64,000 bases of DNA from Ilex aquifolium (Eukaryota; Streptophyta; Magnoliopsida; Aquifoliales; Aquifoliaceae), in assembly GCA_951799425.1 (NCBI GenBank), contig OX637393.1, positions 18,743,744-18,807,743 on the forward strand. The letters are read 5' to 3'. Under the pieces are notes generated by a model that had not been told where the DNA came from, did not search any database, and saw nothing but the letters and a program-made list of their open reading frames with translations. Shown here one piece after another: positions 1 to 64,000 of this stretch. Position 1 is the first letter of the stretch, and the number at the start of each line of letters is the position of its first letter. The position numbers and the translations under genes are program-made.

Positions 1-898
1 AGCTTGTATTTTTACATGTTCTTCCATCCATTTCACTTGTAGTTCTTGTAAGACTTATGTAAACTTAATTTAATGTCTTGAATGTCATTTATTACAAGCA
101 CATTGCAAGTTTAGTTCTCCATTTTGGTTTTCACCATTGTTGCAGGTAGTTTTCTTCATTTCAAGTTTTAAAATGGGTATTGAATGTTTCTATTCCTAGT
201 TTAAGTTTCTTTGCATTAAACGAAGTTCCAATCTTTATTTCTTTGCAACGTCTCTTCATTTCATTTATGGTCTTGCATTAAATATGAGTAGCTAGAATAT
301 AAGTTGGCTAATCCAAGGTCATTCCTCCTCGTAGTGTACGATGACTCAGTTTGACTAGGTTAAGTGTGGACGTGGTTGTGAGTTCTTGATACACCGTAGA
401 CTTGTCATGGGGTATGCTTGAATCCTCACCCCCATTTTGGTCCCGCGCTTCCTACGAATCAATCGAACATCTAGGCACCATTGGAGGAAGGTCTCGAATT
501 GAGTTGGCATTCCCATTGGAATGACCCCGTCGGATTAGCCAACACTTGTTCCATTTCAATTTCATCAAGATACAACCTCAACCCAAACTCAAACAACAAA
601 AGATTTTTACACTTTAACCTTTTTCACCAAAATCACTTTCAAAACAATTCACCTCCTTCCCTAAGGAGACGACCTTAGAATATGATTTCCAAGTAAAACA
701 CGACACTCGAAAGTCTCCCTGCCCTTGGGGAGCACTTTTGTTCACACACACACACACACAGTTCATTCCACCATTATTCTGTTTTCCCATTTCTTGTATC
801 ATTCTAAGGGAGAGTGACACTCCCCCATCCCTATAAGGCATACACACATTGAGGGATGATGTCCGGAGATTAGGGAATACGATGAAAAATGTCAAGCA
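1..898 (+). repeat. 3' part of a plus-strand Athila-type LTR
   Basis: The stretch contains the block found in the downstream half of every LTR of this group here: the segment around 480-535 about a 'cattggaggaagg' and 'cccattggaatgac' core, a (CA)n run near 741-761, and the closing 'gagggatgatgt...attagggaatac' block. It ends in ...CAAGCA at 898, like the LTR ends at 35849 and (reversed) 36271. Its 5' part lies before the window. The next base starts the pol of element A in the opposite orientation, so this is probably the right end of an element inserted into A. No gene is seen. Confidence 0.75.
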
Positions 899-2900
899 CC
901 AATGCACTAAAATCTTTTATAAAACGATGATAAAAACCGGCATGACTAAGAAACGACCTGATGTCTTGGATGACCTTTGGCGTGGGGAGGTTGGAAATTG
1001 CTTCAACCTTGGCTTTGTTGACTTCAATCCCCTTTGCCGAAATGATGTGCCTAAGCACTATCCCTTGTGTCACCATGAAGTGGCACTTCTCCCAGTTAAG
1101 AACCAAATTCTTCTCCTCACATCTCTCAAGTACTCTCTCCAAGTTCTCCAAACAACCTTCAAATGAGTCCCCAAATACGAAAAAGTCATCCATGAAGACT
1201 TCCATAATTTTCTCCACCATGTCGCTGAAAATTCCCATCACACATCTTTGAAATGTCCCCGGGGCATTACATAACCCGAATGGCATTCGACGATAAGCAA
1301 AGATGCCGAAGGGACACGTGATTATAGTCTTCTCTTGGTCTTCCAAATCGATTTCAATTTGATTGTAGCCAGAGTAACCATCCAAGAAACAATAAAATAA
1401 GTGTCCGGCTACTCTCTCCAACACTTGGTCGAGGAATGGCAGAAGGAAGTGATCATTTCTTGTGCAAGAGTTGAGTTTCCGATAGTCGGTACAAACTCTC
1501 TATCCGGTGACTACTCTTGTCTGAATCAACTCGTTCTCCTCATTTGCAACCACGGTGACCCCCGATTTCTTTGGTACCACTTGAGTGGGACTAACCCATT
1601 TACTATCATCTATTGGAAAGATGATGCCCACATTAAGTAGTTTGAGTTCCTCATCCCTCACCACATCCTTCATGATATGATTTATCATTCTATGTGGTTG
1701 TCGGGACGGCTTGGAGTCTTCTTCTAGGTAGATGCGGTGTGTGCAAATGAGGGGGCTTATCCCCTTGATATCGGCAATCGTCCAACCAATTGCTCCCTTG
1801 TGCCTCCTCAACACTTTCAATAGATCATCTTCTTGTTTCAGCTCCAAGGAAGAACTTATGACTACCGAGAAGGTTTTGTGATCCCCCAAGAATGAATATT
1901 TAAGGTTTGATGGCAAAGGCTTCAACTCCAAGTTCGGAGTTTGTAAAGTTGATGAAAAAATTCTCTTCTCTTGTTGTGGAAGCTTCTCAAATGTTGGGGT
2001 TCATTTTTCTACCCCTTGTAAACTTTTCGGCTCCTCTTGATCAACTATCTCCTCCTCCCCCAACTTCAAAGTGCTCAATAGCTCCAAGTGATCCTCCAAC
2101 AAAGTGTCAATCCTGTTGATCTCATGTACTTCTTCGTCATCCGCCAGTTGCTTGCACAAGTTGAACACGTTGAGGTCCATTGTTATATTCCCGAGTGCAA
2201 GCTTCATTAGTCCATTCCTGCAATTAATCATGGCATTAGACGTAGCAAGGAACGACCTACCTAGTATGATAGGAATTTATGAGCTATGGTTAGCAACCGG
2301 ATGAGTATCAAGTACAATAAAATCAACAGGGAAATAGAAAGTATCAACTTGAACTAAGACATCCTGAACTACTCTCCTCGGTGTTCTAACGCTTCGATCC
2401 GCCAATTGAAGAGTGATTAGAGTTGGCTACAACTCTTCAATTTGGAGTTGTTTGTACACCGAATAGGGTAGAAGATTGACACTTGCCCCCAAGTCAAGAA
2501 GTGCTTACTCCACCCGATAATTTTCTATTGTGATAGCAATGGTTGGGCAGCCAGGGTCTTTGAACTTTAGCGGTGTGTTGGTCCTCAAGATTGAGCTCAC
2601 TTGTTCGGTAAGGAATGCCTTCTTATGCACATTCAACTTCCTCTTCACTATGCACAAGTCCTTCAAAATCTTTGCACATGATGGGATTTGTTTTATGGCA
2701 TCGAAGAGTGGGATGTTGATTTTCACCTGCTCAAACATTTCAATGATGTCAGAATAATTAGCCACCTTCACCGGTGGCTTCAAACATTGGGGAAAAGGGG
2801 CCGGAATAGGACATGCATGCACATTAACATCAACAATTTTTTCTTTTTCACTCACCTCACCCCTCTTGGAATTGCCCTTAATCTATTTCTCTTTTTCCAA
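899..2900 (-). pseudogene. pol: Element A pol fragment: protease and reverse transcriptase
   Basis: Minus-strand blocks at 2855-2505, 2231-2001, 1931-1500 and 1424-899 lie in one reading frame. They correspond to the pre-protease region, the protease/linker, the start of RT (VSPTQVVPKKSG motif) and the RT palm with GYSGYNQIEI, MPFGLCNAPGTFQ and the catalytic FMDDF near 1185. The frame ends in the thumb (AGFYHRFIKDFSAL) exactly at the junction with the LTR at 1-898. In-frame stops include TAA at 2505-2507 (Gln CAA in element B) and TAG at 1500-1502 (Trp in C). In the live family this protein would process Gag-Pol and copy the RNA genome. Non-functional. Confidence 0.85.
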
Positions 2901-3399
2901 TATGGCCTTTGGTGAGACTTTTGGCAAAATGGTCTTGTCAATTTAATTGTCACTCCTAAAGGTGGTGACTGCCTTGAGTTCTTTACAACTCTCTTTGGTG
3001 GATTCGGATGACTCTATCACGTGTTGACCCCTAAGGTTCTCTTGGGGTTGAGCGGGAAATTTCCCCTTCTCTTGTTGTGATGACCCTATGGCATTGGTCA
3101 ATTTTGTGATTTGAGTCCGAATGTCATTAAAAGCGGCGGCAGTTTGGTTTGGCTACGGATGAATTGGTGCACGACATCCTCCAAATTTCTTTTATGAGGC
3201 GGTTGGTAGGTGGGTGGGTTTGATGATCCTTGTTGACCAAAACTTTATGGAGGTGGATATTGTGAAAACCCTTGTGGATTGGACCGGGGGTATTGGGAGC
3301 TAGACGAAGGACCTTGACCATGGTATTGATTTTGCTTGGGAGGCATGGGAGGTGAAAAAGAACTAGACCCGTGAGGAATGGGATTCTCATTCTTCCAAC

Positions 3400-4590
3400 T
3401 AAAGTTCAGGTGATTGCTTCAACCTGGATTATATATATTAGAGTGTGGGGAGAATGATTGCCTACTTTGATTGAGGCATTGACTTACTCATGGTACACCT
3501 CTTTAAGTGCTGGAATGTTGGGGCACTTCGAGATGGAATGCTCAACACTCTAAAAAATAGAGCAAAATTCCTCGCTCTTTGTAATGTTGGACACCTCATG
3601 TCTCCTATTAACCTCTAGACTCTCCATTTTCTGAGACAATTTGGTGATTTTGGAAAGCAAGTCTTCCCGATCCCTTAAATCATACATCCCTACCTTGTTT
3701 GGTTGATTACTACCCGGAGAGGACCTCGGTACATTGGCGAAATCCATGATATCCCAAGATTGTGCATTTTGTGCCAATGTATTGAAGTACTCTAGGGCCT
3801 CATCGGGATCCTTCTTTAAAAAATCCCCATTGCACATCATGTCTATGAACTGTCGATGGCCCGGTGTAATCCCTTTGTAGAAGAAACTCACCAATTGTCA
3901 TGGTTCAAAATCATGATATGGAATGGATTGTAGCAATTCCTTGTAGCGATCCCAAAATTGATAAAATTGTTCATTGGGCTTTTCCAAAAAAATTTGGATT
4001 TGTTTTTTAAGAGCCGTGGTCTTGGGCACAGGAAAGAATTTGTTCAAAAATTTGGAAATCATTTGTGCCCAAGAGCTTATTAATCGAGGCTTCAAGGAAT
4101 TTAACAACATTTTAGCTTTGTCTTTAAGGGAAAAGGGGAACAATTTCATACGAGCTATATCTTCCATGGCATGATTAGCGAGGAAGGTTGCAACTATTTT
4201 CTCGAATTCCTTAATGTGCAAATAAGGATTTTCTCTTTCAATTCCATGGAATTTAGGAAGTAGCTGTAACATTCCTGGTTTAAAAAGAAAGGCATGAGCT
4301 TGGACCGGTAAAAGAATGCATGAGGGAGTGGTGCTACAAGTTGGTTGGAGATAATCCCGCATTGACCTCACCGGAGGATCAATTGGGATATTGTTTCCTT
4401 CATTCCTAGGAGGGAGAAAATGCATTCGGGGGTTTGGCATTCTAGATTTTTGCATTTCCCCACCCCTTCGAACATTAGCCTCCTCACCCTCGAAATTATC
4501 ATCGGCATCCTCGAGTGGATCTTGGTCAAGATTCATATTAGGTTCTATGGGTCGTCTAACCAATCTGTTTTGGTCATCCCGTCCCCACAT
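3400..4590 (-). pseudogene. gag: Element A gag remnant
   Basis: The minus-strand frame opens with MWGRDDQNRLVRRP, matching the start of gag in element C, so I take 4590 as the start although the open frame extends to 4641. It covers a proline-rich N-terminal part and the retrotransposon gag core (LLPKFHGIERENPY, MEDIARMKLFPFSL, FLNKFFPVPKTTALKK, FYQFWDRYKELLQ). An in-frame TGA at 3895-3897 replaces the Trp of EPWQLVSFFY. Downstream of 3550 the frame shifts around the zinc-knuckle region, which survives only as fragments. Gag would form the virus-like particle. Confidence 0.85.
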
Positions 4591-4658
4591 GCAAACACAA
4601 TACCTACAATTGAAATGAAAAGTAAACAAAAGTATATACAAGGAGTAACGTACCTCGG

Positions 4659-4678
4659 CCCGTGATGAGAATCACGGG
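4659..4678 (-). promoter_or_regulatory. Conserved leader hairpin downstream of the PBS (element A)
   Basis: On the minus strand, CCCGTGAT, loop TCTC, ATCACGGG: a perfect 8-bp stem with a pyrimidine tetraloop, directly after a GGTAAGT splice-donor-like sequence and shortly before gag. The same stem occurs in C and in both E copies. Confidence 0.65.
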
Positions 4679-4726
4679 ACTTACCTCCGTTATCCGAAAT
4701 CACCTTCTAATTCAACGCTTTGCCTT

Positions 4727-4743
4727 CCCCGACAACGGCGCCA
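4727..4743 (-). other. Primer binding site, tRNA-Asp type (element A)
   Basis: The minus strand reads TGGCGCCGTTGTCGGGG, complementary to the 3' end of plant tRNA-Asp apart from one C-to-T change relative to the PBS of C and E. It lies three to four bases inside the LTR end, where minus-strand DNA synthesis is primed. Confidence 0.9.
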
Positions 4744-4746
4744 AAA

Positions 4747-6367
4747 ATACTTGATCAATGTGTATATGGCTTATGTGTGTAGGTGAGTGTCACTCTCCCT
4801 TGGGTTCAATTCTAGAAATGGGGAAAATGTGTGTGTGAATGAAAATGTGTGTGTGTGCAAAAGTGCTCCTCAAGCGAAGAGAGACTTTCGAGTGTCGTGT
4901 TTTACTTGGAATTGAGTATTCCAAGGTCGTCTTCTCAGGGAAGGAAGTTTGAATCGTGGTGAAGGTGATTTTGTAAAAATAGAAAAGTGTAAAATCTTGT
5001 GAGTTTGTGTTTTGATGAGTGGAGTTTTTGATTAAAATGTAATGAAAACAAGGTTGGTTAATCCAAAGGGGTCATTCCAATGGGAATGCAAAATCAACTC
5101 AAAACATTCTTCCAATGGTGTCTCGATACTTGATTGATTTGTAGGAAGTGAGGGAATAATGTGAAGGTATAGGCTCAAGCATACCCCGTGACAAGTCTAC
5201 GGTGTATCAAGAGCTCACAACCACGTCCGCACTCGACCTAGTCAAACCAAACAACTTACACTACGAGGAGGAATGAGAAAGAGTTAATTTAGCATACCCA
5301 AGAGAAAATCTCTCTTGGATTAACCAACTAAAAACTTAGCTATTCATAATAAATTCAAAGACATACAATATGTAAAGAGACATTTTAATGAAATGGAGAT
5401 TAAAACTTGTATTAATGTAAAGAAAAGTTAACTACAAGGATAAGTGTATTTAATATCCATTTGGAAAGCTTGAGAAGGAAAACATAAATACAAACATGGT
5501 AGATTCAAGAATATCTTGCTAAACTTGAAATACACTTGCAATAAATGAGATTAAAGTGCAATAAATGAAGATTACAAAAGTATTACAGCTTACTACAATG
5601 AAATGGGTGAGAAAATGCAAAAATCCAAACTTTCTCTCTCTAGACTATGTCTTCTTCCTTGAGTTTCTCTCTCTAAAATGTTGAATAATGGTCTGTAAAT
5701 CCTTGTATTTTCGTCCATGAGGCTCATATAGCCTGTGTGTGCAGGCTTCCCATCAATGGGAAGTGATTTGATGCTTGGACAGGCTAGGACAAGCCTAGCC
5801 TGCAACCCCCCAGCTCCCTCTTTCTCTCTCTTCCTCATAAATGCATTTTCTTCCAAAGTCCAACCCTAGGTGCAGGGAGGCATGCTGGGATGTATAACAT
5901 GTCAGGGATGTGTGGGAGAAATAGAGGTGGGCCCCACAAGCAGAGAAAACTTGAGTTGCAGAATCTGGCATTTTTCAGCAAAACCTACCGGTAGGTCGAT
6001 GAAAAACCTACCGGTAGGCTCTGTTCCAGTGAGCAAAACCTTCCGGAAGGTTTCCAGTAGGTCCAACTCCAGTGAACAAAACCTATCGGTAGTTTTATGA
6101 GCAAGCCTACCGGTAGGTTTTTACTTGGTTTGCCCCTTTCTTGATCTTTTCACCTTCCAAGCCACCCGTTGAGCCTCCCCTTCATCTCTATTGACTTTGA
6201 GCACTATGATGGGGGCTTAACTCAAGCCATTTGCAACTCTTTACCTACAATCACACAGCAACTTCATTAATTGTCTGATTAATTGCATTTCCTCCCCTTT
6301 TCACCACAAAAGCAAGTATAAAAGGGATACAAAAGCGTATATGATGTGCAATATTTTGTGCTAATTA
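4747..6367 (-). repeat. 5' LTR of element A
   Basis: Minus-strand LTR of about 1.6 kb. Its start at 6367 reads TAATTAGCAC, a one-base variant of the TGATTAGCAC start of C and D. Its 3' end next to the PBS is shortened compared with other LTRs. It contains two hairpin-forming repeats (cttcccatcaatgggaag near 5746 and aggctaggacaagcctagcct near 5781) and a palindrome cluster at 5985-6122. No gene. Confidence 0.8.
5985..6122. repeat. Palindrome cluster AACCTACCGGTAGGTT / AACCTTCCGGAAGGTT in the LTR of A
   Basis: Five palindromes or near-palindromes of 12-16 bp lie within about 140 bp: three of the ACCTACCGGTAGGT type, one ACCTTCCGGAAGGT and one decayed copy. The array mixes the flavour of elements B/D (CCTTCCGGAAGG) with a TACCGGTA core like that of C/E. 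Confidence 0.85.
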
Positions 6368-6695
6368 GAAACCCACGAATCTAATACAAAAAAAAACACA
6401 AAAATAAAATTTTACATCAAATTGTTTTACGTAAAATGGACATCAACTAGTAAAATAAATGAGTTTTTAAATTGTCAAACTTAAAAATAATTTAGATCAA
6501 AATAAACTTTCAAAATTTTAATTTGTCACCCATAACTCCTAATTTCACGCCCCACCACATGTTTTAAATATTAATTGTAGTGGTTACACTATATCAGTAT
6601 TGTCAAGTTTTTTATTTCTCACTTTTTCAAATTACCACCTCTCCATATAATAATCAACCATGTAAAAAAATTGAGTTCACATTATAATTCTTATT
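6368..6695. other. AT-rich stretch without recognisable features
   Basis: Contains only AT-rich sequence with A and T runs. No open frame, repeat match within the window or structured motif was seen. It may be the DNA into which element A inserted. Confidence 0.4.
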
Positions 6696-7868
6696 GTCAT
6701 ACCCTAATTGATTTGGAAGCAGAATTGACGTGTTTTGGTGGCACCTTGCACCAAGGAACTTCATGACTTTGAAGTAAGGTGATGTAGTTAATGTATTGAA
6801 CAAAATTCAAGATGCTATGCTCTAAGCTCTCTTCATTATGCTTCCAGTAAAACCGGGGAAAAATTAAAATTTTATGAAAAGGATAAAACATTAATTAGTC
6901 GTTACAGTATGGGTTGAAAACTCAAATTTTTCTACAACTTGGATGACGAAATGGATTTTACCGTTGGATTTTTCTCACAAAATCTAGATACCCAATCAAT
7001 TTTCGTTGAATTCTGAGACAGTCGGATTTTCACGTTTTACGAGACAATCGGCGACGCGTGACTAAAATAAATGCGATCACACTTTTTTGCAAAATCTGAG
7101 AAATAATTTAAATTTAGTTCAATAAAAATTACTGAACCTAACCTGGGACGAGATTTAATTGATTTGAAATAAAATCGGATCAGAAAAAGTCAAGACATGT
7201 GGCGCATTTTCAACCAAGCAATTGGGAAGTATAAAAATGGAAGAAAATTAGATTTTCTTCCCATTTGTCTTCATCCATTCTGATAGAGAGAGAGAGAGAG
7301 AAAAAAATAGAAAAAAATAGAAATTTCTCCCTTCCCATCTTCTTTCCTTGATCCGTAAAGATCCGACCGTCGGATTGCTTCAGCCAAGAACTAAAGTTGT
7401 TCTACGCGACGAAAATTATAAGACCATACCAACGATCGTGCATTTTCTCCAAAATCCCAAGGATGGGATTTTAGGGCTAAAGCTTTGAAAATTGGTTTTG
7501 GATTTTTAAGGCTCTTACAATGTGGATGTACACTACAAGAGGTAGAGTTCCTTTCCTAACAAGCCTTATTTCCAACTTAGGGTTGAAATATGAAATTGGT
7601 AGGGTGTTAGATATGAAATCTCATGTATAACACATACATAGGGTTGTTAGAATTGGGAAATGGGTATAAGAATATGCTTAAAGCAAATCTTGCATGATTG
7701 TGTTTTGATGAAATTGTTTGATATGAATTTCATGAACAATGCGTTGTTTAGGCATTCTATGTGTTTACATAATCTTTGCCTACTAAGTGTTTGATGAAAT
7801 GCTTAAGAAATTGAAGTATGTTAATTGGATGGAAATCAAATGTAACATGCCTTGGATAGATTGGGAAA
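6696..7868 (+). repeat. Probable truncated LTR of a different gypsy family
   Basis: Starts TGTCATACCC near 6696, has a good TATA box (TATAAAAA, 7230-7237) followed by a GA repeat and a CT-rich leader, and shows no similarity to the Athila-type LTRs around it. The layout (about 530 bp of U3, TATA box, GA-rich leader) suits the 5' part of an LTR, but no second copy or clean end is present, so the assignment is tentative. It is cut at about 7868 by an Athila-type LTR fragment. Confidence 0.35.
7230..7237 (+). promoter_or_regulatory. TATA box of the putative LTR at 6.7-7.9 kb
   Basis: TATAAAAA about 45 bp upstream of a (GA)n tract at 7285-7300, a common plant promoter and leader arrangement. Confidence 0.45.
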
Positions 7869-8579
7869 AATAGGCTAGGACAAGCCTCTCCCCAAGCTAC
7901 CCCTTCTCTCCCATCCTCATTAATACAATAGCCTCCAAAGTCTTTTAATTGTGTAAGGGAGGCATGGAAATGTGTAAGGAAATGTTGGGGGGCAAGTGGG
8001 AGAAGTGTAGGTGGGAACCCCAAGCAAGTGGAGATGAGTTTCAGGCGTTTTTGGGCTGTTCGGCACGGCGTACCGGTACTGAGTACCGGTATTGTACCGT
8101 ACCGGTACTGCGTACCGGTACTCTAAACCTTCTGGACCACTTTTCGTAGAATCGTCATAACGTTTGATCCAACCGTTGGATTGAGCTGAAATTTTGAAAA
8201 AATACAGAAGACATCCAGATCTACAACTTTCATGTTTTGAACTTTTTCATATTCGAAGTGGATCATGGTCAAAATGGAGGAAAACCGAGGCTCTTCAACC
8301 CAGTGGTGTGGCTGCTGGCGCCTTTGTTACCAAACACCAATACCTCCTTGATTTCATCACTTTTAAGCCTCCAAATCTTCATGTAATGTGTCCATGCCCT
8401 CACCACACATCCAACATAGTTGCAAGGTCCTAAAATACATGATTTAAGCTATAAAAACATGCAACATCAAGAATTCAACATTATTCATAAAATCGGCTAA
8501 CTCTAAGTACTTAGATGCAAAAGTTGAGTTAAAATGCATGTAATGAAGCCTTGAAATATACAATATTTTGTGCTCATCA
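7869..8579 (-). repeat. 3' LTR fragment (TGATGAGCAC family) of a deletion derivative
   Basis: On the minus strand it starts TGATGAGCAC at 8579, directly after a polypurine tract, so it is the 3' LTR of a minus-strand element. It matches the first 690 bp of the LTR of element E, including the GTACCGGTAC cluster (8062-8123), and is broken at about 7869. Confidence 0.8.
8062..8123. repeat. GTACCGGTAC palindrome cluster
   Basis: Three full GTACCGGTAC-type copies and one partial copy in about 60 bp, at the same place as in the LTRs of C and E. Confidence 0.85.
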
Positions 8580-8594
8580 CACCCCCCAACTTAA
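8580..8594 (-). other. Polypurine tract
   Basis: Minus strand TTAAGTTGGGGGGTG immediately before the LTR start at 8579. This is the plus-strand primer site and is identical to the PPT core of element E. Confidence 0.8.
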
Positions 8595-10108
8595 GCTTTG
8601 CTAGTCCCTAGCAAACAAAATATAAAAAGCAAGCAAACAAAATAAACTTATACTAATTCCGCAATTGCATTTAGCACATGCAATAAGCCTTTAAACCCCT
8701 AGGTGATCCCTAGTGGACGAGTTTTGTCTCGTGAAGGTTTCCAGTGAGGGTACCTACAAACTTCTTTTCCTATTATCCAATATTTAAAATATATTCCCTT
8801 ATCTTAACTAGCAATGGGATGTCAAAAACAACTTGCTCCGAAACACCAGAACTAAAAACACATGCAACACATCATAGCCTTAAATGCTATTCTAGAGTAT
8901 TCACATACACATTCATTTTCAAACTCGTGTGTGAGTGCAATGAACATGTAATTTAAGCATTTACACGAAGGAATTCACATTCAAATAGCTATCCAAATTT
9001 AGCTTTGATGCAAAACTCACCAAGGGTTTCTCTCAACAAAGAGTAACTCAATGATTATCCGAGCATGCACTCCATGTGTATATGTGAGATATAATATTGT
9101 GCTCAAAACGAAATAAGCTCACATATAATCCAAAAATGAAGTATGCATAAAAATGAAACAACCTTGGCATAATCTCATGAAAGGAATGCTAGGGCATTAG
9201 ATAGAAAAATCAACTCCTCTTGTTCTTTTAAAAGTATGCATCCCCATACTTCTCTAGATCATTTAGGACTTTCAAGGGTTGTATTGAGGCCTTGGGGTGA
9301 TATTGAGGTAAGGGAAACGAATGATATAGGATAACAAAGAGGGTTGTTCCGAGTGAATGACCTTTATTTCAAAAAGATCTCCCTTTTATGGGATTTCTAG
9401 GCTAACACCATCACCACACTCTTTGTTTCTTTTCTTTCTTTTCCTTAACATTTTCCTTTTCTTTTGATCATTCTTTTCTTCTTCCACCCCTTTTCTTCCT
9501 TTTCTTGGATTTTCAATCTTTTGATAGTCAACTCTTTTGAGTTTCAACATCCTTCATCCATATTGTTTGGTTTTCCACACCATACTTCCTTCTCTTTTAT
9601 CATCACTCATACTTAGCACTAGGAACAACCAAGGTAAGGTAGATATTTATCATTTTCAATGGCTTGGTTACATGTGTGGCATAGAAACGAATTCAATTAA
9701 GGCTCAATCATGGCACTAGAGATAATGTTTCACAAGAAAAAGGCAAAGGCTCAAAGCATTTCAAAGATGGCCTAAGATCATCTCTAGATAAGCATAGGAG
9801 GAGCATTTTGCGTTTCAAGACAAAGTCAATCAACTACCCAAAATCACCTAACCAAAACAAGCATAATGAGATTATTGAACAAATTTGGAATTTGAAAAAT
9901 TGTTCCTTGAGTAATTGTAAGTTCCCTCCAACAAGAATTGACACTAAAGTTCACATGGGTACTTACTCATCTCCACTATTCATGTCAAGCACTCAAATGT
10001 GAACTCAATCCGTAAATTTCCAAAAATTACAAGTTCATGGTGCACTTATGGTTGAGTTCAAAAGCAAACAAGTATGTGATACTCTTAACAATAGGATAAA
10101 ATTCTCCA
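8595..10108 (-). mobile_element. Noncoding 3' internal region of a gag-pol-deleted element
   Basis: Collinear in reverse with the noncoding internal part of E (about 42800-44270), including the pyrimidine-rich tract (9416-9540), the 'gatggcctaagatcat' block (about 9766) and the 'ctcatgaa' block (about 9175). No coding capacity. Gag, pol and most of the 5' LTR are missing: the left part of a second LTR (10109-10438) joins directly to this region, as expected from an illegitimate-recombination deletion. Confidence 0.75.
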
Positions 10109-10438
10109 GATTCGAAGCGGATCATGGTCAAAATGGAGGAAAACCGAGGCTCTTCAACCCAGTGGTGTGGCTGCTGGCGCCTTTGTTACCAAACACCAAT
10201 ACCTCCTTGATTTCATCACTTTTAAGCCTCCAAATCTTCATGTAATGTGTCCATGCCCTCACCACACATCTAACATAGTTGCAAGGTCCTAAAATACATG
10301 ATTTAAGCTATAAAAACATGCAACATCGAGAATTCAACATTATTCATAAAATCGGCTAACTCTAAGTACTTAGATGCAAAAGTTGAGTTAAAATGCATGT
10401 AATGAAGCCTTGGAATATACAATTTTTTGTGCTCATCA
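10109..10438 (-). repeat. 5' LTR stub (first 330 bp) of the same deletion derivative
   Basis: Nearly identical to 8252-8579. On the minus strand it starts TGATGAGCAC at 10438 and breaks off at about 10109 without PBS or gag. Confidence 0.8.
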
Positions 10439-11530
10439 ATAACCCAGAAGGACAAGCCATTCATGAGGATCATTTAGGTTTTGTACCACACATCAGTAGA
10501 AAATCCTCAACGTTCCAATGGAGGACAAGCTATACCGGTAGGAACATCGTGGATCTTTAACTGGATGGTCTTATGATACACTGATGACATAATTCCAGGC
10601 ACAGCACCAGAATTACGTACATCACTATATCATGCATTAACCATACATATATAAATAAACATATAAATAAAATAGTAGCATTTCCATAATCTAACCAATA
10701 TTATACATATGTTTACCCTAGTTTGAAGGGTATAAACGACTACTCACACTCCATTGCTACATACAAACAAGGAGTGTGACTATTCGTCATTACAGCTAAA
10801 ATTAAACGGTAAACTGTACAACTTCTTTCACAAGGAACAATTGAAACACAACCACTTTTATTATCATTTAAGACACAAAAGTGGCGGTAGTTCAACTATC
10901 CGAATAGAAAGATACAATAGAAATGTAGAAATACAGAGTAACAATAAAAGTGTATCACGGACCGACTAAGAATTTCTCTTTCTTTCTTTCTCTCTTTCTT
11001 TCTTTCTTTCTTTCTTTCTCTCTTTGGCTTTGGTGTGGCCGGCCTTGAAAGAAGAGGTATTGGAAGGCTTGGAAGGAATTGCTTGAAAAATGAACAAGGC
11101 ACCCCTATTTATAGAGGGGGAGGAGTATTCGGCCAAGGAGGGTGGTCCCAACCATTTTCCCAACCTTCCAAAAGGTTATGCCTTGCAGTAGGGGTCCTAG
11201 GTGTCGTTCTTCTGGAGCTGCCACTTGTCAGGGTCCCAACCACTAGCCCAACCTTTCGAAAGGTTGGTGTCTTGCAGTGGTGCTAGTTGTCGTCTTCTTG
11301 GGCTGCCACTTGTCAGCTTCTTATTGGTCCAAGTTTCTTTATTGCACCTTGGTCCTTCGTGACTTCAAGCTTTGCAAATTGGTCCTGTATTCTTCAGTAT
11401 TTCTGCATTTGACTGTAAATATTTAAAACTGTAAATTAAGCACAAACTATAATTCATAATATTTACTTGTTTTATCTTACAAAATTGATTACTTAATCAT
11501 CCTAATTTATACACTAATTAAGGTTAATCA
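10439..11530 (-). repeat. LTR fragment of the element G family
   Basis: Collinear with 56390-57412. On the minus strand it starts TGATTAACC at 11530. It carries a TATA box (CTATAAATAG, 11105-11114), a GA-rich leader seen as a TTTC microsatellite at 10973-11025, and two palindrome-like sites upstream of the TATA box: a near-palindrome 'aaccttccaaaaggtt' (about 11162) and 'cccaacctttcgaaaggttgg' (about 11247). The TGATTAACC start abuts (GT)n at 11531, so it probably inserted into the CA repeat of element B. The other end is broken at 10439. Confidence 0.7.
11105..11114 (-). promoter_or_regulatory. TATA box of the 10.4-11.5 kb LTR
   Basis: CTATAAATAG on the minus strand, downstream of the palindromes and upstream of a GA-rich leader. 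Equivalent to CTATATATAG at 57056-57065 in the LTR of G. Confidence 0.7.
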
Positions 11531-13240
11531 GTGTGTGTGAAGTTTAACAACCAATTTGAGCACTTACACAACAGAATTCACATTCGAATAGCAAGACAAA
11601 TTCAGTTTCAATGCAAAACTCACCAAGGGTCACTCTTAAACAATGAAACACACTCAGTTATCCTGGTATGCACTCCATGTGTACATGTGATATAGAATCT
11701 TGTGTTCAAAACAAAGTATGCTCACATGTAATCCAAAAATGAAGTTCATATATGAAAATGACGCGACCTTGGCATAGTCTCATGAACAGAATGCTAGGGC
11801 ATTAGGTAGTAAGACATGACTCATCATTTCCTTTGAAATTATGCACCTCCCATGCTTCTCTAGATCACTTGGGACTTTAAAGGTTATAATGGGGCCTTGG
11901 GGTGATGTCTAGGTAAATGAAATGAAGGATATAGGATAACGAAGAGAGTTGTTCCGAGTGTATGACCTTTATTTCAAAAAGATCTATCTTTTATGGGATT
12001 TCTAGGCTAACACCATCACCACAATCTTTGTTTCTTTTCTTTTACATTTTACATTTTCCTTTTCATTTTCTCTTTCTTTTTCTTCTTTCACCCCTTTTTC
12101 TCGTTTTCTTGGATTTTCATTCCTCTTTTTTTTTTTTTTTTCGTTCAACTCTTTGAGTTTCAACATCATTCATCCATTTTTGTTTGAGTTTCCACACCAA
12201 ATTCCTTCTCCTTTATGATCAAATCATATCCAGCTCTAGGAACAAACAAGGTAAGGTAGATATTAATCATTTTCATTGGCTTGGTCAAACGTGTGGCATA
12301 GAAACGATTTTACAATTAAGGCTCAATCACGGCACTAGGGATAAATTTTCACAAGAAAAAGGGCAAAGGCTCAAAATTTTCAATGATGGCCTAAGATCAC
12401 TTCCAGGTCCGCATGGGATGGCATAATACGTTCAAGACAAATCAGTCCACTACTAAAATGCAACTAACCAAAACAAGTATAATGAGACTATTGAACAAAT
12501 TTGACATTGAAAAATTGTTCTTCGAGTAATTGTAAGTTCCCTCCAAAAGGATTTGGCACTAAAGCTCTCATGGGTCCTTATTCATCTCCACTACTTATGT
12601 CAAGCTTAAAACATGAATCCAATCCGTAAATTGCCGAAATTTCACCATCAAAAATCACATACAGTTGAATTCAAAAATCAATACATATGTGATACTTATG
12701 CATAAGATCAACTTCCATAGCATGCTCATGTGCACAAAGTTCACAACAAAGATCAACATGTCATCCAAATCACACACTCTTTATAAAGGAATACAGGTCA
12801 ACAATCAGATATTTTTCATCAAAAATTTTCAAAAATTTCACATATTTTTCACTGATGCAAGCAAAACTCAAAAATTTCCCAACAACTTGGTGTATCATAC
12901 ACATGGTGCACCTCACCCCCCAACTAGAATCATGCATTGTCCTCAATGCAACAAAAAGATATGGTATGCACTGAAGGACAGTAAAAAGATAGATAGGGTT
13001 AGAGTACACCTCGCAATTGAGCTTCAACAAAAGCACCAATATTTGAAACTCAGAAGAGTAATACTATACAACCAAATAAAGTAAGTGGCATAGAATAAAA
13101 ATGACATAAGTAAATAAAAGCAATTGTACACTAACAACCATAAATACAAGCTACTCCTCCACCATATCCAGATACTCAGGATCCATCAACTCCTCTTCAA
13201 CTTCTTGCCCTTCCGACCCCTCGAAGAATGGCTTAAGTCT
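11531..13240 (-). mobile_element. Noncoding region downstream of integrase in element B
   Basis: Reverse-strand counterpart of 29900-31340 in C. Shared blocks include the internal PPT-like site (AGTTGGGGGGTGAGGTGCACC in C, near 12921 here), the pyrimidine-rich tract at about 12030-12150, the 'ggcctaagatca' block (about 12388) and the 'cactccatgtgtacatgtga' block (about 11670). No conserved open frame. Ends at 11531, where an LTR of another family starts. Confidence 0.75.
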
Positions 13241-14381
13241 TTAGCAATTGACCTTGAATGTTTGGCCATTCTCGGGGTTCGTCACCTCAACAGCTCCATT
13301 GGGGTAGGCCACCTTGACAAGATAGGGGCCATCCCAACGGGATCGGAGTTTTCCTTGAAAAAATTGAGAGGCGAGAATTGTATAAGAGCACTTTTTGCCC
13401 GGGCTCAAATGATTTCTGTATGATGAAATTATCATGAAAAATTTTAGCCTGTTCCTTTGAAATTTTTGAGCTCTCATACGCATCTCGTTGAATCTCTTCC
13501 AAATCATTCAGCTCTAACTTCCTATGTTCACCGGCCATTCTCAAATTAAAATTTAGGGTTTTGATGGCCCAATAGGCTTTGTGTTCCATTTCGACTGGCA
13601 GGTGGCAAGCCTTTCCATAGAAAAACCGGTAGGGAGACATGCCCAAAACAGTCTTATAGGCAGTGCGGAATGCCCATAGAGCATCCGTCAATCTATCAGA
13701 CCAATCCTTCCTACTCGGGTTGACAGTTTTTTCTAGGATGGTCTTGATCTCCCTATTGGCTAGCTCGGCTTGGCCATTTGTTTGTGGGTGATAAGTGGTG
13801 GATACTTTGTGAGTGACGCCATATTTGAACATTAGAGATGCAAATGGCCTATTACAGAAGTGGGATCCACCATCACTGATCATTGCTCGAGACATCCCAA
13901 ACCTCGGAAATATATTCTCTTTAAGAAACTTGACTACTACCTGGTGGTCATTAGTCTTGGTCGGGATGGCCTCCACCCACTTGGACACATAGTCCACTGC
14001 CAGAAGGATGTATAGATAACCGAATGACATAGGGAATGGACCCATGAAGTCGATGCCCCAGCAGTCGAATATCTCTATGACCAGCACGGGGGAGAGGGGC
14101 ATCATGCTTCGACGGGTCACACTACCCAATCGTTGGCATCTGTCGCATGGTTTACAAAATGAAACACAATCTTTGATAAGAGATGGCCAGTAAAAACCTG
14201 ATTGAAGAATTTTGGTAGAAGTCTTCTTTGCTGAAAAGTGTCCGCCGCAAGCTTGTGAATGGCAGAATTCTAGGACATCCCGCTGCTCGTTTTCAGGTAC
14301 ACATCTCCTCATGACCTGGTCATGGCAATATTTGAACACATACGGGTTGTCGAAGTAGAAATATTTAACATCTGCCATGAA
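13241..14381 (-). pseudogene. pol: Element B integrase
   Basis: Shows the HHCC zinc-binding region ([13 protein letters not shown] ... [11 protein letters not shown]), the core D,D,E residues in [18 protein letters not shown] and [10 protein letters not shown], and a C-terminal basic domain ending [21 protein letters not shown] with a conserved GQTFKVN tail. The last part is in another frame (shift near 13400), and an in-frame TGA at 14382-14384 (CGA in element C) cuts it from RNase H. Integrase inserts the cDNA. No chromodomain is seen, consistent with a non-chromovirus lineage. Confidence 0.85.
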
Positions 14382-15242
14382 TCATCTTCTATCCTCTACA
14401 CTCCATTGCGGCGGGATTTGTCCTATTACAAGGTAATTACAAATATCAGCATACCAAGGACACACTGAATGAATTGAAAGTAAATGTTCGTCAGGGAAAA
14501 AGTCAGGGATTGGAATGTGCTCATCAGTCTCATGCACCACAAGCCGGGATAAATGATCCACCACCACGTTCTCAACTCCTTTCTTGTCCTTGATCGTCAA
14601 ATCGAATTCTTGTAGGAGAAGTATCCACCTAATGAGCCTTGGTTTCGCATCCTGCTTAGATAACAAGTACTTCAAGGCAGAATGGTCAGTAAAGACAACA
14701 ATAGGCGAACCAATGATGTATGAGCGAAATTTATCTAAGGCAAACACTACTGCTAGCAACTCTTTCTTGATGGTAGTGTAGTTCATCTGAGCATCATTGA
14801 GTGTTTTGCTAGCATAGTGTATTACGTACGGCCTGTTTTCCTCCCTTTGATCGAGCACTGCGCCGACCGCGTAATCACTCGCGTCGCACATGAGCTCAAA
14901 AGGTAGGTCCCATCTGGGTGGTCGCATGATAGGAGGAGTGACTAGCATGCTCTTAAGTTTTTTAAAAGATGCCTCACAGTCATCCGACCACTCAAAGGGA
15001 ACATCCTTAGACAGTAGGTTGGTCAAGGGTCGGGCCAATGCACTGAATTTTTTTATAAACCAGCGATAAAAACCTGCATGGCCCAAGAACGAACGGATTC
15101 CCTTAATGGCCCTCGGCGTGGGGAGGTTGGAGATGGCCTCCACCTTGGATCTGTCGACTTCAATACCCCTTTCCGAGACTATGTGGCCCAGCACAATTCC
15201 TTCCGTCACCATAAAGTGACACTTTTCCCAATTCAACATCAT
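14382..15242 (-). pseudogene. pol: Element B RT thumb and RNase H
   Basis: Begins in the RT thumb ([39 protein letters not shown]) and continues into RNase H with [34 protein letters not shown] and [20 protein letters not shown] has EKELLA where B has KKELLA. It is separated from the upstream RT by a one-base deletion near 15240 and ends at a TGA that replaces Arg CGA. Its role would be to remove the RNA strand during reverse transcription. Confidence 0.85.
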
Positions 15243-17100
15243 ATTCTTTCCTCACATCTAGTTAGGACTATCTCCAAATTTGTCAAGCATCCATCAAACG
15301 AATCTCCAAACACTGAAAAATCATCCATGAAGACCTCCACAATCTTTTCCATCATATCACTAAAAATGCCCATCATACATCGTTGAAACGTTCCCGGAGC
15401 ATTGCATAGACCGAACGGCATGTGGCGGTAGGCAAAAGTACTATAGGGGCAGGCGAAAGTTGTCTTCTCTTGATCCTCCAACGCGATCTCTATTTGATTA
15501 TAGCCAGAATACCCATCTATAAAGCAATAGAATAGGTGCCCAGCTACTCTTTCCAAGACTTGATCAAGAAATGGCATCGGGAAATGATTTTTTCTCGTGC
15601 ATGAGTTCAACTTCTGATAATCGATACATACCCTCCATCTGGTGATCACTTTTGTCGGTATTAGCTCATTCTCATCATTTTCCACCACCGTAACTCCAGA
15701 TTTCTTTGGCACTACTTGTGTGGGGCTGACCCACTTACTGTCGGCAATCGGAAAAATAATTCCCACATCAAGCAGCTTCAACACCTCATCCCTCACAACC
15801 TCCTTCATGATGGGGTTTAGCCGTCGTTGTGGTTGTCGGGAGGGTTTGGAGTCCTCCTCCAGATATATCCGGTGGGTGCAAATGAGAGGGCTTATGCCCT
15901 TAATGTCCGCAATGGTCCACCCTATTGCTCCTTTGTGTTTTCTTAATACCTCCAACAACTCTTGTTCTTGTTCTTCATTCAGTGTAAAGCTAATGACCAC
16001 CGGGAATATTTCTCCATCGCCAAGGTAGGCGTACTTCAAGTGTGAGGGTAATGGTTTCAATTCCAGGTTCGGCTTTTGTTCATTTGACGAGAAAATTCTC
16101 TTTCCTTGTTTAGGTAACTCCTTAAATGTGGGGATCCAAGTTCCCATCCCTTTCAATTCTCCAACCTCCTCTTGTCCCTCTAACTCCTCTTGTTCCTCCA
16201 ACTCCTCAAGATTCACGAATCCTTCTCCCTTGAACTTCAACGTCCTCTCCACTTCCATGTGCTCCTCAACCAAGGTGTCGATTCTATTTACCTCGCTTAT
16301 TTCCTCATCATCACCCAGTTGCTTCGCTAGGTTGAACACATTGAGCTCCATTGTCATGTTCCCAAACGCCAACTTCATTAGACCATTCCTGTAATTTATA
16401 ACTGCATTAGACGTAGCAAGGAAAGGTCGTCCAAGTATAACGGGAATCTGGGAACTAAGGTTAGCAACAGGGTGTGTATCTAGCACAATAAAATCGACGG
16501 GAAAATAAAAATTGTCAACTTGAACCAAGACATCTTCCACTACTCCCCTTGGTGTGCGGATGCTACGATCCGCTAATTGAAGCGTAATGGTGGTGGGCTT
16601 CAACTCCTCAAGCTTGAGTTGTTGATACACGGAGTAGGGAAGGAGATTGATGCTCGCTCCCAAGTCAAGCAATGCTTGTTCCACCCGACAATTCCCTATG
16701 GTGATGGCAATTGTTGGACAACCAGGATCTTTTAATTTGGGAGGAGTATTGGTCCTCAATATTGAGCTGACTTGTTCGGTCAAGAATGCCTTCTTCCGGA
16801 CATTCAATCTCCTCTTCACCGTGCATAGATCCTTTAGAATTTTGGCACAAGACGGTATTTGCTTGATGGCATCGAGGAGAGGGATGTTGATCTTTACCTG
16901 CTTGAACATTTCCAAAATGTCAGTAGGAACAAAGAAGGAATCATCGGTCACTTTTTCTTTCTCATCACCCTCCCCCTTTTTCTCTTTACTCAACTCACCC
17001 TCATTGGTCTCACTCTCCTTACCCTCTTTGGTCTCACTCTCCTTCTCTTGTTCTATTGGCAATGAAGCTTTGGGTGAGACCCTTGGCAAAATAGTTTTGT
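15239..17100 (-). pseudogene. pol: Element B protease and reverse transcriptase
   Basis: Protease has the DLGASINLLPYSVYQQL active-site segment near 16660 and ILGRPFLATSNAVI further on. After a Glu-rich linker the RT shows VSPTQVVPKKSGVTV, RVCIDYQKLNSCTRKNHFPMPFLDQ, GYSGYNQIEIALEDQEKTTF, MPFGLCNAPGTFQ and the catalytic FMDDF near 15325. The frame is continuous with gag, as in C, and breaks just after the palm at about 15240. It matches C closely along its length. Confidence 0.88.
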
Positions 17101-18242
17101 CAATTTGTTTGCCACTACGAAGGGTGGTCATTGCCTTGAGTTGCTCGCAACTCTCTTTGGTGGGGTTGGATGACTCAATGGCATGTTGCCCCTTAGGGTT
17201 CTCTTGGGGTTGAGCGGGAAGTTTCCCTTTCTCTTGTTGTGATAATAACCCTATGGCATTGGTAATCTTGGTGAGTTGGGCCGAAATGTTGTTATTGAAG
17301 GTGGTTTGGCTTTGAATGAAATTATAGAGCACATCCTCCAAGTTCCTCTTATGGGGAGGTTGGTAGGTGGAAGAATTCGATGGACCTTGTTGGGAGAAGT
17401 TTTGGGACGGTGGACTGGATGAATACCCTTGCGGGTTGGACCGGGGGTATTGGGAGCTCAATGCTTGCCCTTGACCTTGGTATTGGTTGTGGTGTTGACC
17501 TTGCTTAGATGGCACGGGAGATGTGTATGTGTTTGATCCATGAGGGACGGGGTTTTCATTTCTCCAACTGAAATTAGGGTGATTACTCCACCCCGGATTA
17601 TAATTGTTAGCATTTGGAGAAAATGAGTGCCTCGGTTGATTGAAGGCATGGACTTGTTCATGGTATGCTTCCTTAAGTGCTGGAATGCTCGGGCACTCCG
17701 ATATGGGGTGCTCGACACTCTCACAAATTGAACAAACCCCCTCAGTCTTTGACATATGTGACACCTCATGCCTCCTATTGACCTCTAGACTATCAACTTT
17801 CCTTAATAATTTGACAATTTGTGAAAGCAAGTCTTCCCGGTCTCTCAAATCATAGATTCCCCCCCTTTTGTGGTTGACTACTACCCGGAGATGTCCTAGG
17901 TACATCGTTAGGATCCCTAACGTCCCAAGATTGTGCATTTTGAGCCAATGTACTAAAGTAGTCTAGGGCTTCATCAGGGTCTTTGTTCAAGAACTCGCCA
18001 TTGCACATCATGTCAATGAATTGTCTATGGGTTGGTGTGATTCCTTCGTAAAAGAAACTTACCAATTGCCACGACTCAAAGCCATGATGTGGTATGGATT
18101 GCAACAACTCTTTGTAACGATCCCAGTAGTGATAAAATTGCTCATTGGGCTTCTTAGAAAAATTTTGAATTTCCTTTTTCAAAGCAGTGGTTCTATGAAC
18201 CGAAAAAAATTTATTCAAAAATACCGAAACCATTTGAGCCCA
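17101..18242 (-). pseudogene. gag: Element B gag, C-terminal two thirds
   Basis: Starts in the capsid core (FFSVHRTTALKKEIQNF, FYHYWDRYKELLQSIPHHGFESWQLVSFFYEGI, MCNGEFLNKDPDEALDYF). After a frameshift in a G-run near 17870 it continues with DLRDREDLLSQI, a CX2CX4HX4C zinc knuckle (CSICESVEHPISEC, about 17734-17690), a Pro/Gln/Ser-rich tract and the helix FNNNISAQLTKITNAIGLL. The N terminus is replaced by LTR sequence at 18243. The knuckle would bind genomic RNA. Confidence 0.85.
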
Positions 18243-18868
18243 GGACCCCCAAGTAAGTGGAGAATGAGTTGTAGGCCTTATGGGAATTATGGGCAAAACC
18301 TTCTAGAAGGTTTTTGTAACCTTCTAGAAGGTCGATTCTAGTAGGCAAAACCTTCCGCAAGGTCTTTTGGAAGGTGACAGCTCCAAACCAGTTTTGGTAA
18401 AATTGTCATAACTTTTGATCCAACTGTTGATGGAGCTGAAATTTTGACACATTATAGAAGACGTCCATATCTACAACTTTCATTTTTTTCACTTTTTCCG
18501 ATTCGAAGTGGATCATGGTAAAAAATTGGAAAAATAGCGGTACTGTGTCAAAACCTTAGGAAACTAGTGGGCTAAACCTTCCGGAAGGTTTATGGTCAAA
18601 CCTTCCGGAAGGTTTTCATCCAAATTGCTTTTTTCTTAGTTTCTTCACCTTCCAAGCCTCTCAATCCTCATTTAATGTGTTCATCTCTTCACCACTCATT
18701 CATACTTAGTTGCAAGGTTACAAAATCCATCATTTATGCTATAATTACCTACAACATCAAAATTTCCACATTATTCAAAACTTCAACTAACTCTAAATAA
18801 TTAAATGCAAAATTAAGTTAAAAAGCATGAAATGAGGCCATTAAATATGCAATGTTTTGTGCTCATCA
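18243..18868 (-). repeat. 5' LTR stub of element B
   Basis: On the minus strand it starts TGATGAGCAC at 18868 and keeps about 626 bp of U3, including a cluster of AACCTTCCGGAAGGTT palindromes (about 18298-18618), before joining gag at 18242. Flanking DNA at 18869 belongs to element D. Confidence 0.8.
18298..18618. repeat. AACCTTCCGGAAGGTT palindrome cluster (element B LTR)
   Basis: Two copies of AACCTTCTAGAAGGTT type, two full AACCTTCCGGAAGGTT copies and two decayed copies in about 320 bp. Confidence 0.85.
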
Positions 18869-19787
18869 ACTAGCCATTTGAATATGAATTCTGTTGTGTA
18901 AATGCTCAAATTACTTGTTCAAATCACACACACACGAGTTTGAAAATGGATGTGTAGGTGCATACTCTAGACTAGTATTTGAGGCTATAGTGATACTCAT
19001 GTGTGCTTAGTTCGGCCATCTGAGCAATGTGTTGAATGGCTCCATGCTTGTAGAATAGGGGAATATTGCTCAACTTTCGATGTTTGATATGATTTAGGAA
19101 TACCCGTGTTATTTGAATTCATCTTTTACATTGTGGGTATTCATTTTGGTAGTTTAAATTAGAAATCCATGTTTTGTAGCTTGAAATCATCAAAATTATA
19201 AATCATGTTGCAATTTCGGAAATGACTTTGGGCATGATCATTCAATTGTGGTTTATAAGTGTGGTTCAAGTTTTTGGTAGGTTAGATGTCTTTGAAAGGG
19301 TGTAAAAATATTTTGGAGTTGAGGAGATTTGGATTGAATGAGAATTTTTGAACAAAGGATTGGTTTTGCAGTAAAGACAAAACCTTCCAGAAGGTTTTGC
19401 CCAGAAACCTAAAAACGAGGGCTTCAAGTTAGAAAATTTTGAAAAACCTTTCGCATTTTCAATCCATTTCTTACTTCCAGACCCTTTCCTCTCCTCCTAC
19501 TCTCTTCTAACCTTCAAACTACTTCCCCCAAACCTCAAATTGCTTAAGTTCTCTTGATTTAGGTTGAGATTTAGAGGGTTTTAGCCAAAAAATACCAAGT
19601 TTTCTACACAAACCCTAGTTCCTCATTCTTGCCCATATGTCTCAGTTCTCCTTTGATCTTTCTCAAACCCCTCTACTCTTGTGTGATGACTCATGTGAAT
19701 GGAATGTCTTCGGAAGTTTTTGAGCCGTTGGAGAGCATATGGCGGATGTTTTTTATGGTTCTAGGTGTCGGGGCACTGTTGATGCTC
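18869..19787 (+). mobile_element. Element D: noncoding region upstream of ORF3
   Basis: Starts inside the conserved internal noncoding region ('gaattctgttgtgtaaatgc', as at 31290 in C), so the upstream part of D was separated by the insertion of B. One palindrome-type site, 'aaaaccttccagaaggtttt' (19381-19400), lies about 390 bp before ORF3, the same flavour as in the LTR of D. A CT-rich stretch (19480-19530) follows. No other gene is seen. Confidence 0.7.
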
Positions 19788-20996
19788 ATGGCCCGAACCA
19801 AGAACACCGGTACCAGGTCTCCTCCACCCCCCTCTGGCTCTACTTCCCGAAAGAGGATCGGGGAGGGTCCTAGCTCCCAAGATAGGGCAGAGCGGAGGAC
19901 GAAAGCGAGACACGACGCCCGCAGGCAACGTATTGAGGAGAAAGGAATAACTTGTGAGCGATGGGTGGATAAAGCCTCTCTCGGGGCTACAAATGAGGTA
20001 GTGAAAATTATTGAAGAACGAGGTTTGAATATTTGGTTCAAAGAAGTGAAGCGGTATAATATGGATATGTGCCGTGAGTTCTTCCAGAAGTTCGTGGTTT
20101 TTGGAGAAAATAGGAGTAAGTTAAGGACGAATGTGAGGGGCAAAACATTTGATGTGACCCCAAGCTCATTAGCCACTGCAATGGGCTACAAGAGACCTCC
20201 CCCGAGCACCGAAGTCTACTCACACAATGTAGAAGGGGGTAGGACTCTCAAAGAGTACGTAGCCCTCACCTATGAGGACCCGACCACGTTCACGGGAACA
20301 ACGTTGGTTGGGAGCCTCAAGCACGATTACGGGGTTATGAGTAAGATTCTTCACACTAACATGATGCCCCGGGGTTCGAAGAAGAGCCCAAACGTTGAGA
20401 AGTTGGCGTTGCTTCATGCTTTCATGACAGGAGTTACCATTGATGTGGCATACTTCATTTGATTGGAGATGCGGGAGTTTTCCCGGCTTGCAAAGCCAAA
20501 GGCAAATCTCCCTTTTGGCAGCCTTGTCACCCGTCTCTATGAACTAGCCGACGTAGAATTCGATGCACATGATACACTGCTCCCCCCAGGTTCTGGAGCC
20601 ATATGCAAGTCTAGCAGTCTGAAGAGGGTTGCCAGGACTGGGGGCGAGAGAGCTAGGGCTCCAGGTGCACAACCGTCAGATGCTGGGACTTCTTCGTCAA
20701 CACCACCACCAGCTCCTGCCCGTACCTTGGCACAACGTATGGACACATTGGAGTCCACTGTGCACACGATGTCTGCCATGATTACAAGGCCCTTTGAGCA
20801 TACTTTCGGAGGACCACCACCACCCCCACAGCCTTCAGCTGGACCCTTAGTTTTTATTCATGTTCCCTCAGTGACTGTGGAGATGGATGGTGATGATGAT
20901 GAAGGTGATGAAAATGTTGAGGAGGAGATAGAGATCGAGTCTGAACCTGAGGACGGGGGTGCTTTTGAATTTAGAAAGAGGACTGACACGGACTGA
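19788..20996 (+). pseudogene. Element D ORF3 (putative plant transposon protein type), one stop
   Basis: I start at MARTKNTG because the same start (MVRTKR) is seen in C; the open frame reaches further up. N-terminal 60 residues are basic and low-complexity (SRKRIGEGPSS, RRTKARHDARRQ), like a nuclear localisation signal. A globular domain follows (VKIIEERGLNIWFKEVKRYN, CREFFQKF, TNVRGKTFDVTPSSLATAMG), then a Pro/Ala linker with MDTLESTVHTMSAM and a strongly acidic tail (DGDDDEGDENVEEEIEIESE). An in-frame TGA at 20460-20462 stands where C has Trp. No signal peptide or membrane helix is seen in the conserved part, so it does not look like an envelope. The biochemical function is unknown. Confidence 0.75.
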
Positions 20997-21317
20997 AGAT
21001 TCTTGTTTTGGGTTTTGGTTTGAATTATGGTTGTACACAGCTAGGGTTCTTGGGTCGGCTAGTAGAAGTATCATTAGATTTTGGCCGTTTTGTTTTGGAC
21101 TTGAACACATTGGAAAGAAATTTTTGAAATGATCAATGAAATACCACATTTCTCTTGCTTAATCATTGCCCAAAGCTATTTGTGTAATTGCAGTATGATT
21201 TGTGTATTTTAAGTGTTTGCATGTTGATTTTGTGTATGCATGGATCGTAGTTTATTTTATAGCTTGCATTTAGAAATAATGTTTGCTAGAGACTAGCAAA
21301 ACTCAAGTTAGGGGGTG
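20997..21317 (+). other. Element D 3' untranslated region and polypurine tract
   Basis: AT-rich tail after ORF3, ending with 'gactagcaaaactcaagttagggggtg' features directly before the LTR. The PPT core is at 21304-21317 and differs from C by one base in the G-run. Confidence 0.75.
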
Positions 21318-22512
21318 TGATTAGCACAAAAAACATGATATATATTGTGTGCTAATATGCATTTTATACTTTCTTTTGTCATGAAATTGGGGATAAATGC
21401 GCCTAATCTTCGTTTTGATGGAGTTTTGTGTGAATGCAGATAACATGATGTAAATGAGATGAGTTAAACCCCCATTGAAGTGGTTGAAGTCAATGAAGAA
21501 GAAGGGGGTAGCTTAAAGGATGGTCTGGAGGGTAAAGAAGCCAAGAAAATGCAAATTGGTTGAAAACCTTCCGGAAGGTTTTGCCTTGGATTTCTTTTTC
21601 ACTGCCAAAACCTTCTGGAAGGTTTTGGCAACTGGAGTGAAACCATTCGGAAGGTTTTACCTACTGGAGTGAAACCTTTCGGAAGGTTTTGCCTACTGGA
21701 ATAAACCTTCTTGAATGTTTTGCCTGCTAGCTGCTTCATTTAACTGTTCATGCACAAACCTTTCCGAAGGTTTCTGTCGACCTTTCAGAAGGTTTTGCCC
21801 AGATTGCCCAGACAACGAGTAACTCAAGCTCTGCCATTTGGGGGTCCCACTTACACTTCTCCAACAGATCCCCTGACATCCCCTGCACGTCTAGGAGCCT
21901 CCCTTCACCTCTACTTGGACTTGGGAAGGCCATTGCAATAATGAGGAGGAGAGAGAAGAGGCTTGGAAGAGAGAAAGGCTAGGCTGGTCATAGCTTGCAC
22001 CATCCCATCCCTTTCAGCCCCCTATGATGGGAATCACATCACACAACATTAGGGAGGGCTCCATGGACGTTTTTGGCAAGCTTCTCCACCAATTATTTAA
22101 TATTAGCTAGGATTTACATTGAATATAGAGAGAGAGAGTGCAAGGAAGATGATGAATAGTGCTAGAGAGAGAAGTTAATGTTTTTCCATTTTCTTTCCAT
22201 ACATTGCCTTGTAATCCATTGTAAGACCTTTCTAAGCTTTGTTCGAAGTCTTGAATGCCATTTATTTCAAGTTGCTCTTAAGTTTAATCTTCTATTCAAG
22301 CTTTCACCATTAATGCATTCATGTTCTTCATTTTCTTAGTTTTAAAATGGGTATGAAATGCATTCTCTTTTAGTTTATGTTCTCTTGCATTAACTTAGCT
22401 AAAATCTTCATTTCTCTACAATGTATTTCCATTACATTAGTGTCTTTCCTTTAAGCATGAGTAGCTAAGTCTTTAAGTTGACTAATCCAAGGGAGACCTC
22501 CTCTTGGGTATG
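21318..22512 (+). repeat. 3' LTR of element D, left part
   Basis: Starts TGATTAGCAC after the PPT and runs to the GTATG at 22508-22512, where element C is inserted. The remainder continues at 35254-35849, for a total of about 1.79 kb. It contains a cluster of CCTTCCGGAAGG-type palindromes at 21566-21800. Confidence 0.88.
21566..21800. repeat. AACCTTCCGGAAGGTT palindrome cluster (element D LTR)
   Basis: About seven copies, one perfect and the others with one or two changes (CTTCTGGAAG, CATTCGGAAG, CTTTCGGAAG), several spaced about 35 bp apart by a 'gcctactggagtgaaa' spacer. Confidence 0.88.
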
Positions 22513-24168
22513 TGATTAGCACAAAACTTTGTATATTTTAAGGTGCTAATCAGCTCATTTCACTTGTTTTTGAAGATTAAATGATAGGAGTTATGATGAT
22601 TGAAGTTTTAACGTAAAAAATTTGTGTTTGCAGTTGAAAGGAGCTAATTATGGTTTGTTAAGGCCCACCCATACCACTTGGGATGAAAGGAGATGAAAAG
22701 AGAACTTGGGGACAGCTCAGGAGCAAAGGAATCAGAAGTTTCAGACAAGGAGGCAGAACAGTACCGGTACTCAGTACCGGTACGCCAAACATTCTGGAGT
22801 CGAAGTACCGGTACTCAGTACCGGTACTGTATGGTACCGGTACGATTTGTCTGATGAGCCCAAAGTCTGCAGATCTGCTCAGCTACTTCGAGGGTCCCAC
22901 CATAGATGCCCCCACACTCCTCTGACACGCCCACAACACTGTTCATCAGGCCCACACCTTACTCTGCACTCTAAAGCTACAGCCTTAAAGGAAGAGAGAG
23001 AGAAGATGAGGAGCTGGGTGTATGTAGACCAATTCTGCACTCCCTTGTCCAGGTCATCCAGGCTACCCCCTACTGATGGGGGTCACTTCAGGGAGCTAGA
23101 GGAGCAGACCAGGCACGGTTTTGGAGGGAAAGAGCTCTCCAATGATCAGCATTATTCCATAGCAGAGAGAGGCAGATAGAGAGGGAAGCTCTGGGCGTAG
23201 AAGACGATGAATAGTAGTTTTAGAGAGAGAAAGTTGTGATTTCTGCATTTCTTTTACTGCATTGTCTTGTAATCAATGGTAGGAACCTTTATATCTTCAA
23301 TGAATGTCATTAATGTCATTTTCCCTTATGTCATTGCTAGTTTAATGCTCCCATTTAAGTTCTACCATTAATGCTTTCAAAGTATTCATGTTTATAGATA
23401 TAAAATAGATTTTCATTTCATTCACTTCTAGTCTATGATTTCTTGCACATAGTTACTTCAAAACTCCATATCCATACAATGCTTTATATTTACATTGTCA
23501 TTTCTATTTCAAGTATGAGTAGCTAAGCCCTTTTTGTTGGCAAGACTAAGGGGAATCCTCATTTGGGTATATTGTTTCAACTCTTTCTACACCCTCCCTT
23601 TAGAGTCCCATGGTTCGGTTTGACCGGATTGAAGGTGGATGATTCGGTGAATCTTTGATAATCCGTAGGCCTAGTCACGGTTTATGCTTAGGCACTCACC
23701 AACATCATCCTCGGCTTTCCGTGAATCAACCGTTCATTCTTGCTCAATCGGAGGTGTGAGTTGAGTTGAGATAGTATACCCATTGGAGGGACCCCTTGGA
23801 ATTGCCAACGCTTGTTCTCTCATTCTAATTTTACCAAAACACACTTCATCAAACAATTTTCAACAACAAGAATTTTACACTTTCTTTGCCCAAAATCACT
23901 TTCAAATTGGTTTACTTCCTTCCCCGTGGAAACGACCTTGGAATACCACCAAGTAAAAGACGACCCACGAAAGTCTCCTTGCGATTGGGGAGCATTTTTG
24001 TGCATTCACCTATCACATTCCCACTGACCTATTTCCTTTCCTATTGCCCTTTCTTTTCATACTATTCCAAAGGAGCGTGACCTCCCTTCCCGGTTGAATA
24101 TACATCACACATACATCTTGGGGGATAGTATTTTAGGGGTTAGGAATAGGACTGTTTTTGCTCAATCA
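22513..24168 (+). repeat. 5' LTR of element C
   Basis: TGATTAGCAC...CTCAATCA, followed by a TTT spacer and the PBS. Carries the GTACCGGTAC cluster at 22761-22843, a hairpin 'acccccta ctga tgggggt' near 23066, and the downstream LTR block at 23740-24120. I could not identify a clear TATA box. Confidence 0.95.
22761..22843. repeat. GTACCGGTAC palindrome cluster (5' LTR of C)
   Basis: Five perfect copies starting at 22761, 22774, 22805, 22818 and 22834, with start-to-start spacings of 13, 31, 13 and 16 bp. The array is flanked by 'ggcagaaca' and 'cgatttgtctga', which also flank the array upstream of ORF3. Confidence 0.95.
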
Positions 24169-24171
24169 TTT

Positions 24172-24189
24172 TGGCGCCGTTGCCGGGGA
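24172..24189 (+). other. Primer binding site, tRNA-Asp type (element C)
   Basis: TGGCGCCGTTGCCGGGGA, complementary to the 3' end of plant tRNA-Asp including CCA, three bases after the LTR. Typical of Athila-lineage elements. Confidence 0.93.
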
Positions 24190-24230
24190 AGGCAAGTGTC
24201 AAATCAAGGAAGTGATTTCCGAACAACGGA

Positions 24231-24257
24231 GGTAAGTCCCGTGATCTTCATCACGGG
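24231..24257 (+). promoter_or_regulatory. Splice-donor-like GGTAAGT and conserved leader hairpin (element C)
   Basis: GGTAAGT at 24231-24237 fits a plant 5' splice site. It is followed directly by stem CCCGTGAT, loop CTTC, ATCACGGG (24238-24257). The hairpin lies about 50 nt after the PBS and 70 nt before the gag start, where retroelements often have dimerisation or packaging signals. Confidence 0.65.
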
Positions 24258-24326
24258 CTGAGGTACGTTGTCTCGTGTACATATTCTTGTTTGTTTATAA
24301 TTTCATTTGTATAGATATCTTGTTGC

Positions 24327-26027
24327 ATGTGGGGAAGGGACGACTATCACCGATTAGTTAGACAACCCTTAGGCCCCAACATGAACATCGACCAAGACCC
24401 ACCCGAGGATGCGGGTGACAATTTTCAAAATGTGGATGTCAACCCAAACATTCAAGGGGGTGGAAACTTTGACAATGTCGGTGCAAATCCAAATGCTCAA
24501 AGGGATGGGGGATTGCCCGAACATAGGAGGCCTAACCCAAGAATGCAATACCCCCCTCCCGATGCTTTTGATAATGAGGATCCTAACCCGAATATGCAAA
24601 GGGGTGGGGGATTGCAGCCACATAGGATGCCCAACCCACGAATGCAATTTCCCCCACCTAGGAATGAAGCGAACATCCAACTTGACCCTCCACCAAGGAC
24701 AATGCGGGAGTTCCTTCAACCAACCCGTAGCGCCACACCATCATGTCTTGTTCTTCCTGTCCAAGGTCATCTCTTTGTAATCAAACCATGGATGTTGCAA
24801 CTACTCCCTAAATTTCATGGGGTCGAGAAGGAAAACCCCTATAGTCATCTAAAGTCTTATGAGAAAATAGTTGCAACCTTTATCCCAAATTACAACATGG
24901 AAGAGATAGCAAGGATGAAATTGTTCTCTTTTTCGTTGGAGGGTAAAGCAAAGATTTGGTTTGATTCCATGGGGCCTCGGACCATGCTATCTTGGGACCA
25001 TATAGTCTCATTCTTTTTAAAAAAAAAATTTCCGGTTCATAGAACCACTTCTTTGAAAAAAGACATTCAAAACTTTTCTGAAAAACTCAATGAACAATTC
25101 TATCAGTGTTGAGATCGCTATAAAGATTTGATTCAATCCATACCACATCATGGTTTTAAATCGTGGCAATTGGTGAGTTTCTTCTACAAAGGAATCTCAC
25201 CAAACCATAGACAATTCATTGACATAATGTGCAATGGTGAATTTTTGAACAAAGACCCTGACGAGGCCCTTGACTACTTTGGTACCTTGGCTGAAAATGC
25301 ACAATTGTGGGATGTTAGGGATCCAAGTGATGTACCTAGGACGTTGCCAGTGAGTGGTCAATCTCAAAGGGGAGGGATATATGATTTGAAAGACCGGGAG
25401 GACCTACTTTCACAAATTTCTAAATTGTCTAGGAAAGTAGATAGCCTTGAGGTGGAAAGGAGACGAGAGGTGTCTCATGTGTCAAAAATCGAGGAGACTT
25501 GTTCTATTTGTGGTGGTGTCGAGCATCCCACATCGGAGTGTCCGAGCATTCCGGCACTTAGAGAAGCATATCATGAACAAGTCAATGCCTTCAACCAACC
25601 AAGGCAATCATTTCCTTCAAATTCCAACACTTACAATTCGGGGTATCGTGATCACCCTAATTTCAGTTGGAGGAATGAGAACCCCATCCCCTTTGGTTCC
25701 AATACATACACCTCTCCTACACTTCCCAAGCAAGGTCAGTACCAATCCCAACATCAAGGCCAAGGGCAAACTTCTAGCTCCCAATACCCACGGGCCAATC
25801 CGCAAGGGTACCAATCCAACCCTCCCCCACAGAATTTCTCCCAACAAGGCCCATCTAGTTCTTCTAGCTACCAACCACCTCATAAAAAGAGTTTAGAAGA
25901 TGTGATCCACGCCTTCATCCAAAGCCAAACCACCTTCAATAAGGACATTACGGCTCAACTCACAAAGATCACCAATCACATAGGCTTGTCTCAACAAGAG
26001 AAAGGGAAATTCCCCTCTCAACCATAA
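24327..26027 (+). pseudogene. gag: Element C gag
   Basis: Starts MWGRDDYHRLVRQPLGPN. An N-terminal Asn/Gly/Pro-rich repeat section (PNxQ.GGG units, residues about 30-110) precedes the gag core (LLPKFHGVEKENPYSHLKSYE, MEEIARMKLFSFSLEGKAKIWF, FPVHRTTSLKKDIQNF, WQLVSFFYKGI). Then come the zinc knuckle CSICGGVEHPTSEC (CX2CX4HX4C, near 25501), a Gln/Pro/Ser tract and the helix FNKDITAQLTKITNHIG. Stops at 25110 (TGA for the Trp of YWDRYK) and 26025 (TAA) interrupt it. Gag and pol share one frame with no separating stop in the ancestral form, so a Gag-Pol fusion is likely. Confidence 0.88.
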
Positions 26028-29000
26028 CAAAATCCCAAGGGCCAAAATGTGATTGAATCAGTTGAGCCCACCCAAGAGAGTTGTGAGCACCTTAAGGCAG
26101 TTACCACTCTTCGTAGTGGCAAACAAGTTGAAAAGACCATAGTGCCAAAGGTTCCACCCAAGCCACAATTGCCAACAGAAGAGTCCATTGAGGGTGAGGC
26201 CAAGGAACGTGTGGCCGAAAAAGGTGGGATGATTAAAGATAAAGAAAATGAACAAATTGAAAATGAACATGTGGTTGATGATAGCTTGTGTTTTCCTCCT
26301 ATGCCTGCCCCCTTTCCCCATCGTTTGAAGTCACCTGTCAAGGTGGCTAATTATTCTGACATTTTAGACATGTTTAAGCAGGTAAAAATCAATATCCCAC
26401 TCCTTGATGCCATCAAGCAAATACCGTCATGTGCCAAAATTTTGAAAGATCTATGCACGGTCAAGCGGAGGCTAAATGTCCGGAAGAAGGCATTCTTGAC
26501 AGAACAAGTGAGCTCCATTCTGAGGACCAACACTCCTCCCAAGTTCAAAGATCCCGGTTGTCCAACAATTGCCATCACTATCGGAAATTGCCGGGTTGAA
26601 CAAGCATTGCTTGATCTGGGAGCAAGTGTCAATCTCCTGCCCTACTTCGTGTATCAACAACTCAAGCTTGAGGAGTTGAAACCTACTTCAATCACTCTTC
26701 AACTTGCGGATCGTAGCATCCGCACACCAAGGGGAGTAGTGGAAGATGTGTTGGTTCAAGTCGATAAATTTTATTTTCCAGTCGATTTTATTGTATTAGA
26801 CACTCATCCTGTTGCTAATCTTAGTTCCCAAATCCCCGTGATACTTGGGTGACCTTTCCTTGCTACATCTAATGCAGTGATAAATTGCAGGAATGGTCTG
26901 ATGAAATTGGCATTCGGGAACATGACACTGGAACTTAACGTCTTCAATTTGGCAAGGCAACCAGGGGATGACGAGGAGGCAAATGAGGTCAATAGAATTG
27001 ACACAATGATTGATGAGCACTTGGAGTTAGAAGGGATGTTGAAACTTAAGGAGGAAGAATTGGTTGAATTGGAGAAGTTGAATGAACAAGAAAAGGTGAA
27101 GGAGTTGAAAGGAATGGAAAGGTGGATCCCCACATTTGAAGAGCTACCTGAGCAAGAGAAGAAAATTTTCCCTTCGGATGAGAAAAATCCAAAACTGGAA
27201 TTGAAGCCATTGCCCTCACATTTGAAATATGCTTATCTTGGCAATGATGAGACTTTCCCGGTAGTCCTTAGCTCTACCCTAACCATGGAACAAGAAGAAA
27301 AACTTTTGGGGGTATTGAGAAAGCATAAGGGAGCGATCAGGTGGACTATTGCAGATATCAAGGGAATCAGTCCTATAATTTGCACCCATCGCATCTATCT
27401 TGAGGAAGATGCTAAAACCTCCCGACAACCTCAAAGGAGATTGAATCCGAGCATGAAAGAAGTAGTGAAGGATGAGGTGTTAAAGCTACTTGATGTGGGC
27501 ATTATCTTTCCAATCGCGGATAGCAAATGGGTAAGCCCCACACAAGTCGTCCCAAAGAAATCCGGAGTCACAGTGATTGAAAATAAGGAAAATGAACTCA
27601 TACCTACAAGAGTCATTACCGGATGGAGAGTTTGCATCAACTACCGGAAGCTCAATGCTTGCACACGGAAAGATCATTTTCCAATGCCGTTTCTCGATCA
27701 AGTCTTGGAAAGGGTAGCAGGGCACCTATTTTATTGTTTCCTTGACGGGTACTCTGGCTACAACCAAATCGAGATCGCATTGGAGGACCAAGAGAAGACT
27801 ACCTTCACCTGCCCATATGGCACCTTTGCCTATCGCCGTATGCCGTTCGGATTATGCAATGCCCCGGGGACCTTTCAACGATGCATTATGGGGATTTTTA
27901 GCGATATGGTGGAGAAAATTTTGGAGGTCTTTATGGACGATTTTTCCGTGTTTGGTGATTCCTTTGATGGATGCTTAGATAACTTGGAGAGAGTATTGGA
28001 GAGATGTGAAGAAAAGGATCTTGTGCTTAATTGGGAGAAGTGTCACTTCATGGTGACGGAAGGAATAGTCTTGGGCCACATAGTATCGGCGAGGGGCATC
28101 GAAGTTGACAAATCCAAGGTGGAGGCCATCTCCAACCTTCCCACGCCAATAACCATCAAGGGTATCCGGTCATTTTTGGGCCATGTAGGTTTTTATCGTC
28201 GTTTCATTCAAAATTTTAGTGCATTGGCCCGACCTCTGACAAATTTACTGTCTAAGGAGATTCTTTTTGAGTGGTCGGATGAGTGTGAGGCATCATTCAA
28301 AAAACTAAAAAGCATGCTTGTCACGCCTCCTATCATGCGACCACTCAATTGGGATCTACCTTTCGAGCTCATGTGCGACGCGAGTGACTACGCGGTTGGC
28401 GCAGTGCTTGGTCAGAGGAAGGACAATCGACCGCATGTTATACACTACGCTAGCAAAACACTTAATGAGGCTCAAATGAATTACACTACCACTGAAAAAG
28501 AATTGCTAGCTGTAGTGTTTGCTCTTGATAAATTCCGTTCATATATCATTGGTTCACCTATTGTTATCTTCACTGACCATTCTGCCTTAAAGTACTTGTT
28601 ATCTAAGCAGGATGCGAAGCCAAGACTCATTTGGTGGATCCTCCTCCTACAAGAGTTTGATTTGACAATTAAAGACAAAAAAGGAGTTGAGAATGTTGTG
28701 GCGGATCACTTATCCCGGCTGGTGGTGCAGGAGACTAATGAGCATATTCCTATTCCCGACTCTTTTCCTGATGAACAGTTACTTTCAATCCATTCAGTTT
28801 GTCCTTGGTATGCTGACATTTGTAATTACCTTGCAACAGGACAAATACCGTCACAATGGAGCCTGGAGGACGAAAGACGATTCATGGCGGACGTGAAGTA
28901 TTTTTACTTCGACAATTCGTATTTGTTCAAATATTGCCCAGATCAAGTCATGAGGAAATGCGTGCCCGAAGATGAACAACGGAACGTCCTTGCATTCTGT

Positions 29001-29944
29001 CATTCCCAAGCTTGTGGCGGACATTTCTCGGCAAAGAAAACCTCGGCCAAAATTTTGCAGTCAGGTTTCTATTGGCCCTCTCTCATTAAAGACTGTGTTT
29101 CATATTGTAAGGCATGCGACAGATGCCAACGATTAGGTAGTGTGACCCGCAGAAATATGATGCCCCTTTCCCCCATCCTTATCATAGAAATATTTGATTG
29201 CTGGGGCATCGATTTCATGGGTCCATTCCCCATGTCTTTTGGTAATCTGTACATTCTTCTGGCGGTGGACTACGTGTCCAAGTGGTAGAGGCAATCCCAA
29301 CCAAGACTAACGACCACCGGGTCGTAGTCAAATTCCTTAAAGAGAACATTTTCTCGAGGTTTGGGATGCCTCGTGCAATGATCAGTGACGGTGGATCTCA
29401 CTTCTGTAATAGGCCATTTGCATCATTAATGTTCAAATATGGTGTTACACACAAGGTATCCACTGCTTACCACCCACAAACCAATGGCCAAGCTGAACTA
29501 GCCAATAGGGAGATTAAGAATATCTTAGAAAAAATGGTCAACCCGAACAGGAAGGATTGGTCAGCCAGACTGACCGATGCCTTATGGGCATATCGTACTG
29601 CCTATAAGACTGTTTTGGGTATGTCTCCCTACCGGCTGGTTTATGGAAAAGCTTGCCATTTGCCGGTTGAAATGGAGCACAAGGCCTACTGGGTCATAAA
29701 GACCTTGAATTTTAACTTGAGAATGGTCGGGGAGCAGAGAAAATTGGAACTGAATGAATTGGAAGAGATCCGAAGAGATGCATATGAGAGTTCCAAAATT
29801 TCAAAAGAACGGGCTAAAATTTTTCATGATAATTCCATCACACGGAAATCATTCGAGGTGTTCTCTTACCCTACTTATCTTTTTTATTTCCTTCCATTGC
29901 ATATTATATCTTTTTGTTGCATTGAGGACAATGCATGGTTCTAG
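26028..29944 (+). pseudogene. pol: Element C pol (PR-RT-RNaseH-INT)
   Basis: Continuous with the gag frame. Protease segment ALLDLGASVNLLPYFVYQQ lies near 26610, followed by a TGA at 26850 (CGA in B) in ILGRPFLA. RT has VSPTQVVPKKSG, GYSGYNQIEI, MPFGLCNAPGTFQRC and FMDDF (about 27931). RNase H has [25 protein letters not shown] and [11 protein letters not shown]. Integrase has [24 protein letters not shown] (zinc binding), [18 protein letters not shown] and [10 protein letters not shown] (D, D, E). A one-base deletion at about 29284 shifts the frame within VSKWVEA, and the C-terminal integrase domain present in B is deleted after KSFE. Inactive. Confidence 0.92.
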
Positions 29945-32095
29945 TTGGGGGGTGAGGTGCACCATTTGTATGATACACCAAGGTTGTTTGGAATTTTTTT
30001 TTTTTATTTTTGCTTGCAATTGTGAAAAATAGGTGAAATTTTTGAAATTTTTTGATGAAAAAAATATCTAATTGTTGATCTGTATTCCTTCATGTTGTGC
30101 TTGCGTGAGTTGATGACATGTTGATCTTTGTTTTGAACTTTGTGCACATGAGTATTCTATGGAAGTGGATCCTATGCATGAGTATCATTTAGGTATTGAT
30201 TTTTGAACTCAACTGTATGTAACTCTTGAATGTGTAATTTTGGCAATTTACGGATTGGATTCATGTTTTTAAGCTTGACATAAGTAGTGGAGACGAGTAA
30301 AGACCCTTGAGAGCTTTAGTGCCAAATCCTTTTTGGAGGGAATTTACAATTACTCAAAGAACATTTTTTTTTTGTCAAGTTGTTCAATAGTCTCATTATG
30401 TTCGTGTTGGTTAATGCATTTGGCTAGTAGACTGATTTGTCTTGAACATATAATGCCCTCCCATGCGGACCTGGAAGTGATCTTAGGCCATCTTTGAATA
30501 TTTTGAGCCTTTAACCTTTTTCTTGTGCAAATATTATCCCTAGTGCCGTGATTGAGCTTAATTGGAATTCGTTTCTATGCCACACAATTGACCAAGCCTG
30601 TGAAAACAAGAAAGATATACCTTACCTTGGTTGTTCCTAAAAGCAGAAATGAGTGATTGCAAAAGTAAAGGATGTATGGTGTGGAAACCCAAACAAAAGG
30701 GATAAATGATGTTGAAACTCAAAGAATTCAATGGAAAAAGAATGAAAATCCAAGAAAAGGAAGAAAATGGGTGAAAGAAGAAAATAAAGAGAAAAAGAAA
30801 AGGAAATTGTTGAAAAGAAAAAAAAAATGGTGTAACGAAGAATGTGGTGACGGGGTGAGAATCAAAATCCCATGAAAAGGGAAGTGTTTTTCTAGAATAA
30901 AAGTCTCTCACTCGGAACAACCCTCTTTGTTATCCTATATCCTTCATTTCAATTTCCTAGATACCACCCCAAGGCCCTATTTTAACCCTTAAAGTCCTAA
31001 GTGATCTAGAGAAGTTGGGAGGTGCATATTTCAAAGGAAATGATGAGTTTAGTCTTACTACCTAATGCCCTAATATTCTATTCATGAGACTATGCCAAGT
31101 TCGCTTCATTTTCATTTGTTAACTTCATTTTTAGATTACATGTGGGCACACTTTGTTTTGAACATAAGACTCTATCTCACATGTACACATGGAGTGCATA
31201 CCAGGATAACTTGAGTGTATTTCATTGCTTAAGAGTGTCCCTTGGTGAGTTGTTGCATTGAAGCTGAATTTGTCCAATTTTTCAAATGTGAATCCTGTTG
31301 TGTAACTGTTCAAATTACTTGTTTAATTCACACACACACAAGTTGAAAATCAATGTTTAGGTGCATACTTTAGACTAGTATCTAAAACTATGGTTTTGCT
31401 CATGTTTGCCTAGTTCAATCAATTGAGAAATTTGTTAAGTAACTCAGGGCTTGCAACAATGAGGGAATACTGCTCAAGTTTTTGATATTTGGAAAGGATT
31501 AGAACTATGTGTGTTGTTTAAATCCATTTTTACATTTTGGGATACTCATTTTGATATTTAAAGAATAGAAATCCATTCCTTGGATGTTGAATGCATCAAA
31601 GTTTTAAATCACTTTGCAATTTTGAAATTAACTTGGGCATGATGGATCAAATTGTGGAAATTAAGTGGAGTACATCTTTTGGAAGGGAGTTGGAGTCACA
31701 AGTAATGTGAGGAAATGTCTAGGAAGGTCCTAAGCTGAATTGGAGTGGTGGTATGCTCAGTAGGAGGAGTCTGTCTGACAAAGCAGAACAGTACCGGTAC
31801 CGTATGGTACCGGTACTCAGTACCGGTACGCCAAACCTTCTGGAGTCGAAGTACCGGTACTGTATGGTACCGGTACTCAGTACCGGTACGATTTGTCTGA
31901 CACGAAATTTTTTTAGGGCTTTTTAATTTTAACTCCTCGTTAAACCCTTCATTTCCCCACTTCTATTCCTGCCCTATTCCTCTCTCCCTCACTCGAAAAC
32001 AATCCGAACTCCCAAAACCCTCTCCACTTCCCTCTCAATCCATAAAACCCCCTTTGATTTCGGCTTCTTTGGACAACCCTCATTGGATAATCTCA
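29945..32095 (+). other. Long conserved noncoding region between INT and ORF3 (element C)
   Basis: Starts with an internal PPT-like site (AGTTGGGGGGTGAGGTGCACC, 29944-29964) after 'cattgaggacaatgcatgg'. Further blocks shared with A-, B-, E- and partly F/G-type elements include 'caatttacggattg' (30245), 'ggaagtgatcttaggcca' (30472), a purine-rich tract (about 30715-30840), 'cctctttgttatcctatatcc' (30921) and 'acatgtacacatggagtgca' (31180). No conserved frame. It ends with the palindrome array at 31791-31889 before ORF3. Confidence 0.8.
31791..31889. repeat. GTACCGGTAC array upstream of ORF3 (element C)
   Basis: Six perfect copies at 31791, 31807, 31820, 31851, 31867 and 31880. The spacings 16, 13, 31, 16, 13 show two tandem 60-bp modules of three palindromes each. 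The flanks 'gcagaaca' and 'cgatttgtctga' are the same as around the LTR array. It lies about 210 bp before the ORF3 start. Confidence 0.95.
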
Positions 32096-33286
32096 ATGGT
32101 TCGCACCAAGAGAGCTGGACCAGGGCCAGAACCAGAGCCCAGTTCCCCTCCTGCCAAGGTCTCCTCCAGCCGCAAGAGAGGAGGCGAAGGGTCAAGTGAG
32201 GACCCAGAGGAGCTGAGGAAGAGGGCTAAGAGGGATGCCCGTCGCCAATTGATCGATGGTAAGGGTGTGACCTGTGAACGATTTTTGGATAAAATTTCCC
32301 TTTCCCCCATTCATCCCGTTGTGAAAATCATTGAGGGACATGGGATGCATTTCTGGTTCAAGGAGGTTGAGGGTTACAACCTAGCATTGGTGAGGGAGTT
32401 CTACCGTTCATTGAAATTAGTTGAGGTTGCTGTTGGGGAAGTTCTGAGAGTGAACATTAGGGGAAAGGTGTTTACAGTGACCCCTGATGTCATAGCCACC
32501 CTTCTTGGAGACTATCAGAGACCCCCATCTTCCCCACCTGTCTATCCCTACAACATGGGAAGAGCTAAGACCAAGGCGGAGTATGTCGATTTGATGTATG
32601 AGGATCCGGCTGAATTCAAGGGAGTGGTTCATAGTGGTGGGTTGAAGCATGTTTATGGGCTTCTAAACAAATTGCTTCATTATAACCTACTCCCAAGGGC
32701 TGCAGAAAAGAAACCAAACCTGGAAAAGCTGGCCATTCTGGATGCTGTTGTGTTGGGCAAAACAATCGATTTTGCCCTTGTCATTTGGGAAGTTATGAAA
32801 GACTTTGCCATCACAGAGAAGCCATTGACTAACCTGTCGTAAGGGAGCTTGGTTACCCGACTGTGTAACCATTTTAAGGTTAAGGGCTACGCATCAGAAA
32901 AACTCACTCCACCCGAGACTGGGGCCATAGGTAGGGCCAGTAGCCAAAAGAGGAGGGCTATGGGTCGTGGGGAGCGAGCTCAGCTTGAGTCTGATGAGGA
33001 CGTTGTACCAACTGCACCCACCATGCCATTCAAGCCTATTTCAGCACGCTCAGTCCCTAAGAGACTTAATGCACTAGAGACGACAGTGCATGGGATTGAG
33101 GCCTCGGTTCAGGGAATGATGGTGATGATGAAGGAGATGTACATGCACACATTCCCTGGGAGACCCATCCCAGAAGTTCCTACTGCTCCTTCAACCTCCA
33201 GGGTGAATGAGGATATGGAAGATGAAGAGGAGTCTGAGGAAGGGGAAGAATCAGAGGGTTATGAGGAAAAGAGTGATGGAGAGTAA
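32096..33286 (+). pseudogene. Element C ORF3 (putative plant transposon protein type), one stop
   Basis: MVRTKRAGP start; the sequence upstream in the same frame is not conserved. Basic N terminus (SSRKRGGEG, LRKRAKRDARRQ), globular domain (ERFLDKISLSPIHPVVKIIEGHG, VREFYRSLK, VNIRGKVFTVTPDVIATLLG, EDPAEFKGVVHSGGLKHVYGL), linker, heptad-like segment (RLNALETTVHGIEASVQGM) and acidic tail (EDMEDEEESEEGEESEGYEEKSD). An in-frame TAA at 32840-32842 splits it just before GSLVTRL. It occupies the env position but has no signal peptide or membrane helix. The charge layout suits a nuclear or chromatin protein, but the function is unknown. Confidence 0.78.
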
Positions 33287-33564
33287 GGAGTTCCTGTGCT
33301 AGTATAGGATTTTGAGTAGTTGGGGGGGGGGAGATTAGGCTATTTTGTTCTTTTTGATGACCTACTCCATTTTGTACTCCAACTTCGTTCACATTAATAT
33401 AAACCCACAATTGTTCCATTTTACTCACTTTCATGTTGTTACTTGCATTTTGATTGATTGAATGAATGATCATTGATTTGGATTGAATATGTGCTATTTT
33501 CTTTGTGTTGTGCTGGGGAATGAATCTTTTGCTAAGGGACTAGCAAAACCTAAGTTGGGGGGTG
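33287..33564 (+). other. Element C 3' untranslated region and polypurine tract
   Basis: Short AT-rich tail after ORF3 with a G-run (33322-33330). The PPT TAAGTTGGGGGGTG at 33551-33564 directly abuts the 3' LTR and follows 'aagggactagcaaaacc', which precedes the PPT in all these elements. Confidence 0.85.
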
Positions 33565-35248
33565 TGATTAGCACAAAACTTTGTATATTTTAAGGTGCTA
33601 ATCAGCTCATTTCACTTGTTTTTGAAGATTAAATGATAGGAGTTATGATGATTGAAGTCTTAACGTCAAAAATTTGTGTTTGCAGTTGAAAGGAGCTAAT
33701 TATGGTTTGTTAAGGCCCACCCATACCACTTGGGATGAAAGGAGATGAAAAGAGAACTTGGGGACAGCTCAGGAGCAAAGGAATCAGAAGTTTCAAACAA
33801 GGAGGCAGAACAGTACCGGTACTCAGTACCGGTACGCCAAACATTATGGAGTCGAAATACCGGTACTCAGTACCGGTACGCCAAACATTCTGGAGTCGAA
33901 GTACCGGTACTCAGTACCTGTACGATTTGCCTGATGAGCCCAGAGTCTGCAGATCTGCTCAGCTACTTCGAGGGTCCCACCATAGATGCCCCCACACTCC
34001 TCTGACACGCCCACAACACTGTTCATCAGGCCCACACCTTACTCTGCACTCTAGAGCTACAGCCTTAAAGGAAGAGAGAGAGAAGAGGAGGAGCTGGGTG
34101 TGTGCAGACCAATTCTGCACTCCCTTGTCCAGGTCATCCAGGCTACCCCCTACTGATGGGGGTCACTTCAAGGAGCTAGAGGAGCAGACCAGGCACGGTT
34201 TTGGAGGGAAAAAGCTCTCCAATGATCAGCATTCTTCCATAGCAAAGAGAGGCAGATAGAGAGGGAAGCTATGGGCGTAGAAGACGATGAATAGTAGTTT
34301 TAGAGAGAGAAAGTTGTGATTTCTGCATTTCTTTTACTGCATTGTCTTGTAATCAATGGTAGGAACCTTTATATCTTCAATGAATGTCATTAATGTCATT
34401 TTCCCTTATGTCATTGCTAGTTTAATGCTCCCATTTAAGTTCTACCATTAATGCTTTCAAAGTATTCATGTTTATAGATATAAAATAGATTTTCATTTCA
34501 TTCACTTCTAGTCTATGATTTCTTGCACTTAGTTACTTCAAAACTCCATATCCATACAATGCTTTATATTTACATTGTCATTTATATTTCAAGTATGAGT
34601 AGCTAACCCCTTTTTGTTGGCAAGACCAAGGGGAATCCTCATTTGGGTATATTGTTTCAACTCTTTCTACACCCTCCCTTTAGAGTCCCATGGTTCGGTT
34701 TGACCGGATTAAAGGTGGATGATTCGGTGAATCTTTGATAATCCGTAGGCCTAGTCACGGTTTATGCTTAGGCACTCACCAACATCATCCTCGGCTTTCC
34801 GTGAATCAACCGTTCATTCTTGCTCAATCGGAGGTGTGAGTTGAGTTGAGATAGTATACCCATTGGAGGGACCCCTTGGAATTGCCAACGCTTGTTCTCT
34901 CATTCTAATTTTACCAAAACACACTTCATCAAACAATTTCCAACAACAAGAATTTTACACTTTCTTTGCCCAAAATCACTTTCAAATTGGTTTACTTCCT
35001 TCCCCGTGGAAACGACCTTGGAATACCACCAAGTAAAAGACGACCCACGAAAGTCTCCTTGCGATTGGGGAGCATTTTTGTGCATTCACCTATCACATTC
35101 CCACTGACCTATTTCCTTTCCTATTGCCCTTTCTTTTCACACTATTCCAAAGGAGCGTGACCTCCCTTCCCGGTTGAATATACATCACACATACACCTTG
35201 GGGGATAGTATTTTAGGGGTTAGGAATAGGACTGTTTTTGCTCAATCA
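33565..35248 (+). repeat. 3' LTR of element C
   Basis: Same ends as the 5' LTR and 28 bp longer, because the palindrome array (33813-33923) has an extra 'tactcagtaccggtac...ggagtcga' unit. Two of its six palindromes carry point changes. The rest is nearly identical to the 5' copy. Confidence 0.95.
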
Positions 35249-35253
35249 GTATG

Positions 35254-35849
35254 CCATTTCAACTCATCTTCTTTCCTCCCCTCAGTGTACGATGGGTCGG
35301 TTTGACTGGGTTGAGTGTGGACATGGTTGTGAGTCTTTGATATCCCATAGACTTGTCATGGGTTATGCTTGGATCCTCACTTCCATCTTGTCCTGAGCTT
35401 CCCATGAATCAATCATTCATCTATGCACCATTGGAGGAATGTTTCGAGTTGACTTGGCATTCCCATTGGAGTGAACCTTTTGGATTAGCCAACACTTGTT
35501 TCCCATTTCATTTTCATCACAATACAACTCACAAACCAAACTTCAACAACAAAAGATTTTACACTTTGTTTTTACCACAATCACCTTCAAGACGATTCAC
35601 CTCCTTATATGAGGAGACGACCTTGGAGTATTCTCAAAGTAAAACACGACACACAAAAGTCTTCTTGCGCTTGGGAAGCATTTTTGTACACACGCATTCA
35701 TATTTCATTCATTTCACACCACATCATTTCCGTTTCCCATTTCTTGCATTTGAACCTGAGTGACAGTGACACTCACCCACACATATATGTCATATACACA
35801 TTGATGGTTCTTGTGTGACAATTGGGAATATAATGGAAACAACCAAGCA
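35254..35849 (+). repeat. 3' LTR of element D, right part
   Basis: Resumes the LTR of D after the GTATG duplication (35249-35253): 'ccatttcaactcatcttc...' follows on from 'cctcttgggtatg' at 22502-22512, as in the uninterrupted LTR at 45570-45600. Ends ...ACCAAGCA at 35849. Confidence 0.85.
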
Positions 35850-36270
35850 CCTGTGCCTCTGCCTCTGCCTCCTTAGCGTCCAAGGCATCCTTCACTTCAT
35901 CGGTGTCTTGGGCCGGTGGCATATCCTATCTCGCTGCTAGGCCGCAGCTGTGACCTTGGCTCCTTTGGAAGGACGCCTTATTCAACGGTCCCATCAGCTT
36001 TTGCACTCCCATCTGTGGCCTCACTTGCACTCCCTAGTCCAAGCACATCTCCATCACAAGTGTACCGAAGGGGAGTGAATTCCTCTTCATATCACACCCC
36101 TTCATCATTTCCATCAAGATCAAGGACAGGAGGTCTATGCTTTAGCCCCTACCTATTTCGTATAGCAATCGGGCCATCTCCAGGAGTATCTAATTCTTAC
36201 ATCCGATGGGGGCAAGGTTCGAGACGGCAATCAAGTTTAACATTTTGTACTTGTCCGTCAATTCACCTTG
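35850..36270 (-). pseudogene. ORF3 fragment of another element
   Basis: Minus strand encodes the middle of an ORF3 of the F type: it begins GELTDKYKMLNLIAVSNLAPI near 36265 and continues to a segment matching the SFRRSQ...GG region of F (52715-52750). Both ends are cut by LTR ends: a plus-strand LTR ending at 35849 and a minus-strand LTR whose 3' end is at 36271. It is probably the host DNA into which both inserted. No function. Confidence 0.65.
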
Positions 36271-37532
36271 TGCTTGATGGTTTCTGTTGTATTCCCTAAT
36301 CTCCAGACATCATCCCTCAATATGTGTATGGCTTATCGGAATAGGGGAATGTCACTCTCCCTCGGAATGATGTGAGAAAAGAGCCAACAGAATAGTGTGG
36401 AATGAATGAAATATGTGTGTGTGTGTGTGAACAAAAGTGTTTCCCAAGCACAGAGAGACTTTTGAGTGTCGTGTTTTACTTGGAATGGGTATTCCAAGGT
36501 CGTCTCCTCAAGGAAAGAGGTCGAATTGTGGTGAAAAAGAGAAAAGTGTAAAAATCTTTTGTTGTTTGAGTTTGGTTTGTGATTGTATCTTGATGAAATG
36601 CAATAAAAACAAGTGTTGGCTAATCCAAAGAGGTCATTCCAATGGAAATGCCAAATCAACTCAAGACCTTCCTCCAATAGTGCCTAGATGTTCGATTGAT
36701 TCGTAGGAAGTGCGGGACCAAAATGAACGTGAGGATTCAAGCATACCTTGTGACAATGTCGGCGGTGTATCAAGAACTTACAACCACTTCCACACTCAAC
36801 CTAGTCAAACCGAGTCATCGTACACTACGAGGAGGAACAAAAATGAGTTGAAGTAGCACACCCAAGGGAAAATTTCCCTTGGATTAGCCAACTATAAACT
36901 TAGTTACTCATATCTAGAGCAAAGACATGTATAATGTAAAAAGACATAATGAAGAAATGAAGCATGGAACTTAACTTAATGCAAGAAATCTTAAACTATG
37001 AAGAAAAATATTCAATATCCATTTTAAAAAAGCTTGAAGTGAAGAAAACTTAATACAACAATGGTGAAATCCAAAATGTAGAACTAAACTTGAAATATAC
37101 TTGAAATAAATGACATTAAAGTGCAAGAATTAAGGATTACAAGAGATTTAAAGCTTACTACAACTGAAATGGAAAAGAAAATGCAAAAACATAAATTTCT
37201 CTATGTAAAACTTCATTTCTTCCTTGAGCTTTCTAAGCTTAGGTAGCCTCCTCTTTTTTTTAGCTTATGTGAATGTTGAATATATGGTGTAAGAGCTCTG
37301 CATTTTCATCCATAGGCCCCTCTAGCATGTGTGTGCAGGCCTCCCATCAATGGGAGGTGAGTTGATTGACTTTGGACAGGCTAGGACAAGCCTAGCCTGC
37401 ACCCACCATGTCTCCATCTTCCTCTCTCCTCCTTTCCCATCCTCCATCTTCCTTTGCTGACTTTGGGGTGTAGGAGGCATGTATGTATGTAGAATATGTC
37501 AGGGGACAAGTGGGAGAATCATAGGTGGGACC
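36271..37532 (-). repeat. LTR fragment, minus strand, lacking its U3 start
   Basis: Forward sequence starts TGCTTGATGG (LTR 3' end on the minus strand), has the (GT)n run at 36415-36429, the reversed 'cattggaatgac' block (36630-36660), and the hairpins 'cctcccatcaatgggagg' (about 37342) and 'aggctaggacaagcctagcct' (about 37378). It is cut at 37532, where the LTR of element E starts, before the palindrome cluster would be reached. Confidence 0.75.
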
Positions 37533-38222
37533 TGATGAGCATAAAATATTGTATATTTCAAGGCCTCATTACATGCATTTTAACTCAACTTTTGCATCTA
37601 AGTACTTAGAGTTAGCCGATTTTATGAATAATGTTGAATTCTCGATGTTGCATGTTTTTATAGCTTAAATCATGTATTTTAGGACCTTGCAACTATGTTG
37701 GATGTGTGGTGAGGGCATGGACACATTACATAAAGATTTGGAGGCTTAAAAGTGAAGAAATCAAGGAGGTATTGGTGCTTGGTAACAAAGGCGCCAGCAG
37801 CCACACCACTGAGTTGAAGAGCCTCGGTTTTCCTCCATTTTGACCATGATCCGCTTTGAATAAGAAAAATTTTCAAAACATGAACGTTGTAGATCTGGAT
37901 GTTTTCTGTATTGTGTCAAAATTTCAGCTCAATCCAACGGTTGGATCAAAAGTTATGTCGATTCTACGAAAAGTGGTGCGGAGCAGAAAACAGTACCGGT
38001 ACACAGTACCGGTACTATACCGTTCCGGTACTATACCGTACCGGTACTTCGAACTCCATAAGGTTTAGAGTACCGGTACACTCCCAAAACAGCCTAGAAG
38101 CGCCTGCAATCATGCTCCACTTGCTTGGGGGTCCCACCTACACTTCTCCCACACCTAGCCCGACATTTTATCCCTACAACAATGCCTCCTACACCCTACT
38201 TGAAGACATTTGGAGGCAATGG
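37533..38222 (+). repeat. 5' LTR of element E, left part
   Basis: TGATGAGCAT start, GTACCGGTAC-type cluster at 37993-38076, interrupted at AATGG (38218-38222) by a solo LTR. Confidence 0.9.
37993..38076. repeat. GTACCGGTAC cluster (LTR of E)
   Basis: Four clear copies plus one changed copy (GTTCCGGTAC). The corresponding cluster in the second LTR is at 44743-44840. Confidence 0.88.
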
Positions 38223-40057
38223 TGATGAGCACATAATATTGCATATTTGAAGGGCTAATTACATGCATTTTAACTCAACTTTTGCATATAAGTGCTTAGA
38301 AGTTAGCCGTTTTGAACTATAATGTTGATATTTTGATGTTGCAACCTTTTATAGCTTAAATGATTGATTTTAGGACATTGCAACCTTGATGGATGTGTGG
38401 TGACGGCATGGACACAATACATGAAGAATTAGAGGCTTAAAAATGAAGAAATCAAGAAGGCATTGGTGCTTGGGAACAAGGGCACCAGCTGCAGCAACAA
38501 TTGGAAGCACTGCCTCGGAATTCCTCCATTTTGACCAAGATATACTCATAATTTGTAAAATTGCAAAACATGAAAGTTGTAGATATTGGTGTCTTCTGTT
38601 TGGTGTCAAAATTTCAGCCCAATCCAACAGTTGGATCACAAATTATGCCGATTCTACCAAAAGTGGTCCAGAGCAGAAAAGAGCGTACCGGTACGCGTAC
38701 CGGTACGCTCCCTTGAAGCAGCCCCGATGCTCCTGCAACTCAGCCCCACTTGCTTGGGGGTCCCACCATCGATTCTCCCACGTTTCCCCTGACATTTTAT
38801 CCCTACAACCATGCCTCCCTTACACAAATGGAAGACTTTGGAGGTTTGGCATTGAATGAAGAGGAGAGAGAAGTGGGCTGCCATATGGGGTTGCAGGCTA
38901 GCCTGTCAAGACCCATCAACTCAGCCCCCTCTTGATGGGAGGCTTTGCACACACCTTGGGGGACCACCATGGACGAAAATGGATCTCTCTACACTCCATA
39001 CATTCAGCATTACACATGGGAGGAGGGTTGGCTACCTAAGCTTAGGAGTAGATGTAGAAAGCTCCAAGGTTGAAGATGATGAATAGTAATTTCATTTTTT
39101 CATTTTCTTCATCCATGTCATTGCTGTAAGCTACATTCCTCTTGTAATCTTCATTTCTTACATTGTAATCTCCTTTATTTCAAGTATATTGCAAGTTAAT
39201 TACATGTTCTTTATTTCACCATTTATGCTTTCAAGTTCTTCATTTTTAGCTTAAAATGGGTATTGAATGTTTTTATTCATAGCTTTAGATGTCTTGCTTC
39301 AAGTTTAGTTTCATGCTTTAAAGCTTCATTTCTATACAATGTCTTTCATTTACATTATGCTTGTCTTTCCTTTATGCATTTTTAATATGAGTAGCTAGGA
39401 TTTAAGTTGGTTAATCCAAGGGAAAATTCCTCTTGGGAATACCATTTTCAACTCTTCTTCATTCCTCCCTTTAGAGTCAAATGGTTCGGTTTGACGGGGT
39501 TGAGAGTGGATGAGTTGGTGAGCCTTTGATATTCCGTAGGCCTAGTCACGGTTTATGCTTAGATACTCACCAATCTCGTCCCTAGCTTCCCCCGAATCAA
39601 TCGTTCATTCATGCTCAATCGGAGGAAGGCTTTGAGTTGATTTGGTATTCCCATTGGAATGAACCCTTTGGATTAGCCAACACTTGCTTTATTTGCATTT
39701 TCATTCACAAACCAAACACAAAATTCAAATACAAGATTTTACACTTTCTTTTCACTTTTGCAAAATCACTTTCACAAAACTCTCTTTCCTTCCCTGAGGA
39801 GACGACCTTGGAATATTTTCCAAGTAAAACACACGACCACAAAAGACTCCTTTCGATTGGGGAGCATTTTTGTGCACACCGCATGTCATTTCATACATTT
39901 TGTTCATTCCACAATTCCATCCACCACCATTCCGTTGTTGCCTAATCTTTTGCATCATTCCGAGTGAGAGTGACACTCACCCATTCCTATAAGCCATACA
40001 CACATTTAGGGATGATGTTTAGAGGTTAGGATACAACAACGTTTTTCCAATCAATCA
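38223..40057 (+). repeat. Solo LTR, 1835 bp, with AATGG target duplication
   Basis: TGATGAGCAC...CAATCA flanked by AATGG at 38218-38222 and 40058-40062. On both sides the LTR of E continues as in the uninterrupted copy at 44975-44995. It has two GTACCGGTAC copies (about 38685-38708). A solo LTR forms when the two LTRs of an inserted element recombine. Confidence 0.93.
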
Positions 40058-40062
40058 AATGG

Positions 40063-41272
40063 CATTAATGAAGAGGGGATTGAAGGGGGCTGCCAGGGGA
40101 GTTGCAGGCTAACCTTCTCCTAGCCTGTCCAAGCTTCAACTCAGCCTCCTATTGATGGGAGGCCTGCACACAGGCTAGGGGGACCACCATGCACGAAATT
40201 TGAAGGCAAACACACCATATATTCAGCATTCACAAGACATTGAAAGGGTGGCTACCTAAGCTTAGTTTTAGTTCCATGTAGAAGATGATGAATAGTGTAA
40301 TGTAAGTTTATGTTTTTGCATTTTCCTTTCCATTTCAATTGTTGTAAGCTTTAAACCTCTTGTAATCTTCATTCCTTGCACTTTAATCTAAGTTGTTTCA
40401 AGTTTATTCCAAGTTTACTTGCATGTTCTTCATTTCACCATTGTTGCTTCAAGTTTTCGTCATTTCAACTTTTAAAATGGGTATTGCATATTTTCCTTCA
40501 TAGCTTTAGATTTATTGCTTCAAGTTAAGTTTCATGCTTTAAATCTTCATTTCTCTACAATGTCTTTCATTTACATTATGCTTGTCTTTCTTTTATGCAT
40601 GAGTAACTAGCTTTTAAGTTGGTTAATCCAAGAGAGAATTCCTCTTGGGTGTGCCACTTCAACTCATTTTCATTCCTCCTCTCAGAGTACGATGGCTCGG
40701 TTTGATTGGGTTGGGGTGAGGACATGGTTGTGAGTTCTTGATACACCGTAGGCATTGTCACGGGGTATGCTTGAATCCTCACCTCCATTTTAGTCCCGAG
40801 CTTCCCACGAATCAATAGTACTTCTAGGCTCTATTGGAGGAAGGCTTGAGTTGATTTGGTATTCCCATTGGAATGACCTTTTTTGGATTAGCCAACAATT
40901 GTTTTCTTGCATTTCCATTCACAAACACAACCACAAAACTCAAACAAAAGATTTTTCACTTTCTTTACCTTTTGCAAAATCACCTTTACACAACTTGAAC
41001 TTCCCTTCCCTGAGGAGATGACCTTGGAATACTTTTCAAAGTAAAACACCGACACACAAAAGACTCTTTGCGATTGGGGAGCACTTTTGTTCACACACCC
41101 ACATTTCATTTCATTTCACATTTTGTTCATTCCATTTTCCACCAATCCGTTGTTGCCTAATCTCTTGCATCACCCCGAGGGAGAGTGACACTCCCTTTCA
41201 CACATAAGCCATATACACATGTCAAATGGTGATATTTAAGGGGTTAGGAACAACAAGGTTTTTGACCAATCA
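40063..41272 (+). repeat. 5' LTR of element E, right part
   Basis: Nearly identical to 44989-46198. Contains the hairpin block 'cctcctattgatgggagg' (about 40146) and ends ...GACCAATCA directly before the PBS. No gene. Confidence 0.92.
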
Positions 41273-41275
41273 TTT

Positions 41276-41293
41276 TGGCGCCGTTGCCGGGGA
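41276..41293 (+). other. Primer binding site of element E (first copy)
   Basis: TGGCGCCGTTGCCGGGGA, tRNA-Asp type, after a TTT spacer. Confidence 0.92.
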
Positions 41294-41333
41294 AGGTTGA
41301 GCGTCGAGTTCGGAGGTGATTTTGGGCGGCATG

Positions 41334-41359
41334 GTAAGTCTCGTGATTTTCATCACGGG
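41334..41359 (+). promoter_or_regulatory. GGTAAGT and leader hairpin (element E, first copy)
   Basis: CTCGTGAT, loop TTTC, ATCACGGG at 41340-41359: the stem of C with one C-to-T change that still pairs as G-U in RNA. Preceded by GGTAAGT at 41333-41339. Confidence 0.65.
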
Positions 41360-41401
41360 CCAAGGTATGTCGTTTCTTTTGTAAATATTTTGTTTTAGTT
41401 T

Positions 41402-42235
41402 GTGTTTTGTATTATGTCTTATAATTTTTATGAAAATGTATCAAATGCCCCATATTATGAAAATGTGTGTGAGATTTGTGATGACTATGGGCTCATCTCT
41501 TGTATGTGCCCAATAAATTATCCGGTTCAAGACTTTGCATGCGAAGGTTCAAATTCATTTTTGGCCTCCAAAAATTTTTACCCCAACCATTATGATACCC
41601 CGAGTTATTCGAGTTATGGTTGGGAGAATGAACCTTATAATGTTTCATCCAATCTCACACCACCAAATGAATTTTCCCAATATCCAACATACGGGAACTC
41701 AACCGAAGAAGAATTGGAAAATATTTGGTGCGATTTTATGCAATACCAAATGGAATTCAATGCCCAAATAACCCAACAACTTGATAAATTGACTAATGCT
41801 ATTATTGCTATGCATGAAGAACAACACCTTGAGCATAGTCAATGTATTGAGGTTGATCATCCCAATGAAATGCCTATTGATGTTGAATCTTCCACCACTC
41901 TTGTTTGTGAAAAATTTAATGAAGTTATTATCGCACAAGAGGCTAATGAGCCCAAGGTCATTTTTCCATATATGAGTGGTGTTGAGATTCACATTTCTCA
42001 ACTTGGGAAGGGCATTGAAAAGGAGTTAAGTGTAGAAACTTTTAAGGAGAAATTGTATACTCCATTGTTGGGATTGCATAAGCTTGCCTACACTTCTATT
42101 TTGTTGAGATTTTTGACTTCTTATCCTTTGTATTGTTGGATAGATGGGTTAGTAAGGGCATTTATACAACAAAAAAATATTAAAACCAAAAAAATCAATG
42201 GGCGCACGCTCAAATCCGAATTGAAGCCGGATTGA
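41402..42235 (+). CDS. Element E ORF: truncated gag, nucleocapsid part only
   Basis: 277 codons; MSYNFYENV at codon 5 is an alternative start. The protein aligns in order with the C-terminal third of gag of B and C. CEICDDYGLISCMCP matches the zinc knuckle region, with the three cysteines kept and the histidine replaced by Leu. A Tyr/Pro/Asn-rich section (YDTPSYSSYGWENEP) matches YNSGYRDHPNFSWRNENP. EELENIWCDFMQYQMEFNAQITQQLDKLTNAI matches the LEDVIHAFIQSQTTFNKDITAQLTKITNHI segment. The last 130 residues have no clear counterpart. The capsid core, protease and polymerase are absent. It may bind RNA or join particles made by a partner; this is inference. Confidence 0.72.
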   Translation: MFCIMSYNFYENVSNAPYYENVCEICDDYGLISCMCPINYPVQDFACEGSNSFLASKNFYPNHYDTPSYSSYGWENEPYNVSSNLTPPNEFSQYPTYGNSTEEELENIWCDFMQYQMEFNAQITQQLDKLTNAIIAMHEEQHLEHSQCIEVDHPNEMPIDVESSTTLVCEKFNEVIIAQEANEPKVIFPYMSGVEIHISQLGKGIEKELSVETFKEKLYTPLLGLHKLAYTSILLRFLTSYPLYCWIDGLVRAFIQQKNIKTKKINGRTLKSELKPD

Positions 42236-44284
42236 CATGAGCCTATTTTGTTTTCATGTACATAGTAGTTAGATTTCTTTTATTGTTATAGTTTTATTTT
42301 CATAAATGTTGTAGTGTAGATTTTAGCATGAAGATTGTTTACCTCTTCCTAATTTGGACTCATTTCACTTTGAGCATCATTGTATCAAATCTTATTGGGT
42401 ATCATGTTCTAGTCTAAGTTGGGGGGTGTAAACAAGCTTTTTGTGTTTTATTTTTTCCGTTAATGTACATATATATATGAAAAGAAAAAAAAAGGTGTAT
42501 CTCATTTCCCATGTTAACTTTCATTTTTTCTCATTGCATGATTTCTTGTGCATTGAGGACAATGCATGGTTCAAGTTGGGGGGTGAGGTGCACCATTTAC
42601 ATTTTCCACCACTTTTTGTATAGAATAATGGAAAATGTGAAAATTTTGAAAAATTTTGTTTCCAATATTGAACCATATTCCCCTATCCTAATGGTTATGG
42701 GATTTGTGATTACTTGATCTTCATTTTGAACTTTGAATACATGAGCACATTATAGAAGTTTAACCTATTGCTAAGAGTATCACATACTTGTTTGCTTTTG
42801 AACTCAACCATAAGTGCACCATGAACTTGTAATTTTGGCAATTTACGGATTGAGTTCACATTTGAGTGCTTGACATGAATAGTGGAGATGAATAAGAACC
42901 CATGTGAGCTTTAATGCCAATCCCTGTTTGGAGGGAACTTACATTTACTCAAGGAACAAATTTTCAAATTGCAAATTTGTTCAATAATCTCATTATGCTT
43001 GTTTTGGTTAGGTGCATTTGGGTAGTTGATTGACTTTGTCTTGAAATGTACAATGCTCCCCTATGCTTATCTAGAGATGATCTTAGGCCATTTTTGAATG
43101 CTTTGAGCCTTTGCCTTTTTCTTGTGAAAAGTTAATCCCTAGTGCCGTGATTGAGCCTTATTGTAAATTCGTTTCCATGCCACACATGTAACCAAGCCAA
43201 TGAAAATGATAAATATCTACCTTACCTTGGTTGTTCCTAGTGCTAAGTATGAGTGATGAGAAAAGAGAAGGAAGTATGGTGTGGAAACTCAAGAAAAAGG
43301 GGTGAATGATGTTGGAACTCAAAGAGTTCAATGAAAAAAAAAAAATGAAAATCCAAGAAAAGGAAGAAAAGGGGTGGAAGAAGAAAAGAATTATCAAAAG
43401 AAAAGGAAAATGTTAAGGAAAAGAAAGAAAAGAAACAAAGAGTGTGGTGATGGTGTTAGCCTAAAAATCCCATAAAAGGGAGATCTTTTTGAAATAAATG
43501 TCTTTCACTTGGAACAACCCTCTTTGTTATCCTATATCCTTTGTTTCCCTTACCTCAATATCACCCCAAGGCCTAGTTATAACCCGTGAAAGTTCTAAAT
43601 GATCTAGAGAAACATGGGGGATGCATACTTTGAAAAGAACAAGAGAAGTTGGTTTTGCTATCAAATGCCCTAGCATTCCCTTCATGAGATTATGCCAAGG
43701 TTGTTTCATTTTTATGCATATTTCATTTTTGGATTATATGTGAGTATACTTCGTTTTGTGCACAAGATTCTATCTCACATATACACATGGAGTGCATGCT
43801 CGGATAATCATTGAGTTATTCTTTGTTGAGAGAAACCCTTGGTGAGTTTTTGCTTCGAAGCTTAATTTGGATAGCCAAAGTGAATGTGAATTCTATTGTG
43901 CAAATGTTTAAATTACATGTTCATTTCACACATACACGAGTTTGAAAATGAATGTGTATGTGGATACTCCAGAAATAGCATTTAAGGCTATGATGTGTTT
44001 CATGTGTGATTGGTTCGGGTGTTCGGATCAAGTTATTGTTGACATCCCATTGCTAATTAAGATAAGGGAATATATTTTAAATATTGGATACAAGGAAAAG
44101 AATTTTGTAGGTACCTTCACTGGAAACCTTCACGAGACAAAACTCGTCCACTAGGGATCACCTAGGGGTTTAAAGGCTTATTGCATGTGCTAAATGCAAT
44201 TGCGGAATTAGTATAAGTTTATTTTGTTTGCTTGATTTTTATATTTTGTTTGCTAGGGACTAGCAAAGCTTAAGTTGGGGGGTG
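42236..44284 (+). other. Element E noncoding internal region and polypurine tract
   Basis: Holds three PPT-like cores: AAGTTGGGGGGTG at about 42416, 42573 and 44272-44284, the last being the real PPT. Conserved blocks shared with C include 'cattgaggacaatgcatgg' (42552), 'caatttacggattgag' (42838), 'gatcttaggcca' (43079), a purine-rich tract (43325-43440), 'cctctttgttatcctatatcc' (43519) and 'cacatggagtgcatgct' (43784). No coding frame of note. Confidence 0.8.
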
Positions 44285-46198
44285 TGATGAGCACAAAATA
44301 TTGTATATTTCAAGGCCTCATTACATGCATTTTAACTCAACTTTTGCATCTAAGTACTTAGAGTTAGCCGATTTTATGAATAATGTTGAATTCTCGATGT
44401 TGCATGTTTTTATAGCTTAAATCATGTATTTTAGGACCTTGCAACTATGTTGGATGTGTGGTGAGGGCATGGACACATTACATGAAGATTTGGAGGCTTA
44501 AAAGTGAAGAAATCAAGGAGGTATTGGTGTTTGGTAACAAAGGCGCCAGCAGCCACACCACTGGGTTGAAGAGCCTCGGTTTTCCTCCATTTTGACCATG
44601 ATCCTCTTCGAATCTGAAAAATTTAAAAACATGAACGTTGTAAATCTGGATGTTTTCTGTATTGTGTCAAAATTTCAGCTCAATCCAACGGTTGGATCAA
44701 AAGTTATGCCAATTCTACGAAAAGTGGTCCGGAGCAGAAAACAGTACCGGTACACAGTACCGGTACTATACCGTTCTGGTACTATACTGCGTACCGGTAC
44801 TTCGAACTCCTGAAGGTATAGAGTACCGGTACACAGTACGGGTATGCTCCCAAAACAGTCCAGAAACGCCTGCAATCATGCTCCACTTGCTTGGGGGTCC
44901 CACCTACACTTCTCCCACACCTAGCCCGACATTTTATCCCTACAACAATGCCTCTTACACCCTACTTGAAGACATTTGGAGGCAATGGCATTAATGAAGA
45001 GGGGATTGAAGGGGGCTGCCAGGGGAGTTGCAGGCTAACCTTCTCCTAGCCTGTCCAAGCTTCAACTCAGCCTCCTATTGATGGGAGGCCTGCACACAGG
45101 CTAGGGGGACCACCATGCACGAAATTTGAAGGCAAACACACCATATATTCAGCATTCACAAGACATTGAAAGGGTGGCTACCTAAGCTTAGTTTTAGTTC
45201 CATGTAGAAGATGATGAATAGTGTAATGTAAGTTTATGTTTTTGCATTTTCCTTTCCATTTCAATTGTTGTAAGCTTTAAACCTCTTGTAATCTTCATTC
45301 CTTGCACTTTAATCTAAGTTGTTTCAAGTTTATTCCAAGTTTACTTGCATGTTCTTCATTTCACCATTGTTGCTTCAAGTTTTCTTCATTTCAACTTTTA
45401 AAATGGGTATTGCATATTTTCCTTCATAGCTTTAGATTTATTGCTTCAAGTTAAGTTTCATGCTTTAAATCTTCATTTCTCTACAATGTCTTTCATTTAC
45501 ATTATGCTTGTCTTTCTTTTATGCATGAGTAACTAGCTTTTAAGTTGGTTAATTCAAGAGAGAATTCCTCTTGGGTATGCCACTTCAACTCATTTTCATT
45601 CCTCCTCTCAGAGTACGATGGCTCGGTTTGATTGGGTTGGGGTGAGGACATGGTTGTGAGTTTTTGATACACCGTAGGCATTGTCACGGGGTATGCTTGA
45701 ATCCTCACCTCCATTTTAGTCCCGAGCTTCCCACGAATCAATAGTACTTCTAGGCTCTATTGGAGGAAGGCTTGAGTTGATTTGGTATTCCCATTGGAAT
45801 GACCTTTTTTGGATTAGCCAACAATTGTTTTCTTGCATTTCCATTCACAAACACAACCACAAAACTTAAACAAAAGATTTTTCACTTTCTTTACCTTTTG
45901 CAAAATCACCTTTACACAACTTGAACTTCCCTTCCCTGAGGAGATGACCTTGGAATACTTTTCAAAGTAAAACACCGACACACAAAAGACTCTTTGCGAT
46001 TGGGGAGCACTTTTGTTCACACACCCACATTTCATTTCATTTCACATTTTGTTCATTCCATTTTCCACCAATCCGTTGTTGCCTAATCTCTTGCATCACC
46101 CCGAGGGAGAGTGACACTCCCTTTCACACATAAGCCATATACACATGTCAAATGGTGATATTTAAGGGGTTAGGAACAACAAGGTTTTTGACCAATCA
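44285..46198 (+). repeat. Second LTR of element E
   Basis: TGATGAGCAC...GACCAATCA, 1914 bp, uninterrupted. GTACCGGTAC-type cluster at 44743-44840. It serves both as 3' LTR of the first internal copy and 5' LTR of the second. Confidence 0.93.
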
Positions 46199-46201
46199 TT
46201 T

Positions 46202-46285
46202 TGGCGCCGTTGCCGGGGAAGGTTGAGCGTCGAGTTCGGAGGTGATTTTGGGCGGCATGGTAAGTCTCGTGATTTTCATCACGGG
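46202..46285 (+). promoter_or_regulatory. PBS and leader hairpin of element E (second copy)
   Basis: PBS TGGCGCCGTTGCCGGGGA at 46202-46219, and hairpin CTCGTGAT/TTTC/ATCACGGG at 46266-46285, identical to the first copy. Confidence 0.9.
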
Positions 46286-46327
46286 CCAAGGTATGTCGTT
46301 TCTTTTGTAAATATTTTGTTTTAGTTT

Positions 46328-47110
46328 GTGTTTTGTATTATGTCTTATAATTTTTATGAAAATGTATCAAATGCCCCATATTATGAAAATGTGTGTGAGA
46401 TTTGTGATGACTATGGGCTCATCTCTTGTATGTGCCCAATAAATTATCCGGTTCAAGACTTTGCATGCGAAGGTTCAAATTCATTTTTGGCCTCCAAAAA
46501 TTTTTACCCCAACCATTATGATACCCCGAGTTATTCGAGTTATGGTTGGGAGAATGAACCTTATAATGTTTCATCCAATCTCACACCACCAAATGAATTT
46601 TCCCAATATCCAACATACGGGAACTCAACCGAAGAAGAATTGGAAAATATTTGGTGCGATTTTATGCAATACTAAATGGAATTCAATGCCCAAATAACAC
46701 AACAACTTGATAAATTGACTAATGCTATTATTGCTATGCATGAAGAACAACACCTTGAGCATAGTCAATGTATTGAGGTTGATCATCCCAATGAAATGCC
46801 TATTGATGTTGAATCTCCCACCACTCTTGTTTGTGAAAAATTTAATGAAGTTATTATCGCACAAGAGGCTAATGAGCCCAAGGTCATTTTTCCATATATG
46901 AGTGGTGTTGAGATTCACATTTCTCAACTTGGGAAGGGCATTGAAAAGGAGTTAAGCGTAGAAACTTTTAAGGAGAAATTGTATACTCCATTGTTGGTAT
47001 TGCATAAGCTTGCCTACACTTCTATTTTGTTGAGATTTTTGACTTCTTATCCTTTGTATTGTTGGATAGATGGGTTAGTAAGGGCATTTATACAACAAAA
47101 AAAATATTAA
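46328..47110 (+). pseudogene. Second copy of the element E gag-derived ORF, broken
   Basis: Almost identical to 41402-42235 but with TAA at 46673-46675 where the first copy has CAA (Gln), so the frame splits into 115 and 144 residues. Near its 3' end one extra A in the A-run at about 47096 changes the last residues. It otherwise keeps the zinc-knuckle-like and helix segments. Confidence 0.85.
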
Positions 47111-47269
47111 AACCAAAAAAATCAATGGGCGCACGATCATATCCGAATTGAAGCCGGATTGACATGAGCCTATTTTGTTTTCATGTACATAGTAGTTAGA
47201 TTTCTTTTATTGTTATAGTTTTATTTTCATAAATGTTGTAGTGTAGATTTTAGCATGAAGGTTGTTTAC

Positions 47270-49104
47270 TGATTGATTGAAAACGGTGTTGTTTCCTAAC
47301 CCCTAAACATCACCCTCACCCTCAATGTGTGTATTGTATGTGGCTTATATGGATGGTGGAGTGTCACTCTCCCTCGGGGTAATGCAAAAGATTAGGCAAC
47401 AACGGAATGGTGGGAAATGGATGAACAAAATATATGTGAAATGGAGAATGGAATGCGTGTGAACAAAAGTGCTCCCCAATCGCAAGGAGTCTTTCGTTGT
47501 CGGTGTTTTACTTGGAAAGTATTCCAAGGTCGTCTCCTCAGGGAAGGAAAGGGAATTCTATGGAAGGTGATTTTGCAAAAGAGAAAAGAAGGTGTAAAAT
47601 CTTGTCTTTGTGTTTTGTGTTTGGTTTGTAAATGAAAATGCAAATAAAGCAAGTGTTGGCTAATCCAAAGGGTTCATTCCAATGGGAATACCAAATCAAC
47701 TCAAAGCCTTCCTCCGATTGAGCATGAATGAACGATTGATTCGGGGGAAGCTAGGGACGAGATTGGTGAGTATCTAAGCATAAATCGTGACTAGGCCTAC
47801 GGAATATCAAAGGCTCACCAACTCATCCACTCTCAACCCCGTCAAACCGAACCATTTGACTCTAAAGGGAGGAATGAAGAAGAGTTGAAAATGGTATTCC
47901 CAAGAGGAATTTTCCCTTGGATTAACCAACTTAAATCCTAGCTACTCATATTAAAAATGCAAGACAAGCATAATGTAGATGGACATGGAAGAGAAATGGA
48001 GATTTAAAGCATGAAACTAAACTTGAAGCAAGAAATCTAAAGCTATGAACAAAAACATTCAATACCCATTTTAAGCTAAAAATGAAGAACTTGAAAGCAT
48101 AAATGGTGAAATGAAGAACATGTAATTAACTTGCAATATACTTGAAATAAAGGAGATTACAATGTAAGAAATGAAGATTACAAGAGGAATGTAGCTTACA
48201 GCAATGACATGGATGAAGAAAATGCAAAAACGAAATTACTATTCATCATCTTCAACCTTGGAGCTTTCTACATCTACTCCTAAGCTTAGGTAGCAAACCC
48301 CTATACAAGCTTGTAATGTTCAATATATTGGTGTGTGGAGACTTGCCAAAACGTCCAAGAGGCTCTCCCCTAGCTGTGTGAACGAGCTCCCATCAAGAGA
48401 GGGCTGAATGGATGGCTTTGACAGGCTAGGAGATCATAGCCTGGGCAGCCCACTCCCCCCCATTCCTCCTTTAATGCATTGGCCTTTAAAGTCTTCCACT
48501 TGAGTGTAGGAGGCCTGTAAATGTGTAAGGAAATGTTGGGATAGGCGTGGGAGAAGTGTAGGTGGGACCCCCAAGCCTCAAAGTTGAGTTACAGGCTGTT
48601 TTCGCGACCAGAAGGTCCGGAGTACAGGTACTGGGTACCGGTACTGTTTTTCTGCACTGGACCACCTTCGGTAGAATCGGCATAACTCTTGATCTAACCG
48701 TTGGATTGGGCTCAAATTTTGACACCAAATAGAAGACACCCATATCTACAACTTTCATGTTTTAAACTTTTCCAAATTATGAGTAGATCATGGTAAAAAT
48801 GGAGGAATTCCGAGGCAGTGCTTCCAATTGTTGCTGCAGCAGGTGCCCTTGTTCCCAAGCACCAATGCCTTCTTGATTTCTTCACTTTTAAGCCTCCAAT
48901 TCTTCATGTATTGTGTCCATGCCTTCACCACACATCCATCAAGGTTGCAATGTCCTAAAATCAATCATTTAAGCTATAAAAGGTTGCAACATCAAAATAT
49001 CAACATTATAGACAATTTTGGCTAACACTAAGTATTTAAATGCAAAAGTTGAGTTATAATGCATGTAATGAGCCCTTCAAATATGCAATATTATGCGCTC
49101 ATCA
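47270..49104 (-). repeat. Solo LTR, 1835 bp, minus strand, with TTTAC target duplication
   Basis: Forward ends TGATTGATTG...GCGCTCATCA, flanked by TTTAC at 47265-47269 and 49105-49109. The internal sequence of E continues on both sides as at 42336-42345. Same family and same length as the solo LTR at 38223-40057. One intact GTACCGGTAC and one decayed copy at about 48620-48645. Confidence 0.93.
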
Positions 49105-49325
49105 TTTACCTCTTCCTAATTTGGACTCATTTCACTTTGAGCATCATTGTATCAAATCTTATTGGGTATCATGTTCTAGTCTAAGTTGGGGGGTGTAAAC
49201 AAGCTTTTTGTGTTTTATTTTTTCCGTTAATGTACATATATATATGAAGAAAAAAAAAAAAAAGGTGTATCTCATTTCCCATGTTAACTTTCATTTTTTC
49301 TCATTGCATGATTTCTTGTGCATTG
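49105..49325 (+). other. Element E second internal region, truncated end
   Basis: Resumes the noncoding region of E after the solo LTR, includes the first PPT-like core (about 49188) and stops at 'cttgtgcattg' (49325), where LTR sequence of element F begins. Confidence 0.85.
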
Positions 49326-50011
49326 GTAAAGTTATAAACAAAGAGAAATAAACGTTAACTTATACATGCATTGGTAAATCATCCAATAAACAAAGTGAAA
49401 TAAACGTTAAGCATTAGAACAGAGCACAAATATAATTCTCAGATAACTTATACATGCCCTTCTCCTCTTACTAAAGAGTGAATGAGAAACTACTCACTCT
49501 TCATGGCTTTGGTAAAGCTAGAAAAGTGAGTGATGCTCATCCCTCTAAGTAGAAGACTTAAAAGATAAAATAACAATGAACGAGGAGCCAATCTTTAACA
49601 AAAATTGAGTGAATCACGTTCCACCCTTCACGGCTTTGGTAAAGCTCTAGAAAAGTGGAAGAGTTTCACTCTTCTAAGAAAGAAAGAAGCTCAAGCAATG
49701 GAAGTGAAGTACATAAACAATAAAAGTAGAAGAAAGCTAGTCACATTTGGAGGGTGGCTTCCTCAACCAAGAAATGGAGGGTTGCTTGCTCAACCAAAAG
49801 ATGAACTAACTCCCTTCTATGCATGTAAATGAAAGCAAAAACATAAAAGTACTCTTATAACAAACAAGGAGATGTTGGACTAAAGCCAAACTAATCTCTA
49901 AAATAAAGACTTCATACAAGGAAAACATAAGCTTAAATCTACAATGTGAGTGGGAGTCTAAGTCTCCATCAACCCTTCTACTTGGCTCTCTTAGCTCTCC
50001 AACAAAGGGAG

Positions 50012-50020
50012 TATTTATAG
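50012..50020 (-). promoter_or_regulatory. TATA box in the LTR of F
   Basis: CTATAAATA on the minus strand, about 90 bp downstream of the nearest palindrome. The same site in the other LTR is at 55259-55267. Confidence 0.7.
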
Positions 50021-50109
50021 GCAAGAGGAGGAGACAAGAGGAGGTAAAGGAATAGTGTATGCCGCTCAAGTCCAAGTGAAAAGCCAACCACTCTGCTGCC
50101 AGTTTGTGG

Positions 50110-50462
50110 AGAACGTTCGAACGTTAGTTGGCGTTCAAACGTTGTTTCTATTTTTGCACTAAGGTCGTTCGAACGTTGATTGTTGTTCGAACGTTTCTTC
50201 TGTTTTTGCACTAATGGCGTTCGAACGCCAGATGTGTTCTGACCCTTTCACTCGAGTGATCTGTTGGTCTTCTGTGTAGTTCAGTTCCAACTCTATGCAG
50301 TAGTCTGGTCTTCAATCAACTCAAGTGCACGTTCGAACGTGAGTTGGCGTTCGAACGTGACACTCAAGTGCCTCAGAGCTTCAGTCTTCTTTTCTAACTG
50401 CAACACACATTCTCTTAGCATTTGAGTCTGCTACAGTGCAATGTGGACGTTCGAACGTTCTG
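50110..50462. repeat. CGTTCGAACG palindrome cluster (3' LTR of F)
   Basis: About eight CGTTCGAACG-type sites, often paired with a short 'tagttgg' or 'gagttgg' spacer (for example near 50112 and 50331). The equivalent array in the 5' LTR is at 55358-55722. Confidence 0.9.
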
Positions 50463-50642
50463 GCTGTGCTCCAAGTTTTTCCAATTTTGGGCTCTAATGT
50501 GCTGGTGTTGCATCCAAGTGTGGTAGTTGTTGTTCTTGAGTCCTTCTTCAGTTTAGGGCCTGAAATGACATCACTTAAACTCCATCATAGTACAATTAGT
50601 CTTAAAATGGCATAGTAACATGCTAACTTTAAGTGCTAATCA

Positions 50643-52464
50643 CACTCCCCAACCTAAATATTGCTAGCCTCTAGTAATACAAAAACAACTCTACTCCTAA
50701 TGCCATTTTCATAGGTCATCCGGTTGCATTTAGCTTATGCAACAAGCCGTTGAACCACTAGGTTTACCCTAGCGGACGAGTGTTGTCTCGTGAGGGTTTC
50801 CAGGGAAGCTACCCACAAACTTCAGTCGAACAGGTGTGTATGTGAGATTGCTAATTAAAGTAAATTAGCATCATGGTCGTTGAGGCACCCAACTCTCAAT
50901 TTTGACTTATATCCCGCATGTCCCTCTTTCATAGGTATTTATTCTATACAAAAATTAGCATCTGTTACATTGGCATTTGGAATTCCCAATGTAGTAGGAA
51001 TGATCATTCACGCCACAGGAATTGTTACATAACAAACACTCCCTTTTTCCACCTTCCATGGATAGCTTCGATTCCACAAACCTCTCGTAAAATTCTCTCA
51101 GCAAAAGTTCGCTCCGATTATAGTGACTTGTTGCTCACAGATCATGTGATCAGAAGGTGGCCAATCGAAAAATCACATGCACAATTAGAAAAGGAGTGAA
51201 ATTTTAAGGAAGCAACTACTTATGTTTGGCATAATCTCATGAAAGAATATTGACGCAATTTAAAGAAATGCTATTTACCATATCCCAATTTTGTTTAACA
51301 ACACACGCATGTAACAGGCTTGAGATCAATTAGGGCTTTTCATAGGTTGTAGCGTGGCCAGAGGTCAGTGGCTAACGAAACGACGTCAGAGACTTTCAAA
51401 AGCTATCTTCTGTTTATGTAGTGTAGCACACCTTTTTCTAACTTTTTGATATTTTGCCTAGAGATGACATTTCTTTCTTTCATTTTTCTCATTTTTCACT
51501 TTCTTCGCAATTTCTTGCATTTTTACTTCTTTTCTGTTTCAATTGTTCTCATTGATTCTTCTTGTCATCGAAAAGTAGCTTCCACAGTCTTTCCATTCCT
51601 TGCATTTCTGTGTCATGTTGATTTACAAGAGGGTGCAAGAAAATTAGATAGCAATGGTGTGTCCAGTATGTTTTCTTGTGGCTTGGTAATCATTTGGGTT
51701 TATCGAAGAAGAAATCATACATTGAGGGCTCAAACATGGCTGACTAGGGAAATAATTTTGTAAAAGAAATGGCTAAGGCTCAATATCAATTCAAAGATGG
51801 CCTAAAATCATTTCTCAAGTATGTGCACATGGATGTGTAGTATGTGAAGTTTTCCTGTGGGATATGTCAATAGATCGCTTTTAATTGCGTCAATCAAAGC
51901 AAGATTAATGAGACTATTCAAAAATTGAGAGTGAAAGACTTTACTTGAGTAAACATCGATTGTCTCTCGAAAGCATCGTAAGGCTCGAGGCTCAACATGG
52001 TATTCTTTGTTATCTCCACTAGTTATGTCGGGTATTCCAGGGGATGTCGGTTATATACCGATTCCATTTTCGAGTCAAATCATCCTGTACTTTGAAAATA
52101 ACAGATATCGATGCACGTTTGATAATTTAAGCATAGAAATAATACCAATTGTCCAAGAGATGTGGTTTTAAGTTTTGGTTGATAAGTTGAGGTGTCAAAC
52201 CGATCATGTGCGTATTTACTCTAGCAAACATTCTTAACATCCACATTCGTTCCATCATATTTTAATTTTAAGCTAAATCTACATATGCATTAAAACAAAG
52301 TGATAAATGGAACCATTCATTTCTCAAAATATCATCTTTTAATATCAACGGTTCGATTCATACAAAAACTTACAACTATCAAAGAAGGAATTCATAAAAA
52401 GAAGCACTTTAAACAAACATAAAAAAAAAAAGAACAAGAACAGGGATAGGGATCTCTCTCTCTC
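50643..52464 (-). other. Element F polypurine tract and noncoding tail
   Basis: Minus-strand PPT 'taggttggggagtg' at 50643-50656 abuts the LTR. The rest is a diverged version of the conserved noncoding region, with 'ggcataatctcatgaaagaat' (about 51228), a pyrimidine-rich tract (51425-51545) and 'gatggcctaaaatcatttct' (about 51795). A run of (TC)n lies at about 52452-52470. No gene recognised. Confidence 0.7.
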
Positions 52465-53569
52465 TCACTCTCCTCTAGGTCTGCTAGCTCCACCTCTCAA
52501 AAGTCCAAGGATCTCCTCCTGCTGTCGGAGAATCCTGTCTTGGTTGGCCTCAATGCCAATCATAATGTCTCTCAGTGATCTCCGACTACTGGTGTTGGGA
52601 CCTGCCTCCTGTGGCAAATCTCTCTCTCTCTCTCCATCTCTCTCTCCTCCATCTCATCAAGCTCCTCTTGTACCTCATCCACTCCGTGGGCAGGGGGCTC
52701 TTCTTGTCTTGCCGCTGGGCCGCCACTATGACTTTGGCTTCTCCGGAAGGAAGCCTTGTTCAGTGGCCCCATCGGCTTTTGGATTTCCATCTCGGGCCTC
52801 ACCTTGATCCCATTTTCCAAGCACATTTCAGTCACCAAAGTAGCAAAAGGGAGTGCACTCCTCTTTACATCACACCCATTCTTCATTTCATTCAGGATGA
52901 GAGAGGGGAGGTCGATGCTATGTCCTTTGCCAATTGCATAAAGTAGACGGGCCATGTCGAGTAAAATCTCACTCCTTCGTCCTATGGGAGCGAGATTAGA
53001 CACCACAATTAAGTTTAGCATTTTGTATTTATCGGTGAGCTCCCCCTGTTTTAAAAACCTCCGCCTATCCCATGAAAAATCAGTCATCCCTGTCAATTCT
53101 CTCCCAACCCTATTCAACGGTTCATTCTTCCTTGGAGGGTATGTCGGGTTTTGTACCCGAGCCACTTCTTGCCTTATTTCCTTAATATACTCTTCACTCA
53201 CATTAATGTGGGCTCCCCTCACGTATGTTCGGATTGCGCCATTGATGATCTCGGCGTTGGAGTAAAACTCCCGCACCAAGTCAACAACGAATCTCCCCCG
53301 TTTCACAAAAACCACACCCAATTCCTCCTCTCCATCTCCGCCAATATTCTCAATTCCGCAAAATCAGTAATCACAATATCTCTTTCACATACTACTGCAT
53401 GATTTTGGAAGAAGTTTTCATACCTTTCTGCCTTAAGAGCACTGGGGAATCGTGTTCGATCGAATCTTTTCACCACTGGTCTCCCTTCCCTTTCTTCAAT
53501 CACCTCTTCTACAAAATTAGGCTCCTGATTGATCAGGTTTCGCCTGGCAGGTAGTTTAACTCTAGGCAT
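52465..53569 (-). pseudogene. Element F ORF3 with two frameshifts
   Basis: Start MPRVKLPARRNL at 53569. N-terminal basic and Glu-rich part to about 53310, where the frame shifts; then DLVREFYSNAEIINGAIRTYVRGAHINVS, GRELTGMTDFSWDRRRFLKQGELTDKYKMLNLIVVSNLAPIGRR, GKGHSIDLPSLILNEM and a Pro/Gln/Glu-rich tail. A second shift falls in the CT microsatellite (about 52620-52640), after which the minus strand continues with RDIMIGIEANQDRILRQQEEIL to a stop at 52465-52467. The same domain order is seen in G. There is no membrane segment. Function unknown. Confidence 0.75.
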
Positions 53570-53786
53570 TGTGATTTTTTGGGTTTTGAGTTTGGGAAGG
53601 TGTTGAAAGTTTTGGTTTCTTGGTGAGAATGGGGATTCTTTAAGTGGGAATGGGCTTTGGATGTTTGATTTTTGGTGAAAATGGAGAATGGCAAGCGTTT
53701 TGGGTGCTGGGTAGAGAAGAGTCACCAAGGGTTTTTCGGGTTTTCAAGGGGTTTGGAGGGTTTTGAAATGAAGAAGACGAACCAGG

Positions 53787-53795
53787 CTTTTATAG
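53787..53795 (-). promoter_or_regulatory. TATA box of a probable internal ORF3 promoter (element F)
   Basis: CTATAAAAG on the minus strand, about 20 bp downstream of the nearest CGTTCGAACG palindrome and 220 bp upstream of the ORF3 start. The palindrome-TATA order matches that in the LTR of F. Confidence 0.65.
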
Positions 53796-53808
53796 CCTGA
53801 GTCGTGAC

Positions 53809-53977
53809 CGTTCGAACGTTTGTAACGTTCGAACGTGTCTAGAAGGATTTTAAGCAGATCGTTCGAACGTGGTTTGGCATTCGAACGTGGTGAGTTCTCA
53901 GTACTTTTGAGTTCTGTCAAAGGCCAAAGTGCTATAGGTTCTCTTTGTTCGAACGTTCTATTGGCGTTCGAACGTTA
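53809..53977. repeat. CGTTCGAACG cluster upstream of ORF3 (element F)
   Basis: Six sites near 53809, 53826, 53860, 53879, 53947 and 53966, the last four arranged as pairs about 19 bp apart, as in the LTR. Confidence 0.92.
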
Positions 53978-53988
53978 ATCTCGAAATG

Positions 53989-55907
53989 TGTACACCCAAG
54001 TGCAGGCGGTCAAGCATAGTAATAATCCGGTATGAGTCCGGAGTCGAATCCATAGGGAACTTACGTTGGTGTTTTTGAGATAAGCAGTGGTGGAGACCTA
54101 TCGTTTATGACCTTTGCGATTTGTTGAGAGAGGTGAGATTTCCTGGACATAATATAAGATTCTTTCCAAGAGAAATTTCTTAACAAAACAGGAGATAAAT
54201 GCTAATGAAAAAGGGTCACTCTTTAGTTCAAGGATCTGGACATGTAGTTAATTATCCGGTTTATTATATTTGTGCTTGATAACTCAATTAACTCCCGTGT
54301 CAACAGCAAGTTAATCGGAAGATAAAGATGGACTGTGAGAATTAAGAACATGATTTCGATATCTTTCTAGAAGTTTACAAGAATTGTCTGTGCCGAGACT
54401 AACCCGTCTACAAACAAGCAAGTGTTTCTACAAGACACCCAATCATGATATTAATATTCCATTCTTTAAATGAAGCTCAATAAGGGGGAGGATTGAAGGG
54501 TAGTCCTGAAGATCTAGCCGGGGTGCTTGCCTTGAACCGATGAGTCTTTATATGCAAGAGTCATCCATATCATAGAAAGAACCCACGATTATAAAAAGTA
54601 CCTTAGCTTTGCTAGATGCAATCAATCATCCAATAAACAAAGAGAAATAAACGTTAAGCATTAGAACAGAGCACAAATATAATTCCCAGATAACTTATAC
54701 ATGCCCTTCTCCTCTTACTAAAGAGTGAATGAGAAACTACTCACTCTTCATGGCTTTGGTAAAGCTAGAAAAGTGAGTGATGCTCATCCCTCCAAGTAGA
54801 AGACTTAAAAGATAAAATGACAATGAACAAGGAGCCAATATTTAACAAAGATTGAGTGAATCATGTTCCACCCTTCACGGCTTTGGTAAAGCTCTAGAAA
54901 AGTGGAAGAGTTTCACTCTTCTAAGAAAGAAAGAAGCTCAAGCAATGGAAGTGAAGTACATAAACAATAAAAGTAGAAGAAAGCTAGTCACATTTGGAGG
55001 GTGGCTTCCTCAACCAAAAAATGGAGGGTTGCTTCCTCAACCAAAAGATGAACAAACTCCCTTCTATGCATGTAAATGAAAGCATAAACATAAAACTACT
55101 CTTATAACAAATAAGGAGATGTTGGACTAAAGCCAAACTAATCTCTAAAATAAAGACTTCATACAAGGAAAACATAAGCTTAAATCTATAATGTGAGTGG
55201 GAGTCTAAGCCTCCATCAACCCTTCTACTTGGCTCTCTTAGCTCTCCAACAAGGGGAGTATTTATAGGCAAGAGGAGGAGATAAGAGGAGGTAAAGGAAT
55301 AGTGTATGCCGCCCAAGTCCAAGTGAAAATCCAACCACTCTGCTGCCAGTCTGTGGAGAACGTTCGAACGTTAGTTGGCGTTTGAACGTTGTTTCTGTTT
55401 TTGCACTAAGGTCGTTTGAACGTTGATTGTCGTTCGAACGTTTCTTCTATTTTTGCACTAATGGCGTTCGAACGCCAAATGTGTTCTGACCCTTTCACTC
55501 GAGTGATCTGTTGGTCTTCTGTGTAGTTCAGTTCCAACTCTATGCAGTAGTCTGGTCTTCAATCAACTCAAGTGCACGTTCGAACGTGAGTTGGCGTTCG
55601 AACGTGACACTCAAGTGCCTCAGAGCTTCAGTCTTCTTTTCTAACTGCAACATGCCTTCTCTTAGCAGTTGAGTTTGCTACAGTGCAATGTGGACGTTCT
55701 AACGTGAGTTGGCGTTCGAACGTTCTGGCTGTGCTCCAAGCTTTTCCAATTTTGGGCTCTAATGTGCTGGTGTTGCATCCAAGTGTGGTAGTTGTTGTTC
55801 TTGAGTCCTTCTTCAGTTTAGGGCCTGAAATGACATCACTTAAATTCCATCATAGTACAATTAGTCTTAAAATGGCATAGTAACATGCTAACTTTAAGTG
55901 CTAATCA
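53989..55907 (-). repeat. 5' LTR of element F
   Basis: On the minus strand it runs from TGATTAGCAC at 55907 to ...GTGTACA at 53989, 1919 bp. TATA box CTATAAATA at 55259-55267; CGTTCGAACG array at 55358-55722. Directly internal to it lies the promoter region of ORF3 instead of a PBS and gag, so about 6-7 kb of the ancestral element has been deleted. Confidence 0.8.
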
Positions 55908-57412
55908 ACCACCTTACATCAATTAACTTACATGTTACTGGCAAGTTAACCGGTAGGTCTGATGTATATAAACCATCACACAACAAGTTCTTAGGTTAGT
56001 TGGTGGTATCCATGACATTTGATTAATCCAAGCAAACCAGAAGGACAAGCCATTCATGAGGAACACTTGAATTATTCAATTGATCTCTTGATAGTAAGTG
56101 CGTACATAATAAACCATAACACAGCAAATTCTTAGGCTAGCTGGTGATATTAAGTCATAACACATCAACTTCTTAGGTTAGTTGGTTATAGATGTGCCAA
56201 TTGACTAATTCGAGTGAACCAGAAGGACAAGTCATTCATGAGGAATACTTGAATTACTCAATAAGTCATCTATGATATATATATACCAGTTGAACATCCT
56301 CAGGGTTCTGGTGGAGGACAAGCCACACCGATAGGAATACCGTAGATATTCGACTGGCAATACAGTTATATATAGTAGTTAAACAACCCTAATAACCTAG
56401 AAGGACAAACCATTCATGAAGATCATTTAGGTTTTGTACCATGCATCAGTAGAACATCCTCAGCGTTGCAGTAGAGGACAAGCCATACCGATAGGAACAC
56501 CGTAGATATTTAATCGGCAGGTTGATGATGCACTAATGACATAATTCTAGGCACAACACCGAAATTACGTACATCACTGTATCATGTATAAAGCATATAA
56601 TACATATATAAATAAATATATGAATAAAATATCAGCATTTCCAGAGGTTAACCAATATTATACATATGTTTACCTCTCACTGGAGGATATAAGTAACTAC
56701 TCACGCCCCATTGCTACAGACAAGCAAGGAGTGCGGGCAGTTTCCATTACAACTGAAATTAAAATACAAACTCTAAAACTTCTTCCACAAGGAACAACTA
56801 AAACACAACCACTTTTATTATCTGAATAGAATGATAATCAAGACAAAAAAGTGGCAGCAGTTCAACTATCCGAATAGAATGATACAACAGAAATGTAGAA
56901 ATACATAATATCGGTTGGAGTGTATCACGGACCGGATTGAATTGCACTTTCTCTTTCTCTCTTTCTTTTTCTCTTTCTTTTTCTCTTTTGGAATTCTCTC
57001 AAGAGCTCTATTTCTCTCCTTCCCCGACCAAGTGAAGAAGAAGGCCATGCATGGCCTATATATAGAAAAAAGAAGCAGGAGGTGGAAGGATAAAGCTCAG
57101 CCGCCAAGGGCCACCGTCCAGACGCCCCTCCACCATCCAGACGGTGGAGCCTTGCTGGAAATCAAGCTGATGTGTTGACTCTTGTTTTGTGTATTTTACA
57201 CTTTGCTCCTTTGTTGTTTCAAGCTTTGACATATCATTCCTCATATTCTTCGGCAATTCCGCATTAAACCCTGAAATTTTAAACATAACGCAATTAAAAC
57301 CCTAATTTACGCACAAACCCTAATTGACTCTAATTGATAGTTTTTAATTATTTTATCATATTATTTTGGCTTATTTAACTATTCTAATTTACATACTAAT
57401 TAGGGTTAATCA
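55908..57412 (-). repeat. 3' LTR of element G, truncated
   Basis: On the minus strand it starts TGATTAACCC at 57412 next to the PPT and is cut by the LTR of F at 55907/55908. TATA box at 57056-57065; CCGTCCAGACG-type sites at 57114-57147; GA-rich leader (56945-56995 as CT). About 180-bp repeats around 'agaaggacaagccattcatgagga' occur near 56038, 56219 and 56398. No gene. Confidence 0.8.
57056..57065 (-). promoter_or_regulatory. TATA box in the LTR of G
   Basis: CTATATATAG, itself palindromic, about 50 bp downstream (minus strand) of the CGTCCAGACG sites and followed by a GA-rich leader. Confidence 0.7.
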
Positions 57413-59155
57413 CACTCTCCAACTTAAACTTTACTAGTCCCTAGTAAATTAAACAAAATATAATACAAACAGAGGTAAAATCATTTTCGTAGATTTTTTT
57501 CACGATTGCATTTAGCATATGCAATAAGCCTTTAAACCCCTAGGTGATCCCTAGTGGACTTGTTTTGTCTTGTGAAGGTTTTTAGTGAAGCTGCCTACAA
57601 ACTTCAGTAGTTAGGAGTTTATAATTCATATTTTTCACAAAATAATTAAATCAATTTTCCTTTTGTTTCGCCAGAATAGTTCCTTTTCTGATCACTATAA
57701 GAGTAACATATGTTAGTTGTGATATTATCTATATATTTTTATAAAAACATGTATGTGTGTGTGTGTGTGTAATGATTTCCTTATTTCAAAAAAAAAATCA
57801 CTTGAGAAATATTACCCTTTTTCATGGTAGTCTTGATGTCAATCCTTTCCTGGAATACACTCAGCAAAAATAACACCCATGTTATAGTGATTGTTCTCAA
57901 GAGTTACATGTGATTGGAGTATAGTTGACAAAGCAAATAATTTCACATGTAGTAAATCAAAAGAGCAGTTATTTGAATAAAATTGGAATTTGACATAATC
58001 TCATGAAAGAATATTAACACTATATTGATTATATTATCAACATTCTCATTTTTTGGATTGATAGAATTTATACAGATGTATGATCTCTGGAATCAAAAAG
58101 GACTTTTTTTTGGGTTGTAATGTGGCCATCGGTTTAGGGTTTAAGAAATGACGTCCATCGGATTCAAAAGCTACTTTTTATATGGTGGCACACCTCTTTC
58201 TAACTTTTTCAAACTTTGCAAGTTCATCCTTTGCATTTTTCACTTTCTTGGCTCTTTTCTTTTTGTTTTTCCTTTTTAAATTTCTTTCATGGCTAATAGC
58301 AAATATCCTTTTCTTTTTCTGTATCATATTGATTTAAAAGAGGGTGCAAGAAAATTATGTAGCAAAGGTAGGTTTGAAATATATTCTTATATGGCTCAGG
58401 TATTTTTCGGGTTTTAAGAAAAGAATTTATACTCTTTCAGGCTCAATCCTGGCTGACTAAGGATATAATTTTGTAAAAGAAATGGTCAAGGCTCAAAATT
58501 AATTAAAAATGGCCTAAGATCATTTTCTAGAATTCATACATCTGTATAATTCCTATTTAAAAGAATTTCAAGGACAATGTTAATAATATAATCTAACAAG
58601 TGCTAATAAAGACAAAAATAATGAGATTATTCAAAGAAAGTTTACCGCTGAATCGAAGATTTGTATTTGAGTAGAGGTAGAATATCTCTCCAAGAAAGAT
58701 CAGTTCAAAATATGTACTAGGTTTTACATCTCCACTACATATGCAAAGAGAATATTATTTCATAAGGTTTTTAACAATAAAGAAATCTATTTGTGTATTT
58801 ATAAGAATAAGTTTAACTAAAAATATTAAGATAATACACAACTAAGATATAAAAATCCCGCGTGATCAGATTAAGAGTATTCTTGCAAAGCATTTAAAAT
58901 ATTAACTTAATTTAATCGTGAATCATATGAAATAGTCTTCCTAACTTAAATATCAGCTCCATAAGTAACAAAAACAAATTTAAACACACAATAGTTCAAA
59001 ACAAACAAGTCTAAAACAAACACATGTAAAACATAAATTAAAGTTCAAGTGCATAAAGTAAACGTGCATAATTTAAAAACTGAGTGAAAGATAGCAAAGT
59101 TTTTTTGTAGAATCTCCAGTCTTTAGGAAGTGGATGGTCCTCCTCCAAAATGCTC
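57413..59155 (-). other. Element G polypurine tract and noncoding tail
   Basis: PPT 'taagttggagagtg' on the minus strand at 57413-57426. The rest is a strongly diverged copy of the conserved noncoding region: 'ataatctcatgaaagaatatt' (57996), pyrimidine-rich tract (58196-58320), 'atggcctaagatcat' (58508), 'catctccactacatatg' (58727). A (TG)n run lies at 57753-57770. No gene. Confidence 0.7.
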
Positions 59156-62100
59156 TCACAGTAGCCTCAAGATTTCAGCTTGATTTTGTTCATATTCATC
59201 CATGGGTTTGTTGATCTGAGTAATGCTGGTCTCCATTCCTAGCAAAATTTGTCTATCAGTTCTGTAATCTACCAGTATGTTTGGCTGATCCTCTTGTGGC
59301 TGTTGTTGTTCTTGTGGGAAGAATTCTTCAGGAGGTTGAAATGGCTCCTCTTGTGGTTCAGGTGGTGCTTCAGGTTGGTCTTCCGGTTGTCCTCCATGAC
59401 TCTTTTTTAATGAATTTTTATCCAATGCTCCAAAATGGTCCACTGTCTTCCATATAGGATCAATGATCACACCATCATTCCTGCATAGCTGAGAAAATAA
59501 TATAGCATATGGGAGTGATGGTTTCTTTCTATCCACAACAAGTATCATTTGGTCCATGATTAAGTTCGGCAAGTCAATTGTGTGTCTCATCCCAAATGCA
59601 TATAAGAAATAAGTCTGCTCAGTATAAATTTGATTCTTTTGGGCTCGGGGTAGCAAACTGTAAACCCCCACATGCTTATATTAATATATTAATGTACTTA
59701 TTTAGTGATTCTTATATATGTAATGACGTAAAAATAAAATAAACATTGCATATGAACAGTGCACGTGAACAGTGCACTAGCTGCAACTTCAAGCCCAATT
59801 TCGACCTTGATACAGTCAATATCTCTCAAAACTCAAAACATGGAAGTTGTAGAACTCTTTCTTAGCGTTCCATATCATCTTGAATCACCTCAACCGGAGC
59901 TCGGATGAGAGAGTTATACCCAGATAACGAAGCGATGTCGAAACAGTCCGGCAGACTACCTTTCACCAATTTGATCATAACTCTTTGTTGGAAAGTCCAA
60001 ATTGCGCACCGTTATTTTTGTTAGAACCCTAACTTGTATATATTTCCAACCATATAGGTCACACATACTAGAAATACCTGAGTCAAATCATTTTATTCTC
60101 CGAAGTTGACCAAAAATCTGCACTATGGTGTTCCTTGGATAGTAATTTTAATGTTTCGAGTGTAAATTTATTTTAGTTTGAAATAAATCATAAAAATGAA
60201 TGTTTTTAGGTTAAAATAACATTAAAAATGAATCCGGAACGTCGAAAAACCTTAGGGTAGTCATATGGATCAAATTGGAGATTCTTAGTGGCAAAACCGT
60301 AAATTTGGAGAAACCCAAAACAGCCTGTGAACAGTGTTTTTCGGGGCTGCTATGTATAAACTCATTTTCATCTCATTTGCCCTCATTTCTTTCACTCCCC
60401 TCACACCCCCACACCTTTTGGAACCCTAGAGAGCATTAGAGAGGAAGAAAGGAAGGAAAAAAACAAGAGATTCAAGGGTGATTCAAGATCAAATCTTCAT
60501 CTTCTTCACACTAAACCTAGGTTTTCAAGAACATTGAGGTAGGGTTTTCTTCCATTCTTGTCCATTGATGTTAGGGTTATTATACATGTAGAATTTGGCT
60601 CTTAATAGTATGTATTTGTTATGGGTTCCTTGTTCCTTGGTATGTTTACAAACATTCACATGATTTGAACAAAATGATGGTTGGAAATCCATCAAACTCT
60701 AGTTTTTTGCGGAAATATGGATTTTTCTCTATATCTTCACATCATTTTGATTTCGAAAATTCTAGAACTTTGTGTTGGGTAGTAAAATGATTGTATTGAT
60801 GATCTCATGCTTATTTCCTTTAAACTTGTCTCTTGTAACATGATTTGCGAAATGGGTATGTTTTCTTAAATTGTTCTATTATGTATCTTGCTTGTGAAAA
60901 TTGGGGAAAATCATGGAATTTGCTTGTATATGAGGTTGAGTATATTTTTGGTATGTCACTCTTGTGTATGGTGTTGTGAGGGACTTGGATTACCTTCGAG
61001 AGATGCCGTAGAGTGTTAGAGGTTAGTCTATCCCAGTGGGGGTGAGATGGTTGCCTAATGCTCGTAGTGGATTTTTGTTGTGACCGCGATCACTATTGTT
61101 CACATATATATCGAGGAAAAGGGTTAGTATACTAGACACCTTGGGAGGATCTCGTCAATGCCGTATGAGACGGTACACGCCCTTCCTAAATTGGTCTGTG
61201 ATTGTTAGTGGAAATGGGTGAACGAGGTAGAATCGTCGGGTAGATTCATGAGAAGCGACAACCTACTTGAGTGGTACCAAATAGAAATTATTGTTCATTG
61301 TACCAAATATTATTTCTCCAAGAGTTTCGGGTAGTATGGGATGCCGCGATAACTTGTGGAAATGGTGTATGGTGGAGTGGATTATGTAGGAAATTGTTTG
61401 TCAATTAAACGTGGTTTTATTCTCTTTCAATTCCTTATTATTGTACAAACTTGAGATCTCTTTTAAAATGTCCTTATTTTATTTCAAAATTCATTTATAT
61501 GTATGGGCGAAACGTGACCTACCTGGTTTACTTGATTTCAAAACCTTGAATGGGTTTGGAAGGATCCTTCTACAGAGCCTTGTGCTCACCCCCCCTACTT
61601 CCCCACCTTTCAGATTTTGCCTTTGACGAGGAGTTGGGAGTCGAGGGGCCGACACATTGGGAGACTCCGACAGAAGGGAGCGTGGATCCCGAGATGGACG
61701 CTTAGAGCGACCCCCCCGTTCTTTTGTTATAGACTTGGATAATCTTTTGGGAGAATTGTATAGCCTAGTTTTATTTTGTAAATTCCGCTGTGTATTATAG
61801 TACTTTTGTGGGGATGTAAAGGCCATAGCTTGGCCTATTCTTTTGGGATAACATGTAAATTTGATGGATTGATTTTATGGTAGTTAAATGGACCCGGTGT
61901 GGTCATTACAGTAGAATTGCACAGGTTGTGTTTTGGGTAGAGCTCCCCAAACAAAGGAGACTCTGCCCGAATTTTGTTAAATTAAGGACCCCCGGTTATT
62001 TATGGATTTATTAGTTACTCTCATGATATGAATGGTTATTGAATGTAATACCGTCCAGGGTGGTATTTGGGGCGTTACACAAACTGTTAACTGTTATCAA

Positions 62101-62661
62101 ATTGAGAATTTTGTATTTGTCTATCAGATCTCCTTGCTTTATATATTTATTTGGTCTACCCCAAACAAATTCTGGATTACCCATTACTTCCCTTCCTATG
62201 ACATTCAAATCAGGTAATTCAGTATAAGGATATTGTGGGTTCTCTTGTCTTTGCATGGGTTGAAAAAAATTGACTATAGTAGCCAGTGTAACTTGAAAAA
62301 CAATACCCCGTACGAACACACGCAATTGTCTTTCTCCAATTATCTCAGCATTACTATAAAACTCACGAACTAAACAGTCATAGGCAGGAGCAGATAATCT
62401 AACATAATGTAACCATCCTCTTGCATCAAGGATTTGTCTTTCTCCTATATTCTCAAAATCTTCATAAATAACTGGCCGTTCAGAAATGATAGTTTTAGTC
62501 AGAAAATTAGTATCATACCAGGCCTGTTGTTCAAAATTTTCAACCATCACCTCATTGAAGATATTTCCCTGTTCAGGTTATTGTGGAGGTGCTTGAGATG
62601 GTGGAGGTTGATCCCTTTGTGCCAGACTTGAAGATCCTCTTGTTCTTCATCTCGAATCCAT
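59156..62661 (-). pseudogene. Element G ORF3, split by a solo LTR and two stops
   Basis: Exact start ATG at 62661. The early part is Ser/Gln/Pro-rich with stops TGA (62647-62649) and TAA (62578-62580), followed by VENFEQQAWYDTNFLTKT, CLVREFYSNAEIIGERQLRVFVRGIVFQVT and DLIDKYKILNLITVNSL. Here a 2421-bp solo LTR interrupts the gene. Across it the frame resumes as LLPRAQKN, FGMRHTIDLPNLIMDQM, a Gln/Pro/Glu-rich tail and a last helix (DEYEQNQAEILRLL). If the insert and one CAAAC copy are ignored the two parts share one frame. Same family as ORF3 of C, D and F; function unknown. Confidence 0.78.
59659..62079 (+). repeat. Solo LTR of a different Ty3/gypsy family, 2421 bp
   Basis: TGTAAACCCCC...GGGGCGTTACA with inverted ends TGTAA/TTACA, flanked by CAAAC at 59654-59658 and 62080-62084. 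Unlike the Athila-type LTRs it has no CG palindrome array. Orientation (+) is inferred from a TATA-like 'atgtataaac' near 60350 followed by a CT- and GA-rich leader. The ends resemble Tekay/Del-type chromovirus LTRs, but this is from general memory only. No coding frame. Confidence 0.88.
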
Positions 62662-63220
62662 GTTTTTCTTGATTTCTCTTCAAATACTCCGTTTCAACTG
62701 ATTTCAATCGGTAGTTATCTTCAAAATGTGATGGGTAAGAGAATAATTGGAGCAGATTTGACGAAAAACCGTTGACTGTAGCAGATTTGAGAGCTCTTCC
62801 TTGGAAACTTTCGGCTTTTTCGAATTTTTGGTTGCGAGGGAGTGTAAAACTGATCGGTCTTGCATGGAGGAAGTTTATATATTGAGGACTGCCGTCCGGA
62901 CGCCTGGCCCACCGTCCAGACGATGCTATCTTGCTGGTTTTTTGGGTTTGCACACTGCAGGCTGCTGTTCTGAGTTTTTGTAATTTGTTCCTTTGAATTC
63001 CTACAGTAAACAAAATTAAATACAACTTTATATATTCTACAAAACTTTGTTAACCACTCTTTTTCTTTTCAAAAATTGGTTTTTTTTATTCTTTATTTGT
63101 TATTTCTTATTTACTGAGTTTCCTAATTAATTTATAGTTATTTACATTTATTTACAATTATTACAATTATATATATTCATAATTATGTACAATTCTTCCA
63201 AAAATTCATATCTCATTTGA
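62662..63220 (-). promoter_or_regulatory. Probable internal promoter region of ORF3 (element G)
   Basis: On the minus strand two CGTCCGGACG-type sites (62893-62902 perfect, 62912-62922 CCGTCCAGACG) lie just upstream of a TATA box AATATATAAA (62874-62883), about 215 bp before the ORF3 start. The LTR of G has the same palindrome type before its own TATA box. The rest (62930-63220) is AT-rich without features. Confidence 0.65.
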
Positions 63221-63631
63221 TCATACTAATTCATAGTCAGAACTATCTGGATCAATATTACCAGTGACACGGTTAACTTCATTTCATACGTATCTTGTTA
63301 ACATTGGGGTAGAATAGGATGGCGCCTCAGGATAATCCTTACTCTGCCCATACCTAATCCACTGTAAACGATCTGACGCTCGACTTGAAATTGGTTCCGC
63401 ACACTGATTATATTGTCTCAAATGTTCTGTACGACCACATCTTACACAACCACCGAGACGATTTGCTCGTCGGTGTTTAGCAAATGTACTTTTTCCACAC
63501 AAGGGTCTTGGTTGACTTTAAAACATTTCTAAATTTCTAACTCTTCTCGCTTTTTGCATGATCAATGCATTTATATCTTTTGGAAGATGACGCAGTAGAA
63601 TTAGACTTAACAAAAATAGTTTCTCGTCCAT
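63221..63631 (-). pseudogene. Broken gene like a Betaflexiviridae cysteine-rich nucleic-acid-binding protein
   Basis: Minus-strand frame from ATG at 63631 with in-frame TAA (63518-63520) and TGA (63284-63286), then TGA at 63221-63223: 136 codons in all. N terminus is hydrophobic with LLRHLPKDINALI. After the first stop a Lys/Arg-rich stretch (STFAKHRRANRLGG) runs straight into CVRCGRTEHLRQYNQC, a CX2CX4HX6C zinc finger (codons 62, 65, 70, 77), then DRLQWIRYG. This basic-plus-zinc-finger layout is the hallmark of the small 3'-terminal RNA-binding and silencing-suppressor proteins of carlaviruses and vitiviruses. It lies between the internal PPT-like site and the ORF3 promoter of G. It could instead be a plant or retroelement zinc-finger remnant. 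Confidence 0.5.
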
Positions 63632-64000
63632 TGTAAATAAATATAGAGATATATGTATATATATTATATTATTTTATTTTATTTATTTATTTATTTATTT
63701 TTTAAATATGATTCTCTATTCGGTTCTTTAACGTCTGTCAGTCACAAAGACAAACAAATTTAAAACCAAATTAATACTCTAAATATAAATAATAAATTCA
63801 CACAAATACCTCCCCAACTTAAATTAAACATTATCTGCAATGTAAAAAACAGTGATAATCAACATTGATAAGATAATTCAGCAATCTGTAGTCGTTTCAC
63901 CGATTGGGATATCTGGCTGTTACTCAGGAGATTTACTCTGTCAAATAAATTACAACTAATTAGTAATATTATGAAGAATTAAGCAACAATTTATTTTTCA
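63632..64000 (-). other. Element G noncoding DNA downstream of the (unseen) integrase
   Basis: Minus strand has 'taagttggggagg' at about 63811-63823 preceded by 'cattgcagataatg', the counterpart of 'cattgaggacaatgcatgg...agttggggggtgaggtg' after integrase in C, so pol of G should lie just beyond the window. The rest is AT-rich, including a (TTTA)n run at 63670-63700. Confidence 0.5.

Follow-up and report, generated by a model that had tools for sequence, protein, structure and literature searches.

Several described systems approach the arrangement reported here. In the Sireviruses (Ty1/copia), for which palindromic repeated motifs were described by Bousios et al. 2010 (PMC2829016), element-specific palindromes cluster in the LTR upstream of the TATA box and recur upstream of the env-like gene, a CGG-CCG signature is found in 12 of 13 motifs, four env-less elements lack internal palindrome copies and an internal promoter has been proposed; a binder, a fold or matched spacing do not figure in the parts of that account covered here. 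For the Arabidopsis Athila element Athila6A, Panda et al. 2016 (PMC4977677) report a promoter dedicated to the ENV ORF, with start sites, ORFs and an intron stated as defined, and the passages covered hold neither palindromes nor an operator common to LTR and ENV. Anti-silencing in the VANDAL/VANC system, studied by Hosaka et al. 2017 (PMC5735166), relies on a transposon protein that binds short, family-specific and often tandem motifs in the non-coding regions of its own element, and protein and motif diverge together. Furthermore, the foamy viruses (animal retroviruses) encode Tas, an activator produced from an internal promoter that acts on both this promoter and the LTR (PMC12789967). The role of the extra ‘env-like’ gene in plant Athila elements has been called unclear in print (PMC7264820), and the literature searched (most subscription journals being beyond reach) yielded no recognised link between Athila ORF3 and VANC and no matched Athila palindrome codes. 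The original prediction for the locus presented here (palindromes shared by the LTR and an ORF3 promoter) had envisaged a new type of gene control, an expectation that has to be tempered, as the Sirevirus palindromes (PMC2829016) and the Athila6A promoter (PMC4977677) precede it.

Within the window (the whole stretch of 64,000 nucleotides of Ilex aquifolium DNA that was analysed), the pol domains follow the order protease-RT-RNase H-integrase (Pfam; element C and homologous minus-strand frames), and a sense ORF with PF20167 lies between pol and the 3' LTR in elements C and D (their ORF3), both as in Athila (Ty3/gypsy); this domain order separates the elements from the Ty1/copia Sireviruses. 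On the basis of ORF3 and structure, we assign them tentatively to the Athila lineage. The aORF of sunflower Athila matches PF20167 as well (PMC11728184). Element C (plus strand, flanked on both sides by the TSD GTATG) comprises a 5' LTR (22513..24168) and a 3' LTR (33565..35248) that are 96.9% identical, a primer-binding site at 24172..24189 (pattern match TGGCGCCGTTGCCGGGGA, three bases past the LTR), gag-pol frames broken into several (24315..29944) and an ORF3 (PF20167; 32096..33286) with one in-frame stop at 32840. Its frames match gag, protease, RT, RNase H and the integrase zinc-binding domain, the integrase core being located in the homologous minus-strand frame 13287-14381.

The prediction that, in families keeping ORF3, one palindrome recurs in the LTR and ahead of this gene holds for 4/4 window families, far above chance. 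In element C the palindrome is GTACCGGTAC, with 29 occurrences across the window against a shuffle mean of 0.02: five exact copies lie in the 5' LTR (array 22761-22843, palindrome search; spacings 13/31/13/16), six in the pre-ORF3 array (31791..31889; spacings 16/13/31/16/13) and four in the 3' LTR (array 33813-33910, 6 copies with one mismatch allowed; spacings 13/31/13/31/13), the remaining 14 falling, by coordinates, in LTR-type stretches of copies where ORF3 was not found. The notion that the palindrome alone is common to C and the ORF3-less LTRs was rejected, these LTRs being related (69% alike over 593 downstream columns and 87% over the first 31 bases; in U3 the palindrome-bearing pieces align, many inverted). 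Element D (plus strand) has a single CCTTCCAGAAGG before ORF3, which the original prediction placed at 19381 and which is present at 19383..19394, inside a stretch of 22 nt that matches the D LTR exactly in inverted orientation (E 5e-8); its ORF3 (PF20167; 19788..20996) contains one in-frame stop, and the first part of its 3' LTR (21318..22512), interrupted by element C, carries CCTTCCGGAAGG at 21567 followed by degenerate copies (6 sites with ≤2 mismatches). On the minus strand, element F harbors 16 copies of CGTTCGAACG, of which 6 exact ones lie in each LTR (5' LTR 54624..55907, inner end approximate; 3' LTR 49377..50642, outer end approximate) and 4 before ORF3 (53809..53974; 6 with one mismatch allowed), where TATAAAA stands 14 bp after the last copy; the PF20167-like ORF3 (52572..53569, 3' end approximate) has a broken frame. 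In element G (minus strand), the palindrome pair at 62893..62922 (CGTCCGGACG at 62893-62902 and CGTCCAGACG at 62913-62922, 20 bp start to start), with TATATAA 11 bp on, precedes an ORF3 (59156..62661, boundaries by eye) that is split by an insertion of ~2.4 kb (about 59690-62090, by eye), and the 3' LTR (56430..57412, end approximate) holds one exact CGTCCAGACG (57115-57124), one two-mismatch copy and TATATAT 50 bp past the last palindrome site.

In three lineages the pre-ORF3 array is followed by a TATA box 11-14 bp downstream. Of the TATA boxes anticipated after the arrays, those before ORF3 (F and G) and that of the G LTR were found, and the one of the F LTR was recognized by eye ~100 bp past the array (the script reached just 53 bp there). 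In C and D, the 180 bp preceding ORF3 yielded no TATA box, and neither did the C LTR or the 126 bp examined of the D LTR. The idea that ORF3 has its own promoter is supported in part, as regards a promoter-like pre-ORF3 array bearing the LTR operator; the expected TATA box was not found in C and D.

Searching the source genome (800 Mb) extended palindrome sharing beyond the window to one more lineage (377) and to further F- and G-lineage copies, and the predicted correlation between ORF3 lineage and palindrome type holds in these outside copies too. In the window families, observed counts were 1-9 per region against an expected 0.00-0.02 (≤1 mismatch; D: ≤2). The true LTR/pre-ORF3 pairing of the six lineages ranked best of 720, and the spacing of palindrome pairs was lineage-specific and similar at the LTR and pre-ORF3 sites; a 10-bp core is common to 377 and G. 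In lineage H, the half-site CAGCGC is present at both sites in 15/16 copies (L043 being without it before ORF3) and full palindromes at both sites in just 5/16, so perfect palindrome sharing across this lineage was rejected (CGCCTAGGCG at both sites in 2/16 with one mismatch allowed, CAGCGCTG in 3/16). Helical phasing was rejected as well: a 10.5-bp periodicity is absent from adjacent palindrome spacings (Rayleigh p 0.38 for spacings 11-39 and 0.14 for 11-119), the pattern being one of lineage-specific spacing, and small p values at other periods come from non-independent tests, since the spacings pool related copies.

The 20 analysed loci are 20 of the 24 best genome places; four of these 20, L041, L047, L049 and L052 (LTR start not found by pattern), were left out of the counts. 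L001-L004 and, among the 30 short loci (L005-L034), the ten not overlapping the analysed 20 lie outside the analysis. An H palindrome is present downstream of ORF3 in L041. By eye, L056, L061 and L066 are unlike Athila elements, and L058 has other sequence at the expected LTR position. For L062-L065 the pre-ORF3 side alone was covered, with G-like palindromes in L062 and L064, a degenerate one in L065 and CAGCGC-type sites in L063.

At the protein level, the predicted fold of one ORF3 appears to resemble that of the anti-silencing protein VANC21, which lends partial support to ORF3 as the putative palindrome binder; VANC21 was absent from the match lists of a second, poorer model (best 50 of 152 in the case of Foldseek). 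DUF1985 is present in VANC proteins, and hhalign (22 vs 4 DUF1985-type rows) aligned ORF3 with it co-linearly over 112 columns (prob 2%, P 0.02), with the same result for A3. Sequence comparison with PDB revealed no relative (P0001 gave two weak matches; the A2 profile nine, also weak and mainly coiled-coil), and none was found for a C ORF3 fragment among viral contigs. The basic and acidic ends originally ascribed to ORF3 do not hold throughout: C, D, P0001 and L036 have a strongly acidic tail, which L055 and L057 lack, and because the tails of the latter two are not acidic these ends were dropped as activator evidence. The putative likeness to VANC includes the predicted fold match to one ORF3, and differences are evident: VANC proteins stem from VANDAL/Mu-like DNA transposons, whereas C is a Ty3/gypsy element with its ORF3 placed after pol and ahead of the 3' LTR; YAGTATTAY, the motif of VANC21, lacks palindromic symmetry, and anti-silencing has been shown by experiment for VANC (PMC5735166) and is predicted for ORF3.

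On balance, we favor the reading in which ORF3, as a VANC-like DNA-binding protein, regulates both its own promoter and the LTR, with the family palindromes as predicted operators. Each Athila-type family with an ORF3 would have its own palindromic operator, arrayed in the LTR U3 and again at a separate promoter immediately ahead of that gene. As a sequence-specific DNA-binding protein with a VANC21-like fold, ORF3 would probably bind the palindromes of its own family and keep or make both promoters active (through de-silencing, recruitment of transcription or both). Because ORF3 would activate both promoters, a positive loop on itself and more LTR transcript may result. We infer that ORF3 is the binder, that its effect is activation or de-silencing and that the ORF3 promoter is transcribed in this genome. 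By analogy, the Sirevirus palindromes, the Athila6A ENV promoter and foamy virus Tas (likened to ORF3 by role) are best read as precedents.

It is unlikely, in our judgment, that a host transcription factor binds the palindromes instead, giving both promoters the same host input (e.g. stress or germline factors) while lineages drift between sites. Such a factor would fit the reported similarity of Sirevirus palindromes to stress-related host sites (PMC2829016), and palindrome binding by ORF3 is itself a prediction; yet six lineages of one genome differ in words or half-sites, each matching across its own two sites, the related H copies L038 and L046 have different arrays at both sites (save one 24-bp U3-array match) despite flanks that are 67-89% alike, and the modelled fold of one ORF3 matches a DNA-binding transposon protein. 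The pre-ORF3 arrays might also be pieces of LTR that arrived through template switching or conversion and whose likeness recombination has preserved, with no regulatory role. This is what a 54-bp stretch of C would suggest (98% alike between LTR and pre-ORF3 site, non-palindromic flank included), as would L057/L060, where the LTR pair and its spacer match the pre-ORF3 pair exactly in reverse complement. We consider it distinctly improbable, given that 377 (and to some extent F) retains spacing and palindromes although the spacers differ, that the palindromes have diverged less than their flanks though CpG-rich, that TATA boxes lie 11-14 bp from the arrays in three lineages, and that in the ORF3-less window copies the exact palindrome is confined, by coordinates, to stretches of LTR and is missing from the interior. 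Last, a role for palindrome binding outside transcription (e.g. integration targeting, cDNA handling or nuclear retention) would suit a gene annotated as a transposon protein within a retroelement, and DNA binding by itself leaves the purpose of ORF3 unspecified; the arrays sit just before the TATA box (in three lineages) and the ORF3 start, away from the element ends, and the closest modelled fold match is an anti-silencing factor, which makes such a role very improbable.

Returning to ORF3 as regulator, we advance more tentatively the wider proposal that the Athila ‘env-like’ ORF3 may be a VANC-type sequence-specific anti-silencing activator rather than an envelope, opening the family-addressed LTR and ORF3 promoter, with code-bearing ORF3-less elements riding along. 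If ORF3 is indeed a family-specific regulator of its own promoter and LTR, the puzzle of the ‘env-like’ gene would become testable, and the Sirevirus palindromes, the Athila6A internal promoter and VANC anti-silencing would join as a single strategy that lets plant transposons evade silencing selectively. Under the anti-silencing reading, these elements would represent an LTR-retrotransposon anti-silencing system in which code and reader co-diverge within one genome.

The window, from a source genome of 800 Mb, is packed with nested plant-type Ty3/gypsy elements (Pfam order protease, RT, RNase H, integrase), which, from ORF3 (the extra gene between pol and the 3' LTR) and structure, we take to be Athila-type. 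The ORF3 products of element C (22513-35248; LTRs 96.9% identical, 5-bp flank GTATG at both ends) and of element D match the Pfam family PF20167 (E 4e-16 and 5e-13, respectively). A ~2.4 kb insertion (59690-62090) cuts the ORF3 of G in two, and an F-like ORF3 relic lies on the minus strand at 35929-36267 (74% DNA match to 52707-53027). The original prediction that families C, D, F and G each carry one palindrome type both in the LTR and before ORF3 holds, and the word counts exceed those of shuffled sequences: GTACCGGTAC (C) occurs 29 times in the window (0.02 expected), CGTTCGAACG (F) 16 times and in no shuffle, and CCTTCCRGAAGG (D) and CGTCCRGACG (G) more often than in any shuffle, the tested LTR and pre-ORF3 regions holding 1-9 copies each (0.00-0.02 expected). 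The predicted D pre-ORF3 site is present as a single copy, but at 19383-19394 instead of 19381, within 22 nt that recur exactly, in inverted form, in the D LTR. Between the pre-ORF3 and LTR regions of these families, matches were found in 4/4 same-family and 0/12 cross-family comparisons. A further family's LTR (5983-6117, minus strand; PBS-like site at 4726-4743) bears three CCTACCGGTAGG-type palindromes and one CCTTCCGGAAGG, apparently another private type, and an LTR relic on the minus strand (~10440-11526, alignable in part with the G LTR around 56391-56991) bears, at 11162-11267, CCAACCTTTCGAAAGGTTGG and a degenerate copy of it near a TATA-like CTATTTATAG, probably yet another type.

As had been proposed, a TATA box follows the palindromes before ORF3 in the window copies of F and G, and in the G LTR. 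It begins 11-14 bp past the last pre-ORF3 palindrome in both copies and in two loci from elsewhere in the genome (L057, G-like; L055, lineage 377), and 50-64 bp past the last palindrome in the LTRs of window G, L057 and L055; the 180 bp upstream of the ORF3 of C and of D, the C LTR and the 126 bp examined of the D LTR showed no such box. The array lies 207 bp (C), 394 bp (D), 240 bp (F) and, by reading, ~232 bp (G) from the ATG.

The genome was searched with PF20167 (6,661 first-look candidates, 150 scored) and with an F-like query (6,236 candidates, 145 scored), and sequence was then fetched for 20 of the best 24 places and for a few in other groups. At ≤1 mismatch, lineage 377 has eight CGTCCGGACG sites before ORF3 (L055) and four in the LTR (L059), and the G-like copy L057 has two before ORF3 and two in its LTR (L060). 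In three F-lineage copies (ORF3 74-81% identical to window F) CGTTCGAACG persists both before ORF3 and in the LTR, accompanied by TATA. In lineage H the half-site CAGCGC stands at both sites in 15 of the 16 copies having both regions found, and a full palindrome in just 2/16 (one word) or 3/16 (another word). The correlation of palindrome type with ORF3 lineage was borne out by 9-mers shared between pre-ORF3 and U3 (the LTR region holding the other array) in six lineages (C, D, F, G-like, 377 and H), where the true pairing (158) ranked top of all 720 (mean 43.5, next 130); with palindromes masked (in the five lineages other than H), 3-6 remained per lineage. The spacing of neighbouring palindromes is lineage-specific and alike at both sites (C 13/16/31; F 17-19 and 34; 377 23; G 20, the window G LTR showing 19 at ≤2 mismatches), and in 377, where the five 13-bp spacers are only 31-62% alike, it is thus kept without the spacer sequence. 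Among related F-lineage copies palindrome columns are less diverged than other columns (0.132 vs 0.167 before ORF3, four copies; 0.048 vs 0.083 in LTRs, five copies), and CpG retention is higher in palindromes (69/80 vs 9/16 and 111/120 vs 12/15, respectively), both differences being modest.

Two H copies (L038 and L046) have ORF3 domains 80% identical and flanks alignable at both sites (67-89%), but their array blocks, a 24-base match in the U3 array apart, cannot be aligned; it looks as though the array at each site had been remade on one common half-site. In the G-like copy the LTR palindrome pair with its spacer (within L060:1-901), read on the opposite strand, is identical to the pre-ORF3 pair (within L057:1-4001), making it an inverted copy between the two putative promoters. 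The L055 family occupies at least 13 places with one identical score (111.5 bits and E 1.8e-29 for a 377-aa open frame), a pattern suggestive of recent spread. Another locus, L056, has an open PF20167 protein next to an antisense frame resembling, by eye, a SWIM-type MULE transposase (861-2006 and 2996-4000), and no palindrome array was seen within the fetched stretch; the ORF3 domain may also occur with DNA transposons, as do the VANC proteins (PMC5735166).

Copies in which no ORF3 was found (37533-49104 and 8070-10438) carry exact GTACCGGTAC, the word of C, in LTR stretches only. Their LTRs are related to that of C (69% over 593 columns downstream), and in U3 mainly palindrome-bearing pieces are alignable, many of them inverted. 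They fit the rule described for Sireviruses (Ty1/copia elements with LTR palindromes), by which elements without env also lack internal motifs (PMC2829016), and are possible hitch-hikers on the putative regulator of C.

Comparison with the literature tempers the claim of a new type of gene control, as the two-site palindrome layout is known from Sireviruses (PMC2829016) and a separate ENV promoter from the Athila element Athila6A (PMC4977677). Among the papers listed, from a literature covering few subscription journals, we recognised nothing linking Athila ORF3 to VANC, and no report of palindrome codes and spacings that match from one Athila family to the next. A precedent for the proposed circuit is offered by foamy virus, where the internal gene product Tas drives both the internal promoter and the LTR (PMC12789967), and a molecular one for the proposed action by VANC, the anti-silencing proteins of VANDAL transposons (PMC5735166). 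Most likely, ORF3 is a putative binder of its own family's palindrome pairs in the ORF3 promoter and the LTR, and once bound would activate or de-silence both; a bolder reading, towards which we incline not quite half-way, would make it a putative anti-silencing factor.
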